Source: Propionivibrio soli
GTDB lineage: Bacteria > Pseudomonadota > Gammaproteobacteria > Burkholderiales > Rhodocyclaceae
Reading direction: 5' to 3'
NCBI RefSeq assembly: GCF_025770765.1
Contig: NZ_JANZKY010000006.1
Location: forward strand, 186,001 to 250,000
DNA length: 64,000 bases
The position numbers were made by a program, and so were the translations under genes. Each line of letters opens with the position of its first letter. The stretch's first letter is position 1. Under the pieces are notes generated by a model that saw only the letters and a list, made by a program, of their open reading frames with translations, ran no database searches and had not been told where the DNA came from. This document shows positions 1-64,000 of the stretch, piece by piece.

Positions 1-228
1 GTCATCCGGGTAGTGCCGGATGTCGGTTGCCTTCAAGGTATATTGTAGCTGCCCGGTTGGGTCAAGCTTGCGTAGTGTGGCACCGGTAATCACGTAATCC
101 GGATCATGACGAGTCTTGCCATCGCGCCTTTCTTCCGGCAGCTCGGTTGCGTAGCGCAGCCAAAATGTCAGCGCTGCCAGAGCCAGAAGAAGACTCAGCG
201 GAAAAAGCGCACTTCCCCAGTTCCTCAT
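1..228 (-). CDS. lptC: LptC, LPS export protein, 5' part only
   Basis: Reading the minus strand from an ATG at 228 gives about 76 residues that run off the window start. They begin with a short charged stretch and one hydrophobic segment (residues 3-24), then a beta-rich periplasmic start. This fits LptC, the bitopic inner-membrane protein that hands lipopolysaccharide from LptB2FG to LptA. The start codon overlaps the kdsC stop in an ATGA arrangement, so the two are translationally coupled. The kdsD-kdsC-lptC order is standard in proteobacteria and usually continues into lptA, lptB and rpoN. The identification rests on size, topology and context; the C-terminal part is not visible. Confidence 0.8.
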   Translation of the reverse strand, partial: MRNWGSALFPLSLLLALAALTFWLRYATELPEERRDGKTRHDPDYVITGATLRKLDPTGQLQYTLKATDIRHYPDD

Positions 229-773
229 CGCCGCTCTTCCGAAAGGTAAGGGGCGAGCATGGCGTCGAGTTTGCCTTGAGCCTCGAGAATGAAGTCGCAC
301 ACTTCGCGTGCCGCGCCGCGCCCGCCGGCCCGGCTGCTGACGTAATCCGCATACTGGGCAACGCGATCGTAGCCGTCGCTCGGTGTAGCGCAAAACCCGC
401 AGGCGCCCATGATCTTCAGGTCGACAATATCGTCTCCCATGTAGCCGGCCTCTCCCATCGGGATGTCGAGCGTGTGCGCCAGTTCGCGCATGACCTGAAG
501 CTTGTCTTCGATGCCTTGAAACAAGAGCTCAACACCCAGGTTCTGCATGCGCCGTTCGACGCATGCGGCTTTCCTCCCGGTGATCACCGCCACCTTGAGG
601 CCGGCACGCTGCAAAAGCTTCATACCGAGACCGTCGAGCGTATTGAAGGCTTTGATCTCGATCCCGTCGTCAGTATAGAAAAGCGACCCGTCGCTGAGCA
701 CGCCATCCACGTCGAAAGCCATTAATTTGACCCGCGCCGCTCGCTGGCGCGCCACCTCGATCGTGGCGCTCAT
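225..773 (-). CDS. kdsC: 3-deoxy-D-manno-octulosonate 8-phosphate phosphatase KdsC
   Basis: A 182-residue HAD-superfamily phosphatase of the compact, capless KdsC type. It hydrolyses KDO-8-phosphate to KDO for the LPS inner core. The nucleophile motif DVDGVLSDG carries Asp21 and Asp23, and the later motif MGDDIVDL supplies the metal-binding aspartates. Length matches the family. It overlaps kdsD upstream (ATG at 773, kdsD stop at 770-772) and lptC downstream by 4 bp each, so the three genes form one coupled operon. Nothing unusual is seen. Confidence 0.95.
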   Translation of the reverse strand: MSATIEVARQRAARVKLMAFDVDGVLSDGSLFYTDDGIEIKAFNTLDGLGMKLLQRAGLKVAVITGRKAACVERRMQNLGVELLFQGIEDKLQVMRELAHTLDIPMGEAGYMGDDIVDLKIMGACGFCATPSDGYDRVAQYADYVSSRAGGRGAAREVCDFILEAQGKLDAMLAPYLSEERR

Positions 774-1753
774 ATTGCTCGTGCCTGAAACAGATCGTGC
801 ATGTTCAAAGCGCCGATGAGCCGGCCGTTTTCGTCGACGACGGGCAGCTGATTGATGCGGAACTTATCCATCATCTTTACTGCCTCGGCCGTGAGCTTGT
901 CACCCGTGATTGTGCGCGGGCCCTTGGTCATCACATCGCGTACCCGTTTTGCCCGCAGATCGACGCCGCTGACGATCGCGCGCCGGAGATCGCCGTCGGT
1001 AAATATTCCGACCAGCGTTTCTCCTTCATCCACCACGACCGTCATGCCGATGCCGCCGCGAGAGATTTCTCGTGTTGCATCCGGTATGGCTGTATCCGGT
1101 CGCACGAGCGGTATCGCCTCTCCAGTCCGCATTACGTCGCGGATGCGGGTGAGGAGTTGCCGCCCAAGCGCTCCACCGGGGTGCGAGCGAGCAAAATCTT
1201 CGGCGCCGAAACCGCGCGCGTCGAGCAGGGCGACCGCCAGAGCGTCGCCGAGCGCCAGTGCGGCCGTTGTGCTCGCCGTTGGCGCGAGATTCAGCGGGCA
1301 CGCTTCTTGAGCAACCCCCGCGTTCAGATGAACGTCCGAATCCCGCCCCATTGACGACTCGGCGTTGCCGGTCATTGCGATTAGCTTGGCGCCCTGGCGT
1401 TTGATCGCCGGCAGAATATTGAGCAGCTCGGCGCTTTCACCCGAATTCGATATCGCGATTACGACGTCGTCCGACGTGATCATGCCAAGATCACCATGGC
1501 TCGCTTCCGCCGGGTGGACGAAAAAAGCCGGCGTACCGGTGCTTGCCAGCGTCGCCGCGATCTTGCGCCCGATATGCCCCGATTTGCCGATACCGCTGAC
1601 GATGACCCGGCCGCTGCAATTGAGGATCAGCGATAACGCCGCCAAGAAGGATTCGTCAATACGCTGTATCAATGCGAGCACCGCGTCGCCCTCGATGCGC
1701 AACACTTGGCGGGCAAGGTCGAGCGCCTTCGGCGATGGTTGAATTTGGCTCAT
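770..1753 (-). CDS. kdsD: D-arabinose 5-phosphate isomerase KdsD
   Basis: A 327-residue protein with an N-terminal SIS sugar-isomerase domain (motifs GIGKSGHIG and the HPAEASHGDLG segment) and two C-terminal CBS domains (about residues 205-327). It converts ribulose 5-phosphate to arabinose 5-phosphate, the first step toward KDO. I chose ATG 1753. A TTG nine codons upstream would extend the frame but lies at a likely -10 element. The gene leads the kdsD-kdsC-lptC operon and diverges from the kefB-like gene. No strong Shine-Dalgarno sequence precedes the chosen start. Confidence 0.95.
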   Translation of the reverse strand: MSQIQPSPKALDLARQVLRIEGDAVLALIQRIDESFLAALSLILNCSGRVIVSGIGKSGHIGRKIAATLASTGTPAFFVHPAEASHGDLGMITSDDVVIAISNSGESAELLNILPAIKRQGAKLIAMTGNAESSMGRDSDVHLNAGVAQEACPLNLAPTASTTAALALGDALAVALLDARGFGAEDFARSHPGGALGRQLLTRIRDVMRTGEAIPLVRPDTAIPDATREISRGGIGMTVVVDEGETLVGIFTDGDLRRAIVSGVDLRAKRVRDVMTKGPRTITGDKLTAEAVKMMDKFRINQLPVVDENGRLIGALNMHDLFQARAI

Positions 1754-1779
1754 GGGAAGGTAACCGTTATGATTGGGCA

Positions 1780-1788
1780 AGTATAGCA
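1780..1788 (-). promoter_or_regulatory. Candidate extended -10 promoter for kdsD
   Basis: On the minus strand TGCTATACT matches an extended -10 element (TG-n-TATACT). It would start transcription about 20 nt before the kdsD ATG at 1753. No good -35 hexamer is seen, as expected for extended -10 promoters. The call rests on sequence match only. Confidence 0.4.
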
Positions 1789-1958
1789 GAAGGCCCCTGG
1801 CGCCTGCCCGCGAGCGGAGTTTGCGGGTGCCGGCGATACCGTTGGGGAAGCACGCCGCACGGAAGCGGTAGCCCTGAACTTTGCACCGAGCGATGGAGAT
1901 CGGTTCGTTCCGCTTTCCACCTGAGCAGTTTGACGCGAGCGAATCGAACGCCTGTTAA

Positions 1959-3926
1959 ATGGAAAGCCTGCCAATCATCCTGCTGCTCTTGGGCGCTTCC
2001 GTCGCATCGGTCATCGTTTTCCGGCGTTTGAACCTGCCCCCCATTCTGGGGTATCTGCTCGTAGGTGTTGTGGTCGGACCGCACGCGCTTGATCTCACGC
2101 GCGGCTTCGCTGGCGTCGAGTATCTTGCCGAGTTCGGCATCGTTTTCCTGATGTTCTCGATTGGCCTTGAATTCTCGCTGGCCAGACTCGTCGCGATGAA
2201 ACGCATCGTGTTCGGCCTCGGTTCGCTGCAGGTTCTGGCGACACTGGTCGGTACGGTTGCCGTCGCAGAGGGTTTCGGCCTTTCGTGGCAAAGCGGAGTG
2301 GCTCTCGGCGGCGTGCTGGCCATGTCGTCGACGGCTGTTTTGACCAAGCTTCTCAGCGAACGCCTTGAACTCGATGCCCCGCATGGCCGTGAAGTGGTCG
2401 GCGTGCTGCTGTTTCAGGACCTCGCCGTTGTGCCCTTGCTGGTGGTCATTCCGGCTTTTTCGCAAACGCCCGAGCGCTTGGCCTTCATGCTCGCGGTTGC
2501 CGTTATCAAAGCAATCGGCATGCTGCTGGTCGTCTTTTTCGTCGGCAGCCGACTGATGAGCAAATGGTTCTTCATCGTCGCGCGCGGTAAGTCGGCCGAG
2601 CTTTTCATGCTCAACGTGCTGCTGATCACACTGGGACTTGCTTGGCTGACTGGAGAAGCTGGCCTATCGCTTGCGCTGGGGGCTTTTCTGGCCGGTATGC
2701 TGATCTCGGAAACGGAGTATCGCCATCAGGTCGAAGAGGATATCAAGCCGTTCCGCGATGTACTTCTCGGCCTGTTCTTCGTCACGGTAGGGATGATGCT
2801 CGACGTACCGCTCGTCGTCCATCATGCACTCCTCGTGCTGGCCGTACTCTTGGCTCTCTTTGCCGCGAAGTCCGTAATCGTTTTTTCACTGTCTCGTTTG
2901 TTCGGCTCTTTCACCGGGGCGGCCATGCGCAGTGCGCTCTGGTTGTGCGCAGGTGGCGAATTCGGCTTCGTCCTGCTGTCCGAAGTTCGACGTGCGGGCC
3001 TGCTTCCCCCTCTCGTACTGCAGGCCGTGCTGGCGGCACTCGTGCTCTCGATACTGCTGGCGCCGATCATCGTGCACTTCAGCGACCGCATTGTCTTGCG
3101 TTTCGCTGCGAGCGAATGGCTGATGCGCTCGATGCAACTCACCAACCTCGCGGCACGGGCAATGAGCACCGAGAAGCATGCCGTCATCTGCGGCTTTGGA
3201 AGAACCGGCCAGCATCTGGCGCGGTTCTTGGCACAGGAAGACGTCTCCTACGTCGCGCTCGACCTCGATCCTGACCATGTACGCGCCGCCACGGCCGCCG
3301 GCGAGAACGTCGTCTACGGCGATGCGACGCGGCGCGAAACCCTGCTTGCGGCAGGTGCGACGCGCGCCAGCGTTCTTGTCGTAACGTTCATCGATACGCG
3401 TGCAACCGAACGTCTGCTACGCCAAGTCCGCGACTTGAGTCCGAGCCTTCCCGTCGTCGTGCGTTCGGTCGATGACAAGGATTTCGACCGCTTGCAGCGG
3501 GCCGGCGCGGCGGAGGTCGTTCCAGAGACGATGGAGGCCGCCATGATGGTCGCGTCGCATGCGCTGATCCATGCGGGAGTACCGATCAATCGCGTGCTTA
3601 AACGCATTCGTCAGACCCGAGCCGCTCGTTACCGCACAATGCGCGGGTTCTTCCATGGAGATAGCGATCTTGACGACGGCGCGCACGACGCCGACGAGCC
3701 GCGATTACGTTCGATCTCGCTCGGCGACGATGCTTACGCGATCGGAAAAACGTTGAACGAGCTAGAACTGGACAGCGGCAGTGTCGAAGTGACTTCAATT
3801 CGCCGCCGCAATATCAAGACGCTTGAACCGACGGCTAGGACGCGCTTTGAAGCGGGGGATGTGGTCGTGCTCCTCGGCGCGCCGGGGGCGCTGGCGGCGG
3901 CCGAGGGGAGGCTATTGAAAGGGTGA
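1959..3926 (+). CDS. KefB/KefC-type monovalent cation:proton antiporter (CPA2 family)
   Basis: A 655-residue CPA2-family transporter. The first ~385 residues hold a dozen or so hydrophobic segments of the Na+/H+ exchanger fold. A RCK/TrkA-N domain follows, starting at the dinucleotide-binding motif GFGRTGQ (about residue 412). A TrkA-C domain ends the protein (about 575-655). The family exports K+ or other monovalent cations in exchange for protons and is gated by nucleotides or glutathione adducts. The ligand cannot be told from sequence. No Kef ancillary subunit gene (kefF/kefG type) is next to it. The ATG at 1959 lacks a visible ribosome-binding site, but earlier in-frame starts are absent. 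Confidence 0.88.
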   Translation: MESLPIILLLLGASVASVIVFRRLNLPPILGYLLVGVVVGPHALDLTRGFAGVEYLAEFGIVFLMFSIGLEFSLARLVAMKRIVFGLGSLQVLATLVGTVAVAEGFGLSWQSGVALGGVLAMSSTAVLTKLLSERLELDAPHGREVVGVLLFQDLAVVPLLVVIPAFSQTPERLAFMLAVAVIKAIGMLLVVFFVGSRLMSKWFFIVARGKSAELFMLNVLLITLGLAWLTGEAGLSLALGAFLAGMLISETEYRHQVEEDIKPFRDVLLGLFFVTVGMMLDVPLVVHHALLVLAVLLALFAAKSVIVFSLSRLFGSFTGAAMRSALWLCAGGEFGFVLLSEVRRAGLLPPLVLQAVLAALVLSILLAPIIVHFSDRIVLRFAASEWLMRSMQLTNLAARAMSTEKHAVICGFGRTGQHLARFLAQEDVSYVALDLDPDHVRAATAAGENVVYGDATRRETLLAAGATRASVLVVTFIDTRATERLLRQVRDLSPSLPVVVRSVDDKDFDRLQRAGAAEVVPETMEAAMMVASHALIHAGVPINRVLKRIRQTRAARYRTMRGFFHGDSDLDDGAHDADEPRLRSISLGDDAYAIGKTLNELELDSGSVEVTSIRRRNIKTLEPTARTRFEAGDVVVLLGAPGALAAAEGRLLKG

Positions 3927-3945
3927 ACTTAATGTCTGCTGCGGT

Positions 3946-4599
3946 TCAATATGACGAACAAACGGTATAAAGGGTAGCGTCATCGTTGGTGGTTAGGGCT
4001 GCCGGAAACGCCTCCGTAGATGCGCAGACCCCTTGGCAGATGACACGGACGTTTCCGGTGTTAGTGATGCCATCATCCATGGCAAGATCGAGTTGCCGCA
4101 CGAACCTCCCTTGGATATTGGTGGAACATACGAAAAAGTTGCCCGCCCAGCCACCGGCTCCCGTAAAGGGTGAGACGCCAGTAACCCCAATGTCCCCTCC
4201 CTCAGCATTGCGCGGAATGAAGTCGGCCCCGATAACCGTTGTGCCGGCAGCAAGATTGGCCCTGCGTACGTGGAGCCAGAAGTTGCAGGACTCACTTGGG
4301 CACGCGCCCCCTGCTGGCTCGGCGTTCCAATTCCCCTCGATGCGTCCATCTCCATCGCCGTTTGGGGTCCCCGCTCCGACGTGATCACTTGCGGCGCGAT
4401 CGTCACCCGGGAGTGCTCGGAATTTGTCTTGATAAGCGTAGACGAACGTCGGAATGGTCCGGAAATCGTTTGCGAGATTCTTGACCTTAGCGCTATTGAT
4501 CAACTCCTGGCCCTTCAATACTCCCCCAAGCAGCAAACCGATGATGACAAGTACAATGGCAATTTCTACGAGCGTGAATCCGGACTGCCGTCTTAACAT
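3946..4599 (-). CDS. Type IV prepilin-like protein with six cysteines
   Basis: A 217-residue prepilin. The N-terminus has a short basic leader, then G|FTLVE, the prepilin peptidase site with the conserved Glu5, and a long hydrophobic helix (pilin N-methylation motif). The mature globular domain has six cysteines (in PSESC-like, FVCS, ICQGVC and TVCSS contexts), so disulfides are likely. ATG 4599 is chosen because GGGGGAG lies just upstream; the longer TTG start would swallow that site. It stands apart at the far end of the MSHA-like locus, behind the divergent histidine kinase gene, and has its own sigma-54-type promoter. It may be the major subunit, since no other short pilin gene is present. 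That role is an inference. Confidence 0.85.
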   Translation of the reverse strand: MLRRQSGFTLVEIAIVLVIIGLLLGGVLKGQELINSAKVKNLANDFRTIPTFVYAYQDKFRALPGDDRAASDHVGAGTPNGDGDGRIEGNWNAEPAGGACPSESCNFWLHVRRANLAAGTTVIGADFIPRNAEGGDIGVTGVSPFTGAGGWAGNFFVCSTNIQGRFVRQLDLAMDDGITNTGNVRVICQGVCASTEAFPAALTTNDDATLYTVCSSY

Positions 4600-4638
4600 C
4601 GTGTTCTCCCCCAAGTGCAGATTTTCACGGTCCTATTA

Positions 4639-4654
4639 AGCATGTTACGTGCCA
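4639..4654 (-). promoter_or_regulatory. Sigma-54 (-24/-12) promoter of the prepilin gene
   Basis: The minus strand reads TGGCACG-N4-ATGCT. The GG and GC dinucleotides are separated by exactly 10 nt, as in RpoN promoters (consensus TGGCACG-N4-TTGCW). Transcription would start near 4628 and run into the GGGGGAG ribosome-binding site of the prepilin at 4599. An NtrC-family activator is encoded at the other end of the locus (19955-21427). Confidence 0.75.
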
Positions 4655-4690
4655 CGATTTTCAGGCCTCTTTGGCCGATTTCTCTTCTCA

Positions 4691-4728
4691 AAGTGTCGGC
4701 GGTTCGACACTTTTGTCGATATTTCGAC
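4691..4728. promoter_or_regulatory. Tandem dyads, candidate enhancer sites of the sigma-54 activator
   Basis: A perfect dyad AAGTGTCG-N6-CGACACTT (4691-4712) is followed at once by GTCG-N6-CGAC (4715-4728). The half-site TGTCG therefore occurs twice in each orientation with a constant 6-nt spacer. The pair lies about 40-75 bp upstream of the -24 element of the prepilin promoter and also upstream of the histidine kinase gene. That is a usual place for enhancer-binding proteins. Binding by the NtrC-type regulator of this locus is an inference. The first dyad is followed by four T residues on the plus strand, so a weak terminator is the alternative. Confidence 0.5.
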
Positions 4729-4775
4729 CAGTACCGCCAAGCGGTCGGCGGTATTCGCATACAGAGGCTAGGGGC

Positions 4776-6488
4776 GTGACGCCGCTTTGGCGCGTCGGGG
4801 TTTTTGTCCGCGAACGGCAGCGCTGGGTGCTGTTTTCGCTGATGGCGGTGCTTCATCTCACCTTGTTGGCTGGGTCCAACACCACGCTCGGGTTGATGCT
4901 CTGGTTCGTCGATCTCGGACTCTTCATCCTCTGGCAGCCGTTCATCCAGACGGAACGCAAGCTCGACACCGGGAACTTGTTCCTGTTCTCGGCGGTGTTG
5001 GCTGCCGGGGCTTGGCTTTTCGGGTGGTGGCTGATGATCCTATGGGTCCTGGTTCTCGCCGCACTCCTCGGCGGACGTGTGTTGCTGCTCGGCCATCTTC
5101 CGACCCGTTTGTTCTATTTGTTGGCGTTCGCGTATCTCCTCTGCGCCTTGCTGATGTGGCTTTTGCCACGGGTGGTTCCTCATGCGGATACAGGCGTGTC
5201 GCTCGATCAGGCATTCGCCTGGACGGCGCCGCTGATTTTCATAGGCATGTTGGTTCCCCGCCCTCGCGAGATTAGGCTGGTGAGTGGCGGCATAGTCGAT
5301 TTTTTTTACAGCCTCTTTGTCCTGTTGCTCGTTTCGGTTCTTGTGTTGGGCAGCCTTGCCTTCATGCTGCTTCGTCAGGCTTCGTATGTCGAGGCTGTTT
5401 TCAAGACGGCTGTCTCAATGGCGGTCATGCTGTTCCTCGTTGCCTGGGCGTGGAATCCGAGACCGGGGTTCAGCGGTATCGGCGTTTTCCTCTCACGTTA
5501 CGTGCTTGGCGTTGCCCTGCCATTCGAGACCTGGCTGCAGGGCTTGCTCGAATGCGCCGACAACGAGAATGACCCAGACCGGTTTCTCGAAGCGGCAGCA
5601 CGGCGTATCGCGGATCTCGCTTGGGCGACGGGGGCCGCCTGGGCACCAGCAAGCGGGGCGACGACGGTCGGCGCCGGGCGGGTGGGCGAGGAATCGCGCT
5701 TTCGCTCGGACTTTCCGGCGCAAACGCTCGTGCTGACGCTTTTTACCCCATACAAACTGAGCCCGTCACTTGTCTGGCATGTCAATCTCCTGGTGCGGCT
5801 TACCGGCGAGTACTACGTTGCCAAGCAGCGCGCGCGGGAATTGCAGCAAATGACGTATCTGAGCGCGATTCATGAGACGGGAGCGCGTCTGACCCATGAC
5901 GTGAAGAACCTTCTTCAGTCTTTGAACAACCTGTGCTTTGTGGCGCAGGAAGCGAGCGAGGCTGACGCGCCTCGTCTACATCAACTTTTCCAGCGGCAGC
6001 TTCCTCAGATTGCTCACCGCCTGGAGCGGACGCTGGCGAATCTACAAGCACCAAGGCGGCCGGAGGACGACGCCAGCGGAGCGATGCCTGTTCAAGCGTG
6101 GTGGGAGGGGCTCCGACAGCGTTATGCGTACGATGGTGTTCGTTTTGAGCCGGTGGTGTTTGATCCGGACATGGCGGTCCCGGCCCTCTTGTTCGATAGT
6201 GTCGCCGACAATCTTCTGCAGAATGCGCTGCTAAAGCGCCAAACGGAAGATCGTGTGGAAGTGGTCGTTTCGCTTAGCAAGGACGCAACACGTTTCAGGG
6301 TGATCGACTCCGGGACGGCGATCGACAAAGCCATCGAGGCTGACCTCTTGCGTGCGCCCGTACCGTCGGAAGAGGGGTTCGGCATCGGCCTTTACAACGC
6401 GGCGCGGCAAGCCGAGAGCTACGGATACCGACTGGCGCTGACGAACAATATCAACGGACGGGTCTGCTTTGAACTGACGCGAATGTGA
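4776..6488 (+). CDS. Multi-pass membrane sensor histidine kinase (PrsK-like)
   Basis: A 570-residue protein with about eight N-terminal hydrophobic segments (to about residue 240), a linker that may be GAF-like, and a C-terminal kinase core. The H-box is THDVKN, the N-box is DNLLQNAL, and glycine-rich boxes DSG and GFGIGLY follow. The layout resembles PrsK-type kinases that pair with sigma-54 response regulators. I chose GTG 4776, preceded by AGAGGCTAGGGG, over a TTG 35 codons upstream that would cover the dyads. The gene is divergent from the six-cysteine prepilin. No response regulator is adjacent; the likely partner is the NtrC-family protein at 19955-21427. That pairing is inferred. Confidence 0.85.
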   Translation: MTPLWRVGVFVRERQRWVLFSLMAVLHLTLLAGSNTTLGLMLWFVDLGLFILWQPFIQTERKLDTGNLFLFSAVLAAGAWLFGWWLMILWVLVLAALLGGRVLLLGHLPTRLFYLLAFAYLLCALLMWLLPRVVPHADTGVSLDQAFAWTAPLIFIGMLVPRPREIRLVSGGIVDFFYSLFVLLLVSVLVLGSLAFMLLRQASYVEAVFKTAVSMAVMLFLVAWAWNPRPGFSGIGVFLSRYVLGVALPFETWLQGLLECADNENDPDRFLEAAARRIADLAWATGAAWAPASGATTVGAGRVGEESRFRSDFPAQTLVLTLFTPYKLSPSLVWHVNLLVRLTGEYYVAKQRARELQQMTYLSAIHETGARLTHDVKNLLQSLNNLCFVAQEASEADAPRLHQLFQRQLPQIAHRLERTLANLQAPRRPEDDASGAMPVQAWWEGLRQRYAYDGVRFEPVVFDPDMAVPALLFDSVADNLLQNALLKRQTEDRVEVVVSLSKDATRFRVIDSGTAIDKAIEADLLRAPVPSEEGFGIGLYNAARQAESYGYRLALTNNINGRVCFELTRM

Positions 6489-6557
6489 CCGGCGCCTCGG
6501 CAAGGTTCCTCGCAACAACCATCCAACCAAGGCGTCGACTCTCGGGGGGCAGCCCCA

Positions 6558-7871
6558 TCAGATCGCGGCGGCACGCGCCGCGCCGGGAGCGCCTGTTTCA
6601 AACGCTGGCTTACGTCCGATAGCGCGATGCACGGCCGTGTTGCCTTTACCCTTGAGATAGAGGGTCTGCGGTCCTTCGAAGTCGAAGTGGTTCCGCAGCC
6701 GGCGATACGTTGTTTCGTCGACCTGGATGACTCCGGGGGCGCCCTCGTTCGTAATGCGGCTGGCGATGTTGACCGTGTCGCCCCATAGGTCGTAGATGAA
6801 TTTCTTCTTGCCCACGACGCCTGCAACGACGGGTCCGGTGCCAATGCCGATACGAATCTCAAGGCGTAGATGGTTGATGTCGAGATCGTGTTCGAGCAGG
6901 CGTTTCATCTCGAGCGCCATGTCCATCAATGCCTCGCAATAGTTCTCACAATCGTTGTTGAGGCCCCCAGCCACCATGTACGCGTCGCCGATCGTCTTGA
7001 TTTTCTCGAGCCCGTACTTCTCGGCGAGTTCGTCGAAGGACGAGAAAATCTTGTTCAGCATCGAGAATACTTGCTGGGGGCTCAACCCTTCGGCTACACG
7101 GGTGAAATTGACGATGTCGACGAACATCACCGATACGTCGGCAAAACCATCGGCGATCGTCTGATTACTGGCCTTCAACCGCTCGGCGACCGGACCGGGC
7201 AGGATATTGAGCAGCAGCCGCTCCGAGCGCTCTTGCTCTGCGAGCAACAAGGCATGGGCTTCCTGCAGGCGCGCCTGGGCGCGTTGTTTCTCCGTCGCGG
7301 AATAACGTAGCAGGAGGAAAACAATCGTCGATACGGCCGCAAAATTCAGTGCGAAGAAGAAGACGGAGGTTTCCGTCTTCACTTTTACCGGCACGCTGCC
7401 CAGCGAATCGGCGAGGTAATAATCGAAGGTCCCCGAGAGCGCTGTGAGGAACAGGTAAGCAAAAAACCACGCTAGCGCATCACGCGGCCCGATAAAGAGA
7501 ACCGCCCCGATCGGCGCGAGGAGCGCCCATAGGCTGACGCCGCTCGCGCTGATGAAGTTTCCCATGCTCCATTGCGCGACAAACGGCATGAAGAGGAACA
7601 GGGCCAACTGCGTTTGCCGGAAGAGATCGAAGTTCGATGTCTTGATGTAGATGGCCAGATTGCCAACGAGCAACAGCTGGAACAGAAAGGGAATCGTCGA
7701 TGAGAATTGCGGACCGAGTTGCCAATAAATGAACAACCACAGCATCGAGGCAAAGCTGATCAGCCCGGTGGCGAACACCAGCAGCGATTTCTGCAGGCGC
7801 AATTCCTCCGAATCCGTCGGCAGGATGCCGGCATGGCGGAGACGGGTGAGGAAGGGGGAAGGGGCGTTCAT
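6558..7871 (-). CDS. Class III adenylate cyclase with N-terminal membrane domain
   Basis: About 437 residues. The first ~200 carry five or six hydrophobic segments, then a short helix, then a class III cyclase catalytic domain (about 235-410). The metal-binding aspartates are in VMFVDIVNF and IGDAYMV. The adenine-selecting Lys is in EKIKTIGD, and WGDTVNIASR carries the transition-state Asn and Arg. Retention of Lys and Asp points to cAMP, not cGMP. The frame stays open to a GTG at 7976. ATG 7871 follows an AGG at a good distance and ATG 7892 is also possible. It lies within the pilus locus, downstream of the pseudopilin genes and in the same direction. Which signal it senses is unknown. Confidence 0.88.
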   Translation of the reverse strand: MNAPSPFLTRLRHAGILPTDSEELRLQKSLLVFATGLISFASMLWLFIYWQLGPQFSSTIPFLFQLLLVGNLAIYIKTSNFDLFRQTQLALFLFMPFVAQWSMGNFISASGVSLWALLAPIGAVLFIGPRDALAWFFAYLFLTALSGTFDYYLADSLGSVPVKVKTETSVFFFALNFAAVSTIVFLLLRYSATEKQRAQARLQEAHALLLAEQERSERLLLNILPGPVAERLKASNQTIADGFADVSVMFVDIVNFTRVAEGLSPQQVFSMLNKIFSSFDELAEKYGLEKIKTIGDAYMVAGGLNNDCENYCEALMDMALEMKRLLEHDLDINHLRLEIRIGIGTGPVVAGVVGKKKFIYDLWGDTVNIASRITNEGAPGVIQVDETTYRRLRNHFDFEGPQTLYLKGKGNTAVHRAIGRKPAFETGAPGAARAAAI

Positions 7872-8033
7872 TGCAGCGCCTGACGACGTCATGGGAGTAC
7901 GGATCGATTTGACTCCAAAGAATGGTCGCGGGTCAAGGCGCGGTTGAAAGCCAATGGTCGTGGAGCGATGCGCCACTGCCTCGCTCAGAGGCGCTTGTAG
8001 GCAATGAATGAAGGGCGCCGTGGATTAGCGTGC

Positions 8034-8732
8034 TCAGGGTAGGCGACTAGCGGAAAGCATCTTGTGCATGAGGATCAACGGCGGAACCCAATTCACCTGA
8101 TCGTCGAAGGTCCCAACGAGTCCCTTGCTGACATAGGAATGATCTGCATCGCTGTTTTCCTGTTCGTCGGTGTCGGTCGGCAGGGACTGTCGCGTGCCAT
8201 CTGGCATATAGGCACCTAAGCCGTTCTTCCCATGTGAGAGGAAGAGAGCGGGTATCGCTGTCGCCACTGTCGACCCGCCCGCTGTACTGAGGACGTTGAT
8301 GTTCCCATTCGTCGCCAAATCGAACGCGGCGGTTTTTCCGGGCGCGATGGTCTTAGCGAAATCGTCCGCGACGTGATAGGTAAAACGCCTTCCCCAAGCA
8401 TCGGTTTCCGGCAAGCCGAGGGTGATCCAAGGCAACACGCCGGACGTGCTGGTTGTGCATCCGCTCGCCGTTGCGGCGTACTCAACACCAGCGCCGGCCG
8501 TCCCGGTGGCCGTTGTTGGCGCCGCCGGGCAGGGCAGCCGGCCGTTCACCGCCGCGAAACCGATCAGTGCATCCCGCGCGTCGTTGAGCTTTTGTTGCGT
8601 TTCGTTGGCGTTTCGCTGATCGATTTGAGCGGATAAAGGGGGCATCAAGGTGCCAATCAGCAGTCCTACGATCACGAGGACGATCGCCAGTTCGACGAGT
8701 GTGAAACCCCGCAGCGAAGCTCGCGTTTTCAT
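8034..8732 (-). CDS. Prepilin-like protein (pseudopilin) with LPCP module
   Basis: A 232-residue prepilin with leader RG|FTLVE and a hydrophobic helix ending near residue 28. The large mature domain contains the motifs GRLPCPA, LPW...LGLP and NGLGA and ends without an obvious C-terminal disulfide loop. It lies 19 bp downstream of a second pseudopilin gene, and the globular parts of the two share an ordered set of motifs, so they are probably distant paralogues. Likely a minor pilin or tip subunit of the MSHA-like fibre. It is not close to MshA, B, C or D as far as I can see. Confidence 0.8.
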   Translation of the reverse strand: MKTRASLRGFTLVELAIVLVIVGLLIGTLMPPLSAQIDQRNANETQQKLNDARDALIGFAAVNGRLPCPAAPTTATGTAGAGVEYAATASGCTTSTSGVLPWITLGLPETDAWGRRFTYHVADDFAKTIAPGKTAAFDLATNGNINVLSTAGGSTVATAIPALFLSHGKNGLGAYMPDGTRQSLPTDTDEQENSDADHSYVSKGLVGTFDDQVNWVPPLILMHKMLSASRLP

Positions 8733-8751
8733 GGCTGGAGAAGATGAAGAG

Positions 8752-9747
8752 TTAGGGACATGGCGTGCTAGGGCACGGGAAAACGGTGATCGAGACGTTA
8801 CCGATCGATATCTGCGCGGCGTCGCTATTCAGCCGTCGATAGTTCACCAGAGGTAACCAGCTGTTGTCCTTGAGCCAAGCGAGCGAATCTGGGTTCGGCG
8901 GCGGCCCGATGGGAAGCCCCAGTTCTCCGTACGGGATCGTTCCGCTCATGCTCCCCACGTCTTGCACCCCGTCGTTATCGACGTCCGCCCAGGGAAAAAC
9001 ACTGTTCCCCTTTCTGTAATTCCGCAGGCCATAGTGAGGGAGCGCAGCGTTCGGGTCCGGGCCTCGAATTTCTGCGAGAACCCGCATGACGACCGCGCGG
9101 AAGAGTTCGTCTCGGGTGATCGCAATCGCGGAATCGTTAAACGTGTTCGATGGCGGTCCAGAAACGTAGGCCATGTCGGCGTCGGCATTTCCTCCGTCGA
9201 GATAATTCGATACGACGTTGTTTGGACGCTCGGTCTGAGCGACGAGCGGACTGCCAGCGGAAAAAATGATTGCCGCTATGTTCCCTTGCCCGTCCAGGGC
9301 AAGCGTCAGGGGCGTGGTGACATTTATCGGCTGTGCAGAAGCATTGTCGCGAAGATTTCTTGACAGCACATACCACAGGCGATTGCCATCACCGTCTATC
9401 GCATTTGGAATGTCGAGCGAATGCCACGGAAGGCGCCCAATGTATCGTTCATCCGGGCACTCTGCTATGAAGAAAAGCGGCGCGATCCCCGTTCCTTCGC
9501 CTGGGGAGATGTCCGGGCAGGGAAGGCTCCCCGGCCGATTTTTGTCAGCCGCCGCTCGTCCCAACAGGGCTTCTTTTGCGAGGGCCAGGGCGGCGGTTGT
9601 CCTGGCCTCCTTCTCCGTGCGGAGCGCGACCGCGTTGGCGCGAGATAGCACCCACGACGTTGCGGCGAGGAAGACGACAAGCATGATGACGAGTAGAGCT
9701 GCTCCCTGTTGACGTCTGGCGATTCCGCCTGAAAAGCGCCGATCCAT
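8752..9747 (-). CDS. PilX/MshP-like pseudopilin, large
   Basis: A 331-residue protein starting RRQQGAALLVIMLV, the PilX/MshP form of the pilin N-terminus. It has GAALL in place of GFTLVE and lacks the canonical Glu5. After the hydrophobic helix come GSLPCPD, LPW, an Asp-rich middle (NADADMAYVSG) and a C-terminus ending in two cysteines within FPCPSTPC. The gap to the MshK-like gene upstream is only 2 bp, so it belongs to the same operon. PilX-like proteins prime pilus assembly and modulate adhesion. At 331 residues it is longer than typical PilX or MshP, with an added surface domain. Confidence 0.8.
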   Translation of the reverse strand: MDRRFSGGIARRQQGAALLVIMLVVFLAATSWVLSRANAVALRTEKEARTTAALALAKEALLGRAAADKNRPGSLPCPDISPGEGTGIAPLFFIAECPDERYIGRLPWHSLDIPNAIDGDGNRLWYVLSRNLRDNASAQPINVTTPLTLALDGQGNIAAIIFSAGSPLVAQTERPNNVVSNYLDGGNADADMAYVSGPPSNTFNDSAIAITRDELFRAVVMRVLAEIRGPDPNAALPHYGLRNYRKGNSVFPWADVDNDGVQDVGSMSGTIPYGELGLPIGPPPNPDSLAWLKDNSWLPLVNYRRLNSDAAQISIGNVSITVFPCPSTPCP

Positions 9748-9749
9748 GA

Positions 9750-10232
9750 TTACCTGGTGGCCGGCTTGCGAATGATCTGGCCATTGATCAGGCGGCTTGC
9801 CTCGCCGCTCTGCGGATCGATGGTATCGCCCACCTTGGCTGTGGTTGCAGGCCCACCTGCCGCGTCGATGGTTACCGTGGCGGGGTCTCCGCGCCGCGGT
9901 TTTGCGACTGTTGCGCCGGTGGCTGAGTTCTCGTTTTGCGCTTCACCGTTGACCCAGACCGTTCGGCGACCGCTACTGCGTGTTACGACGCCATTTACCG
10001 TTAGCGAGGGTTCCTGGTCTACTTCGCGCTTCTCCAGGATGTTGTGGTCCCGCTGGTAATCGAGTTGTTGCCGTTGCTCCGGTGTGAAGAACAGTCGCCC
10101 GAGCGGCTGTTCTGCCGCCGCAGGCCCCGTGACAAACAACGCAAGCAGGCAAACCAGATTCACGGAGCGGGACCGCTTCCTGGTGACCTTTTCTGGGAAG
10201 AAGGCGAAGGGAGCACGAGTTCGTGCGCTCAT
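9750..10232 (-). CDS. MshK-like pilus alignment protein
   Basis: A 160-residue exported protein with a basic start, a hydrophobic segment ending in an Ala-x-Ala site (GPAAAEQ, near residue 38), and a beta-rich region (VNGVVTRSSGRRTVWVNGE, about 75-95). Position after the PilO/MshJ-like gene and the short periplasmic domain match MshK, which is thought to connect the inner-membrane platform to the secretin. I chose ATG 10232, which overlaps the upstream stop in ATGA. The name rests on context and architecture; sequence similarity to known MshK is probably low. Confidence 0.65.
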   Translation of the reverse strand: MSARTRAPFAFFPEKVTRKRSRSVNLVCLLALFVTGPAAAEQPLGRLFFTPEQRQQLDYQRDHNILEKREVDQEPSLTVNGVVTRSSGRRTVWVNGEAQNENSATGATVAKPRRGDPATVTIDAAGGPATTAKVGDTIDPQSGEASRLINGQIIRKPATR

Positions 10233-10822
10233 TTTCCCGCGGCCTCGCGCAAGGTGACCCAATCGATTTCGCAGTCCGCCTGCAGATTAACGGGGGAGCC
10301 CCGATCTGAAGCGTTGGCTGCCCGTTTCACGGTACAACTTCTGACCTGGATCAGTGCGCTGGCGCGCTGACGAAGATCGCTGATGAAACGGGTAAGGTCT
10401 TCTTCGTGCAGTAGTCCAAGTTGCAGTTTCATCGGGCTGGCGAAAAAAGCGAAACGTCCGGATTCACCGCTCAGTTTTTGTTGCGGAGCAATTTCGTAGC
10501 GCATTTCGACAAGCCCCCGTTGGCTGCGTATGTCGTCGAGCAGTTCCGCCCACGTGAGTCGCTGTTCGTCGCCGACGATGCCGCGTTGCTTCATCGTTGC
10601 GTATGCCGCGGATTGCAGCCGTATATCGGCCTCCTCGCTGCGTGCTCTCTGCAATTTCTTGGCGAAATCGTCGCGCTCCGCTTGTGCCTGCGCATAAGCC
10701 GACCTCGTAGCGTTGGCCGACTGCAGTGCGGCATAGACCAAGAGCCCGCCGATAGCCATCATGCCGATCGCGGCGAGGAGGCTGAACTGCAGCTTTGGCA
10801 AGTCGGAACGGTCCATCTTCAT
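10229..10822 (-). CDS. MshJ-like (PilO/GspM-type) inner-membrane protein
   Basis: A 197-residue bitopic protein: a short cytoplasmic start, one membrane segment (about 13-33), a coiled-coil-prone helix rich in Arg, Gln and Glu (about 40-75), and a small C-terminal domain with one disulfide-capable pair of cysteines. This is the PilO/GspM plan. It overlaps the MshI-like gene upstream and the MshK-like gene downstream by 4 bp each. It probably dimerises with the PilN-like part of its upstream neighbour in the alignment complex. Confidence 0.7.
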   Translation of the reverse strand: MKMDRSDLPKLQFSLLAAIGMMAIGGLLVYAALQSANATRSAYAQAQAERDDFAKKLQRARSEEADIRLQSAAYATMKQRGIVGDEQRLTWAELLDDIRSQRGLVEMRYEIAPQQKLSGESGRFAFFASPMKLQLGLLHEEDLTRFISDLRQRASALIQVRSCTVKRAANASDRGSPVNLQADCEIDWVTLREAAGK

Positions 10823-12345
10823 GCGGGCAATTTCCTGGTGATGCTCACACTGAAAGGCCGTGGCGAGTCGTCTTCGATCCGGGTATCGCCGCCTTTGAGG
10901 ACTTTCGCCGATTCGATGTCGAAGGGGCGCTGGATGACCTCGATCTGCAATTCCGGATTGTCACGTAGCGCCTGGACGAACATGTCGAACGTCGCCAGAA
11001 CCTGCCGGGCATTCGCTCTGTCCCCGTATCTTATGACGCCACGTACGACAGCTATCTCACCCCCCATGGCCTCGGGGGAAGTACGCGGTTGCGCCGCCGG
11101 TTTGTCAGCAGCTACGAGCTTCCACTCGATCGACTCGATATCCGCGGCTGGCGTGACCTGCAACGCGCGACTAATCTCGTGGAATAGATCGTCAGGGCTG
11201 CGGCTCTTTTGCTCCATTTGCCCGTAACGCTCGATCGCCGTACGCAAGCCGGCGTCATTTCCCGGTGTTGGCGGGAAACTACGCACGATTTGCGCATAAC
11301 GTTGCTGAGCGAGCGCGGCGTCAGCGCGAAGTGCTGTCGTTTCTTGGGCGATCGAGTAGGTGTCGAAAGCCGTTTTGCCAGCGACGAGTAGGCACGCGAG
11401 AAGCGCAACCGCTCCAATGCCCTGAAACGTCTTCCGGATCAGGCGAACATGAAAGCCGTGGCGTGGTTCGTCACCTGCAAACTGTACGCGCGGCGGCCTC
11501 GTCGCCAGTAGATTGAGGAAAAGCTCTTCGCTGTGGCTGCTTGCCGGCGTTGTCTTGAGCCCGGTTCTTTTCGCGCATTCCTCAATATCGACAAAGCTGT
11601 AGCGGATGGTCGACGACGCGGTGCACGCTTCTTCGATTGCCTTCAACGCATTACGGTGAGCCACGATATAGGCTGTCAGCGGTTGATGGCGCGTTACGAG
11701 GCGCTGGCTGGCGAGGTACTGTTGAAGTTTTGGCGCTTCGGTGGCTAGGTTCCGCGCAAGGTCGCCGATGCTGCTATGGTGGATCTGGGCCAAGCGGCTG
11801 AAATGCAGTTCGCCCTTTGCGATGTAGCTCTGCCGGATGCTGTGATCTTGGACGGTCAGCACCAGGCAGGCGTCGCTGTTCAGGCTAAGCTTTCGAAGCA
11901 GTGGGGGCACGAGTTGAGGCAGCGAATAAACGCCAGCGAGCGCCGCGTCCTGAGCGACGAAAATGTCCAGCCAAGGGGACAGTAGACCGTCGTTCGTCAG
12001 CGCCGCAAATAGGATTTTTTCGTTCTTGCGCTGTTCTTTTTCTGTGCCTAGCGAGAAAGCGGCTTTCAAGCCCGCGCCGAAGAAGAGTTGGTCGAGCTTG
12101 CGTGCGATCACTGCCTGCCGATCTCCTCCCCGGAGGAAGGGGATGGTATCGACCTGATATCCTTCCTCGGAAACATTGACCAGCATTGAGAAGACGCTTG
12201 ACCCGTTGCGCACCAGGTAATCGTTGAACTCCCGGTACCCATTGTCCGTGTTCGGGAACGTCGCTTCGCTGGTCAGCCTTCCCGAAAGATAGCGGTAGGC
12301 GACCATCTGATGGGCGCTGAGATAGAGTAGGCGGTGAGTCGTCAC
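10819..12345 (-). CDS. MshI-like protein, PilM-PilN fusion architecture
   Basis: A 508-residue protein. The first ~290 residues are soluble and resemble the actin-like fold of PilM/GspL, although no clear nucleotide motif can be seen. One membrane segment follows (about 308-325), then a helical region and a small alpha/beta domain as in PilN. The GspL-like single-chain layout is that expected for MshI. It is separated by 24 bp from mshG and overlaps the MshJ-like gene. The role would be to couple the cytoplasmic ATPase to the periplasmic alignment complex. Confidence 0.7.
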   Translation of the reverse strand: MTTHRLLYLSAHQMVAYRYLSGRLTSEATFPNTDNGYREFNDYLVRNGSSVFSMLVNVSEEGYQVDTIPFLRGGDRQAVIARKLDQLFFGAGLKAAFSLGTEKEQRKNEKILFAALTNDGLLSPWLDIFVAQDAALAGVYSLPQLVPPLLRKLSLNSDACLVLTVQDHSIRQSYIAKGELHFSRLAQIHHSSIGDLARNLATEAPKLQQYLASQRLVTRHQPLTAYIVAHRNALKAIEEACTASSTIRYSFVDIEECAKRTGLKTTPASSHSEELFLNLLATRPPRVQFAGDEPRHGFHVRLIRKTFQGIGAVALLACLLVAGKTAFDTYSIAQETTALRADAALAQQRYAQIVRSFPPTPGNDAGLRTAIERYGQMEQKSRSPDDLFHEISRALQVTPAADIESIEWKLVAADKPAAQPRTSPEAMGGEIAVVRGVIRYGDRANARQVLATFDMFVQALRDNPELQIEVIQRPFDIESAKVLKGGDTRIEDDSPRPFSVSITRKLPA

Positions 12346-12369
12346 TTCGGTTGTCTGGATCGCGCGCGA

Positions 12370-13572
12370 TTAGGTCTTGATGTGAGTGATAACGTCATAC
12401 ACCGGCCCGAGGACGGAGAGCATGATCCACCCCAGAAGGCCGCCAAGAATGACGGTGAGCATTGGCTCGACAAGTTGCTGCGCCTTCTCGACCGATTCCC
12501 TGACGTCGCGATTATAGAAGTAGCCGACATTCGTCAGCGCGTCGTCCAACGCCCCGGTTGTTTCTCCGACGCGCAGCATGCGGATCACGAGCGGCGGGAA
12601 AAAGCCGATGCTGTGAAAGGCAGCGGTAACGTTGTGCCCTTCGCCGATCAACTGTTCGACGCGCTCGAGTCCACGGCGCACGATCAAGTTGCCGACGACG
12701 TCTTGCGTCGTGCGAATGGACTCGATGATTGGAATTCCAGAGGCGTAAAGAAGGGCGAACGTGTTGGCAAAACGCGCCAGAATGATCTTGCGCAGAATCT
12801 CGCCGACCAGCGGTAGTCGGAGTTTTAGCGCATCAAGTCTCAGTTGTGCGGACGGGGAGACGCGAAGCGCTATGTGCAGGCCGACAAAGGCGATGATGGG
12901 CAGGAGAATGACGACGTACCAGTAGGCGATCAGCAGATCGGAGATGAAGAACAGCGCCTGCGTTTGCAGGGGGAGTACCTGGCCCATGTTCCTGACGAAT
13001 AGTTTGAGCTGGGGAACCATGTAGAGCATCAGGAAGAAAGTTGCGGCGACGACCACCGTGCCGACAAAGGCCGGGTAGATCATAAGTTTCCGCGTCTGCG
13101 AAACCAGTTCGTCTTCCCACTTCAAGGAGTCGGTAAGTGTGCGCAGGACCTCGGGAAGCTGGCCGCTTGCTTCCCCGGATCGGATCAGACTCACGAATAC
13201 CTTGTCGAACACCTTTCGCTGCCCTTCCATGGCTTGAGACAAGGTCTGGCCACCTTCGATAGCCTCGATGACGCTGGCAACAACCTCGCGAAAACGTGGG
13301 TGCTCCAAGCTGTCGCGTAGATCCACCAGGCCTTCCAGAATCGGTACGCCGGCGCGAGCGAGTTGCTCGAGGTGAAAGCAGAAGTTGATGAGTTCGCGCC
13401 GTGGCACACGAGCGCCGCCGAGGAGCATGCGGTTACTTACCGGTTCTCCTGTCACGAGGTCGAGTTCCATGCGCCGCAGGCGCATCTCGAGATCGACGAT
13501 GTTCAGTGCATCGATCCGACCGAGAACGGCGCGTCCACCCGGGTCGACCGCCTTGTAGGTGTAGAGCGGCAT
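12370..13572 (-). CDS. mshG: MshG, GspF/PilC-family platform protein
   Basis: A 400-residue polytopic protein starting PLYTYKAVDPGG, the hallmark N-terminus of GspF/PilC/MshG proteins. It has two repeated cytoplasmic helical domains and three membrane segments (near 170-195, 220-240 and 370-395). The motif GIPIIESI lies at the start of the second repeat. It forms the inner-membrane platform that the MshE ATPase turns. I chose ATG 13572, 7 bp after the mshE stop, over a longer frame that overlaps it. Confidence 0.9.
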   Translation of the reverse strand: MPLYTYKAVDPGGRAVLGRIDALNIVDLEMRLRRMELDLVTGEPVSNRMLLGGARVPRRELINFCFHLEQLARAGVPILEGLVDLRDSLEHPRFREVVASVIEAIEGGQTLSQAMEGQRKVFDKVFVSLIRSGEASGQLPEVLRTLTDSLKWEDELVSQTRKLMIYPAFVGTVVVAATFFLMLYMVPQLKLFVRNMGQVLPLQTQALFFISDLLIAYWYVVILLPIIAFVGLHIALRVSPSAQLRLDALKLRLPLVGEILRKIILARFANTFALLYASGIPIIESIRTTQDVVGNLIVRRGLERVEQLIGEGHNVTAAFHSIGFFPPLVIRMLRVGETTGALDDALTNVGYFYNRDVRESVEKAQQLVEPMLTVILGGLLGWIMLSVLGPVYDVITHIKT

Positions 13573-13579
13573 CGCGTTC

Positions 13580-15286
13580 TTACATTCGGTCGGTGAGGTC
13601 GACGACGCGGGCGAGTTCTTCAAGCGACGTCGACCCGTCGAGAACTCGTCGCAGGCCGTCGTCGGCGAGCGACACGAAGCCTTGATGCTCCGCGAGGTTG
13701 CGGATCTCCCGCGCAGTGCTGCGCCGGGCGATCAATTCGTCCATGTCGCCATTGATACGCAAGATTTCCATGATCGCCAAGCGGCCACGGTAGCCCTGGA
13801 AGTCACAGCGCTCGCATCCGCACGGCCGATAGATCAGAGGCCGGCTCGCATCGCCGGCGCGGCCGAGCAACCGTGCTTCATGGGCTTCAGCGTGATACGG
13901 GGTCTTGCAATGGATACATAAACGGCGAACGAGTCGCTGCGCCACGACGCCGATCACATTGCCCGCGAGGATGTCGGGCAGGATGCCAATGTCAAGCAAG
14001 CGGGGAATCGCCCCGATCGCCGAATTGGTATGCAGAGTCGAGTAAACCTGGTGGCCGGTCATCGCCGCCCGTACGGCCATTTCGGCTGTATCGGCATCGC
14101 GGATTTCACCGACGAGAATGACGTCCGGATCCTGGCGCATCATTGACCGGATACCGTTGGCGAAATCCAGCTTGGCGGTTTCCGCGACGGATGTCTGGCG
14201 CACCAACGTCATGGGATACTCGACTGGATCCTCGAGCGTCATGATGTTGAGGCCCTCGGAATTGATGTGGTTGAGTATCGAGTAGAGGGTCGTTGTCTTT
14301 CCGCTACCGGTTGGCCCCGTAACGAGAATGATCCCTTCCGGGCGTGCGATCATCAATTTCAGCTGATCGAGCTGCTTTTCCGTCAGGCCGAGCCCTTCGA
14401 GAGGAACGAGCCCCTTCTGGCGATCCAGGATGCGCAGCACGATGTTCTCGCCGTGGATCGTCGGCTGTGCCGAAACGCGAAAGTCGATCTGGCGACCGCG
14501 CATGTTGAGCGAGATCCGTCCGTCCTGGGGGGCGCGCGTCTCGGCGATGTTCATCCCACTCATCACCTTGATGCGCACGGCCATTGCCGGCCAGTACGAT
14601 TGATGCAGCGAGCGTACCTGGCGCAACATGCCATCGATCCGATAGCGGATGCGCAGGAATCCCGTCTCAGGTTCGAAATGGACGTCGGATGAGTCGCGTT
14701 TGACCGCGTCGGTCAGGATGGAGTCGATCAACCGGACGACCGGTTGGCTGTACTCGTCAGCCGATGACTGCAAACCGCGAAAATCGATCTCTCCGGTTTC
14801 GATTTCATGCAGGATACCGTCGATCGAGAGCTCGTAGCCGTATGCCAGGTCGATGGCGCGATCGATCTCCGTCTCACCCGCCAACAGCGTTTCGATTTCG
14901 AGCCCTGGCTCGGCCAGCCCCCGAATCTTGTCCAGGGCGACGATGTCGTTGACATCGGCCAAGGCGACCGTCAGGCGGTGTTCATCGACGTCGTAATCGA
15001 GCGGCAGCAGGTGATGACGTTTGGCGAGTTCCCGTGGGACCAGCGCTAGCGCCGAAGGATCGATGATCGCGTTGGAAAGGTCGATGCTTTGTTTGCCGAG
15101 ACTTTCCGAAAGCGCATCGCGGAGTGTGGCCTCGGAAACGAAGCCAAGGGATACCAGCAGCTTGCCAACCGGCTGGTTGGATTTCATCTGCTCGAGCAGG
15201 GCGATCCTCAGCTGGTCTTCGCTGAGGATGCCTTTGGCGATCAGCACTTGGCCGAGCTGGCGTTGCTGGGGGGCGGGAGCGTTCAT
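13580..15286 (-). CDS. mshE: MshE, pilus extension ATPase with MshEN domain
   Basis: A 568-residue GspE/PilB-family ATPase. The N-terminus carries an MshEN-type domain: a 24-residue pattern at residues 10-33 (LG, L15, G19, L26, L30, Q33) and a weaker copy at 39-62. In MshE of Vibrio such repeats bind c-di-GMP. Here the first position is Gln instead of Arg and the second copy has VG and ends in Ser. The catalytic part has Walker A GPTGSGKTTT, Walker B ILVGEIRD, and a four-cysteine zinc site (CIHC and CGCERC). It powers pilus polymerisation. Whether c-di-GMP still binds is uncertain. Confidence 0.92.
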   Translation of the reverse strand: MNAPAPQQRQLGQVLIAKGILSEDQLRIALLEQMKSNQPVGKLLVSLGFVSEATLRDALSESLGKQSIDLSNAIIDPSALALVPRELAKRHHLLPLDYDVDEHRLTVALADVNDIVALDKIRGLAEPGLEIETLLAGETEIDRAIDLAYGYELSIDGILHEIETGEIDFRGLQSSADEYSQPVVRLIDSILTDAVKRDSSDVHFEPETGFLRIRYRIDGMLRQVRSLHQSYWPAMAVRIKVMSGMNIAETRAPQDGRISLNMRGRQIDFRVSAQPTIHGENIVLRILDRQKGLVPLEGLGLTEKQLDQLKLMIARPEGIILVTGPTGSGKTTTLYSILNHINSEGLNIMTLEDPVEYPMTLVRQTSVAETAKLDFANGIRSMMRQDPDVILVGEIRDADTAEMAVRAAMTGHQVYSTLHTNSAIGAIPRLLDIGILPDILAGNVIGVVAQRLVRRLCIHCKTPYHAEAHEARLLGRAGDASRPLIYRPCGCERCDFQGYRGRLAIMEILRINGDMDELIARRSTAREIRNLAEHQGFVSLADDGLRRVLDGSTSLEELARVVDLTDRM

Positions 15287-15334
15287 CGGGCGGTTGGGGC
15301 GAACGCGAAAAATGACATGGAGAGCCTGCCAGAA

Positions 15335-16654
15335 TCAAGGTTGCAGTTCAAGAATTCGCCGCTGAGCCTGATTCTTGTCAAACGACGCATGGTCGGCCGT
15401 TGGCGCTTCCAGGGCCATGCGGTAGTACTGCGCCGCCAATTTGCTTTGTCGCAAGTGGTCGAGACTAACTGCCAGGTTGAAGATGAAATCGGCGTTATCC
15501 GGGGTCGTGCCGTAAGCCTGGAAGTAGGCCTGCTGCGCTTCGCTCCAGCGCGCTTCGCGTGCGTAAAGATTGCCAAGTGCGAAAAGAACGGCCGGCGAGT
15601 TCGGTTGGCTCGCGAGGGCGAGTTTCAGGCGACTTTCCGACATGGCGGGATCGCTTTGGCCTGCTGCGTTGAGCAGACCGGCTTGAGCGGTGGCGTCGGT
15701 CGGGTCCGACTCCAATGCCCTTTCATAGAAGGCGCGGGCACGGTCACGTTGCCCCTGCCGACTGGCGATCGTTGCCAAGCCCAGTAGCGCGTCGGTGTTT
15801 AGCGGATCGCGCCGCAGGGCCAGTTCATAACCGCGTTGTGCCTGATCGAGGTGGCCTGCTTGCAGATCGTCGTAAGCGTGTTCGAGCGTCGGATTGGCTG
15901 CCGGTTCGGTTCTGCTGAGTCGGACAGGGGGTTCTTCGACGGCAGACGCCGTCGTGCTCTTTTGCCGAGCCGTCGTACTCGGGGTAGCGGCTGGCTGAGT
16001 GGCCGACTGCGTTGAGTCCACGCGCATCGGGAGAGACGGAGCAGGAGAGCGAGAGGGCGGCCTCAGGGACTCGGCATTCGCCGACTGTGCGGCTCCGGTG
16101 GCCGCCAGCGACACCGGCTCTGGGCGCTTAGCTTCGGGTGGATTTGCTGGTGTTGGTTCTGGCCTTGCGATCGATGGGGCGGGCGGTTGCGATACAGCTG
16201 GGCGGAGATTGCCGGCACTCGATAGGCCGTTCAGTTGCCACCAAAAATAGGCGGCAATGGCGAGCAGGGCGGCACCGCCAATCCCGATGAGAATCCACAG
16301 CCCATTCCGCGGTTCGTTCGCTTTCTTGGCAGCGAAGGCATTCTGCACTGTGGCGCGATCTTCGCGATCGCTTGCTCGCGGTTCGGATCGCGCATTTCCT
16401 GATTTTGAGGAGGTCGTCGCCGTTCGACGGCGCGGAGGAGGTTCGGTTGACACAGCCGCTAGGTCCGCGTCAACCGAGGCGATGTGCAATGAAAGGTCAG
16501 GTAACGGTGATCCGTTGCTCGGTTTCGAAGGCGATGGCGCATCAGGGATCAGGGCCAGCGGAGGTATCGTTCCCGGCGGCGTTGCTTCCGAGTTGTCGAT
16601 CGCCTTGCGCTTGGCTTCTTCGGCTTTTTTGAGCGCCTCCATAAGCAGGCTCAT
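15335..16654 (-). CDS. MshN-like TPR protein
   Basis: A 439-residue protein: an N-terminal cytoplasmic helix (SLLMEALKKAEEAKRKA), one membrane segment near residues 120-140, a long Pro/Ala/Ser-rich periplasmic linker (about 145-250), and C-terminal TPR repeats (about 255-439) with motifs such as ALLGLATIASRQG and AVLFALGNLYAR. This is the MshN plan. It overlaps mshL by 4 bp. MshN-type proteins are thought to assist secretin assembly or placement. The linker is compositionally biased and gives little evolutionary information. Confidence 0.8.
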   Translation of the reverse strand: MSLLMEALKKAEEAKRKAIDNSEATPPGTIPPLALIPDAPSPSKPSNGSPLPDLSLHIASVDADLAAVSTEPPPRRRTATTSSKSGNARSEPRASDREDRATVQNAFAAKKANEPRNGLWILIGIGGAALLAIAAYFWWQLNGLSSAGNLRPAVSQPPAPSIARPEPTPANPPEAKRPEPVSLAATGAAQSANAESLRPPSRSPAPSLPMRVDSTQSATQPAATPSTTARQKSTTASAVEEPPVRLSRTEPAANPTLEHAYDDLQAGHLDQAQRGYELALRRDPLNTDALLGLATIASRQGQRDRARAFYERALESDPTDATAQAGLLNAAGQSDPAMSESRLKLALASQPNSPAVLFALGNLYAREARWSEAQQAYFQAYGTTPDNADFIFNLAVSLDHLRQSKLAAQYYRMALEAPTADHASFDKNQAQRRILELQP

Positions 16655-18450
16655 TTGAGTTGCTCCTGCGGGTCGGTCGGGCCGGAGAACGGCTGGTAAA
16701 CCTTGTCGGTCTGGAAAAAGCCGTTATCAGGGAGTGCGTTGCCGAACTGCTTGAAGTCGCCATTGATCGACGCGTCTTTGATCACCGTTGGGCGCAGAAC
16801 AACCACGAGTTCGGTCTTCGTCGAGGCGTTGTTTCGCGTTGTGAAGATTTCTCCGAAGAGGGGCACATCGCCAAGACCCGGGAAACGGCCGCTCTTGTTT
16901 TCCATCCGGTCTTCCATCAGCCCGCCGAGCACGGCCACATCGCCGCTCTGAACGCGCAGCATCGATTCGATCTCCCGTGTCCGGATCTGAGGAACTTCGT
17001 TGGCTACCGTCAGTGCGGGATTCGGGTCCTGTTTGAGGGCTGCAATGCTCGATATTGAAGGGCGGACGTTGAGCGTTACCATCCCGTCCTCGCCGATCTG
17101 CGCGGTCAGGCTCATAAAGAACCCAATCGAGACCGATTGGGGGGTTGTCGTTGTTGTCGTCGTCGCGTTGGTATTGGTGTTTCCTGGGACAACGTCCTGC
17201 TTGACGTTGAAATACACAAAGTCTTCCGAAACCTTGAGCGTTGCCGTCTGGTTGTTGAGGACGGTGAGCTTGGGGCTGGAAAGTACTTTTGTGGTGCCAA
17301 AGCTTCGCAGCATGTCGACGAACACTTCCAGACCGCTTGAGACGTTTCGGTAAATAAGCCCGAAGGGGGACACCGAGGAGCCGACCGTTGCTGTATTCGT
17401 TGCGCGGGTCAGCGAGAAGCCTGTCTGCGACTCCGCCTTTGCCCAATCGATACCCTGCTGGTAATTGTCGGCGAGGCTGACTTCAATGATCGTCGCTTCG
17501 ATCAGAACCTGCCGTTTGGCGCTGCGGATGACGCGATCGATGAACTCCTGGACTTTCTCGTGTTGGCGGGCCGTGGCGCGCACGGTAATGACCCCCGATT
17601 CGGGGCTGGCAATGACTGAGGCGGCCTCTCGGAACGTCATCCGTCGCACCACGGTGGCCCCGCTATTCTGCATGGCGGCGGGGTTCGGGCTACCTGCGAG
17701 GGTCTGGTTAATTTGCGCGCCCCGCGTGGTGTTGATTGTCTGTGATGCCGTTCCGGTACCGGTGGTGGTTTGGGATGTGTTCTGCTCCATTACCGTTTCG
17801 GTCGAGCCTTCGGGGAAGACTTTGTCGGTTTCGTGCAAGAGATCCTTGAGGTTCTTCTCCAGCGATTCCCAGAAACGGTTTTTCGACTTGTTCTCGATCT
17901 GAATGCGCGAAACGTTGCTTCCGGCCGTTGAATTTGTCGTCCCGGCCACCGATCCCGTCGATATCTGAGTGTTAGTTGAGACCGTGCCGACCACGTCACG
18001 CGCGACGTTGATGTAGTCCACCGTGTAGTTTTTCAGGTAAGGCGTATCGGGCATTACCACCAGATTGGGCCCGTCAAGCTCAAAACGCATGTCGACTTGT
18101 TTGGCAATCCGGGTCAGCAACTGCGGCAATGTCTGGTCGATGGCGTTCAGCGTCACATTCCCTGTAATTCCAGGGTGGATGTCGACGTTCAGCTTTGCAT
18201 CTCGAGCAAGTGCAAAGAGAAGGTCCTGCACTTTGACGTTATTCACGACCACACTATAGGTTTCGGTACGCCCCGTCGTTTTTGGTCGGGGAAGCGGGAC
18301 CGTATTCTGAACCGGTGCAGGGATCGATCCCTGGGAGGCGGTTACATTTTCTTTACGTAAATGCCCGGCCGATGGGCCACCGTTCAGCGTCGTCGGCGTA
18401 CACGCAGCCATAAGAAGCATCATTAATGATGCGCCGACAAATCGAAGCAT
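16651..18450 (-). CDS. mshL: MshL, secretin lipoprotein of MSHA-like pilus
   Basis: A 599-residue outer-membrane secretin. It has a lipoprotein signal with lipobox MAAC (Cys18 or so), an STN/N0 domain (motif VQDLLFALARDAKLNV), a Thr/Asn/Ser/Gln-rich stretch near 230-270, and a C-terminal secretin domain including VPQIRTREIES and the LGGLMEDR...PGLGDVPLFG signature. ATG 18450 is preferred because GAG lies 7 nt upstream and the Arg-containing signal starts there; ATG 18471 is the longest option. It forms the pore through which the pilus emerges and is coupled to mshN by a 4-bp overlap. Confidence 0.92.
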   Translation of the reverse strand: MLRFVGASLMMLLMAACTPTTLNGGPSAGHLRKENVTASQGSIPAPVQNTVPLPRPKTTGRTETYSVVVNNVKVQDLLFALARDAKLNVDIHPGITGNVTLNAIDQTLPQLLTRIAKQVDMRFELDGPNLVVMPDTPYLKNYTVDYINVARDVVGTVSTNTQISTGSVAGTTNSTAGSNVSRIQIENKSKNRFWESLEKNLKDLLHETDKVFPEGSTETVMEQNTSQTTTGTGTASQTINTTRGAQINQTLAGSPNPAAMQNSGATVVRRMTFREAASVIASPESGVITVRATARQHEKVQEFIDRVIRSAKRQVLIEATIIEVSLADNYQQGIDWAKAESQTGFSLTRATNTATVGSSVSPFGLIYRNVSSGLEVFVDMLRSFGTTKVLSSPKLTVLNNQTATLKVSEDFVYFNVKQDVVPGNTNTNATTTTTTTPQSVSIGFFMSLTAQIGEDGMVTLNVRPSISSIAALKQDPNPALTVANEVPQIRTREIESMLRVQSGDVAVLGGLMEDRMENKSGRFPGLGDVPLFGEIFTTRNNASTKTELVVVLRPTVIKDASINGDFKQFGNALPDNGFFQTDKVYQPFSGPTDPQEQLK

Positions 18451-18471
18451 ATCCATTCTCGATTCTTGCAT

Positions 18472-18548
18472 TGATTAGATGATATCACGCATTGGTTGTC
18501 TGAAAACCCTCTTGTTTTGTAAAACACTTATTGTTGTTAACAAAACTA
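18472..18548 (-). promoter_or_regulatory. AT-rich gap upstream of mshL, possible internal promoter
   Basis: This 77-bp gap is the largest within the msh gene run and is much richer in A and T than its surroundings. It contains a 7-bp inverted repeat (GTTTTGT at 18514-18520, ACAAAAC at 18540-18546). Weak sigma-70-like hexamers can be picked out on the minus strand but none is convincing. It may hold a promoter for mshL onward or a hairpin that tunes expression after mshM. Confidence 0.3.
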
Positions 18549-19955
18549 TTAGCGTAGTTTATCAACAGTTCTTATGTATGCCCCGTTTGCCGCACCAATG
18601 GTGGTAAGTTTTTGCAGATCTGATCTGGCCGCTTCTAACGTAGCGTACTCTCCATAGATTACGCCCAAGCGGTCTCGGCCGCTGAGGCGTGATCTGTAAA
18701 CGCGAATTTTCTCTGCTTCGAGTTTCCTCGTGGCGCCGCTGATGAACACTTCGATGTCCTGTCTGTTTTCGGCGGCCGTGCTCACCAATTGAATAAAGTA
18801 ATGGTTCCCGGGTGCATGGCTGAGCCAAGCTTCGGTCGCCTCAATTCGTTGATCGAGGGTCATTGGGAGGGGGAGGGGGTTACTTTGCGTCGCCGCGAGC
18901 GTTTTCCCCGCTGTTTCCCCCGGCTCAACATTCGATGAGGTGGGCATCTGCTTAACATCCGCGTTTGCCTCGGCAAAAGAGGCTTTTGTGGCCATAGTCG
19001 CTACCGATGTCTCGGCGCGAGGAGCGGCGATAACGGGCTCATGAGGGCCTGTCGTGTAATTGCCGGCCAAATAGGCGATTGCCGCTACCGCCACAACGGT
19101 CACCGCGCTGCCGACCCAAAGAGGGCGCGGCAAGCGCCCAGACCGGATCGGATTGAACTGTGCGTCCCGAACAGCCGCCTTGACCTGCTTGGCATCAACG
19201 AAGTGCCGGTCTTCCGAGAACGCCGCTAGCAGAGCTTTGTCCGCCAGAATGTTGATGCGGCGCGTTAGGCCTTCCGAGGCACGGGCGATCAACTGGATGG
19301 CCCCGGGCGAGAAGATATCAGGGCCTCGGTATCCGGCCGCGCGCATGCGGAACATGAGATACGTACCGATGTCGGCGCGGCGTAGTGGCTCAAGCGCGAA
19401 GTTGTGCGTGATCCTTTCCTTCAGCTGCCGCATGCTGGGCACGGCAAGGTAGTCGTCGAGCTCCGGCTGCCCGAAAAGAACGATATGAAGTAATTTGTGC
19501 CGGCTCGATTCGAGATTGGAGAGAAGCCTGATCTCTTCGAGCGTTTCTGGCGGCATCGCGTGCGCTTCGTCGACCATGACCACGACAATTCGCCCGGTTG
19601 CGTAGATTTCGAGCAAACGCTCCTGTAGTGCGCGGAATGCCGCGTGGCCGGTCGGTAGGCGCTCCTTTGTGTGTAGTTCCTCGGCAACCGCATGCACGAT
19701 TTCTTCCCGGGAGAGCGAAGGATTTGCCAGGTAGACTGTTTCGACATTCTCCGGAAGCCGTTCAAGCAGCATGCGGCAAAGCATGGTCTTTCCGCTACCC
19801 ACTTCACCGCTGACCTTGACGATTCCTTCGTCGTGCGTTACGGCGTAGATCAGGGCTTCAAGCGTTGCGCCGCGGTTGGCTCCGGCGAAAAAGAACTCGG
19901 TGTGCGGCGTAATGCTGAATGGCGCTTCCCTGAGTCCGAAATGTTCGAGGTACAT
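18549..19955 (-). CDS. mshM: MshM/ExeA-like AAA ATPase fused to a SPOR domain
   Basis: A 468-residue protein that opens YLEHFGLREAPFSI, typical of the GspA/ExeA/MshM ATPases. Walker A is GEVGSGKT (about residue 50) and Walker B is VVVMVDEAHA. One membrane segment follows (about 275-297), then a linker and a C-terminal SPOR-like domain (about 385-468), which binds denuded glycan strands of peptidoglycan. Family members use ATP and peptidoglycan contact to make room for the secretin. The start ATG overlaps the response-regulator stop by one base (TGATG), so the two are co-translated. Confidence 0.88.
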   Translation of the reverse strand: MYLEHFGLREAPFSITPHTEFFFAGANRGATLEALIYAVTHDEGIVKVSGEVGSGKTMLCRMLLERLPENVETVYLANPSLSREEIVHAVAEELHTKERLPTGHAAFRALQERLLEIYATGRIVVVMVDEAHAMPPETLEEIRLLSNLESSRHKLLHIVLFGQPELDDYLAVPSMRQLKERITHNFALEPLRRADIGTYLMFRMRAAGYRGPDIFSPGAIQLIARASEGLTRRINILADKALLAAFSEDRHFVDAKQVKAAVRDAQFNPIRSGRLPRPLWVGSAVTVVAVAAIAYLAGNYTTGPHEPVIAAPRAETSVATMATKASFAEANADVKQMPTSSNVEPGETAGKTLAATQSNPLPLPMTLDQRIEATEAWLSHAPGNHYFIQLVSTAAENRQDIEVFISGATRKLEAEKIRVYRSRLSGRDRLGVIYGEYATLEAARSDLQKLTTIGAANGAYIRTVDKLR

Positions 19956-21427
19956 CAGTGCCCCCTGGCCGAAGCTTCCATCCTGTTGTATAGCGTGGTG
20001 CGGTTGATCCCGAGCAACCGCGCTGCCTGACTGACATTTCCGTGCGCGAGTCTCAACGCTGCTTCAATATAGTTGCGCTCGGTCTCGGCGAGCAACTGGT
20101 CGAGGTTGAATGGTTCGGTCTTCTGCAGGCGGCGACTGGCTTCGGCCACCAGCGTTTCGTTTGTTGCAGCAGCTGGCTGGCCGTCGAGAGGCGCTGATAC
20201 GCGGGGGTCGTCCTGCAGGTCCAGTTCGTCTTCCAGAGCCCTCCGTGAAACGGTCTGGCCGGGAAACTTGGCTGTCAGGCGTATCACGATGTTGCGCAAC
20301 TCGCGCACGTTGCCCGGGAATCCATAAGCGGTCCACAGGCTTTCGGCTTCTTCCGATAGCGCAAAAGGTATTTGCCGCGATTGGGTCGCGTAGCGCTGGC
20401 GAAAGTGATCAAGCAGGAGCAGCTTGTCGCCTTCCATGTCCCGTAGCGGCGGCACGCTGACGGAGAATACAGACAGGCGGTGGTAGAGGTCGGCGCGGAA
20501 GTTTCCCGTCCTCACTTCCTTGCGCAAGTCCCGATTAGTGGCAGCGATGATGCGGGCACGGCTGAGACGCTTGCTGGTTTCTCCGACGCGCTGATATTCG
20601 CCGTTCTCAAGAACTCGCAGCAGCTTTGCCTGCAACTCGAGCGGCAGTTCGCCAATTTCATCCAGGAAGAGCGTTCCCTCCGCTGCGTCCTCGAAATACC
20701 CGGATTTGGCCATCGTTGCGCCGGTAAAGGCACCTTTCGCATAGCCAAACAGCGTCGGTTCGACCAGATTGGGAGAGATGGCGGCGCAATTGAGGGCTAG
20801 GAATGGTTGGGTTGATCGTTGTGTGTCGTAGTGCAGGCACTGACTCGCGACGATTTCTTTGCCACTCCCCGATTCACCCTCGATTAGGACCGGAAAAGGT
20901 GAGTTCGCGTATTGCTGCAATTGCAGTCGGAGCTTGCGAATTGCGGCGCTATCGCCAATCAGCGATGGAGGTATGCGTTCTGGCGCCGAGGCTTCATCCA
21001 GTGCGCGGTAACTGAGCGCGCGTCGTAGAACCCTCTGCAATTCCGGCGGGTTGCACGGCTTGGCGACGAAATCCACTGCGCCCAAGGTGCGCGCGTGCCG
21101 GGCGTTGTCGGCATCGCTTTGTCCGGAGAGGACGACGATCTTGATCGACGGTGCGAGCTTTAGCAGTTCGGGGATTAACGCGAGCCCCTCGTCGGGCCGG
21201 TGGGGGAAGGGGGGGAGGCCAAGATCGACCAGAGCTACATCCGGGCTACGGCGCAGCTGGCGCAGCAACTGAATGCAGTGCGGGCGCGAATGACTGGTGA
21301 TGACTTCGTAAGAGGACGTCAGTGAAAAACTCAGTGTGTCGGAAATCAGCGGATCGTCGTCCACGACGAGAAGCAGCGGTTTTTCCGGCCAGACGGTTTC
21401 CGGGGCGTCGGTCATGGAAGGCGTCAT
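19955..21427 (-). CDS. NtrC-family sigma-54 response regulator (PrsR-like)
   Basis: About 490 residues: a receiver domain (acidic DDD near residue 23, phospho-acceptor Asp68 in ALVDLG, Lys123 in VAKP), an AAA+ domain with Walker A GESGSGKE, the sigma-54-contacting GAFTGA loop and the DEIGELP motif, and a C-terminal Fis-type helix-turn-helix (NVSQAARLLGINRTTLYNR). The receiver resembles PrsR-type regulators. It leads the pilus operon and should activate the RpoN promoter at 4639-4654, about 15 kb away. The start is uncertain: ATG 21427 has a weak GGA site, while 21451 and 21415 are alternatives. Confidence 0.9.
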   Translation of the reverse strand: MTPSMTDAPETVWPEKPLLLVVDDDPLISDTLSFSLTSSYEVITSHSRPHCIQLLRQLRRSPDVALVDLGLPPFPHRPDEGLALIPELLKLAPSIKIVVLSGQSDADNARHARTLGAVDFVAKPCNPPELQRVLRRALSYRALDEASAPERIPPSLIGDSAAIRKLRLQLQQYANSPFPVLIEGESGSGKEIVASQCLHYDTQRSTQPFLALNCAAISPNLVEPTLFGYAKGAFTGATMAKSGYFEDAAEGTLFLDEIGELPLELQAKLLRVLENGEYQRVGETSKRLSRARIIAATNRDLRKEVRTGNFRADLYHRLSVFSVSVPPLRDMEGDKLLLLDHFRQRYATQSRQIPFALSEEAESLWTAYGFPGNVRELRNIVIRLTAKFPGQTVSRRALEDELDLQDDPRVSAPLDGQPAAATNETLVAEASRRLQKTEPFNLDQLLAETERNYIEAALRLAHGNVSQAARLLGINRTTLYNRMEASARGH

Positions 21428-21577
21428 CGATCCAGAAAGCGGTAAAAGCATTATTCCATATTTTGTGCGTTCAACCGATTCAAATGCTCTTGGCCGTTGG
21501 GTGAGAATGATTTCAGGCCGGTGGCATGTTTGATGTGCTTGGCCTGAGGCACTTTTTGGGGAGCCTCGTCATTAAGG

Positions 21578-21583
21578 TATAAT
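21578..21583 (+). promoter_or_regulatory. -10 element (TATAAT) of the mla operon
   Basis: A perfect TATAAT lies 39 nt upstream of the chosen mlaF start. The -35 region (TTTTGG near 21554) is a poor match. A run of eight T residues separates it from the gene. The match and the lack of other candidates in the gap to the divergent response-regulator gene support it. Confidence 0.5.
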
Positions 21584-21616
21584 CGCCGCTCGTTTTTTTT
21601 GACGTGGGATGACGTT

Positions 21617-22429
21617 GTGCCGGCCGATAGCTTGGTCAAAATCTCCGATATCAATTTCGCCTATGACGACAGAGATATCCTCAAAGGGATCAATATGGAC
21701 ATCCCGAGGGGAAAGCTCGTCGCCATCATGGGCAATTCCGGGTGCGGGAAAACAACGCTGTTACGTCTGATCGGAGGTCAGCTTAGGCCTACTCGCGGAA
21801 CACTGCTGGTGGACGGCGAATCCGTTCCCGACATGAATCATCGTGAGCTGTACGACATGCGCCGTCGTATGGGCATGTTGTTTCAGTTCGGCGCCCTCTT
21901 TACCGACATATCGGTCTATGACAACGTCGCCTATCTGATGCGTGAGCACACGAATCTGCCGGAAGAGCTGATTCACGACATGGTGTTGATGAAACTCAAC
22001 GCCGTCGGTTTGCGTGGTGCCCATCATCTGATGCCTTCCGAACTCTCCGGCGGCATGGCACGGCGCGTTGCCTTGGCTCGGGCGATTGCGCTTGACCCGA
22101 TGCTGATCATGTACGACGAACCATTCGCTGGGCTGGATCCGATTTCCATGGGTGTCATCGGGCAGTTGATCCGTACGCTCAACGACGCGCTCGGTGCCAC
22201 AACCCTGCTAGTGACACACGATGTGCAGGAAGCCTTGTTGATCGTCGACTACGTCTATTTTGTGTCGGATGGGCAGATCGTTGCTCAGGGTACTCCGGAC
22301 GAAATCCGTGCATCTTCTGATCCTTTTGTGCATCAGTTTGTCTTCGGCGAGGCGGATGGTCCGGTGCATTTCCACTACCCCGCAGTACCCTTCCAGCAGG
22401 AACTCCTGAGGGGAGGTGCCCGTGGCTGA
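21617..22429 (+). CDS. mlaF: MlaF, ATPase of the phospholipid transporter
   Basis: An ABC ATPase of about 270 residues with Walker A GNSGCGKTT, signature LSGGMARR, Walker B MLIMYDEPFAG and a downstream switch His in VTHD. It drives the MlaFEDB complex that moves phospholipids between the membranes to keep outer-membrane asymmetry. GTG 21617 has GGGATGA upstream; a TTG at 21599 would add six residues but has only a T-run before it. It overlaps mlaE and heads the operon mlaF-E-D-A-C-B. Confidence 0.93.
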   Translation: MPADSLVKISDINFAYDDRDILKGINMDIPRGKLVAIMGNSGCGKTTLLRLIGGQLRPTRGTLLVDGESVPDMNHRELYDMRRRMGMLFQFGALFTDISVYDNVAYLMREHTNLPEELIHDMVLMKLNAVGLRGAHHLMPSELSGGMARRVALARAIALDPMLIMYDEPFAGLDPISMGVIGQLIRTLNDALGATTLLVTHDVQEALLIVDYVYFVSDGQIVAQGTPDEIRASSDPFVHQFVFGEADGPVHFHYPAVPFQQELLRGGARG

Positions 22430-23228
22430 GAAAGGCTCTCTTGCCGTGATTGAGTTGGTCAGGAGTATCGGGCATCGCGTGAACAGCAGCGTGCAGCGCT
22501 TGGGTTTTGCCGCGCGTTTCTTCGTGATGATCCTCGTTTATTCGGGGCAGTCATTCCGCCGCTTGCATCTGACAATACGCGAGATTTATTTCAGCGGTTT
22601 TCAGTCGTTGCTGATCATCCTCGTCTCCGGCTTGTTCATTGGCATGGTTCTCGGTATGCAGGGGTATGAAACCCTGCAGCGTTACGGTTCCTCCGAGGCC
22701 TTGGGGGTCCTTGTCGCGTTATCGCTTACCCGAGAACTCGGCCCCGTGGTTTCTGCGCTGCTTTTCGCCTCACGGGCGGGATCTTCGATTACCGCTGAAA
22801 TTGGCTTGATGAAGGCGACCGAGCAGTTGACCGCAATGGACATGATGGCGGTCAATCCCATCGCCCGCGTCGTAGCGCCGCGTTTCTGGGGCGGCGTGAT
22901 CTCTATGCCGCTCCTTGCTGCGCTCTTTTCGGCCATCGGCGTGTTCGGAGGGTATCTAGTCGGAGTCGTTCTCATCGGTGTCGACGAAGGCGCGTTCTGG
23001 TCTCAAATGCAGGGATCGGTAGATTTTCGCTTCGACGTATGGAACGGCATCGTGAAAAGCTTCGTGTTCGGTGTCGCGGTTTCACTGATCGCGGTGTTCG
23101 AGGGGTACGACGCCACGCCAACAGCGGAAGGCGTTTCAAGTTCGATCAAGAGGACGGTCGTATATTCGGCGCTTGCTATCCTCGCGCTCGATTTCGTTTT
23201 GACCTCCTTCATGTTCCGGGGGCTTTGA
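22422..23228 (+). CDS. mlaE: MlaE, permease of the phospholipid transporter
   Basis: A 268-residue MlaE-family permease with about five membrane segments and the family core around ELGPVVSALLFASRAGS and AEIGLMKATEQ. It forms the membrane dimer of the Mla complex. GTG 22422 is chosen because GGGGAGG ends 5 nt before it; GTG 22416 is also open. The gene overlaps the mlaF stop, and its own stop overlaps the mlaD start (TGATG), showing tight translational coupling. Confidence 0.93.
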   Translation: MAEKGSLAVIELVRSIGHRVNSSVQRLGFAARFFVMILVYSGQSFRRLHLTIREIYFSGFQSLLIILVSGLFIGMVLGMQGYETLQRYGSSEALGVLVALSLTRELGPVVSALLFASRAGSSITAEIGLMKATEQLTAMDMMAVNPIARVVAPRFWGGVISMPLLAALFSAIGVFGGYLVGVVLIGVDEGAFWSQMQGSVDFRFDVWNGIVKSFVFGVAVSLIAVFEGYDATPTAEGVSSSIKRTVVYSALAILALDFVLTSFMFRGL

Positions 23229-23698
23229 TGAGTCGCAAGTTGCTTGATTTGTGGGTTGGATTCTTTGTCGTTATTGGAATCGCAGCACTGTTGTTTTTGG
23301 CGCTAAGAGTTGGGAACCTTTCGTCGGCCAATTTCGCTGAAACGTACCCGTTGATAGCCAAGTTTGATAACATCGGTGGCCTGAAGGTACGCGGTCCGGT
23401 GAAAAGTGCGGGGGTTGTCGTCGGGCGGGTGGCGGATATTCGTTTTGATCCGCAGACCTATGAAGCTTTGGTGACTCTGACGATTGATGGTCGCTATCAG
23501 TTTCCGAAGGACACCTTCGCGTCGATTCTGACAGCGGGTTTGCTGGGCGAACAGTATGTCGGTCTTGATGCCGGGGGCGACGATAAGATGCTCAAGCCGG
23601 GCGACGTTTTTGCGAAGACGCAGTCGGCCGTGGTTTTGGAGAAGTTGATCGGGCAGTTCATGTTCAATAAGGCGGCGGAAGGTACTGAGCCTAAATAG
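23228..23698 (+). CDS. mlaD: MlaD, MCE-domain substrate-binding subunit
   Basis: A 156-residue protein with one N-terminal membrane segment (about residues 8-26) and a single MCE domain (about 38-118) with the LKVRGPVKSAGVVVG core. The C-terminal LGGE-like QFMFNKAAE helix ends it. Hexamers of MlaD form the periplasmic lipid channel on MlaE. The ATG at 23228 overlaps the mlaE stop. Longer in-frame extension into mlaE is a reading-frame artefact. Confidence 0.93.
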   Translation: MSRKLLDLWVGFFVVIGIAALLFLALRVGNLSSANFAETYPLIAKFDNIGGLKVRGPVKSAGVVVGRVADIRFDPQTYEALVTLTIDGRYQFPKDTFASILTAGLLGEQYVGLDAGGDDKMLKPGDVFAKTQSAVVLEKLIGQFMFNKAAEGTEPK

Positions 23699-23713
23699 CG
23701 GGAAGGTTGATTC

Positions 23714-24454
23714 GTGAAAATTCAAACTCTAAAACGCGCGTTGGCGGTGTCATCTCTTACGGCAACCGTCCTTGGACTAACAGGTTGCGCGACAGCGAAC
23801 AATCCGAAGGATCCCTTCGAGGGATTCAACCGCGCCATGTTTACGGTGAATGAAGGCATTGATGTCGTGGTGAAGCCGGTTGCCCAGGGCTACGACGCGG
23901 CCGCCCCGGCGCCTGTTAAGGCGGGCATCGGTAACTTCTTTGGCAATCTCAGCGATATCTGGACAGCCTTCAATAACTTCCTGCAGGGCAAGGGTAGCGA
24001 AGGTGTCTCGGATGTCGGTCGCGTTCTCGTAAACTCGACGATCGGAATCGCCGGCTTGTTTGATGTGGCGACCGATATGGGTATGGAGAAACATGCCGAG
24101 GATTTCGGTCAGACGCTCGGGAAATGGGGTGTCGGTGATGGGCCATACTTCTACTGGCCGATCATCGGGCCACGCACCACCCGTGATACCTTCGGGTGGG
24201 TAGCCGACAGCTACGCAGATCCTGTCCTCCATATTCATGACGTTCCCGTGCGTAACACGCTGGCGGGTATCCGCTTCATCGACTTGCGGGCAAGCCTGCT
24301 GCCAACCGACAAGATCATCGAGCAAGCGGCTTTCGACAAGTACAACTACATCCGCGATGCTTACCTCCAGCATCGGCGTGCGGAGATCAACGATGGGCAA
24401 GCCTCCGTCGAAGGGCGCGGCGACGTGGAGTGCAAACAGGGGCGTTGCTATTAA
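23714..24454 (+). CDS. mlaA: MlaA (VacJ) outer-membrane lipoprotein
   Basis: A 246-residue VacJ-family lipoprotein with signal peptide and lipobox LTGC near residue 25, followed by the family block DPFEGFNRAMF and the later TRDTFGWVADSYADP. It takes misplaced phospholipids from the outer leaflet of the outer membrane and passes them to MlaC. In enterobacteria mlaA is elsewhere on the chromosome; here it sits inside the operon between mlaD and mlaC, as in other betaproteobacteria. The start is GTG. Confidence 0.93.
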   Translation: MKIQTLKRALAVSSLTATVLGLTGCATANNPKDPFEGFNRAMFTVNEGIDVVVKPVAQGYDAAAPAPVKAGIGNFFGNLSDIWTAFNNFLQGKGSEGVSDVGRVLVNSTIGIAGLFDVATDMGMEKHAEDFGQTLGKWGVGDGPYFYWPIIGPRTTRDTFGWVADSYADPVLHIHDVPVRNTLAGIRFIDLRASLLPTDKIIEQAAFDKYNYIRDAYLQHRRAEINDGQASVEGRGDVECKQGRCY

Positions 24455-24488
24455 GCACCTCATTGCTGCTGTTATTTGAAGGAAATTG

Positions 24489-25103
24489 ATGAAATCGTTT
24501 TTTGCTCTGGTTGTAGGTGCGGTGCTTTGTTGCTCGGCGGCGTTTGCCCAAGAAGAGGCGCCTGACGCGTTGGTAAAAAAGGTTACCGACGATGTCCTGA
24601 CGATCGTTCGCCAGGACAAAGACATTCAGAGCGGCAACACGAAAAAAGCCATAGAACTCGTCGAGGCGAAAGTACTTCCGAACTTCAACTTTCAACGGAT
24701 GACTGCTCTGGCCGTCGGGCGTGACTGGAATAAGGCGACACCCGAACAGAAGAAGCACCTGTCGGAAGAATTCAAAACACTTTTGGTTCGCACCTACTCC
24801 AATGCGTTGACCAGTTACAAAGACCAGGCGGTTCGCTACAAGCCCACGAAGATGCAGGCGGGCGATTCGGACGTTGTTGTGAGAACCGAAATTGTCCAAT
24901 CAGGAAGTAAGCCCATTCAGCTCGATTACTCGCTTGAGAAACAGGCGGAAGGCTGGAAGGTCTACGACGTTATCGTCGCCGGCGTCAGCTTGGTGACGAA
25001 CTACCGTGACACCTTCGCGCAAGAGGTCCGGGCAAACGGAATCGACGGATTGATCCAGATGCTGGCTACGAAGAACAAGCAGCTTGAGACAGCGAAAAAA
25101 TGA
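24489..25103 (+). CDS. mlaC: MlaC, periplasmic phospholipid carrier
   Basis: A 204-residue exported protein with a clear signal peptide (cleavage after AFAQE region, about residue 20) and the Tgt2/MlaC fold: motifs LPNFNFQRMTALAVG and LLVRTYSNALTSY. It ferries phospholipid between MlaA and MlaFEDB. AAGGAA just upstream supports ATG 24489. The stop overlaps the mlaB start by 4 bp. Confidence 0.93.
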   Translation: MKSFFALVVGAVLCCSAAFAQEEAPDALVKKVTDDVLTIVRQDKDIQSGNTKKAIELVEAKVLPNFNFQRMTALAVGRDWNKATPEQKKHLSEEFKTLLVRTYSNALTSYKDQAVRYKPTKMQAGDSDVVVRTEIVQSGSKPIQLDYSLEKQAEGWKVYDVIVAGVSLVTNYRDTFAQEVRANGIDGLIQMLATKNKQLETAKK

Positions 25104-25390
25104 TCGAGCAGAACGGTGATGGGCTCCGTGTGCAGAGCCCCATGCTGATCGCCAATGCCAACGCCCTGCTCGAAGCAGGGCGCCGTTTTTTCAATGGTGC
25201 CGGTTCCTCCAAGGTTGTGTTTGATTTAGGCCAAGTACAGGATGCCGATTCCTCAGCATTGGCTGTAATCTTCGGGTGGATGCGCACCGCACGGGCCGTG
25301 AACGTGGACGTCCGTATCGTCAATCCGCCGGCGAGCTTGATCAGCTTGGCTGCTCTCTACGGCGTCTCCGAATCTCTTCCACTCGCCTGA
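25100..25390 (+). CDS. mlaB: MlaB, STAS-domain subunit
   Basis: A 96-residue single STAS domain (core VFDLGQVQDADSSALAVIFGWM) which binds and stabilises the MlaF ATPase. The Ser in DSSAL is at the position that is phosphorylated in anti-sigma antagonist relatives. It overlaps mlaC by 4 bp and closes the mla set. Confidence 0.88.
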   Translation: MIEQNGDGLRVQSPMLIANANALLEAGRRFFNGAGSSKVVFDLGQVQDADSSALAVIFGWMRTARAVNVDVRIVNPPASLISLAALYGVSESLPLA

Positions 25391-25420
25391 ACGGCGGGCC
25401 GTTCCCGTTGTCTGGATGCC

Positions 25421-26347
25421 ATGGGCGTCGCTGTTTCCATTCATCAGGTCGTTAAGTGCTTCGGTTCGCTACGTGCGCTTGATGGGGTTTCGCTGGACAT
25501 CGGTGAAGGCGAGTTTTTCGGACTGTTGGGACCCAACGGTGCAGGAAAGACGACGCTGATATCCTGCCTGGCCGGCCTTGTGCGGCCGAATGCCGGCTCC
25601 GTTAGTGTCATGGGCTTCAACGTCCTCAAAGACTACAGAGAGGCACGGCGACGGCTAGGTGTCGTGCCCCAGGAGCTTGTTTTCGATCCCTTCTTCTCGG
25701 TACGGGAAACGCTCCGTATTCAGTCCGGCTATTTCGGAATTCGCAAGAACGACGATTGGATCGATGAGATCCTGCATAAGCTGGACTTGATGCCGAAAGC
25801 GGATACCAACATGCGTCGCCTTTCCGGTGGAATGAAACGGCGTGTGCTTGTTGCACAGGCATTGGTGCACAAGCCGCCCGTCATCGTGCTCGATGAACCG
25901 ACGGCCGGCGTCGACGTCGAGCTACGCCAAGGACTATGGGAGTTCATCAAGGAGCTGAACAGTCAGGGACATACCGTCATTCTGACCACGCACTATCTGG
26001 AAGAAGCTGAAGCGCTCTGCGGCCGCATTGCCATGCTGAAGCAGGGAAAGATCGTAGCGCTCGATACCACGCCTAACCTGCTGGCGCGGTTCTCCGGTCG
26101 CACGATGAAAGTGCAATTAGCAAATGCCGAATTGCTTCCAGCCGAGTTGCGGGCGCGAGCTGTGCGCCAAGAGGCTCACTGGATTTTTCCGCTGACCGGG
26201 TTGGATGAAATCGAGATGCTGCTCGCTCAGCTTCGCGCCGCTGGCTGCGTGATCGAGGACCTTAGCCTGACGCAGACCGATCTTGAGGACGTGTTCGTCA
26301 AGATCATGCAAGGAGCCGCCAAAGAAACCGCGCAGGTGCCAGTATGA
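25421..26347 (+). CDS. ABC-2 type exporter ATPase (YadG-like)
   Basis: A 308-residue ABC ATPase with Walker A GPNGAGKTT, signature LSGGMKRR, Walker B VIVLDEPTAG and a C-terminal extension of about 80 residues typical of NatA/YadG proteins. It overlaps the permease gene by 4 bp. In beta- and gammaproteobacteria this pair often follows or lies near the mla genes. Substrate is unknown; a link to envelope lipids is inferred from the neighbours. Confidence 0.85.
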   Translation: MGVAVSIHQVVKCFGSLRALDGVSLDIGEGEFFGLLGPNGAGKTTLISCLAGLVRPNAGSVSVMGFNVLKDYREARRRLGVVPQELVFDPFFSVRETLRIQSGYFGIRKNDDWIDEILHKLDLMPKADTNMRRLSGGMKRRVLVAQALVHKPPVIVLDEPTAGVDVELRQGLWEFIKELNSQGHTVILTTHYLEEAEALCGRIAMLKQGKIVALDTTPNLLARFSGRTMKVQLANAELLPAELRARAVRQEAHWIFPLTGLDEIEMLLAQLRAAGCVIEDLSLTQTDLEDVFVKIMQGAAKETAQVPV

Positions 26348-27096
26348 GCGGATTACGCACGCTGCTCTACAAGGAGGTTCTCCGGTTCTGGAAGGTCAGT
26401 TTCCAGACGGTTGCGGCTCCTGTTTTGACGTCATTGCTCTACCTCCTGATCTTTTCGCACGTGCTCGATGCACGGGTCGAGGTTCATAACGTTCGCTATG
26501 CGGCGTTCCTTGTCCCTGGCCTCGTGATGATGTCGATCCTGCAGAATGCGTTCGCCAACAGCTCCTCCAGCCTTATTCAGTCGAAGGTCATGGGTAGCTT
26601 GGTATTTGTGCTGCTGCCGCCCATCTCGTACGTCGAGTTTTTCTTGGCCTATGTCATTGCAGCGATGCTGAGGGGGCTGATGGTTGGAGTAGGGGTACTG
26701 GCCGTGACGGCTTGGTTTGCTACCCCGTCCTTTGTTGCTCCGGGTTGGATACTCGTTTTCGCCGTCCTGTGTGGCGGGACAATGGGAGCGCTGGGTGTGA
26801 TCGGTGGTATCTGGGCCGACAAATTCGATCAGCTCGCGGCGTTTCAGAATTTCCTCATCATGCCGCTCACGATGCTTTCCGGCGTCTTCTATTCAATTCA
26901 CTCATTGCCGGCATTCTGGCTTAACGTTTCGCACTTCAATCCAGTGTTTTACATGATCGACGGGTTCCGCTATGGCTTTTTTGGCGTTTCCGACGTTTCT
27001 CCGACGGTCAGCCTGTCGGTCGTCGCGGGAAGTTTCCTCGTCGTCGCGTCGATCACCCTGGCGTTGCTGCGCAACGGCTACAAACTGAGGTACTAG
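26344..27096 (+). CDS. ABC-2 type permease (YadH-like)
   Basis: A 250-residue polytopic protein with six hydrophobic segments and the ABC-2 family signature near the fifth (NFLIMPLTMLSGVFYS). It starts with a 4-bp overlap with the ATPase gene, so the two form one exporter. Transported substrate is unknown. Confidence 0.87.
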   Translation: MSGLRTLLYKEVLRFWKVSFQTVAAPVLTSLLYLLIFSHVLDARVEVHNVRYAAFLVPGLVMMSILQNAFANSSSSLIQSKVMGSLVFVLLPPISYVEFFLAYVIAAMLRGLMVGVGVLAVTAWFATPSFVAPGWILVFAVLCGGTMGALGVIGGIWADKFDQLAAFQNFLIMPLTMLSGVFYSIHSLPAFWLNVSHFNPVFYMIDGFRYGFFGVSDVSPTVSLSVVAGSFLVVASITLALLRNGYKLRY

Positions 27097-27098
27097 TC

Positions 27099-28590
<1,492 letters not shown>

Positions 28591-28673
28591 GTCGGCCGGA
28601 CTGGCTGCCCGCCCGGGCGACGGTACGAGGGGTTGCGGTAGAATCGATTTCTTTCAGAAAGCAGGAAAACTCC

Positions 28674-29318
28674 GTGGACGGAATCACGATCGCCCTGTCC
28701 AAGGGCCGGATCTTTGAAGAAACGCTCCCTTTGCTGGCAGCGGCGGGGATTGAGCCGCTCGAAAATCCCGAGACGTCGCGCAAGCTGATCATTCCCACCA
28801 ATCGCGACGACGTGCGGGTTGTTATTGTCCGCGCGACAGATGCGCCGACATACGTGCAGTACGGCGCGGCCGACATCGGCGTGGCCGGAAAGGACGTCCT
28901 CATCGAACACGGGGGCGATGGCTTGTACCAGCCGCTCGATCTGAAGATCGCCAAGTGCCGGATGATGGTTGCCGTGCCTGCCGGGTTCGATTATGAGAAA
29001 GCGGTTCGTCAAGGCGCGCGTCTGAAGGTGGCGACGAAATACATCAAGATTGCACGCGAGCACTTCGCGGCAAAGGGTGTGCATGTGGATCTGATCAAGC
29101 TTTATGGGTCCATGGAGTTGGCTCCACTGGCCGGCCTTGCCGACGCCATCGTCGACTTGGTATCGACGGGCGGAACGCTGAAGGCCAACAATCTGCTCGC
29201 CGTCGAGCACATCGCCGATATTTCGTCTCGGCTGATCGTCAATCAGGCGGCGCTCAAGCTCAAGCGTGAGAAGCTCGACCCGATTCTCGACGCCTTTGCC
29301 GGAGTGGTTGGATCATGA
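28674..29318 (+). CDS. hisG: ATP phosphoribosyltransferase HisG, short form
   Basis: A 214-residue HisG of the short type: it lacks the C-terminal regulatory domain of the ~300-residue long form. Short HisG needs the HisZ subunit for activity and feedback control; no hisZ is in this window. It starts histidine biosynthesis by joining ATP and PRPP. Motifs [10 protein letters not shown] and [14 protein letters not shown] are as expected. GTG 28674 follows AGGAAA at good spacing. A possible -10 (TAGAAT, 28639) lies upstream. Confidence 0.95.
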
Positions 29319-30619
29319 CAGCAATCAAACGTTTTTCCAGCCGCGACCCGGATTTCGAGACCCGGCTCGAAGCCCTGCTTGCTTTTGAGAATGCGCAGGA
29401 CGAATCCGTCGACCGAGCGGTCGCCGAGATCATCGCCGACGTGCGCGCCCGGGGCGATGCCGCCGTCGTTGACTATACGAACCGTTTTGACGGCGTAAAG
29501 GCAGCCTCCATCGCTGATCTTGAGTTGCCGAAGGACGTGTTGGAGAGCGCTCTCGCCGGTCTGTCTTCGGTGGAGCGTGAAGCGCTGGAGATGGCGGCAA
29601 CGCGAGTGCGCATCTATCATGAGCGCCAACCTCTGCAGAGTTGGCAATACGAAGAAGCGGACGGAACCGTGCTCGGGCAGCGGGTGACGCCGCTCGATCG
29701 CGTGGGCCTTTACGTGCCCGGTGGCAAGGCGTCGTATCCCTCGTCCGTCTTAATGAACGCAATTCCCGCCAAGGTCGCGGGCGTAGGTGAGCTCATCATG
29801 GTTGTGCCTACTCCTCGCGGTGAGCGGAATCCGCTGGTGCTCGCAGCGGCAGCGTTGGCCGGGGTCGATCGGGTCTTCTGCATCGGTGGCGCCCAAGCCA
29901 TTGGTGCGCTGGCGTACGGGACGCAAACGGTACCCAAGGTGGACAAGATCGTTGGCCCAGGAAACGCTTATGTGGCAGCGGCGAAACGTCGAGTCTTTGG
30001 CGTTGTCGGCATCGATATGGTTGCCGGTCCGTCGGAAATCCTCGTCATCTGCGACGGGAATACCGATCCAAAATGGGTCGCGATGGACCTCTTCTCGCAG
30101 GCTGAACACGACGAGCTGGCGCAGGCCATACTGCTTTGTCCGGACGCAGCCTATATCGAGCGGGTTGCCCAGGCAATCGAAAGGCTCCTGCCCGCAATGC
30201 CGCGGCACAAGGTTATTCGACCGGCACTTGAGAATCGTGGTGCGCTCATCAAGGTCAAGGACCTCGAGGAAGCGTGCTCGATCGCCAATCGGATCGCCCC
30301 TGAGCATCTCGAGCTTTCCGTCCTGGACGCCGAGCATTGGGCGCAGAAGATCAAGCATGCTGGTGCCATTTTCATCGGTCCGTATACCTCGGAGTCGCTT
30401 GGCGACTACTGCGCCGGGCCGAACCACGTGCTCCCCACCTCGGGAAGCGCGCGCTTTTCTTCGCCACTGGGCGTTTACGATTTCCAAAAACGCAGCAGCC
30501 TCATTCGCGTCTCGCGCAGTGCTTCACAGACCTTGGGAAAAATCGCGGCTACCTTGGCGCAGGGCGAAGGACTGCCGGCACACGCTCGCTCGGCGGAATA
30601 TCGAATCGAGAAATACTAG
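29315..30619 (+). CDS. hisD: Histidinol dehydrogenase HisD
   Basis: A 434-residue zinc enzyme that oxidises histidinol to histidine in two NAD-dependent steps. Recognisable blocks are [33 protein letters not shown] and [10 protein letters not shown], which carry catalytic and zinc-binding residues. It overlaps hisG by 4 bp. Normally hisC would follow; instead a terminator and convergent tct genes are found. Confidence 0.96.
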
Positions 30620-30694
30620 TTCGTATGCGCTGAGAGGATTTGCCGTTGGCATTCTCTTCGTGCTGTCAGCGTAGGTTTCCACGAACCACGAAAT

Positions 30695-30724
30695 AAAAAA
30701 GCGGCCGGAAACGGCCGCTTTTTT
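30695..30724. terminator. Bidirectional rho-independent terminator between hisD and tctA
   Basis: A perfect hairpin GCGGCCG-GAAA-CGGCCGC (30701-30718) is flanked by six A residues on the left and six T residues on the right. It therefore works on both strands and separates the convergent hisD and tctA transcripts. Confidence 0.95.
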
Positions 30725-30758
30725 GTTGTTGCGTACTGATCTCGGTCAGTTCGTTGCG

Positions 30759-32276
30759 TTACCCCGCATTCTGCTCAGCGACGGCTCTTGCACGAGCGGA
30801 TTTGCGTGTCTGGTACAGCGAGTAAACCACCGAGATAACTGCAAGGGTGATGAACCCCAAGGCAATTGGTTTGTCCAGGAAAACTGCCAAACTGCCTGAC
30901 TTTTCAACCATCGCCTGGCGGAAGGTCTTTTCCAGCGTGTCGCCGAGAATCAGTGCCAGAACGAGCGGTGGGATCGGAATGTCGAGCTTCTGCATCGAGT
31001 ACCCGACGAGACCGAAGAAGACGAGGAAGAAAAAGTCCATCGCACTGTAGTTCATCATGTACGTGCCCATGAAGGCGAGGCAGATGATGATCGGGAGGAG
31101 CAGTTTTTGCGGCAGGGCCAATAGCTTCGCGATGTATGGAACCATCGGCATGTTCATGAACACCAGAACAATGTTGCCGATGAACATACTGGCAATGACG
31201 CCCCAGGCGATCTCCGGCCGCATTTCGAAGAGCATCGGGCCGGGCTGCACGCCCAACATCATCAGCGCGCCAAGCATCACCGCCGTGGTTCCCGAGCTTG
31301 GGATACCGATGGCAAGCATCGGAATGATTGACGCCGTCGATGAAGCGTTGTTGGCCGCTTCTGGCGCCGCCACGCCAACGATGTCCCCCTTGCCGAAGTT
31401 ATCAGGGTTATCGCTCAGTTGACGTTCTGTCGTATAAGCGATCAAGGACGTCATCGAGCCGCCGATTCCCGGGAGGCAACCAAGGAAAAAAGCGATGGGG
31501 GTGCTGCGGACGATCGGCAACCAGATCTTCTTCCAGTCCTCCTTCGTGATCATCACGCGACCGATCTTCTTCGTATCGATCTCGTAGACAGTATTCATGT
31601 CGGCATAGCCGTTGAATACTTCGGAGATGGCGTAGGCGCCGATAATGGCCACCAGGAAGTCGATGCCGTCCTGCATTGCCTCGATGCCCATCGTGTAACG
31701 GATGACGCCAGACTGGCCGTCGATACCGATGCTGGCAATCGCCAAGCCAATGAGCAACGCCACAAGGCCTCTCATCAGCTTGCCTTCCGCAAGCGTAATC
31801 GCCGCTGTCATCGCAAACAGAATCAGCGAGAACATTTCGGCGGGGCCAAACTTCAATGCAAAGCTCGCGGCGGGACCGGCGAGAAGCACGACCATGACCG
31901 TAGCGATCATGCCGCCGATGAACGATGCTATTGCTGAGGTCGCCAATGCGGCTCCCGCTCGGCCTTGCTGCGCCATGCGGAATCCATCGAAACACGTGAC
32001 GATCGACGACGCGTCTCCGGGCGTGTTGATCATGATCGACGCAATGGAGCCGCCGAACATTGCTCCATAGTAAATGGCGCACATCGTGATCAGCGCGGTC
32101 GTCGGGTCCATGCCGTAAGAAACCGGGATGAGAATCGCGATCCCGGTTGCCGGCCCTACTCCCGGCAGCATGCCGACGAGAGTCCCAAGGAAACTACCGA
32201 TAACGACCCATACGAGGTTCGTTAGGCTGAGCGCGTTCTGAAAGCCCAGCATCAGGTTAGAGAATACTGCTTCCAC
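30759..32276 (-). CDS. tctA: TctA, large permease of tripartite tricarboxylate transporter
   Basis: A 505-residue polytopic protein (about 11-12 hydrophobic segments) with the TctA signature LPGVGPATGIAILIP near the start and the repeat-like LPGIGGSMTSLIAY in the middle. With TctB and TctC it takes up citrate or related carboxylates, driven by an ion gradient. It starts at GTG 32276 after GGAGGGG and follows tctB by 12 bp. Confidence 0.94.
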   Translation of the reverse strand: MEAVFSNLMLGFQNALSLTNLVWVVIGSFLGTLVGMLPGVGPATGIAILIPVSYGMDPTTALITMCAIYYGAMFGGSIASIMINTPGDASSIVTCFDGFRMAQQGRAGAALATSAIASFIGGMIATVMVVLLAGPAASFALKFGPAEMFSLILFAMTAAITLAEGKLMRGLVALLIGLAIASIGIDGQSGVIRYTMGIEAMQDGIDFLVAIIGAYAISEVFNGYADMNTVYEIDTKKIGRVMITKEDWKKIWLPIVRSTPIAFFLGCLPGIGGSMTSLIAYTTERQLSDNPDNFGKGDIVGVAAPEAANNASSTASIIPMLAIGIPSSGTTAVMLGALMMLGVQPGPMLFEMRPEIAWGVIASMFIGNIVLVFMNMPMVPYIAKLLALPQKLLLPIIICLAFMGTYMMNYSAMDFFFLVFFGLVGYSMQKLDIPIPPLVLALILGDTLEKTFRQAMVEKSGSLAVFLDKPIALGFITLAVISVVYSLYQTRKSARARAVAEQNAG

Positions 32277-32288
32277 GTCACTCCCCTC

Positions 32289-32759
32289 CTAAAATGACAA
32301 AACCCCTCTGGGCAAGCTGACGTCGAGGAGACCGAAGAAGAGCCCATAGGTCGTCAGCGAAAAAACGAGGCCGATCGATAAGTTGTAGAGAATCCGCCGA
32401 CCGTTCGTGATGAACATCAAGGCCGTCATGAACATGAGGGTGGAGATCAAGTATCCGACGGGCTCGAGAATCAAGCCGAAAACGACACCCGCGACGCAGG
32501 TATAGGCGATGTCGCGGACGAGTTCCTTTTCTTCGGGCAGCTTGAAGATGACGGCCTTGTTCTTTTCGGTAAGCTTCTCCCGCTTGAGGACGAGAGCCAA
32601 GCCGACGATGATCATCAAGACCGAGATGATGTATGGAAACGCCCTCGGGCCGATCGGATCGGACACGGCCGATTCGGGCAGGTTTTTCGTTGCTATGAAG
32701 TAAATAATACCGACTATCAGGGACACCAGCCCCGTCACTCGGTTCTTGGTCAGCGCCAC
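32289..32759 (-). CDS. tctB: TctB, small permease of tripartite tricarboxylate transporter
   Basis: A 156-residue membrane protein with four hydrophobic segments and the SDPIGPRAFPYII motif near residue 35 that marks TctB. The start is GTG 32759 with a purine-rich site upstream. It lies between tctC and tctA; the 128-bp gap after tctC may hold a hairpin that lowers permease expression relative to the binding protein. Confidence 0.92.
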   Translation of the reverse strand: MALTKNRVTGLVSLIVGIIYFIATKNLPESAVSDPIGPRAFPYIISVLMIIVGLALVLKREKLTEKNKAVIFKLPEEKELVRDIAYTCVAGVVFGLILEPVGYLISTLMFMTALMFITNGRRILYNLSIGLVFSLTTYGLFFGLLDVSLPRGVLSF

Positions 32760-32887
32760 GGGAATCCCCTTCCGTGTGTGAAATTGGGGCCGAGAAACCG
32801 GAGCCCCAGCTGTCGTGAAACCTGCCGCTCGCTTTGCTGAGCTTTGGCGAGCGGCAGTCGAATGCCTAAAGCATGACCGCTACGAGG

Positions 32888-33877
32888 CTATTTTTTCTTC
32901 AAACCCAACTGCTCGACGAGCGGCCCGAGAGCAGCGTTCTGTTCGTCCAGGAACTGCTTGAACTCCTGCGAGTTCTTGTAATAGACCTGTCCGTTCAGAC
33001 TCTCGATGGTCTTCTTGAAGCCGGGTTTCGTTACCATCTTGCTGAGGGCGTCATCCCAGTACTTGATCTGTTCGGCCGTCATTCCCGGTGGGCCCATGAT
33101 GCCGCGCCAGTGGGGGAAGACCATGTCGACGCCTTGTTCCTTCCACGTCGGCACGTCCGGCAAGACGTCAACACGCTTGTCTGCCGTGATGCCAAGGATG
33201 CGAAGCTTGCCGGCCTTGTGCTGCGTCATCGTTTCGGAAAGAGCCGTGGTGACCGCGCCGACGTGACCGCCGAGAGCCGCCATGACGACGTCGCCGCCCG
33301 CGCCTTCGAACACGACCCACTTCAGCTTCGACGTGTCGACACCATTCTTTTGGGCGACGCGGACGAAGGACAGGTGGTCGTTATTGCCGAGGCTCGGTCC
33401 GACACCGATGGTAATGACGCCAGGATCTTTCTTCAGCGCGTCAAGTAGATCCTTGCCCGTCTTGTAGGGCGAGTCTGCCTTGACCGCGACGCTGATCCAT
33501 TCGGTCATCAGCATGGCAAGCGGCGTGAAATCTTTGTAGGTCAGGGGGCTGCTGCCAAGAAGGTTGTTCAGCAAGACCAGAGAAGAGTTCGCCGCGAGGA
33601 AGTGCGGATTGCCTTCCTTGCCTTTCAGGTATGTCCAGCCAACAGCTCCGCCGCCGCCGGGCTTGTTCGACACGATGATATTTTTGTTGACCAGTTTTTC
33701 TTCAGTCAGCGTTCTCTGCACGGCGCGAGCCGTCAAATCCCAGCCGCCGCCAGGTGCTGCCGGTGCGACGATTTCGATCGTGGTATCCGGCACCCAGGCC
33801 TTTCCTTGCGCCCATGCTACCGTCCCAAAGGCGGCGGTCAGCAGCAACGCAGCCTGTACCAGTTTTGTTCGTTTCAT
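32888..33877 (-). CDS. tctC: TctC/Bug-family periplasmic binding protein
   Basis: A 329-residue exported protein with signal peptide (cleavage near AWAQG, residue 24) and the Bug-family blocks VAPAAPGGGWDLTAR and NKPGGGGAVG. It captures the carboxylate for TctAB. ATG 33877 is preceded by GGAGGAAGAG. The longer frame upstream lacks a site and is not protein-like. Ligand is not predictable from sequence; Bug proteins bind citrate, glutarate, terephthalate and others. Confidence 0.93.
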   Translation of the reverse strand: MKRTKLVQAALLLTAAFGTVAWAQGKAWVPDTTIEIVAPAAPGGGWDLTARAVQRTLTEEKLVNKNIIVSNKPGGGGAVGWTYLKGKEGNPHFLAANSSLVLLNNLLGSSPLTYKDFTPLAMLMTEWISVAVKADSPYKTGKDLLDALKKDPGVITIGVGPSLGNNDHLSFVRVAQKNGVDTSKLKWVVFEGAGGDVVMAALGGHVGAVTTALSETMTQHKAGKLRILGITADKRVDVLPDVPTWKEQGVDMVFPHWRGIMGPPGMTAEQIKYWDDALSKMVTKPGFKKTIESLNGQVYYKNSQEFKQFLDEQNAALGPLVEQLGLKKK

Positions 33878-33911
33878 CTCTTCCTCCGCTTGTGGCTTGT
33901 GAGAGCTGTGG

Positions 33912-33939
33912 CGGGGGGAAACAAAGAACTCGCCCCCCG
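33912..33939 (-). other. GC-rich inverted repeat in the tctC leader
   Basis: CGGGGGG (33912-33918) and CCCCCCG (33933-33939) can pair across a 14-nt loop, about 35-60 bp upstream of the tctC start. It could be an operator for TctD, a leader hairpin, or chance. No T-run follows. Confidence 0.3.
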
Positions 33940-34131
33940 ACCTTTGTCCAGTCGGCTTGCCTCCCTGTCCGCCGACTTTCGTAATAGACCCTCGCTTGGA
34001 TTGTTCGGCGGGGGCCACTGATACCGGGGTCCGGCATCCGGCTCGGATATTAGAGGAGAGAACCTTTCAATGAGCTTTCGACAGGTGCGGGCGCAGTGAG
34101 GGGCCGATACGCTCGCTTCTCCAGAAGGTCA

Positions 34132-35277
34132 TCAGCGGGCTGCTTTGGGTGCGGCACCTGTGGTCAGAGGCATCGGGGCGCTGTCCCCAAGGACGGTGTC
34201 CCAGCGCGTGAGGAACAGGTCTCGCTTGCCCTGATCGATATAGGTCAGCAGTCCAGTCCCAAGACCAATGATCCTGAAGGCATTTCCCAATTGCTTGCGC
34301 AAAGACGCTACCGAACTTACTCCCTGGGCTTCGGTACGCACAGAGTGAAGGCCAATCTCGTTAAAGATGTCCTGGCCGCGTTTCGAGAGCATATAGTCAA
34401 GCCATGCCCGGGCCTCGTTCGGGTGCGGAGCATATTTGCTAACAAAGGCAATGCGCGTCATGACAAGCGTGTAGTCCTGCGGCATGACCGTGCCGATCTG
34501 CGGTGCCGATTTTTCTCTGGCGTGCGCATATGAACAAAGTACGTTGTAGCCAAGCACGGATTTGCCGCTGACGATGCGATCGAGCATCTGTGTGGTGGTC
34601 GGTTCAGTTCCCAAGCCCGTTCGGGTCATCGCTCGGATGAGGTTCCAAAAGACCACGGGATTGGCCTCCAGATCCTGTGTGTGCAACAGGTACCCGAGCC
34701 CAGAGCGATGCGGATCGTAGGTGGCGAGTCGATCGCGGAATAATTCTGGCCGCTCTGCCAGGAGCCGGGCGAGGTCGGCATGCGTCTGCGGCACAGCTTC
34801 CCGGGGAAGCAAATAGCGGTTATAGGCGAAACAGACTGGCTCGAAAGTGGTCCCGTAGGCCTCGTCCCGCCATTTTGCCCAGGCGGGCAATGCCGCTGTT
34901 TCGCCCGACCGGTGAGGTGCGGCATGCCCATCGTTGACCAACTTCATTTGCAGATCCATCGCGGAGCTCCAGATAACGTCGGCCTTTGCACGTTCTCCGA
35001 TCTCGTTCAGAAAACGGTCGTAGAGTTCGGTAGACTGAAGATCGTGGTAGACGACCTTGATATCCGGGTGGAGCTTTTCAAAATCGGCGATCAACGGCGT
35101 GGTGATCTGCAAGTCGGCAGCCGCATACACGACAACCGTTCCGGCGTGCGCGAGCGAAGCGGCGCATAGGCCCAGGCTTACGATCAGCCCTCGAAAAAAC
35201 CGGCCGGCCGTGAAGCCGCTCTTTGGCCCCTTCAACAAAGTTGGTCGGTTTCCTGCGAAGTTCAGCACGTTTTTCAT
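34132..35277 (-). CDS. Periplasmic solute-binding protein beside tctDE
   Basis: A 381-residue exported binding protein of the iron(III)/phosphonate-like cluster: signal peptide ending near SLAHAG (residue ~46), then TVVVYAAADLQ and a type 2 periplasmic-binding fold. No ABC permease or ATPase is nearby. Genes of this type are often found next to tctD/tctE, where the protein may present ligand to the TctE sensor. It diverges from tctD. GAGG four bases before the ATG supports the start. A sensory role is an inference. Confidence 0.75.
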   Translation of the reverse strand: MKNVLNFAGNRPTLLKGPKSGFTAGRFFRGLIVSLGLCAASLAHAGTVVVYAAADLQITTPLIADFEKLHPDIKVVYHDLQSTELYDRFLNEIGERAKADVIWSSAMDLQMKLVNDGHAAPHRSGETAALPAWAKWRDEAYGTTFEPVCFAYNRYLLPREAVPQTHADLARLLAERPELFRDRLATYDPHRSGLGYLLHTQDLEANPVVFWNLIRAMTRTGLGTEPTTTQMLDRIVSGKSVLGYNVLCSYAHAREKSAPQIGTVMPQDYTLVMTRIAFVSKYAPHPNEARAWLDYMLSKRGQDIFNEIGLHSVRTEAQGVSSVASLRKQLGNAFRIIGLGTGLLTYIDQGKRDLFLTRWDTVLGDSAPMPLTTGAAPKAAR

Positions 35278-35466
35278 CTTGCCTCGCCTTCGTACAACGA
35301 ACGGGCTCTGGCCCTGTTACGCGCGGACGGGGATAATGAATCCCACGTACCAATCGCGTCCGTATCCGTGGCGGAACAAGAGCGTCGCCAAACGCCAGCA
35401 CGGTCGCCGCGGTTGGCAAGACCTTGTTGATCGGGTGTCTGCTTATTTCGCTTCCTCGAATCGCTT

Positions 35467-36147
35467 ATGCGACTACTTCTAGTTGAAGACCACGCTGATC
35501 TTGCCATCTGGGTTTCCAAAGCGCTTCGCCAATCTGGTTTCGCGGTCGACGTCGTGGGTCGCGGTGATCATGCCGTAACGGCATTGCTCACACAAGCCTA
35601 CGACTTGGCCATTCTCGACCTCTCCCTCCCGGGGTTGGACGGCCTCGAAGTGTTGCGGCAACTGAGGTCCAACGATAAAACGGGGCGCCTCCCAGTGTTG
35701 ATCCTGACCGCGCGGACTTCACTGGAAGACAAGGTCAAGGGGCTCAATCTCGGGGCCGATGATTATCTCGCGAAGCCGTTCGAAATCGCCGAACTCGAAG
35801 CGCGAATCAAATCGCTGTTGCGGCGAAGTGGGAACATCATGCCGACAATCCGCGTTGGGAAACTCGAATTCGATACCAACGCCAGGCTGGCGACCGTCGA
35901 CGGTAAACCGTTGCCGCTTACACCGCGCGAACTTGCTGTGCTGGAAGCTCTCCTCGCCCGCCTCGGCAAACCTGTCGCCCGCAATGTGTTATTCGAAAAA
36001 GTGTTCAGCTTTGACGACGACGCACGATCCGAGGCGATTGAAATCTACGTGCACCGACTACGCAAAAAGCTGGAGGGCTCGGGGACCGTGGTGAGTACGA
36101 TGCGTGGACTAGGCTACATGCTGGGTGAGCATGTCGACCAACACTGA
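35467..36147 (+). CDS. tctD: TctD-like OmpR-family response regulator
   Basis: A 226-residue regulator with a receiver domain (acidic ED at 7-8, phospho-acceptor Asp in AILDLSLPG near residue 51, Lys in LAKPF) and a C-terminal winged helix (RELAVLEALL to GLGYML). It should activate the tctCBA genes when carboxylate is sensed. It overlaps the kinase gene by about 17-23 bp and diverges from the solute-binding protein gene. Confidence 0.9.
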   Translation: MRLLLVEDHADLAIWVSKALRQSGFAVDVVGRGDHAVTALLTQAYDLAILDLSLPGLDGLEVLRQLRSNDKTGRLPVLILTARTSLEDKVKGLNLGADDYLAKPFEIAELEARIKSLLRRSGNIMPTIRVGKLEFDTNARLATVDGKPLPLTPRELAVLEALLARLGKPVARNVLFEKVFSFDDDARSEAIEIYVHRLRKKLEGSGTVVSTMRGLGYMLGEHVDQH

Positions 36148-37588
36148 AGTCCCGGTCCGGCGATTCAGTCTTCGCAAACGCGTTGCGTGGCGACTGATAC
36201 CACCGCTCGCTGTCATTTTGTTGATCAATGCGTTTTGGTCGTACATCAGTTCCGTAGATGCGGCCAATCGCGCCTACGACCGTTCCCTCACGGCCTCGTT
36301 GAAAAGCATTGCCGAAAGCATCCACGCGACAGAAGGCCGTATTACCGTCGACATCCCCTATTCAGCGTTGGACATTTTCGAGACTGGCTCTCAGGAGCGG
36401 GTGTATTACGCCATCATCGGCCCTGACGGCCGATGCCTTACGGGCTACGATGACCTACCGCTGCCTTGGGTCGCGATCCGAGACGATGAGGATCCGCCCC
36501 TGCCGCCCATTGCAGAGCGTGGGAGTGACCCTGTGGTCGTGGACGTGATGTATCGCGACCAGCCTATCCGACTTGCCGCTGTCGAGAAACGCCTATACGA
36601 CCCCGAACTTGCGGGTGGGGATAACGTGACAGTACTTTTCGCCGAAACCACCGAGGCCCGTTCTCGGCTTGCCTTCAGCCTTTTCATGGAAAGCCTGCGA
36701 CCGCAGTTGCTGCTTATTTCCGGCGGTCTCTTTCTCGTGGCCATCGTCTTGGCGAGCGCCTTCCGGCCATTGCTCGATCTGCGCGACACAATACGCCAGC
36801 GCAACGAAGAGGACCTTATTCCCGTCTCCCCGAATAACGTCCCCAACGAACTTTTGCCCCTCGTTGACGCCATCAATTACCACATGGCGCGGCTCGCGAA
36901 GCTTTTGCAGGCGCGCCGTCGGTTCCTTGCCGATGCGGCACACCAGATCCGTACGCCGCTGACGGTGCTTGGCGCTCAAGCGGAGTATGGACAACGGCAG
37001 AATGACCCAGATGAGATGCGCCGTACCTTCAGGAGCCTGACGGACACCATTCGCAGTACGCAACGGATGTCGAACCAGATGTTGACGCTGGCGCTTGCCG
37101 AACCGGCGAACGGTATCGTGCAAGAGTTCGCGCGCCTCGACTTCGCCGAGTTGGTTCGAGATGTGGCCGGGGAACTGGCCACTCTCGCGCAAAAAAAGAA
37201 CATCGACCTTTCGTTCGACGGTGCGGCGTCGGCCGCTTTCGTGGCTGGGAATGCGACGCTTCTACGGGAGATGGTCTCCAACGTCATCGACAATGCGCTT
37301 CGATACACGCAGGATAACGGGCGGGTCACGTTGCACGTCGCTGTCGTCGGCGAATCGGTGTTGCTGCGCATCGTCGACAATGGTCCCGGCATTCCTCGGC
37401 ACGAAAGAGACAAAGTCTTTCAGCGTTTCTATCGCATCCTCGGCCACGGAGATTCGGGCGGCAGCGGTCTCGGTCTGGCGATCGTTCGAGAAATATGTTG
37501 GGCGCACCGGGGCCAGATCACGCTCGGCGAAGACGAGAGCGGGCACGGGTTGGCGGTGGAGATTACGCTGCCGTTTGCCAGCGCTTGA
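36131..37588 (+). CDS. tctE: TctE-like sensor histidine kinase
   Basis: A 485-residue kinase with two membrane segments (about 30 and 180-200 of the protein) around a periplasmic sensor domain of the TctE N type, a HAMP-like linker, H-box DAAHQIRTPL, N-box VSNVIDNALRYT, and ATP-binding motifs DNGPGIP and GSGLGLAI. A GTG two codons earlier is possible. It pairs with the overlapping response regulator. The ligand is likely a tri- or dicarboxylate, judging by the tct neighbours. Confidence 0.9.
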   Translation: MSTNTEVPVRRFSLRKRVAWRLIPPLAVILLINAFWSYISSVDAANRAYDRSLTASLKSIAESIHATEGRITVDIPYSALDIFETGSQERVYYAIIGPDGRCLTGYDDLPLPWVAIRDDEDPPLPPIAERGSDPVVVDVMYRDQPIRLAAVEKRLYDPELAGGDNVTVLFAETTEARSRLAFSLFMESLRPQLLLISGGLFLVAIVLASAFRPLLDLRDTIRQRNEEDLIPVSPNNVPNELLPLVDAINYHMARLAKLLQARRRFLADAAHQIRTPLTVLGAQAEYGQRQNDPDEMRRTFRSLTDTIRSTQRMSNQMLTLALAEPANGIVQEFARLDFAELVRDVAGELATLAQKKNIDLSFDGAASAAFVAGNATLLREMVSNVIDNALRYTQDNGRVTLHVAVVGESVLLRIVDNGPGIPRHERDKVFQRFYRILGHGDSGGSGLGLAIVREICWAHRGQITLGEDESGHGLAVEITLPFASA

Positions 37589-37654
37589 TCGACGCTTCTC
37601 GCGGCACTTGACCTGCGCAGGACCATCGCCAAGCGTGATGTCGTCTAACGCTGC

Positions 37655-38011
37655 TTACTTCGTTGTCTTCGCTTTCCGAATCGCTTCAGCCAACTGCCGC
37701 TTTTGCGCGGGATCGAGCTTGTCGATGTTCTTCTTCCAACCGTAGTTCGCGTAGTTCGCCTGCACGAACTGCCATCCTGCCGGGCCATAGGCGTCGACGC
37801 TGGCTTTGAGTTTGGGAACCGATTCGACGATGGCACGGAACTTGTTCCAGGGCAGCTTCTGCAGGTCAGATTCCATTTGCTGACTGGTGGGCTCTGCCGC
37901 CTTGGCGGCAGGGGCGGGAAGCGGCTTTTCGGCCGTTGTCCTGGCGTAGCCCGATACTGGTGCGACCACGGCGGCGAGGAGGACTATGGAAAAAATGTAC
38001 GTCTTCATCAT
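37655..38011 (-). CDS. Small exported protein of unknown function
   Basis: A 118-residue protein with an N-terminal signal peptide (about residues 1-24), an Ala/Pro-rich linker, and a compact Trp/Tyr-containing helical domain (PWNKFRAIVESVP, YGPAGWQFVQANY, then a basic C-terminal helix). No cysteines or enzyme motif are visible. It is oriented like the CopD-like gene 42 bp upstream and may share its transcript. I do not recognise its function. Confidence 0.7.
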   Translation of the reverse strand: MMKTYIFSIVLLAAVVAPVSGYARTTAEKPLPAPAAKAAEPTSQQMESDLQKLPWNKFRAIVESVPKLKASVDAYGPAGWQFVQANYANYGWKKNIDKLDPAQKRQLAEAIRKAKTTK

Positions 38012-38053
38012 GGGGAGTCTAGCAGCCGTTTCCGGATGCGTTTTTGTTTTGCG

Positions 38054-38515
38054 TCAGCTAATAAGGCGGCCGAGCGTGGCGACGGCAATCGTGGCAATAC
38101 CCAGGAAGAGGTTCAAACCAACCATGCGCCGGATTCGATTGAGCGCCGCGCCGCCGGCTTTCCAGTCTTCGTTCTCAACCGCCTGTTGCAAGGCCGCGTA
38201 TGGCCAGTTGGCAACATAAACGAAAATCAGCATCATAACGGCGCCGACAACGAGCATGATCAACCAGTTTACCGGGGTGGCGCTTAATCCACGATGCCCA
38301 AACATCACGATACCGCTGATTGCGACCAGAGTGACTGCCCACCATACCCAGAAGAAAAACCGGGCCAGCACGCCGCACCATAACGGAAGGCGTTGTTTCG
38401 GCTCGAACAGTTCGACGGCCGTCGGGCGCAGGCAGAAATAGGCGAAAAACATGCCGCCCACCCAGACGGCGACGCCGACGATGTGCATGAAGAGCAGCAC
38501 GGGCTGGATATTCAA
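38054..38515 (-). CDS. CopD-like integral membrane protein
   Basis: A 153-residue protein with four membrane segments and two His-containing helices (FMHIVGVAVWVGG, MFGHRGL), the CopD/DUF family pattern of possible haem or copper ligation. I chose the TTG at 38515, which overlaps the stop of the upstream gene in TTGA; reading further upstream gives only charged, non-protein-like sequence. Function is unknown; a role in copper or redox balance is plausible from the family. Confidence 0.75.
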   Translation of the reverse strand: MNIQPVLLFMHIVGVAVWVGGMFFAYFCLRPTAVELFEPKQRLPLWCGVLARFFFWVWWAVTLVAISGIVMFGHRGLSATPVNWLIMLVVGAVMMLIFVYVANWPYAALQQAVENEDWKAGGAALNRIRRMVGLNLFLGIATIAVATLGRLIS

Positions 38516-39354
38516 GCCGCTTCCCCCGTGCCAGTAGTCGTCTCTTGCCCGCTTGCCGCCCCGAGCGCCGCGAGCCGCCCGCGCATCTTCTGCCAATGCG
38601 TGCCTTCCCAGTAGACGCGTTGGCAGACGTCGCAAGTCGAGAAGCGACTGTGCCGTTCACGGATGCGTTCGGGCAGCCGGGTAGCCACGAGCTCCTTGGC
38701 CACGGGGTGCAAAGGTGCGTTGCATTCCATGCACAGTGAGAACGGACGCATGCTGCTTGCAAGATCGAGGCGCCTGACGATTTCTTCCAGCTGCGCCTCG
38801 GCTGTCAGCGCGCGCACGTAGCACCCATGCGTGATTCCCCGGCGCTTCAGGAGCTCGCGGTCGCGGGTGAGGACAATGCGTTTTTCAGCCTCGGCGAGGT
38901 GCTCGATTTCGTCGTCTGCGATCGGGTTCGCATAGACAGTGTCGAACCCGGCCATGCGTAGTCCACGGGCCAGGGCGCCGAGGTGCGCATCGGCGACAAA
39001 GCGTGTATTTCGGAGCGGGTAAGGGCGCAAGCGGAGCAACGGCCGTATGTCGAACGCTTCGAACTTCGGGTATACGGCGACGCGGTCGCCGGGGTGAATC
39101 CGCTGCTCCAGGCTCACCGAGGCGCCGTTGATCAGGATGAGCTCGATTTCCGTGTGTGGGACACCGAGCGTTTCGACGATGTGCCGCACGGGAGCGTCGG
39201 GCGGGCAGGCGAATTCGAAATCGTGGCGGCGAAATACCGGTGGCAGAAAGTCGTTCAACTCTTCGTAAAAACGGAAGGTCACTTGCACGAGTCCGGAGCC
39301 CGAAGTCTTCTGGGACGGTGAGAGTGGGTGGACGGCATTGATTTGGCTTGGCAT
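38512..39354 (-). CDS. Ubiquitin-like/ThiS-like domain fused to Mut7-C RNase domain
   Basis: A 280-residue protein. The first ~90 residues (after a short tail) form a beta-grasp, ThiS/MoaD-like domain (FRFYEELNDFLPP; LINGASVSL; GDRVAVYP). The rest is a Mut7-C domain: a PIN-like fold with DAHLGALARGLRMAGFD and LTRDRELL, and a C-terminal zinc ribbon with CMECN and CDVCQ pairs. Such fusions are predicted RNases. AAGGAA before ATG 39354 supports the start. It is translationally coupled to the CopD-like gene. Cellular targets are unknown. Confidence 0.85.
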   Translation of the reverse strand: MPSQINAVHPLSPSQKTSGSGLVQVTFRFYEELNDFLPPVFRRHDFEFACPPDAPVRHIVETLGVPHTEIELILINGASVSLEQRIHPGDRVAVYPKFEAFDIRPLLRLRPYPLRNTRFVADAHLGALARGLRMAGFDTVYANPIADDEIEHLAEAEKRIVLTRDRELLKRRGITHGCYVRALTAEAQLEEIVRRLDLASSMRPFSLCMECNAPLHPVAKELVATRLPERIRERHSRFSTCDVCQRVYWEGTHWQKMRGRLAALGAASGQETTTGTGEAA

Positions 39355-39516
39355 GGCGAATTCCTTGGTGGCCGCGGGGAGTCTCAGAAGATGACGAGGA
39401 GGAAGAGTACCAAGCCCCCAACTTCGCTCCGGCAACGGTGGCTCGGCCACGCACCGGGCAGAGAGCGCTTAGAAAGCGGCACTCATGGACGGTTCCGCAG
39501 CGACTTGAACTCCCAC

Positions 39517-40482
39517 CTACACCGGCGCTCCCGCCAGGCGCGACCGCGATCCCGTGCGACCCGGGGCCCCGTTCTTCATTGCCGCCGGCTCGCACTGCCG
39601 GAAAAGCTCGGACAGCAGTTCGAACTCGGCGCCATGCGCGGTGGTTGACCTCGTCACAAGCGCGATGACCCTTTTTGGGCTCGGTTCCGCCACGGGCTTG
39701 GCCAACAGAGCGGGACTGTCGGTCAGACCGCTCTTCACTGCCATTTCTGGCACCAGTCCGATGCCGAGTCCCGATTCGACCATCTGCACCATGGTCAGCA
39801 GGCTGGTCGCCTCCAGTGACAGGTCCGACTTGCCGAGCGTCTTTCCGCAAGCTTGCAACGCATGCTCACGCAGGCAGTGGCCCTCCTCGAGCAGCAAGAG
39901 ACGATCGGTTGAAAGACGCTCGGGGTCGACCGTTCGTCCTTGCACTTCCGGGTCGTTCCGCCGCCCGACGACCCAGATGCTGTCGTCGAACAATACTTTT
40001 ACCCGCAGATCGCCCGTCTCATAAGGTAATGCAATCAGCGCGAAATCGAGGTCGCCATCGTTGATACGCTGCACCAGATTCGCCGTCAGGTCTTCGCGCA
40101 ACGCCAACCGCAGCTTCGGATACCGCTCACGCAACAGTGGCAGCCATTGCGGCAGGACGAAAGGCGCGATGGTCGGAATGATGCCCAGGCGGAGGGTTCC
40201 CGTCATCGGTTCCGCTGCGCGCGCCGCAAACTCGGAAAGATCGTGCGCGGCTGACAGGATGGCGCGTGCGCGGACCACGACCTCCTGGCCGATGTCCGTC
40301 ATCATTACCTTTTGCCGATTACGCTCGACGAGCTGCACGCCGAGGGCTTGTTCGAGTTCCTTGAGTCCGGCGCTCAACGTGGACTGGGTAACGAAGCAAG
40401 CATCGGCGGCGCGGGTGAAATTCAACAGCTCCGAAAGAACCACCAGATAGTGAAGCTGTTTGAGCGAGGGAAGGGCGGCCAT
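39517..40482 (-). CDS. oxyR: OxyR, hydrogen peroxide-sensing LysR regulator
   Basis: A 321-residue LysR-type protein with N-terminal winged helix (residues 5-65) and the redox pair Cys203 and Cys212 in GHCLREHALQAC, spaced as Cys199/Cys208 of E. coli OxyR. Peroxide oxidises the pair and switches on defence genes. It diverges from dps, a classic OxyR target, which supports the name. The last ~25 residues are basic and probably disordered. Confidence 0.93.
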   Translation of the reverse strand: MAALPSLKQLHYLVVLSELLNFTRAADACFVTQSTLSAGLKELEQALGVQLVERNRQKVMMTDIGQEVVVRARAILSAAHDLSEFAARAAEPMTGTLRLGIIPTIAPFVLPQWLPLLRERYPKLRLALREDLTANLVQRINDGDLDFALIALPYETGDLRVKVLFDDSIWVVGRRNDPEVQGRTVDPERLSTDRLLLLEEGHCLREHALQACGKTLGKSDLSLEATSLLTMVQMVESGLGIGLVPEMAVKSGLTDSPALLAKPVAEPSPKRVIALVTRSTTAHGAEFELLSELFRQCEPAAMKNGAPGRTGSRSRLAGAPV

Positions 40483-40521
40483 GGCGTTTATTCAGATGCC
40501 GGAGTTTGATCGGGGAAATCG

Positions 40522-40527
40522 ATTATA
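40522..40527 (-). promoter_or_regulatory. -10 element (TATAAT) of oxyR
   Basis: The minus strand carries a perfect TATAAT about 40 bp upstream of the oxyR ATG. The -35 region is weak, as is common where OxyR represses its own gene from an overlapping site. OxyR-type half-sites (ATAG/CTAT) are only partly matched nearby. Confidence 0.45.
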
Positions 40528-40544
40528 AGTTGGAAAACTATTCA

Positions 40545-40574
40545 TTGGACCGCTTCCGGATCACGGACTACATT
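40545..40574 (+). promoter_or_regulatory. Candidate sigma-70 promoter for dps
   Basis: TTGGAC and TACATT are separated by 18 bp on the plus strand. The resulting leader would be about 260 nt, which is long. OxyR activation could explain a weak -35. No better promoter is visible closer to the gene. Confidence 0.3.
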
Positions 40575-40838
40575 GAGCGCATGTCAGCCAGCGGGAGAAA
40601 ACGTGATGCGCGGAAAGATCGATGGCATTCGTGTCCATATCCGGCACGCCAGCCCGGGCAGAATGATCAGGCTGTGCGCCGGTGCCGGGATCAACGTTTT
40701 CGGGGCGGTTTTGATCGCTCGCCATGTGCTGCATTTGCAGGGTTTCTCGGTATGATGCAGACAAGCGCTATTTGCTTGCCCCCTGACCCGTGGAAACTCG
40801 GAGCTTTAACTGGATTACTTAACAAAGGAGAAGCAACA
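40575..40838 (+). other. Long leader upstream of dps, no gene seen
   Basis: The oxyR-dps gap is 356 bp. This stretch stays open in the dps frame, but the translation before ATG 40839 is not Dps-like and the only strong ribosome-binding site (AAAGGAG, 40825 region) serves that ATG. I see no RNA gene or strong hairpin. It could be a regulatory leader. Confidence 0.4.
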
Positions 40839-41333
40839 ATGAAAGCAAAGAAAGCAAAGACTCCATCTCTCAATATCGGCATTAGCGACTCGGATCGGGC
40901 GAAGATCGTGCACGGTTTGTCGACGTTGCTTGCCGACAGCTTCTCGCTCTATTTGATGACGCACAATTTCCACTGGAACGTGACCGGGCCACAGTTCAAC
41001 AGCCTGCATACGATGTTCATGGACCAGTACACGGAACAGTGGAACGCCCTGGACATCATTGCCGAGCGTATCCGCGCGCTCGGCTACCCGGCCCCGGGAA
41101 CGTTCAAGGAATACCAGAAGCTGACGTCCATCAAGGAAGTCGAAGGCACGCCGAAGGCCGAGGAGATGGTGCGTCATCTGGTTGCGGCGCAGGAAGCCAC
41201 GGCACGCACGGCGCGTAGCCTGTTTCCGGTTGTTGAGGCGGCTAACGACCAGCCGACGGCGGACCTTCTGACGCAACGCCTCGAAATACACGAGAAGACC
41301 GCTTGGATGCTGCGCAGCGTCCTCGACGTTTGA
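40839..41333 (+). CDS. dps: Dps, DNA-binding ferritin-like protein
   Basis: A 164-residue Dps with a Lys-rich N-terminal tail (MKAKKAKTP) suited to DNA binding, and the ferroxidase-site motif HNFHWNVTGPQF with the later DQYTEQWNALDIIAERIRALG helix. It forms dodecamers that oxidise iron with peroxide and shield DNA. The divergent OxyR gene is its probable activator. AAAGGAG precedes the start at proper spacing. Confidence 0.96.
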   Translation: MKAKKAKTPSLNIGISDSDRAKIVHGLSTLLADSFSLYLMTHNFHWNVTGPQFNSLHTMFMDQYTEQWNALDIIAERIRALGYPAPGTFKEYQKLTSIKEVEGTPKAEEMVRHLVAAQEATARTARSLFPVVEAANDQPTADLLTQRLEIHEKTAWMLRSVLDV

Positions 41334-41350
41334 TCAGTTGAAGCGTACTT

Positions 41351-41390
41351 CGTCGGCTGACTTGGGCGATTTCTGCACCGTCAGCCGACG
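41351..41390. terminator. Dyad at the convergent ends of dps and hisC
   Basis: A perfect 10-bp inverted repeat, CGTCGGCTGA (41351-41360) and TCAGCCGACG (41381-41390), encloses a 20-nt loop and overlaps the last codons and stop of hisC. No T-run follows on either strand, so it is at best a weak or factor-assisted terminator, or an mRNA-stabilising hairpin. Confidence 0.45.
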
Positions 41391-42457
41391 ATGCTACGCA
41401 GGGCGTCGACCAGGACGCCGCACTGGGTATCGGTGCCCACCGTGATGCGTAGAAACTGATCGATACGCGGCTGTTTGAAGTGCCGCACGATGATGCTGCG
41501 GCGCCGCAATTCAGCGGCGAGTTCGCCTCCGTCGTGCCGAGGGTGGCGGGCGAAGATAAAGTTGGCGGCGGAAGGCAGCACGTCGAAGCCGAGCGTGGCC
41601 AGATCAGATACCAGCCGTTCGCGGCTCTTCATGACCGCCCGCCGTGTCGTTTCCAGATAGCCCCCGTCTTGCATCGCCGCGCTTGCGCCGGCGATCGCCA
41701 CACGATCGAGCGGGTACGAGTTGAAGCTGTTCTTCACGCGCTCAAGCGCTTCGATCAATGCTGCGTCGCCAACGGCGTAGCCGATGCGAAGACCGGCCAG
41801 TGCGTGCGACTTCGAAAGCGTTCGAATGATCAAAAGATTCGGATAGCGATTCACCAAGCTGATTGCCGTTTCGCCTCCGAAGTCGACGTAGGCTTCGTCG
41901 ATTACGACGACGCTATCTCGGTGCGCCGCAACGAGCCGCTCGATATCGGTGCTCGCCAGCGCGAGGCCGGTCGGGGCGTTGGGATTGGCGATAATGATGC
42001 CGCCGTTTTCCCGTGCGTAATCGGCGACGCTTATCTCGAAATTGGCGCCGAGCGGTATTGCGCACCGCTTGATGCCATACAACTCGCAATACACCGGATA
42101 GAAGCTGTATGTAATGTCCGGCATAAGGACGGGAGCGTCGTGCTTGAGCAGGCCCAGAAAGGCGTGCGCGAGGACCTCGTCCGATCCGTTACCGACGAAC
42201 ACTTGCGTTCGCGAGATGCCAAATTCCGCGAAATGGTCGGCGATGGCTTGCTTGAGCCTGTCAGCATTGGGGTCGGGATAGAGGCGCAACGCAGCGCCGT
42301 CATTGCCTAACTCCTCCTGGATCGCCGCGATGACCCGTGGCGAGGGCGGATACGGGTTCTCGTTGGTGTTCAGTTTGACGAGGTTCGGGAGTTTTGGTTG
42401 TTCTCCCGGAACATAAGGCGTCAAGGTGTGGACGAAAGGGCTCCAGTACTGGCTCAT
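41381..42457 (-). CDS. hisC: Histidinol-phosphate aminotransferase HisC
   Basis: A 358-residue PLP enzyme of fold type I. Motifs are [11 protein letters not shown] near residue 30, [25 protein letters not shown] and the PLP-binding Lys in [16 protein letters not shown]. It transaminates imidazole acetol phosphate in histidine synthesis. It faces away from the other his genes and diverges from hisB; in related genomes it lies between hisD and hisB on the same strand. Confidence 0.95.
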
Positions 42458-42495
42458 GATCGGCTCGCGGGCTGGGATGCAGCGAAAGAATGAAA

Positions 42496-42504
42496 TGGTA
42501 TCAT
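42496..42504 (+). promoter_or_regulatory. Candidate extended -10 promoter of hisB operon
   Basis: TGGTATCAT matches TG-n-TATCAT about 85 nt upstream of the hisB ATG. No -35 is clear. Since hisB is cut off from hisG-hisD here, it needs a promoter in this gap. Confidence 0.35.
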
Positions 42505-42590
42505 GCGCCGTACCCGCTCCCCTTTCTCGGAAGGCGCCAATACGCTAGATTGCGCGGGCTTGAGGTCGTGTCAATTATCACGGGGTTGTC

Positions 42591-43178
42591 ATGCGGCAGG
42601 CAGAAATCAGTAGGAATACTCTGGAAACCCGAATCACCGTGCGTCTGGATCTGGAAGGCACGGGAACAGGGAAGTTCGCCACCGGGGTTCCGTTTCTCGA
42701 CCACATGCTCGATCAGGTGGCGCGCCACGGCATGATCGACCTCGAAATCGAAGCGCAGGGTGACCTGCATATCGACGCTCATCACACTGTTGAGGACATC
42801 GGCATCACCTTCGGGCAGGCCCTCGCCAAGGCGCTTGGAGACAAGAAGGGCCTGCGTCGCTACGGCCACGCCTATGTGCCTCTGGATGAGGCGCTGTCGC
42901 GCGTCGTCATCGACCTTTCCGGGCGGCCTGGCCTTGAATTCCACGTGGACTTCAAGCGCGCAATGATCGGCGCGTTCGATGTGGACCTCGTTCACGAATT
43001 CTTCCAGGGGCTCACCAACCACGCGTTGATCTCCTTGCATATCGACAACCTGCGCGGCGAGAACGCACACCATCAGGCAGAAACGGTCTTCAAGGCGTTC
43101 GGTCGGGCATTGCGCCTGGCTGTCGAAGCGGATCCTCGGTCGAGCGGAGCGATCCCGTCGACGAAAGGAGCGCTCTGA
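42591..43178 (+). CDS. hisB: Imidazoleglycerol-phosphate dehydratase HisB
   Basis: A 195-residue monofunctional dehydratase (no histidinol phosphatase domain as in E. coli). Manganese ligands lie in [23 protein letters not shown] and ENAHHQAE. It begins the run hisB-H-A-F-I-E. The stop TGA shares bases with the hisH ATG (TGATG). Confidence 0.96.
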
Positions 43179-43834
43179 TGGCTGGACTGGCGCAGAAGGA
43201 GAAGGTCGCGGTCGTCGATTACGGCATGGGAAACCTGCGTTCGGTCTGGCAGGCGCTCGTTCATGTCGGCGGTCAGTGCGAGGTGACCGTCACAGCGGAC
43301 CCCGAGGCGGTGGTGGCGGCGGATCGTGTCGTGTTTCCCGGCCAAGGGGCGATGCCCGACTGCATGCGCGAGCTCGAAGCTCGCGGCCTGCGTCAAGCGG
43401 TGCTCGATGCCGCACGCTGCAAACCTTTCCTCGGCATCTGCATCGGTTTGCAGATGCTGTTCGAACACAGCGAGGAAGGCGACGTGCCGGGGTTGGGCGT
43501 CTTTGCCGGCAAGGTTCGCCGCTTTCCCGCCGAGCGCATGCTCGGTGCGCAGGGAAACAAGCTGAAAGTACCGCATATGGGATGGAACGAAGTAACCCAT
43601 ACCCGGTCACACCCGCTTTGGAATGACATTGACGATGGCGCGCGCTTCTACTTCGTTCATAGCTACTATGTCGATCCGGTCGAACGCTCCTTCATTGCAG
43701 GCACGACTGACTACGGTATCCCCTTTACCAGTGCGGTGGCGCGGGATAATATCTTTGCTATTCAATGCCATCCGGAAAAAAGCGCTCAGGCGGGACTCAC
43801 CTTGCTCGCCAACTTCATCCGATGGAAGCCCTGA
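43178..43834 (+). CDS. hisH: Imidazole glycerol phosphate synthase glutaminase subunit HisH
   Basis: A 218-residue class I glutaminase. The nucleophile Cys is in FLGICIGLQML and the His/Glu pair is in AIQCHPEKS. It feeds ammonia to HisF to build the imidazole ring. It overlaps hisB by one base. An 88-bp gap follows before hisA. Confidence 0.96.
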   Translation: MAGLAQKEKVAVVDYGMGNLRSVWQALVHVGGQCEVTVTADPEAVVAADRVVFPGQGAMPDCMRELEARGLRQAVLDAARCKPFLGICIGLQMLFEHSEEGDVPGLGVFAGKVRRFPAERMLGAQGNKLKVPHMGWNEVTHTRSHPLWNDIDDGARFYFVHSYYVDPVERSFIAGTTDYGIPFTSAVARDNIFAIQCHPEKSAQAGLTLLANFIRWKP

Positions 43835-43922
43835 TCGGCCAGTGAGTACCGTTATCGCAGGTTCTCTTTTGTAGATCCTCTTTCGCAGCCCCTTTTCCCA
43901 CCACCACTCTCGTTTTTCTAAC

Positions 43923-44687
43923 ATGCTGATCATTCCCGCGATTGACCTGAAAGACGGCCAATGTGTGCGTCTTAAGCAGGGACTCATGGACGAGGCAACC
44001 GTTTTTTCGAACACTCCCGGCGCACAGGCTGCGCACTGGCTGGAGCAGGGAGCACGCCGCCTGCATGTCGTGGACCTGAACGGCGCGTTTGCCGGCAAGC
44101 CCAAGAACGCCAACGCCATCAAGGAGATCGTACAGGCGGTTGATGGAGAGATTCCGATCCAGCTCGGCGGCGGCATCCGCGACCTGGATACCATCGAGCG
44201 CTGCCTCGACGATGGCGTCAGCTACGTGATCATCGGTACGGCGGCCGTCAAGAATCCAGGCTTCCTTCATGACGCCTGCGGTGCCTTTCCCGGACAGATC
44301 ATCGTCGGTCTCGACGCCAAGGACGGCAAGGTCGCGGTCGATGGCTGGTCCAAACTGACCGGCCACGACGTCATCGATCTGGCGAAGAAGTGCGAAGATT
44401 ATGGCGTCGAAGCGATCATCTACACCGATATCGGGCGCGACGGCATGCTCACCGGAATCAACATCGAGGCAACCGTCAAGCTGGCGCAGTCCTTGCGCAT
44501 ACCCGTCATCGCAAGCGGTGGCCTGTCGTCGATCGAAGACATCCGGGCGTTATGTGCCGTCGAGTTTGAGGGCATCTCAGGGACGATCGCCGGACGAGCG
44601 ATCTACGACGGTTCGCTCGATTTTTCCGCCGCGCAGGCGGAAGCCGACCGCATGGCGGAAGGCGAACTCAACGTCCAGCAAGACTAG
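43923..44687 (+). CDS. hisA: ProFAR isomerase HisA
   Basis: A 254-residue beta/alpha barrel. The catalytic Asp is in [14 protein letters not shown], the second acid in [10 protein letters not shown]. It isomerises ProFAR to PRFAR. No Shine-Dalgarno sequence is seen; the upstream 88 bp is pyrimidine-rich. It is homologous to HisF, which follows after 12 bp. Confidence 0.96.
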
Positions 44688-44699
44688 CGGATATTCATC

Positions 44700-45461
44700 T
44701 TGGGCTTAGCCAAACGCATCATCCCCTGCCTGGATGTCACGGCCGGTAGGGTTGTCAAGGGAACCAACTTCGTCGAATTGCGCGATGCCGGGGACCCCGT
44801 GGAAATTGCGCGCCGTTACGACGCACAGGGTGCCGACGAAATTACCTTCCTCGACATCACGGCTTCGTCCGACCAGCGCGACATCATCCTGAATGTCGTT
44901 GAAGCTTGTGCAGCACAGGTCTTCATTCCGCTGACCGTGGGCGGCGGTGTGCGTACGGTAGCTGACGTGCGCCGGTTGCTCAATGCCGGGGCGGACAAGG
45001 TGAGCATGAACACCGCCGCGGTCAACAACCCCGATCTTGTCGCCGAAGCATCGGCCAAGGTGGGGAATCAGTGCATCGTCGTAGCGATCGACGCCAAACA
45101 GGTGGCCCCCGGCCAGTGGGAGGTGTTTACTCACGGCGGTCGCAACCGCACCGGTATCGGCGCCGTGGAGTGGGCGGAACGTGTGCAGCAACTCGGTGCT
45201 GGCGAAATTCTGCTAACCAGCATGGATCGTGACGGCACGAAGAACGGTTTCGACTTGCCCCTGACGCGTGCAGTGGCGGACGCGGTCGACATTCCGGTAA
45301 TCGCCAGTGGCGGTGTCGGCAATCTTCAGCACTTGGCCGATGGAGTCACACAGGGCGGCGCAGACGCGGTTCTCGCCGCCAGCATCTTCCATTTCGGCGA
45401 ATACACCGTACGCGAAGCCAAGGAGTTCATGCGCGATCGTGGCATCGAGGTACGCCTGTGA
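44700..45461 (+). CDS. hisF: Imidazole glycerol phosphate synthase cyclase subunit HisF
   Basis: A 253-residue barrel that pairs with HisH. Catalytic aspartates lie in [15 protein letters not shown] and [13 protein letters not shown]. The start is TTG 44700, which gives the conserved [12 protein letters not shown]-terminus. The end overlaps hisI by 4 bp. Confidence 0.95.
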
Positions 45462-45862
45462 GCGACATGGATGCGAGCCTGCCGTGGCTCGACGCCCTCA
45501 AGTGGGACGAAAACGGTTTAATTCCGGCGATCGCTCAAGAGACAGCGACGGGTAGGGTCGTCATGTTCGCCTGGATGAACCGGGAAGCGTTGCAAGAGAC
45601 GGTGACCACAGGTAACGCGGTATACTGGTCGCGCTCTCGTCGGCGTCTTTGGCGCAAGGGCGAAGAGTCAGGGCATTTCCAGAAGGTCGCCTCAGTGCGT
45701 ACCGACTGCGACGGCGACGTAATCCTGCTGTCGATCACGCAGGAGGGCGGCATCGCTTGCCACACGGGCCGCGAAAGCTGTTTTTTCAACGAATTGCGGG
45801 AGGAGCGCTGGGCGGCTGTCGAGCCCGTGCTGAAGGACCCGAGGGAAATCTACAAGAAATGA
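45458..45862 (+). CDS. hisI: Phosphoribosyl-AMP cyclohydrolase HisI
   Basis: A 134-residue zinc enzyme with [16 protein letters not shown], the metal-binding TDCDGDV and the Cys pair in [11 protein letters not shown]. HisI and HisE are separate genes here, while enterobacteria fuse them. The stop overlaps hisE (ATGA). Confidence 0.95.
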
Positions 45863-46185
45863 GCACTCACGATATTCTGCATCGGCTTTCGGAAACGCTC
45901 GCCTCGCGGCGGCATGCGGACCCGGAGACGTCGTACACCGCCAAGTTGTTCGCCAATGGGCCAGACTCGATCCTCAAGAAGATCGGCGAAGAGACGGCCG
46001 AGTTGATCATGGCGGCCAAGGACGGCAAACGCCTGAATATCGTCTGGGAGTCGACCGACCTCCTGTATCACGTGATGGTCCTGCTCGCGTTCTATGGCAT
46101 GGGAATCGAAGACGTTTCCCAGGAAATGCGTCGCCGCGAGGGGATTTCCGGCATCGACGAAAAGAAATCGCGGGGCACTAAGTAA
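45859..46185 (+). CDS. hisE: Phosphoribosyl-ATP pyrophosphatase HisE
   Basis: A 108-residue MazG-like pyrophosphohydrolase with the [15 protein letters not shown] helix that binds magnesium. It removes pyrophosphate from phosphoribosyl-ATP, the second step of histidine synthesis. ATG 45859 is set by the 4-bp overlap with hisI; the longer frame upstream lies within hisI. Confidence 0.95.
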
Positions 46186-46191
46186 AAGGCT

Positions 46192-46542
46192 ATGGACGAC
46201 TGCATCTTCTGCAAGATCGCGCGCGGAGAGATCCCGTCGCGCAAGGTGTATGAAGACGACGAGCTTTTCGCTTTTCACGACATCAATCCGGCACGGCCGG
46301 TTCACCTGCTCGTTATCCCGCGCCGGCACATCACATCGCTAGCGACAATCGAAGAGGCCGATGCGCCGGTGCTTGGCCGCCTGCTGGCTATCGCCAACCG
46401 CTTGGCGACGGAGAACGGCAGCCCGGACGGATTTCGTGTAATCATCAACACGGGGCGAGTCGGGCAGCAGGAGGTGCAGCACCTCCACGCCCATGTCGTC
46501 GGCGGGCCCGAGCCGGTTGGGCCGATGCTCAAGCGGATCTGA
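46192..46542 (+). CDS. hinT: HinT, HIT-family purine nucleoside phosphoramidase
   Basis: A 116-residue HIT protein with [13 protein letters not shown] at the start and the histidine triad HLHAHVVGG at the end. It hydrolyses adenosine phosphoramidates and aminoacyl-adenylates. It lies 6 bp after hisE and 11 bp before tatA, the usual betaproteobacterial order. Confidence 0.93.
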
Positions 46543-46553
46543 GGAGATTAATC

Positions 46554-46784
46554 ATGGGTAGTATGAGTATTTGGCACTGGATCATCGTTCTGATCATCGT
46601 CATGTTGGTGTTCGGGACCAAGAAGCTGCGCAACATCGGAGAGGACCTCGGGGGCGCGGTGAAGGGATTCAAGGAAGGAATGCGTGAAGGTACGTCGGAT
46701 AACAAGACGGCAGAAACGCCTCCGCCGCAAGTTACCGGCGGGCAAACGATTGAAGGCGAGGTCAGGGAAAAAACGAAGTCGTAA
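46554..46784 (+). CDS. tatA: TatA, twin-arginine translocase pore subunit
   Basis: A 76-residue protein: short periplasmic start, one membrane helix (about 5-21), the [14 protein letters not shown] hinge and amphipathic helix, then a charged tail. It forms the size-variable pore for folded proteins. GAGG precedes the start. Confidence 0.94.
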
Positions 46785-46915
46785 AAAAGAGGTACGCGCG
46801 GGTCATGGGGCGGGTTTTCCGTTCCCTGGCTCGCGTGATTCCTTCCCTCACATTCCGCAGTCCCCTTTCTCTCACTCCTACAGCCGCGCGGTCTGCGCAC
46901 GAAAACACTCCCATC

Positions 46916-47314
46916 ATGTTCGACGTCAGTTTCTCCGAGCTGATCGTGATCGGTATCGTCGCCCTAGTGGTGATTGGTCCGGAGCGGCTGCCGAAAGTCG
47001 CGCGTACGGCAGGCCTTCTTCTGGGCCGCCTGCAGCGTTACGTGAACGACGTCAAGGCCGATATCAGTCGGGAGATGCAACTCGACGAACTCAAGAAGCT
47101 TCAGGCGCAAATGCAGGAATCAGCGCGCTCGCTGGAGAACAGCATCCGGAGTGAAGTGGCTTCGGTCGAACAGGCCGTGCAATCGGGTGCCGACACCAGT
47201 ACGGCGTTACCAGACGCCAAACCGGTCGAACCCGCAGAGGTCGCCGCGCCAAGCGCTTCGATAGTAGGGCAGAGTGCTGCCGGTCAGGGCGACGTGCCGG
47301 TGAGCAAGACTTGA
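46916..47314 (+). CDS. tatB: TatB, twin-arginine translocase receptor subunit
   Basis: A 132-residue protein starting MFDVSFSELIVIG, with the Glu in the membrane helix, the GPERLPKVARTAG hinge and a long amphipathic helix. I chose ATG 46916, which gives the canonical N-terminus; longer in-frame reading upstream falls in the 131-bp tatA-tatB gap and is not TatB-like. It binds Tat signals together with TatC. Confidence 0.93.
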   Translation: MFDVSFSELIVIGIVALVVIGPERLPKVARTAGLLLGRLQRYVNDVKADISREMQLDELKKLQAQMQESARSLENSIRSEVASVEQAVQSGADTSTALPDAKPVEPAEVAAPSASIVGQSAAGQGDVPVSKT

Positions 47315-47319
47315 GACAT

Positions 47320-48075
47320 ATGGAATCCGCTCCTGAGGAATCCTTCCTTTCCCACCTGATCGAACTGCGCGATCGTCTGATCCGCGCTTTGCTTGCGATT
47401 GCGATCGTTTTCGTGTGCCTCTTCCCGTGGGCGAAGGAGCTGTACGCATTGTTGGCGCAGCCTTTGCTGGCCACCTTGCCGAAAGGCGGGCAGATGATCG
47501 CCACGGACGTAGTTGGCGTCTTCTTGGTGCCGATGAAGGTGGCGCTGATGGTTGCTTTCCTCATCGCGCTTCCCTACGTGCTCTACCAGGCGTGGGCGTT
47601 TATTGCCCCCGGGCTCTACGCACACGAAAAGAAACTCGCCTTGCCACTGGTGGCTGCCAGCGTTCTGCTCTTTTTTGTCGGCATGGCGTTCGCCTATTTT
47701 CTGGTGTTTCCGACGGTTTTCGGGTTCATGGCGAAGGTCGCCCCGGAGGGCGTTGCCTGGATGACGGACATCGAGAAATACCTGTCGTTCGTGATGACGA
47801 CCTTCATTGCCTTTGGCGTGACGTTCGAAGTGCCCGTTATCGTGATCGTTCTCGTCAAGGTCGGGATCGTCGAACTGGCGACTCTGCGCGAGTGGCGGTC
47901 CTACGTCATCGTCGGCGCCTTCGTCATCGCAGCGATCTTCACGCCGCCCGACGTGATTTCGCAATTGATGCTCGCGATTCCCCTCTGCCTGCTGTTCGAA
48001 CTCGGCTTATTGATGGCGCGCTTCGTCACCCGACCAGCGGTGGAAGAGAGCGCACAGATCGAGCAAAAACTCTAG
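47320..48075 (+). CDS. tatC: TatC, twin-arginine signal receptor
   Basis: A 251-residue protein with six membrane segments and the TatC signature near the start (SFLSHLIELRDRL) with FITPPDVIS-like block (IFTPPDVISQLML) near helix five. ATG 47320 is preferred to a TTG three codons earlier that overlaps the tatB stop. Confidence 0.95.
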   Translation: MESAPEESFLSHLIELRDRLIRALLAIAIVFVCLFPWAKELYALLAQPLLATLPKGGQMIATDVVGVFLVPMKVALMVAFLIALPYVLYQAWAFIAPGLYAHEKKLALPLVAASVLLFFVGMAFAYFLVFPTVFGFMAKVAPEGVAWMTDIEKYLSFVMTTFIAFGVTFEVPVIVIVLVKVGIVELATLREWRSYVIVGAFVIAAIFTPPDVISQLMLAIPLCLLFELGLLMARFVTRPAVEESAQIEQKL

Positions 48076-48084
48076 GCGGCGGTT

Positions 48085-48114
48085 GCGCCGAATCCAGCTT
48101 GATTCGCTCGGCGC
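48085..48114. terminator. Imperfect hairpin between convergent tatC and degS-like genes
   Basis: GCGCCGAATC (48085-48094) pairs with GATTCG...GCGC (48101-48114) leaving a small bulge. No T-run follows, so termination activity is uncertain, but the site lies exactly between two convergent genes. Confidence 0.4.
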
Positions 48115-48120
48115 TAAGAA

Positions 48121-49293
48121 TTAGCGTTCCCGCTTCAGCGGTGGGCGCTTGCCGATGCGGATGGGTGCTTCCAGTGGCGCGTTCTGCCGGCGCAACGTGA
48201 AGTTCACCGTATCGCCGGGCTTCTGGCTGGCAATCAGGTCGAGCATCACCTGCGGATCTTTGATGGGTTTCCCCCCGACGGCGAGGAGGATGTCGCCGGG
48301 CTTGATTCCCCCCTGGTCCGCCGGGCTGCCGCGCTGCACGCCGGCGATAAGCGCGCCGAACGTATTCGGCAGACCAAACGAATCGGCGAGTTCCTGGTTG
48401 ATTTCCTGCGCCTCGACGCCGATCCAACCGCGCGTTACCGTGCCGGTCTGGATGATCTGTTCCATGACGTTCTTGGCGGTCGAGATCGGTATCGCGAAGC
48501 CGATCCCGAGCGAGCCGCCAGAGCGCGAATAGATCGCCGTGTTGATGCCCACCAGATTGCCGCGTGCATCGACGAGCGCGCCGCCCGAGTTGCCCGGATT
48601 GATTGCCGCGTCGGTCTGGATGAAGTTTTCGAAGGTGTTGATGCCGAGGTGCGAACGCCCGAGTGCCGAGACGATGCCCATGGTGACGGTCTGGCCGACG
48701 CCAAACGGGTTGCCGATTGCGAGCACTACGTCGCCCACGACCATGTCTTCCATCTGCCCGAGGGTGATGGCCGGCAGCTTGGTATCCGCCGGCTTCTCTG
48801 ACCCGACGTGCAGGACGGCGAGGTCCGACTCCGGGTCGCCGCCGACGAGCCGCGCCTTCAGCGTTTGACCGTCGTCAAGCGCCACTTCAATCTGATCTGC
48901 GCCGTCGACGACGTGAAAGTTGGTCAGAATGTAACCTCCCTCGCTGACAATCACCCCCGATCCGAGACCGGCGTTGCGCTGGGTTTCGGATTCGGGGCTG
49001 TCACCGAAGAAATGCCGGAAGATCGGATCGTCACTGAGCGGATGACGCGGCGCCCGGATTTTTTGCGACGTGAAGATGTGCACGACCGAAGGCAAGGCTT
49101 TCTTGGCGGCCTCGCGGTATGACGAAGCGTTGCCGCTTGGGGTCGCCACGGGTGCCGATTCCTGCAGGGCGACGACGGCCGGCCCGCCGACTCCGGGTTT
49201 CCCAAGCCATTCGGGTTTCAGCGTGCTGATGACGAAAAGGACGGCAAGACCAACGGTGACGGTTTGTGTGAAAATCAGCCAAAGTCTGCGCAT
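48121..49293 (-). CDS. DegS/AlgW-like trypsin-type serine protease with one PDZ domain
   Basis: A 390-residue HtrA-family protease. One N-terminal membrane anchor (residues 5-24), a protease domain with the triad His127 (TNFHVVDG), Asp157 (ESDLAVL) and Ser236 (NPGNSGGAL), and a single C-terminal PDZ domain (about 280-375). The single PDZ and membrane anchor favour a DegS/AlgW type that would cut an anti-sigma factor in envelope stress; DegP has two. The ATG is only 16 bp from the divergent NIF3 start. Confidence 0.9.
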   Translation of the reverse strand: MRRLWLIFTQTVTVGLAVLFVISTLKPEWLGKPGVGGPAVVALQESAPVATPSGNASSYREAAKKALPSVVHIFTSQKIRAPRHPLSDDPIFRHFFGDSPESETQRNAGLGSGVIVSEGGYILTNFHVVDGADQIEVALDDGQTLKARLVGGDPESDLAVLHVGSEKPADTKLPAITLGQMEDMVVGDVVLAIGNPFGVGQTVTMGIVSALGRSHLGINTFENFIQTDAAINPGNSGGALVDARGNLVGINTAIYSRSGGSLGIGFAIPISTAKNVMEQIIQTGTVTRGWIGVEAQEINQELADSFGLPNTFGALIAGVQRGSPADQGGIKPGDILLAVGGKPIKDPQVMLDLIASQKPGDTVNFTLRRQNAPLEAPIRIGKRPPLKRER

Positions 49294-49309
49294 AGAAAGC
49301 CGGAACCCG

Positions 49310-50059
49310 ATGACGAAACGAGAAGAAGTGACGCGCTACCTGGACCAACTGCTTGATTCCGCGCGTTTCAAGGATTATTGCCCAAACGGTCTACAAGTGG
49401 AAGGTCGCCCCGAGATACGCCACATCGTCGCTGGCGTGACGGCGAATCAAGCGCTTATCGATGCCGCCGTCGAGCGGGGTGCCGATACGCTGCTCGTGCA
49501 CCATGGGTGGTTCTGGCGTGGGGAGGATGGCCGAGTCGTTGGGCTGCGCAAGCGTCGCCTGCAGACGCTGTTGGCCAATGACCTGAACCTAATCGGCTAT
49601 CACCTGCCGCTGGATGGCCACGCCGAGCTTGGCAACAACGCCCAACTGGCGGGGCGTTTGGGATGGATACCCGACGGACGTTTCGGCGATCAGGAAATCG
49701 GTTGGCTTGGCCGCCCCCAGAACCCGTTGCCGCTCGGGAAACTCGGACGAGACATCGCATTGTCGCTCGGACGCGAGCCTCTGGTGATCGGAGAGGCGAC
49801 CCGGCCCGTAGCGCGCATCGCCTGGTGTACTGGCGCCGCGCAGGATTTTTTCGACGAAGCCATCGCGGCGGGCGCCGACGCCTTCGTGACCGGAGAAATC
49901 TCCGAGCGCCATGTGCATACCGCGCGTGAATCGGGGGTTGCGTTCATCGCCGCCGGACACCATGCCACCGAGCGTTATGGTGTGCAGGCCGTGGCGATGA
50001 ACGTCGCCGCTCGCTTCGGCTTGCGTTGCGAATTCATTGATATCGACAACCCCGTCTAA
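49310..50059 (+). CDS. NIF3/YbgI-family protein (GTP cyclohydrolase 1 type 2 homologue)
   Basis: A 249-residue protein of the NIF3 family, which forms toroidal hexamers with a di-metal site. Metal-binding positions are visible as LVHHGWFW, YHLPLDGH and GHHATERYG. Biochemical role is unsettled in the family. ATG 49310 is chosen; a longer frame would overlap the divergent protease gene. It is followed after 14 bp by the FAH-family gene. Confidence 0.9.
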   Translation: MTKREEVTRYLDQLLDSARFKDYCPNGLQVEGRPEIRHIVAGVTANQALIDAAVERGADTLLVHHGWFWRGEDGRVVGLRKRRLQTLLANDLNLIGYHLPLDGHAELGNNAQLAGRLGWIPDGRFGDQEIGWLGRPQNPLPLGKLGRDIALSLGREPLVIGEATRPVARIAWCTGAAQDFFDEAIAAGADAFVTGEISERHVHTARESGVAFIAAGHHATERYGVQAVAMNVAARFGLRCEFIDIDNPV

Positions 50060-50073
50060 TTACTGGAGCTTTC

Positions 50074-50760
50074 ATGAACTACGTTTTCCCGCCGGCGCCG
50101 ACTGTGGCGCTCCCCATCGTCGGAAGCGATACTCTTTTCCCGGTTCGGCGCGTGTATTGCGTCGGGCAGAACTACTCCGACCATGTCGCCGAGATGGGCG
50201 GCGACGGGCGCAACCCGCCGTTCTTCTTTAGCAAACCGGCCGATGCGTTAGTGCCAGGGGGCGGCGATGTCGCCTATCCGCCGATGACCGAGAAACTCCA
50301 GCATGAGGTGGAACTCGTCGTCGCGCTTGCGGCTGGCGGTGCGAACCTGACGCCGGAACAAGCGGTGGAGTGCATCTTCGGTTATGCCATCGGCTTTGAT
50401 CTCACGCGTCGCGACCTGCAGGCGAAAGCCAAGGAAAAAGGCCACCCCTGGGAAATGGGAAAAGGTTTCGATCAATCGGGGCCGATCGGCCCTCTCAAGC
50501 CGGCCGATCCGGCAAACCGTGTCGCCGGGGCGGGGGCCATCTGGCTCAAGGTGAACGGCGAGATGCGCCAAAACGGCGACCTTTCGCGCATGACGTGGAA
50601 TGTCCCCGAGATCATTGCCAACCTCTCGCAGTACGTCCGCCTTGCCCAGGGAGACTTGATCTTCACCGGGACGCCGGCCGGCGTGTCGACCATCGTACGC
50701 GGTGACACGCTCGAAGGTGCTATTGCAGGAATCGGCGAGCTGACGATCCGGCTCGTCTAG
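50074..50760 (+). CDS. Fumarylacetoacetate hydrolase-family protein
   Basis: A 228-residue FAH-fold protein with the YCVGQNYSDHVAEMG start, the acid cluster HEVELVVAL for metal binding, and DLIFTGTPAGV near the end. Members are acylpyruvate hydrolases, oxaloacetate decarboxylases or isomerases of aromatic degradation. No aromatic pathway genes are near, so an acylpyruvase/oxaloacetate-type role is as likely. Exact substrate cannot be assigned. Confidence 0.88.
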   Translation: MNYVFPPAPTVALPIVGSDTLFPVRRVYCVGQNYSDHVAEMGGDGRNPPFFFSKPADALVPGGGDVAYPPMTEKLQHEVELVVALAAGGANLTPEQAVECIFGYAIGFDLTRRDLQAKAKEKGHPWEMGKGFDQSGPIGPLKPADPANRVAGAGAIWLKVNGEMRQNGDLSRMTWNVPEIIANLSQYVRLAQGDLIFTGTPAGVSTIVRGDTLEGAIAGIGELTIRLV

Positions 50761-50974
50761 TCGTTGTTGTTTCACTCCCGGCTGGCGTTGGAGCGGTACG
50801 GAGCCGACCGGCGAGTTGTTCCGGCAGCCGGTGTGTGGGCCGCCCCTTCCGTGCACGCTCGGCGGGGGCGGTGGTGCCGTCTCCCTGAGTCCTCTCCCAA
50901 TCTCGAATTTGTATGGGCCTATCGAAAAGAATACTGGCTGGTGACCGTTTCCGGCAGCAATCGTGGTTGGGGAA

Positions 50975-52315
50975 ATGACGGGAGCGTTTTGGGAGCAAAC
51001 GCGGCAGATAGCACGGCATGCCGTGCCGATGCTCATCGCCCAGCTCGCGTCGATGGGAATGATGATCATCGACACCGTGCTGCTCGGGCATTACGGCACC
51101 GAGGACCTGGCCGCGGTAGCGGTCGGCAGCGGTATCTACATCGCTGTCCTGTTCGCGCTCGCCGGAATCACACAGGCGGTGTCGCCGGTCGTCGCGCACC
51201 TGAAGGGCGGCAGGCGCGATCACGAAATCGCCGGCGCCTTGCAGCAGGCATTCTGGCTGGCGATTGCTCTGGCCGTTCCCGGCGTCGTATTGATGCTCGC
51301 TCCAGGCGGGCTGCTCGCTTTGTCGAGCATTGATCCCGAAGTCGAGGCCAAGGTACGTGGCTACCTTGCGATGCTGGCGTGGGGCATGCCAGCGTCGCTG
51401 CTTTATCGCACCTTCTACGCCTTTGCCAATGCCCTTGGCCGGCCACGGCCTTTGATGCTGATTTCGTTCGGTTGTACCGTGTTGCACGGCGTCCTGGCAT
51501 GGGCGCTGGTTAACGGCCTCCTCGGCGCAGCGGCGTCCGGGGCGCGCGGCTGCGGCATCTCGAATTCGGTTGCGAGCTGGTTCGCATTTGCCTGTGGTCT
51601 GGTTTATGTAGCCCGGGCGCCGGCACTTGCTCCGTATCGCCTGTTGCGCGGCTGGCAATGGCCACGTTTTGAGGCGCAGCGCGAACTCTTGCGCTTGGGT
51701 CTCCCCATGGGGCTTTCGAGCTTCGTGGAAATTTCGTCGTTTACTCTGATCGCGCTTTTCGTCGCCAGGCTCGGCGCGACGGTCGTCGCCGGGCACCGCA
51801 TCGTGGCCAATTTCGCAGCGATCTGCTACATGCTGCCCTTGTCGGTTGCATTGGCGACCGTGGCCCATGTCGGACAAGCCGCTGGCGGGCGCGACTGGAA
51901 CGGCGCGCGCGCTGCCGCTGCAGCCGGAATGATGATTGCCTCCGTGCTGGCCATGATCTCCGGCGTTCTGCTCTGGCTCGGCAAGAATCCGCTCGTGGCC
52001 GCGTATACGAATGACCCGGCCGTTCGCCGAGTCGCCCTGTCGCTAATCGCTTACGTCGCGATCTACCAAGTCTTCGACGCGTTGCAGACTGTAGCCGCGT
52101 TCGCGCTCCGCGGCTACAAGATCACGTTGGCGCCGATGGTCGTACACCTGGTGTGCTTCTGGGGCGTCGGGCTCGGCGGCGGATGGTGGCTGGCCTTTGG
52201 CCTACCGCAACCGATGGGCGTAGCCGGCTACTGGCTTGGCTCGCTGGCCAGCCTGGTATTCGCCGCCGGGTTGCTTGGCCGCCTGCTCTGGAGCACCGTG
52301 CGCGAGAAAGCTTAG
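50975..52315 (+). CDS. MATE-family efflux transporter (NorM-like)
   Basis: About 446 residues and 12 hydrophobic segments in two homologous halves. The first half begins ARHAVPMLIAQLASMGMMIIDTVLLGHYG, whose central part is typical of MATE proteins. The family expels cationic drugs in exchange for sodium or protons. ATG 50975 and GTG 50963 are both possible; neither has an ideal ribosome-binding site. It stands alone after a ~200-bp gap in which I see no gene. Confidence 0.88.
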   Translation: MTGAFWEQTRQIARHAVPMLIAQLASMGMMIIDTVLLGHYGTEDLAAVAVGSGIYIAVLFALAGITQAVSPVVAHLKGGRRDHEIAGALQQAFWLAIALAVPGVVLMLAPGGLLALSSIDPEVEAKVRGYLAMLAWGMPASLLYRTFYAFANALGRPRPLMLISFGCTVLHGVLAWALVNGLLGAAASGARGCGISNSVASWFAFACGLVYVARAPALAPYRLLRGWQWPRFEAQRELLRLGLPMGLSSFVEISSFTLIALFVARLGATVVAGHRIVANFAAICYMLPLSVALATVAHVGQAAGGRDWNGARAAAAAGMMIASVLAMISGVLLWLGKNPLVAAYTNDPAVRRVALSLIAYVAIYQVFDALQTVAAFALRGYKITLAPMVVHLVCFWGVGLGGGWWLAFGLPQPMGVAGYWLGSLASLVFAAGLLGRLLWSTVREKA

Positions 52316-52336
52316 GAGCCGGCCCTAAGTGCTCGT

Positions 52337-54109
52337 TCAGACGCCCAGCCAGGCGCGGCGCAGGCTGTTCGCTTTCGGTGCGGCGCTTAACCGGGCGGTA
52401 TCGGCGGGCGGCGGATCGAGGCGTACCTGAAAGGCCATCAGCTCATCACGCCGGAATGCGTGAATGCGAACGACGTCGCCCGGCTGCCGCCGCCGCAGAA
52501 CCTTCTCCCATCCACTCGGTGTGGCGCGCAATCCGTCAATGGCGACAATCACGTCAGCGGCGGCGAGCCCGGCTCGCTGCGCTGCGCCACCGTCAAAGAC
52601 ATTGGTCAGCTTAACTTCGTTGCCGTCGCCGGACGTCTTGACTCCCAACGAGGGGAGTTTGCCTTTTTCCCAATCGAGCTTCAGGCCGAACGGCGCGAGC
52701 AGTTTCTTGAGCGGGATGTCGTCTGTCCCGTGTACGGCGTCGGCGAAGAAACGGACGAGCTTGAGCCCAGACACTTCTTCAGCAATCCGTTCGATCCCGT
52801 CTTCCGCGACGCCAAGCCCGGTCTGTCCATGGCGTTGCCATAGCGTGCGCATCACGTGGTCGAGTGATACCTTGCCGGCCGTCTTTGCGCGCAATGTCAG
52901 ATCGAGCGCGAGCGCCACCAGCGCGCCCTTGGTGTAGTAGCTGACGACGGCGTTGGGCGTGTTTTCGTCCGGCTTGTAGAACTTGCTCCAGGCATCGAAG
53001 CTCGATTCGGCGACCGACTGGCGCAGGCGCCCCGGCGTTTGTTGCACACGCGTGATCGTCTTCGCAGTGAGGTCGAGCCAGTCGGGCAGACCGATGACGC
53101 CGCTTCGGATCAGCGCCAGATCGTCGTAATACGATGTGAAGCCTTCGAAGGCCCAGAGCAGGCGGGTATGGTTTTCCCGATTGAGATCATAGGGGGTAAA
53201 AACGGCCGGCTTGATGCGCTTGACGTTCCAGGTGTGGAAGTACTCGTGGCTGCACAGGCCGAGGAAGGTCCGGTAGCTCTCCGGCATCGGCTCCATGCCG
53301 GCGTACGGCAGATCGTTGCGCGAGCAGAGGAGGGCTGTCGATGCCCGGTGTTCGAGACCGCCATAGCCTTCGCCGACGGCGGTGACGAGAAACACATAGC
53401 GGCGCATTGGCGCGGGCTCGCCGAACAACCGGATTTGCCACTCGCAGACGCGCTTGAGGTCGTCCGTCAGTCGTTTCATATCGCAGTCGTGTACGCCGGT
53501 GATCGCGACTTCGTGCGGAACGCCGCAGGCCTCGAAGCGGCCGAGCGAGAAGCGGCCGGCCTCCACCGGATGGTCGATCAGCTCGTCATAGTTGGCGGCG
53601 CGATAAACGCCGAAGCCGTGAAGTCGGGCGGCCCTCTTTTCACCCCGGGCCGGATCGAGCGCTGTGGCGACGCGCCAGTCGGCGTAGTCCTTTCCCTCGG
53701 GTGGCTGGATGTCTACGAGGCACGGCCGGTCCTCCTGTCCAAGCACGCACAGGAAAACGCTGGTGCCGTTGAAAAATGCGTGCGTGGTATCGAGATGCGC
53801 ACCGCGTACCGAGAGATCCCACGCATAAACCTCGCAGATAACGGTAAGCGGCTGCCCGGCGCTGACCGGATCGGCCTGCCAGGTGTGCTTATCGAGCTTG
53901 TTCAGGGCGACCGGCTTACCCCGGGCTTCGGCCCGGATGCTGACGATGTGGCGGGCGAAATCGCGGATCAGGTAGCTGCCCGGTATCCAGGCGGGGAGCG
54001 CGAAGCGCTGTCCACCGGCGTCGGGGTTGGCTACCGTGCAGCGCACTTCGAAACGATGTGCGGCGGGGTCGGCGGGGCGGATGGCGTAGCGAATCGGCTC
54101 GGTCTTCAT
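52337..54109 (-). CDS. M61-family metallopeptidase with PDZ domain
   Basis: A 590-residue protein of the glycyl aminopeptidase (M61) family. An N-terminal beta domain is followed by a gluzincin-type catalytic core with the zinc motif H288-E-Y-F-H292 (LCSHEYFHTWN) and a downstream Glu in WAFEGFTSYYDD. A C-terminal PDZ domain (about 490-570) contains the ligand loop around AGLAAADVIVAIDG. No signal peptide is seen, so it appears cytoplasmic. It is convergent with the MATE gene, 21 bp apart. Confidence 0.9.
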   Translation of the reverse strand: MKTEPIRYAIRPADPAAHRFEVRCTVANPDAGGQRFALPAWIPGSYLIRDFARHIVSIRAEARGKPVALNKLDKHTWQADPVSAGQPLTVICEVYAWDLSVRGAHLDTTHAFFNGTSVFLCVLGQEDRPCLVDIQPPEGKDYADWRVATALDPARGEKRAARLHGFGVYRAANYDELIDHPVEAGRFSLGRFEACGVPHEVAITGVHDCDMKRLTDDLKRVCEWQIRLFGEPAPMRRYVFLVTAVGEGYGGLEHRASTALLCSRNDLPYAGMEPMPESYRTFLGLCSHEYFHTWNVKRIKPAVFTPYDLNRENHTRLLWAFEGFTSYYDDLALIRSGVIGLPDWLDLTAKTITRVQQTPGRLRQSVAESSFDAWSKFYKPDENTPNAVVSYYTKGALVALALDLTLRAKTAGKVSLDHVMRTLWQRHGQTGLGVAEDGIERIAEEVSGLKLVRFFADAVHGTDDIPLKKLLAPFGLKLDWEKGKLPSLGVKTSGDGNEVKLTNVFDGGAAQRAGLAAADVIVAIDGLRATPSGWEKVLRRRQPGDVVRIHAFRRDELMAFQVRLDPPPADTARLSAAPKANSLRRAWLGV

Positions 54110-54251
54110 GGGTAACGATAAGTATCGATAAGGTCAGCAGGGGTCATTCTACGTTGGACAACCGAGAGTTCTGAAACCGGTTTGGGTCATGGCTTCGCTG
54201 GCGCGAATACTCCCGTGGCTCGGGAGGTGGCTTCGAGGACGACCGCTGACG

Positions 54252-54257
54252 TATAGT
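54252..54257 (+). promoter_or_regulatory. Candidate -10 (TATAGT) for pstS
   Basis: TATAGT lies 40 bp upstream of the chosen pstS ATG. The -35 region is poor, as for activator-dependent promoters, but no convincing PHO box was found. Confidence 0.3.
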
Positions 54258-54297
54258 TATGCGTTTTTGCTTTTTCATCATTTGCAGAGGTAATGAG

Positions 54298-55179
54298 ATG
54301 AACGGGATGAACTGGATGGGCAGGGAGTCGGCCGCGGCCTTGAGAACGGTGAGCAGGATGGGTCGCCTCGCCGCCTCGGCCGCCTGTATCGCGCTGTATT
54401 GCAGTGCCGCGACGGGCGCTGGGCTGGACGCCTTCGCCGGCAAGAAAGGGACGCTCGACATCGCCGGCGGAACGGCCCACATCCCAGTAATGAAGGAAGC
54501 GGCGAAGCGCATCATGCAGGCCAATCCGGAAATCCGCATCACGGTCGGAGCCGGCGGATCGGGCGTCGGTGTGCAGAAGGTCGGCGAGGGGCTCATTCAT
54601 ATCGGCAATACGGGACGCCCGCTGAGCGACGAGGAGATTGCCAAGTACGGACTCAAGTCGTTCGCGTTCGCCATCGATGGCGTCGCGGCCGCCGTGCATC
54701 CGAAGAATCCGGTCAGCAATCTGACACCGGCACAAGTGCAGGACATCTTCGCAGGCAAGATCACCAACTGGAAAACCGTCGGAGGAGCGGACGCCGCCAT
54801 CCACCTCTACACGCGCGACGAGGCCAGCGGCACGCGTGAAGTCTTTTGGGAAAAGCTGCTCAAGAAAGGTTCGATCGTCGAGGCGGCCAACGTGGTGGCG
54901 TCCAACGGCGCGATGAAGTCGGCGGTGAGCGGCGACCCGGGCGCGATCGGTTACGTCTCCATCGGGCACATCGACGAAACGATCAAGGCGCCGACACTCG
55001 ACGGCGTGGCGCCGACCCAGGATAACGCGCGCTCCGGAAAATACCCGATCGTGCGCAATCTCTATATGAATACCAAGGGGGCACCGCAAGGGCTCACCGC
55101 CGCGTTCATCGACTACATCATGGGGCCGGAGGGCGTGAAGATCACGGCCGACGCCGGGTATCTGCCGCTGTCTCGGTAA
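54298..55179 (+). CDS. pstS: PstS-like phosphate-binding protein
   Basis: A 293-residue exported binding protein with a signal peptide (hydrophobic about 25-40, Ala-rich end) and phosphate-binding loops: GAGGSGVGVQKV, NTGRPLSDEE and DEASGTREVFW. AGAGG is 8 nt before ATG 54298, favouring it over ATG 54259. It leads the operon pstS-C-A-B. Phosphate is the expected ligand for the family; related anions cannot be ruled out. Confidence 0.88.
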   Translation: MNGMNWMGRESAAALRTVSRMGRLAASAACIALYCSAATGAGLDAFAGKKGTLDIAGGTAHIPVMKEAAKRIMQANPEIRITVGAGGSGVGVQKVGEGLIHIGNTGRPLSDEEIAKYGLKSFAFAIDGVAAAVHPKNPVSNLTPAQVQDIFAGKITNWKTVGGADAAIHLYTRDEASGTREVFWEKLLKKGSIVEAANVVASNGAMKSAVSGDPGAIGYVSIGHIDETIKAPTLDGVAPTQDNARSGKYPIVRNLYMNTKGAPQGLTAAFIDYIMGPEGVKITADAGYLPLSR

Positions 55180-55190
55180 GGACCATCCGC

Positions 55191-56063
55191 ATGCGGCCCA
55201 AGGAGCCATGCGACCGGCGAGGGGCGGACCGTCTCCCGTCGGCTTTGCTTTGTGGCGCCGCCTGCGTTTCTGCGGCTCTCGTCTTTTCGATCTTCGCTTT
55301 TCTCGCCGCGTTCTCGTGGCCTGTCTTGAGCGGCGGGCAACTCGGTTCCTTGCTGTCCTGGCATTGGCGTCCGCTGGCCGGCGAGTTCGGCATCCTGCCC
55401 ATGGTCGTGGGGTCGCTCTGCCTCGCCGGCTCGGCAATGGCGGTGGCGTATCCTCTCGCGCTCGGCGTCTGTTGCTTCGTCCATGGGTGCGGACCGGCGT
55501 GGGCGGCGCGGCCGTTGTTCGTGAGTATTCGGTTCATGACGAGCGTGCCGACCGTCGTGTATGGGCTCGTTTCGGTTTTCCTGCTGGTGCCCGTTATCCG
55601 GGGCGCCTTTTCGGGATCCGGTTTTTCCTGGCTTGCCGCGGCGCTCGTGCTGGCTGTTCTCGTATTACCGACCGTGGTCCTGATCATCGATACCCAATTC
55701 CAGGCCGTGCGTGCAGAAGTGCGTGTGGCCGCGGCGGCCGTCGGTCTTGCGCCGTCGCAGGAAATGCGTCACCTCGTCCTGCCGCTGTCTCGTCGCGGGC
55801 TGGCGATCGCTGCCGTTCTCGGTTTCGGCCGGGCGCTCGGCGATACCCTGATCCCGCTGATGCTGGCCGGCAACGCGCCGCGCGTTCCGGGCTCGCTGCT
55901 CGATTCGTTGCGCACACTGACGGCGCACATCGCTCTCGTCGTCGCGACCGACAGCCACAGCGCCGCTTACAACTCGCTGTTTGCCTGCGGCCTGATCCTT
56001 TTCTTGGCGACGCTGTGCGTGAATCTCGGCGTTCTCAGCGTACGGGGGCGCCGTCTTGGTTAA
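55191..56063 (+). CDS. pstC: PstC, phosphate ABC permease
   Basis: A 290-residue permease with six membrane segments and the cytoplasmic EAA-like loop around AAAVGLAPSQEMRHLVLPLSR. AAGGA lies upstream of the ATG at suitable distance. It pairs with PstA. The TAA stop overlaps the pstA TTG start region. Confidence 0.9.
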   Translation: MRPKEPCDRRGADRLPSALLCGAACVSAALVFSIFAFLAAFSWPVLSGGQLGSLLSWHWRPLAGEFGILPMVVGSLCLAGSAMAVAYPLALGVCCFVHGCGPAWAARPLFVSIRFMTSVPTVVYGLVSVFLLVPVIRGAFSGSGFSWLAAALVLAVLVLPTVVLIIDTQFQAVRAEVRVAAAAVGLAPSQEMRHLVLPLSRRGLAIAAVLGFGRALGDTLIPLMLAGNAPRVPGSLLDSLRTLTAHIALVVATDSHSAAYNSLFACGLILFLATLCVNLGVLSVRGRRLG

Positions 56064-56961
56064 GCGTGGCCAAGGAGCCGAGAGCGCACTGATCGGCTTT
56101 TCCTGGCTGGCAGCGCTGTTCGTGCCCACGGTTCTGTGCGCGATGGTCGGGTTCCTTGTCGTTCGCGCTTGGCCGAGCTGGGGAGCGCCGCTTTTCTTTG
56201 GCGATACCCCGGCGCTGGCGGCCTTGACCGGGCGGGCGCCCGTCTTCGACGGCATCTGGCCAGCGTGCGTGGGGACGCTTTCCCTTATCGGCCTCGCCTC
56301 GCTGATTGCCATTCCGCTCGGCGTCGCGACTGGGGTGTTTCTCGCCGAATACGCGGGAAGGCGGACGCGGATGGCGTTCTCGCTCGCCGTCGACCTGCTC
56401 GCTGGTGTCCCATCCATCGTCGTCGGTTTGTTCGGTTTTGCGTTGATACTTCTCCTCCGCCGGACGTTCGCACCGGACGCCAATACGGGGCTGTTGCTTT
56501 CGGCGCTGTGCCTGGCGGTCCTCGCGCTGCCTTATTTAATCAATGCCACCCGCCTTACGCTGGAGACGTTGCCGGCAGGGCTGCGGCTCGCCGGGTTCGG
56601 GCTGGGTCTGACGCGGTGGCAAGTGGTCAGCCGGCTCCTGCTGCCCGCGAGTTTACGCGGGGTCTCGGGCGGTGTTGTTCTCGCCGTCGCGCGCGCCGCG
56701 GAGGATACGGCGGCGATTCTGCTTACCGGTGTCGTCGCCAACGCCGGGATGCCGGGCAGCCTGACCGGCAAGTACGAGGCGCTGCCGTTTCACATTTACT
56801 ATCTGGCGGCCGAGTATCAGACGCCGGCGGAACTGGCGCAGGCGTTCGGTTCCGCGCTGGTGCTGCTTTGTCTGACAGGAACGCTATTCGTCGTCGCCCG
56901 TGTTTTCCAGCGTCGTCTCCATAGGACCTGGAGCGGGATGGAGGTGGCCGCATGGCGGTAG
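56056..56961 (+). CDS. pstA: PstA, phosphate ABC permease
   Basis: A 301-residue permease with six membrane segments; the EAA loop is near LRLAGFGLGLTRWQVVSRLLLP. It starts at TTG 56056, overlapping pstC by 8 bp, and overlaps pstB by 10 bp. The family motif EDTAAILLTG is present. Confidence 0.9.
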   Translation: MVKRGQGAESALIGFSWLAALFVPTVLCAMVGFLVVRAWPSWGAPLFFGDTPALAALTGRAPVFDGIWPACVGTLSLIGLASLIAIPLGVATGVFLAEYAGRRTRMAFSLAVDLLAGVPSIVVGLFGFALILLLRRTFAPDANTGLLLSALCLAVLALPYLINATRLTLETLPAGLRLAGFGLGLTRWQVVSRLLLPASLRGVSGGVVLAVARAAEDTAAILLTGVVANAGMPGSLTGKYEALPFHIYYLAAEYQTPAELAQAFGSALVLLCLTGTLFVVARVFQRRLHRTWSGMEVAAWR

Positions 56962-57707
56962 CTATTCGTATTGAAAGATTGAGCGTCGATTTTTCCGGCA
57001 AGGCGGTTTTGCGCGACGCCAGCCTGGAAATTCCGAAGGGCGGGCCGACGTTCCTGCTTGGCCGTTCCGGCTCGGGAAAGACGACGTTGCTGCGTGCGAT
57101 CAACCGGCTCAACGAATGCTTCCCGGCGTGCCGCACGTCGGGGCGGGTTGTGGTAAATACGGCGGATGGCGCAATGGAGGCCTACGCGCCCGACACGGCG
57201 GTCGAGGTACTGCGTAGGCGTGTCGGGATGGTGTTTCAGACGCCGAACGTCTTGCCGCTCTCGATTGCCCGCAATATCTGCATGCCGCTCGAAGCGACGC
57301 AGGGAATGCGCGGCGCAGAGGCCGAAGCCCGAATGGAGGAGGCGTTGCGCGAGGCGCAGCTGTGGAGCGAGGTCAGGGACCGCCTGCGCGATCCGGCGGT
57401 TGCTCTATCCGGGGGGCAACAGCAACGTCTTTGCCTGGCTCGGGCGCTGGCCCTGCGGCCTGACATCCTGCTTCTCGACGAGCCGACCGCGTCGCTTGAC
57501 TTCAAGGCCGCGCAAATGGTCGAAGAACTCCTCGGCGAACTCAGATCGCGGTACACGCTGATCGTCGTGTCGCATGGCCTGAGTCAGGCGCGACGTCTGG
57601 CCGAATACCTCTTCGTGTTGCACGACGGAGGGCGTGTCGAGGAACTCGGCAAAGACGTCTTCCGCGACAAGGACGCGCTTCTCACGGTGCTTGGCGACCT
57701 GCTCTAG
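56952..57707 (+). CDS. pstB: PstB, phosphate ABC ATPase
   Basis: A 251-residue ATPase with Walker A GRSGSGKTT, the NRLNE stretch typical of PstB, Q-loop MVFQTPNVLPLS, signature LSGGQQQR and Walker B ILLLDEPTAS. GGAGG lies before the start. No phoU follows, although phoU usually ends pst operons; regulation of PhoR by this transporter must use a PhoU encoded elsewhere or not occur. Confidence 0.9.
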   Translation: MAVAIRIERLSVDFSGKAVLRDASLEIPKGGPTFLLGRSGSGKTTLLRAINRLNECFPACRTSGRVVVNTADGAMEAYAPDTAVEVLRRRVGMVFQTPNVLPLSIARNICMPLEATQGMRGAEAEARMEEALREAQLWSEVRDRLRDPAVALSGGQQQRLCLARALALRPDILLLDEPTASLDFKAAQMVEELLGELRSRYTLIVVSHGLSQARRLAEYLFVLHDGGRVEELGKDVFRDKDALLTVLGDLL

Positions 57708-58058
57708 CGACCGGCCGGGCTTAAGTCGCGGGCCACGGAGGCGTCTCACGCGCCGCCCGTTTTCGCGGGCAGCTCTGTTGCCGTCCCGTTTGGCACCGAG
57801 GCCGGTCAGTGCCCACCTGCGGGCGCAAACGAACGTTCCCTGCAGATTTTTTGAACATTTCCGGAAAACCGTGCTCGAACCGGCGCGGTAACCACGATGC
57901 CGAGCAGGTTGTTCGACCGGGTTGCCGATGGCTCAAGGAGCATCATAATCAGAGAAGCCCCGGCTTGCCGCGGGCTTCATGCCATGGTGAAACAGAAAAC
58001 ATTACCGCCCGGCCTGGGCGGCGGAAGTCCCTAACCTTATTCCAAAAAAGGGTGGCGC
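57708..58058. other. Gap between pstB and sucC, no gene seen
   Basis: This 351-bp gap contains a short GC-rich hairpin (GCCCG-N6-CGGGC near 57757) after pstB without a T-run, and the sucC promoter region. ORFs in it are short and not protein-like. Confidence 0.5.
57922..57949 (+). promoter_or_regulatory. Candidate sigma-70 promoter of sucCD
   Basis: TTGCCG and CATAAT are separated by 16 bp. It would give a leader of about 100 nt before sucC. The match is fair and the location suits a housekeeping gene. Confidence 0.45.
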
Positions 58059-59219
<1,161 letters not shown>

Positions 59220-59232
59220 GAGGGGAGAATCC

Positions 59233-60126
59233 ATGTCGATCCTGATCAACAAAGATACGCGAGTCATCACCCAGGGAATCACCGGCAAGACCGGCCAGTT
59301 CCATACCGAGAAGTGCCAGGAGTACGCCAACGGCAAGGCGTGTTTCGTCGCCGGCGTCAATCCGAAGAAGGCCGGAGAAAGCATTTTCGACATCCCGATT
59401 TTTGCCACGGTGAGCGAAGCCAAACAGCAAACCGGCGCCAACGTTTCCGTCATCTACGTGCCGCCCGCCGGCGCGGCCGACGCCATCTGGGAAGCTGTCG
59501 AAGCAGACCTCGACCTCGTCATCTGCATCACCGAGGGCATCCCCGTACGCGACATGCTGATGGTGCGTAACCGAATGAAGCAGAAGGTCGCGGACGGCGG
59601 CAAGGAAACCTTGCTGCTCGGCCCTAACTGCCCCGGCCTTATCACCCCGGACGAAATCAAGATCGGCATCATGCCCGGCCATATTCACCGCAAGGGCCGC
59701 ATCGGTGTCGTCTCGCGCTCCGGTACGCTGACGTACGAAGCCGTCGCGCAACTGACCGAGATCGGCTTGGGGCAGTCGTCGGCGGTCGGGATTGGCGGCG
59801 ACCCGATCAACGGGCTCAAGCACATCGACGTCATGCGGCTGTTCAACGACGATCCCGATACCGACGCCGTCATCATGATCGGCGAGATCGGCGGCCCCGA
59901 TGAGGCGGAAGCCGCCTACTGGTGCAAGGAGCATATGAAGAAGCCGGTCGTCGGCTTCATCGCCGGCGTTACGGCACCTCCCGGAAAGCGCATGGGTCAC
60001 GCCGGCGCGCTGATTTCCGGCGGCGCCGACACGGCCGACGCGAAGTTGGCAATCATGGAGGAATGCGGATTCAAGATCACCCGTAACCCGTCCGAGATCG
60101 GCAAGCTGCTCAAGAGCCTGCTGTAA
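59233..60126 (+). CDS. sucD: Succinyl-CoA ligase alpha subunit SucD
   Basis: A 297-residue protein with the CoA-binding Rossmann start ([15 protein letters not shown]) and the phospho-accepting His in [21 protein letters not shown] lies before the ATG. A strong terminator follows, so sucCD form a two-gene operon; 2-oxoglutarate dehydrogenase genes are not adjacent. Confidence 0.97.
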
Positions 60127-60138
60127 GCGGACATCGGC

Positions 60139-60178
60139 AAAAAGGGCCGGCAACGCCGTAGCGTTGCCGGCCTTTTTG
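60139..60178 (+). terminator. Rho-independent terminator after sucD
   Basis: A 12-bp stem GGCCGGCAACGC / GCGTTGCCGGCC with a CGTA loop (60145-60172) is followed by TTTTT and preceded by AAAAA, so it could also work on the other strand. Confidence 0.95.
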
Positions 60179-60250
60179 TTTGTAACCCCGTGCCTCAGAG
60201 CATGATGGTTGCGATACCGGGGGCGCATGAATCCGTGCTAGCCTCGCCGC

Positions 60251-60760
60251 ATGAAAGCCAAAAACCTCCTTCGCGTTGTTTCATTCTCATATCCGTTTGC
60301 CGCCGCCGTCCTCGCGTCCTTCCTGCTCGCCAGCCCGTCGTTTGGGGCGGAATACGACGGTGGAGTCAAAGCGCGCGTCATTACGCAGTCCGGAGTCACC
60401 GGCAACGGCGATGCGATCAGGTATCCGGATTTCGCTCAACCGGAAGTGACGGCGCTCGAGGTTGATATCGCTCCGAGAGCTGCCACCGGGTGGCATAAGC
60501 ACCCGGTACCGGTGTATGGATACGTGGTGTCGGGCCGGCTCGAGGTCGATATGGAAGGCGGCAAATCGCTGTCGTTCAAACCCGGCGACGCGATCATCGA
60601 AGTCGTCGATACCTGGCACAACGGCCGCAATGCCGGCTGCGAGCCGGTGCGCCTCGCCGTGTTCTATCTGGGTGGAAAGGGCGTTGCCAACGTGTTGAAA
60701 AGCCCGGCGGAGCTCCGTCAGGCGGAGGCTCCTCCCTCGTGTCCGTCGGTCAAGGAATAG
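60251..60760 (+). CDS. Exported cupin-domain protein
   Basis: A 169-residue protein with a signal peptide (hydrophobic 8-35, cleavage near SFGAE) and a single cupin barrel. Motif 1 is GWHKHPVPVYGYVVSG: two His are present but the usual metal-binding Glu position holds a non-acidic residue. Motif 2 has GDAIIEVVDTWHNG with the third His. Function is unknown. Its last 11 bp overlap the convergent ABC ATPase gene. Confidence 0.8.
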   Translation: MKAKNLLRVVSFSYPFAAAVLASFLLASPSFGAEYDGGVKARVITQSGVTGNGDAIRYPDFAQPEVTALEVDIAPRAATGWHKHPVPVYGYVVSGRLEVDMEGGKSLSFKPGDAIIEVVDTWHNGRNAGCEPVRLAVFYLGGKGVANVLKSPAELRQAEAPPSCPSVKE

Positions 60761-61868
60761 GTGGCGGCGAATCTAGCGCTTGTCCCGTTTCCTTGTCAAA
60801 GAGATGCATCTTGTCTGAATCGAGGGCGACCTCAAGCAGCGTACCCGGCGCCGGCCGGACGTCATTGCCGAAGCGGCCGATCAGTGCGTGCTGGCATAGG
60901 GCGAAGTGCACCAGGTTCTCGGCACCCATCGGTTCAATGAGTTCGACGGCGAGGGAAAGCCGCGGCCAATGCGCCGGTGTGCCGATTCCCGCTAGATGCA
61001 CATTCTCGGGCCGGATGCCGAACTCGACACCGCGGCCGATCTGGTCGCCGGCTGCTTGCAGGAGGGAAGGCGGTAGCGGTAGTCGATGATGGCTGACCAG
61101 ATTCAACATCGTCTCGCCATCAGCCGCGACGACGGTGGCGTCAACGAAGTTCATCGGCGGTGACCCGGTGAAGCCGGCGACGAAGCGATGGCGCGGGTGA
61201 TGGTAGATCTCGTCCGGTGTTCCGACCTGGACGATGATCCCCGCGCGTAGCACCACGATGCGATCGGCGAGCGTCATCGCCTCGACTTGATCGTGGGTGA
61301 CGTAGATCGTCGTGCCTTTCAACCGATGGTGCTGCTTCTTGATCTCGGCGCGTACCTGGTTGCGCAGCAGGGCGTCGAGATTCGACAACGGCTCGTCGAA
61401 CAGGAAGACTTTGGGTTGACGTACGATGGCCCGGCCCATGGCGACCCGCTGGCGCTGCCCACCCGATAGCGCCTTCGGTAGACGGTCGAGCAGGTGCTCG
61501 ATCTGCAGCGTTTCGGCGGCGGCTTGCACACAGGACTTGATTTGCTGCAACGGCGTACCGCGCAGGCGGAGCCCGAACGCCATGTTGTCGAACACCGTCT
61601 TGTTCGGGTAGAGCGCATAGTCCTGGAAGACCATGGCAATGTCTCTGTCGCGCGGTGGGAGGTCATTGACCACGTGACCGTCGATCAGGATCTCGCCGCC
61701 GGTGATGTCCTCGAGCCCCGCCACCATGCGCATCAGCGTGCTTTTGCCGCAGCCCGACGGACCGACGAAGACGACGAATTCGCCGTCCGGGATGTCAAGG
61801 TTCACGCCGTGAATCACCTGCGTGTCGTCGTAGCTCTTGAAAACGTTTCTGAGGCTGACTGCGCTCAT
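60750..61868 (-). CDS. MalK/UgpC-type ABC ATPase
   Basis: A 372-residue ATPase with Walker A GPSGCGKST, Q-loop MVFQDYALYPNKTV, signature LSGGQRQR, Walker B VFLFDEPLSN and a C-terminal regulatory TOBE/OB domain (about 240-372) of the carbohydrate-uptake CUT1 class. It ends the operon binding protein-permease-permease-ATPase. The substrate may be a sugar, polyol or glycerol 3-phosphate. Confidence 0.9.
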   Translation of the reverse strand: MSAVSLRNVFKSYDDTQVIHGVNLDIPDGEFVVFVGPSGCGKSTLMRMVAGLEDITGGEILIDGHVVNDLPPRDRDIAMVFQDYALYPNKTVFDNMAFGLRLRGTPLQQIKSCVQAAAETLQIEHLLDRLPKALSGGQRQRVAMGRAIVRQPKVFLFDEPLSNLDALLRNQVRAEIKKQHHRLKGTTIYVTHDQVEAMTLADRIVVLRAGIIVQVGTPDEIYHHPRHRFVAGFTGSPPMNFVDATVVAADGETMLNLVSHHRLPLPPSLLQAAGDQIGRGVEFGIRPENVHLAGIGTPAHWPRLSLAVELIEPMGAENLVHFALCQHALIGRFGNDVRPAPGTLLEVALDSDKMHLFDKETGQALDSPPPIP

Positions 61869-61910
61869 CGACCCACCTTTCGCATTGTTTTTTCCTATCG
61901 GCGCCCACGC

Positions 61911-62750
61911 TTATCCCTTCACCGCGCCTTGCGTCATGCCGGCGATCAATCGCTTCTGAATGAGCATGAAGAGCAGCGTCACTGGCAACGCGCCGACCAC
62001 GCCGCCACCGGTGAGCAGACCCCATGCGATTTCGTATTCGCCGATCAGCGTTTGCACCGCCACCGTCAGAACGCGCACGTCCTGACCGGCGAGCACCGAG
62101 GCGTAGAGATACTCGTTCCACGAGGTTATGAAAATGTAGATGCCGGTGGCGATGATGCCGGGCAACGTAACGGGCAAAACGACGCGCAGCATGGCGCCGA
62201 ACGGGCGGCAGCCGTCGACCTGCGCGGCTTCGTCGAGACTGCGCGGCACGGCGTTGAAATAGCTGATCATCATCCACGTGGCGAACGGAATGGCAAAGGT
62301 CGAATGGCCGAGAATCAGGCCGGCGTGCGTGTCGAGCAGCTCAAGGTGCTTCATGATGATGAAGAGCGGGATGATCAGCAGCACGACCGGGAACATGTTG
62401 ATGAGCAGGAACATGAGCATCAGCGGCCGGCGTCCTTTGAAGCGGTAGCGCGAGAAGGCATAGGCGGCGGTGATGCTGACCGAGAGGCCGAGCGCGACGG
62501 CGCCGCTGGCAACGATGAAGCTGTGGCCGAGGTTCTTGATGAAGCCGGTCTTGGCGAACAGACGGATGTAGTTGTCGAGCGTGATCACCTCGGGCAGCAG
62601 GCTGCGGTTGGCCGAGAACAGCGTCGCTTCCGGCTTGAGCGAGGTGAGCAACATCCACAGGTAGGGGCTGATGGCAAAGAGTACGATGAGCGCCATCGGC
62701 AGATGCAACAGAAAGAGGCGGCGGGTGAAAGAGGTTTTGACGGTACGCAT
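61911..62750 (-). CDS. Carbohydrate ABC permease (MalG/UgpE type)
   Basis: A 279-residue permease with six membrane segments and the EAA loop RSLDEAAQVDGCRPFGAMLRVVLP. It starts 7 bp after the partner permease gene and precedes the ATPase gene by 42 bp. CUT1-family; substrate not determinable. Confidence 0.92.
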   Translation of the reverse strand: MRTVKTSFTRRLFLLHLPMALIVLFAISPYLWMLLTSLKPEATLFSANRSLLPEVITLDNYIRLFAKTGFIKNLGHSFIVASGAVALGLSVSITAAYAFSRYRFKGRRPLMLMFLLINMFPVVLLIIPLFIIMKHLELLDTHAGLILGHSTFAIPFATWMMISYFNAVPRSLDEAAQVDGCRPFGAMLRVVLPVTLPGIIATGIYIFITSWNEYLYASVLAGQDVRVLTVAVQTLIGEYEIAWGLLTGGGVVGALPVTLLFMLIQKRLIAGMTQGAVKG

Positions 62751-62757
62751 CGTCGCC

Positions 62758-63639
62758 TTACTCCATGCCCTTGCCGACGCGGCGCAGGTATAGAACGATG
62801 AAGCCGAGCAGCAGCGCCGAGAATGTCACGGCGAGCGCCGAGCCGTAGCCGAAGTCCATGCTGCTGTAAGTGCGCTTGAACGCATAGAGCGGCAGTGTGT
62901 GCGTGGCGTAACCCGGGCCGCCGCCGGTCATCACGTAGATTACGTCCATCGAGTTGGCGACCCAGATGATGCGCAGCATTACGGCCGTCACCAGGACGCT
63001 TTTGAGGCCGGGAAGCGTGATCTCGACAAATTGCTGCCACGTCGTGGCGCCGTCGATTTCGGCCGCTTCGTAAAGGTTGGCCGGAATCGTCTGTAGGCCG
63101 GCGAGGATCATGATCGCGAAGAAGGGAAAACCCTGCCAGACGAGCGCGGCGATGATCGAGTAGAGCGCGGTGTCCGGACTGGCGAGCCACGGGATCGCCG
63201 TGTTAAGGAGTCCGACGCGCAACAGCAGGTCGTTGAGCAGGCCGACCTGCGGGTGGTAGATCCAGGACCACATCAAACCGATGACGACGCTCGGCAGCGC
63301 CCAGGGGATCAGGATCAGACTGCGTGCAAGCGTACGCCAACGGAATTGCTGGTTGAGCAGGAGAGCGGTAACGAAGCCGAGCAGCAACTGCAGCGGCACG
63401 GTGATCCCGATCCACAACGCGGTGCGTCCGAGCGATGCCCAGAACACCGGGTCTTGTGCGATGGACAGGTAGTTGTCGAAACCGATGAAACGAACCGCCT
63501 TCGGCTTCCAGAGAACGTTGTAGTACAGGCTGGTGATGCCGGCTTGCAGCATTGGATAGAAGACGACGATGAGCGTGGCCAGTACGGCTGGGGAAAGCAA
63601 CCAGTAGGGCATGCGTCGAAGGCTGGAGCGGTGGCTCAT
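62758..63639 (-). CDS. Carbohydrate ABC permease (MalF/UgpA type)
   Basis: A 293-residue permease with six membrane segments and the EAA loop NLYEAAEIDGATTWQQFVEITLPGL (core EAAEIDGA). ATG 63639 follows GAGGGG and gives the typical short N-terminus; the longer frame would run back into the intercistronic hairpin. It pairs with the MalG/UgpE-type protein. Confidence 0.92.
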   Translation of the reverse strand: MSHRSSLRRMPYWLLSPAVLATLIVVFYPMLQAGITSLYYNVLWKPKAVRFIGFDNYLSIAQDPVFWASLGRTALWIGITVPLQLLLGFVTALLLNQQFRWRTLARSLILIPWALPSVVIGLMWSWIYHPQVGLLNDLLLRVGLLNTAIPWLASPDTALYSIIAALVWQGFPFFAIMILAGLQTIPANLYEAAEIDGATTWQQFVEITLPGLKSVLVTAVMLRIIWVANSMDVIYVMTGGGPGYATHTLPLYAFKRTYSSMDFGYGSALAVTFSALLLGFIVLYLRRVGKGME

Positions 63640-63663
63640 CGATCCCCTCGTTGTATTTTTTCT

Positions 63664-63697
63664 GCCGGCTCCGTTGTTACGGCAAGACGGAACCGGC
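63664..63697 (-). other. Intercistronic stem-loop between binding protein and permease genes
   Basis: GCCGGCTCCGT (63664-63674) and ACGGAACCGGC (63687-63697) form an 11-bp stem with one G-U pair and a 12-nt loop in the minus-strand mRNA. No T-run follows in the transcription direction. Such hairpins often protect the 3' end of the binding-protein message so that it outnumbers the permeases. Confidence 0.5.
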
Positions 63698-63714
63698 AAG
63701 GCGGGCGAGCGTTG

Positions 63715-64000
63715 CTACTTGGTGCTGTAATGCTTGTCGAAAGCGGTCATCATCTGCTCGGGCGTGATTTCGCCGGTCAGCGCGCGCTGCATGTTGACCG
63801 GCCAGACGGTGTTCACGAAGTCCGCCGATTGCGGCACGGCGGGGAGCGTCTTGGCGAACGGCAGCGAATCAACCGTGGCCTTGATGAAGCGCGGTTCGAA
63901 GGCCGCCTTCTCGGCGCCGCTGCGCGTGACCGTCATTTGGCCGGTGGCCTGATTGAACTTGACGTTGTTCTCACCCTCGCTGAGGAAGGCCATCCATTTC
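63715..64000 (-). CDS. Extracellular solute-binding protein, C-terminal part only
   Basis: About 95 residues read in from the window end without a start in view; the methionine at 63993 is internal. The piece is helical, with an LTGEITPEQMMTAFDKHY-like end (core GEITPEQ) typical of family 1 solute-binding proteins, in which the last helix carries the aaLa-aa-like repeat. It precedes the two permease genes and so should be the periplasmic component of this transporter. Confidence 0.8.
   Translation of the reverse strand, partial: KWMAFLSEGENNVKFNQATGQMTVTRSGAEKAAFEPRFIKATVDSLPFAKTLPAVPQSADFVNTVWPVNMQRALTGEITPEQMMTAFDKHYSTK

Follow-up and report, generated by a model that had tools for sequence, protein, structure and literature searches.

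Type IV filaments are classified under a small number of named types. A 64-kb stretch of the Propionivibrio soli genome (hereafter the window) carries a run of genes that the initial annotation called an MSHA-like pilus locus. Are these genes the host's own MSHA pilus or another machine, and how are they controlled? We consider it likely that they encode a second machine for type IV filaments, of the MSH (mannose-sensitive hemagglutinin) class, and that its distal prepilin is switched by the adjacent kinase-regulator pair.

All 14 genes originally called in the run are present in the order and on the strands given, and most are supported by Pfam or NCBIfam families (Table 1). The I, J and K proteins and the 331-aa protein match no Pfam family above cut-off and were named by where they lie, how large they are and how well they are conserved. 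The assembly ATPase scores 57.6 bits against NF053729, above the cut-off of 38, and its N terminus matches MshE 5htl (E 2e-13). The cyclase contains FVDIVNFT, KTIGDAYM and DLWGDTVNIASR. Three descriptions had to be revised. There is no sigma-54 gene in the locus; rpoN occurs twice elsewhere, on contigs C5 and C31. The kinase, introduced as divergent, is so with respect to the distal prepilin but, being on the plus strand, is convergent with the cyclase. The 331-aa 'pseudopilin' is better called prepilin-like, since its AlphaFold2 model (pLDDT 88.6) has one long N-terminal helix spanning residues 9-67; the model had no clear match in a structure search.

Table 1. Genes and regulatory sites of the locus, in window coordinates
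Feature	Position	Strand	Basis and remarks
Sigma-54-dependent response regulator	19955..21451	-	Likely start 21415; receiver, AAA with GAFTGA (residue 240), Fis-type HTH; PF00072, PF00158, PF02954
MshM-like AAA ATPase	18549..19955	-	PF13401; TIGR03015 206 bits, below cut-off 324.5
MshL-type secretin (L)	16651..18471	-	Likely start 18423; PF00263; tree
MshN-like TPR protein (N)	15335..16654	-	TPR families
Assembly ATPase (E) with N-terminal MshEN, c-di-GMP-binding	13580..15286	-	PF00437, PF05157; tree
Inner-membrane platform protein (MshG/PilC/GspF)	12370..13623	-	Likely start 13572; PF00482 (T2SSF)
MshI-like protein, 508 aa, PilM+PilN type by position and size	10819..12345	-	Matches in genomes of the family, alignment
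MshJ-like (PilO-type) protein	10229..10822	-	Position, size, conservation
MshK-like (PilP-type) protein	9750..10262	-	Likely start 10232; position, size, conservation
Large minor prepilin, 331 aa, candidate tip pilin	8752..9747	-	AlphaFold2 model; N terminus PilX/GspK-like by eye
Minor prepilin	8034..8732	-	PF07963 (N_methyl); TIGR01710 (GspG) 41 bits, below cut-off 88.85
Class III nucleotide cyclase, probably adenylate cyclase	6558..7976	-	Likely start 7871; PF00211 E 1.2e-53
Histidine kinase	4671..6488	+	Conserved part from ~4827; PF02518
Distal prepilin, predicted major pilin	3946..4614	-	Likely start 4599; N_methyl prepilin
Sigma-54 promoter-like site TGGCACGTAACATGCT	4639..4654	-	55 nt upstream of distal-prepilin start
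Palindrome TGTC-N8-GACA (4694-4709) in 9+9 bp inverted repeat	4690..4713	.	Candidate activator site

That these might be the genes of the host's own MSHA pilus, merely shuffled, is suggested by the MSHA counterparts of L, M, N, E, G, I, J and K, and by a secretin tree in which the window type joins classical MSHA at 93/91, with 4 classical rows; in the ATPase tree the two join at only 63/77, with 5 classical rows. Against the MshL model TIGR02519 (cut-off 250.2), the window-type L scores 244.4 and 247.4 bits and the host's classical copy 244.8, likewise under the cut-off, so the score does not separate the two types here. However, a near-complete classical MSHA locus stands on another contig of the same genome (C32:32260-50826), where gene letters were assigned by order and by eye and K and F were not identified; reading the window's locus as the host's version of MSHA is thus not supported, and the classical set elsewhere that the initial annotation named as grounds for refutation is essentially present. 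The pilin block B-A-C-D-O-P-Q, matched at C32 by order and by eye, is not recognisable in the window. Both E and L of the window type form clades of their own, with 41 rows at a support of 100/100 for the ATPase and 35 rows at 98/99 for the secretin. Two secretins at or above the MshL cut-off occur in 9 of 94 genomes of the class, and in one genome (G617) both locus types stand in tandem. A shuffled MSHA pilus is therefore very unlikely. It is also improbable that the locus makes a pseudopilus for type II-like secretion, exporting substrates instead of forming a surface fibre, even though the gene sets of pili and type II-like secretion overlap, the minor prepilin matches GspG below cut-off, and the N terminus of the large prepilin looks GspK-like by eye. 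To judge from its sequence, the window appears to encode a second type IV filament machine lineage, apart from classical MSHA.

This second machine appears to be common to many related water bacteria, and its lineage is present in Accumulibacter and Dechloromonas. Matches to an MshI profile were found in 116 of 150 genomes of the GTDB family, 195 of 399 of the order and 74 of 369 of the class. The same gene order was sought in relatives and proved to be conserved: among 108 loci in which five or more of these genes were found, the window included, every gene found kept its order and orientation in 106. The sole difference in the two exceptions (L115 and L164) is a regulator-like gene placed elsewhere. 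Core presence in the 108 loci is partly a matter of selection, because loci were chosen by MshI match in the GTDB family. Almost all loci keep the core genes and the distal prepilin; the regulator, kinase and cyclase are optional. The linkage of the flanking genes, on which the initial annotation depended, was thus borne out by half: among the 31 loci that were taken to be intact at both ends, the distal prepilin is found in 30, the cyclase in 20, the regulator in 19 (including L164, where it is out of place) and the kinase in 17. The whole set is carried by 17 of these loci, and 12 have neither regulator nor kinase. Within the genus, G141 (L096) lacks the regulator, M, N, the kinase and the cyclase but keeps the core and the distal prepilin; G052 (L082) shows E, G and I only, on a contig that is broken and has foreign genes on the upstream side; and the profile search found no MshI match in G105.

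The regulatory sites follow the optional genes. Of the 24 loci that have both regulator and kinase, 23 carry a sigma-54 site no more than 150 bp from the distal prepilin, compared with 2 of the 16 that lack the regulator (Fisher p 7e-8, a value that, like the distance test below, overstates because related genomes are not independent). The mean for 332 permuted motifs was 0.27 and the maximum 7 of the 24 loci, and the opposite strand gave 0 of 24. One locus (L158) has regulator and kinase yet no site within 150 bp; a two-mismatch site lies 187 nt upstream. The site also occurs in 31 of 32 kinase-bearing loci of named genomes, a set that overlaps the family set, and, among loci from the order and class, in 4 of 6 with both genes and 0 of 2 without. 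Upstream (350 bp) of ten other genes, counts were 1-8 versus 1.4-5 by shuffling, the largest being about twofold above expectation (L 8/102, 4.1 expected; RR 5/59, 2.7 expected). The palindrome TGTC-N8-GACA is the sole such site in the window, and 28 sites were found altogether over 2.03 Mb of studied loci. Within 250 bp, exact copies occur in 12 of the 24 loci that have both genes (0.03 expected) and in none of the 16 lacking the regulator; with one mismatch, the counts are 21 of 24 (2.0 expected) and 1 of 16 (1.1 expected). When spacers of 0-20 were tried within 250 bp, 8 alone occurred. The spacing between palindrome and promoter, taken over 26 distinct combinations, concentrates at 39, 48-52 and 72-73, a regularity reached by 0 of 5000 random sets, although the distances fall mostly into two clusters. 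A motif search also led to Dechloromonas denitrificans (G062), where the one inspected of six hits, picked for its core, is a motif pair on another contig that precedes an unlinked homologue of the distal prepilin (262.9 bits). The putative sigma-54 promoter and upstream palindrome appear to be newly described here; the literature searched, which mostly left subscription journals uncovered and is weak evidence of absence, held no description of the locus or the palindrome.

Could the pilin instead be run by another sigma-54 activator, such as NifA, PrsR or PilR, with the regulator and kinase as mere passengers? The palindrome fits the NifA half sites, TGT-N10-ACA, and similar motif pairs occur elsewhere in relatives: 66 of 150 genomes match, often with another core, TGTCGC..GCGACA, which resembles NifA sites. 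A genuine PrsK (863.4 bits) is also encoded elsewhere in the host genome. Nonetheless, the sigma-54 site and the regulator are present or absent together across loci, and 34 of the 36 exact palindromes in these loci have an A at position 6. The PrsR motif, given in the available text of Haft et al. 2006 (PMC1569441) as 17 nt ending in TTTACA, is unlike the palindrome. Control by another activator is thus rather unlikely. The initial description of a dedicated, self-regulated fibre stands as far as the machine, which is not that of the PilA pilus (the genome encodes a PilB of its own for the latter), and its own regulation, on which the two sites at the distal prepilin and the conserved linkage agree; the fibre itself, and attachment or floc formation as its role, we infer.

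The distal prepilin is probably the major pilin and, by its predicted structure, may be type IVb-like. Its model resembles TcpA, CofA and PilA1 within a comparison set that held no MshA model. The first 22 of the 27 structural matches listed are pilins or pseudopilins, and a Foldseek search matched 9iuf_A (E 6.7e-5). The large minor prepilin is a candidate tip adhesin. Among relatives it ranges from 257 to 1222 residues, and some copies have lectin-like segments.

We propose that the kinase would sense some signal and phosphorylate the regulator, which would bind the palindrome and open the sigma-54 promoter of the distal prepilin. If so, the machine would be held ready and the major subunit alone switched on. 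The fibre would be built from the type IVb-like prepilin, with the large minor prepilin at its tip bearing a variable adhesive module. Activity may be tuned by c-di-GMP via the motor and, in the host's lineage, by cAMP via the cyclase. Other loci would supply a retraction motor and the prepilin peptidase; a candidate for the latter, identified by eye, is an open frame next to pilB and pilC. The likely job would be attachment or cell-cell aggregation. More tentatively, the locus may represent an unnamed type IV filament family across the class, one that ranks beside MSHA, T4aP and T2SS by how far its motor has diverged. In such a family, a ready machine would have only its type IVb-like major pilin switched, by a private kinase-regulator pair via one phased sigma-54 promoter, and a fast-evolving modular tip pilin, with lectin-like or phage-fibre-like domains in some lineages, would let each lineage choose its adhesion target.

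Accumulibacter is a key phosphorus-removal organism. Pilus proteins were abundant in one extracellular cluster of a granule-forming Accumulibacter enrichment, the pilin type being unspecified in the accessible text (PMC12019908), so a switchable fibre for aggregation would be relevant to how granules form. If our reading is true, a widespread lineage of Gamma/Betaproteobacteria has been assigned to MSHA or has gone without a name, though true MSHA can co-occur in the same cell. The circuit is directly testable, with a single kinase, regulator, palindrome, promoter and pilin.

Several known systems offer comparisons. PilS/PilR, which controls pilA in type IVa pili, is likewise a membrane kinase and a sigma-54 regulator acting on a major pilin gene, but the window's machine and pilin differ, and its kinase best matches PrsK, weakly (TIGR02916, 49.4 bits, far below the cut-off of 300). 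PrsK/PrsR, described as governing PEP-CTERM genes through sigma-54 (Haft et al. 2006, PMC1569441), shares a related kinase, an NtrC-type regulator, and a sigma-54 site with an upstream motif before a surface-protein gene. In contrast, the window pair falls under both equivalog cut-offs (the regulator's best match, TIGR02915 PrsR, is 364.5 bits against 502.6), the upstream motif differs, the target is a pilin, and the host has its PrsK besides the window kinase. The modular pilins PilB and PilC of Streptococcus sanguinis have an added adhesive module, lectin-like in PilC (PMC8179133), as longer copies of the large prepilin may have; the copy in the window is short, shows no module that could be recognised, and belongs to a diderm MSH-class machine. 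Closest is the MSH pilus as modelled in the available text of Denise et al. 2019 (PMC6668835), which shares L, M, N, G, E with its c-di-GMP domain, an I-J-K-like set, and a locus without peptidase. As in that model, mshE, mshG, mshL and mshM co-occur in the window's locus, judged by Pfam/NCBIfam instead of the model's own HMMs, and the same families detected no prepilin peptidase among the locus proteins. The locus differs from the MSH pilus in gene order, in that mshB, C, D, F, O and Q are not recognisable, in its larger type IVb-like distal prepilin and its own kinase, regulator and cyclase, in the separate clades of its E and L, and in its co-residence with a classical locus.

Every gene of the run described in the initial annotation was found: regulator-M-L-N-E-G-I-J-K-331-aa prepilin-prepilin-cyclase on the minus strand, a plus-strand kinase and a distal prepilin. 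Protein family searches placed these genes in the expected families wherever a family exists. The sigma-54 gene that had also been credited to the locus is absent from it; two rpoN genes are found on different contigs of the genome. Elsewhere in the assembly, two kinase gene pairs with equal scores and spacing occur on two contigs (G000:C4:23650/C13:67398 and C4:43445/C13:87193), representing a repeated segment or assembly redundancy.

Within the GTDB family, a single-protein search matches MshI in 116 of 150 genomes; across the order its profile matches 195 of 399 genomes, and across the class 74 of 369 (E 0.001, own genome included, part of the matches partial). Named carriers of the window-type locus include Candidatus Accumulibacter, Dechloromonas and Azonexus. 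Order and orientation are kept in 106 of the 108 loci having five or more of the run's genes. Thirty-one loci were taken as complete on both sides, with Kef seen in 30; all have L, E, G, I, J and K, and fewer have the distal prepilin (30), the large prepilin (29), N (28), the minor prepilin (28), M (23), the cyclase (20), the regulator (19) and the kinase (17). Seventeen of these loci carry both regulator and kinase and 12 carry neither; two have the regulator only and none the kinase only. Among 20 order and class loci, 18 have the regulator, 14 the kinase and two the cyclase, one of these being weak and on the opposite strand. From these counts, kinase and regulator are therefore old partners, putatively linked by phosphorylation, and the cyclase, with its presumed cAMP role, is mostly peculiar to the host's GTDB family. 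The Mla flank was not seen in any of the 11 class loci. A different, weakly matching regulator-kinase pair sits between the minor and distal prepilins in L164 and L276, and long forms of the large prepilin in Dechloromonas relatives (alignment A5) carry long Ala/Leu-rich insertions, probably coiled-coil, that divide its two conserved halves.

A strict sigma-54 scan used the pattern TGGCAC-N5-TTGCW with invariant GG and GC and tolerated up to two mismatches. No farther than 150 bp from the distal prepilin, it found a site in 23 of 24 loci that have both regulator and kinase, 0 of 1 with the regulator only and 2 of 16 without the regulator (Fisher p = 7e-8 for 23 of 24 against 2 of 16). For loci not showing the regulator end, the site occurs in 6/6 with the kinase and 1/8 without it. 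In the 24 regulator-plus-kinase loci, 332 permuted motifs gave a mean of 0.27 and a maximum of 7, and the other strand gave none; ten other genes showed no clear excess of upstream sites. Regulator-less loci are spread over three or more positions in the ATPase tree (L107 by L121; L172 by L137; the group L161, L166, L176 and L178), and the link between site and regulator is therefore not one event.

Upstream of the sigma-54 site lies a TGTC/GACA palindrome, for which, of spacers 0 to 20, only 8 occurs. Exact TGTC-N8-GACA is present in 12/24 loci with regulator and kinase versus 0/16 without the regulator, or 21/24 versus 1/16 with one mismatch allowed. Its distances to the promoter (39, 48-52 and 72-73) differ by roughly one and by two to three turns of the helix; none of 5000 random sets was as regular, with kinship among loci contributing to the regularity. 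The regulator may bind here and activate transcription of the distal prepilin. The host genome holds two motif pairs, in the window and at C34:35059, where the core differs. The pilus locus of Dechloromonas denitrificans (G062) lacks the distal prepilin. A search of that genome gave six motif pairs, of which the one with a core resembling the locus type was inspected; as predicted, a distal-prepilin homologue (262.9 bits) begins right behind it. Clusters of TGTC-N8-GACA and sigma-54 pairs with a TGTCGC..GCGACA core also occur at other sites of the 150 genomes from the family, among them G060:C1:4038234-4111266 and G053:C1:1320713-1357855, and resemble NifA-controlled nif genes.

Features of the pilus locus and its flanks in the window
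Feature	Position	Strand	Remark
Kef-type exchanger	1959-3926		flank
Distal prepilin	3946-4614	-	predicted major pilin
Palindrome	4694-4709		inside 9+9 inverted repeat; single such site within 64-kb window
Minor prepilin	8034-8732	-	
Large prepilin	8752-9747	-	331 aa
Mla transport genes	21599 on		flank

The window locus is not the host's MSHA. The initial annotation had named a full classical MSHA set elsewhere in the genome as evidence against its reading, and such a set is essentially present. An MshL-model search returned two joint-best secretins (247.4 bits each), the window copy and C32:34488-35399. The latter belongs to a near-complete classical-type MSHA locus (G000:C32:32260-50826; L064, L065). 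There, E and G come first, followed by four to five small prepilins, P, a Q-like protein of 1657 aa, and then I, J, L, M and N; letters were assigned from order and by eye, K and F not being identified. The Q-like protein has matches to B_ant_repeat and TafC-type. A 610-aa ATPase of the PilB/GspE class (G000:C3:14020-15177, L067) is an orphan with no neighbouring pilus genes, and its branch in the tree is very long.

In an ATPase tree of 54 rows, 41 window-type proteins form one clade (100/100) and five classical proteins a second one (100/100), PilB and GspE falling outside both; the two clades join at only 63/77. The secretin tree (43 rows) groups 35 window-type rows at 98/99 and four classical rows at 100/99, and joins both at 93/91. 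Two secretins at or above the MshL cut-off occur in 9 of 94 class genomes. In G617, a window-type locus (M-L-N-E-G-I-J-K-large prepilin-minor prepilin-distal prepilin; L273:3303-19357) stands immediately ahead of a classical-type block with I, J and L, a tandem of both systems. From the genes, their order, the clades, the motifs and the structure models, we infer an MSH-class machine that would be kept ready while its major pilin is switched and its tip varies, building a fibre that may serve adhesion, possibly with a role for c-di-GMP; by its sequence phylogeny, this locus appears as a lineage distinct from classical MSHA.
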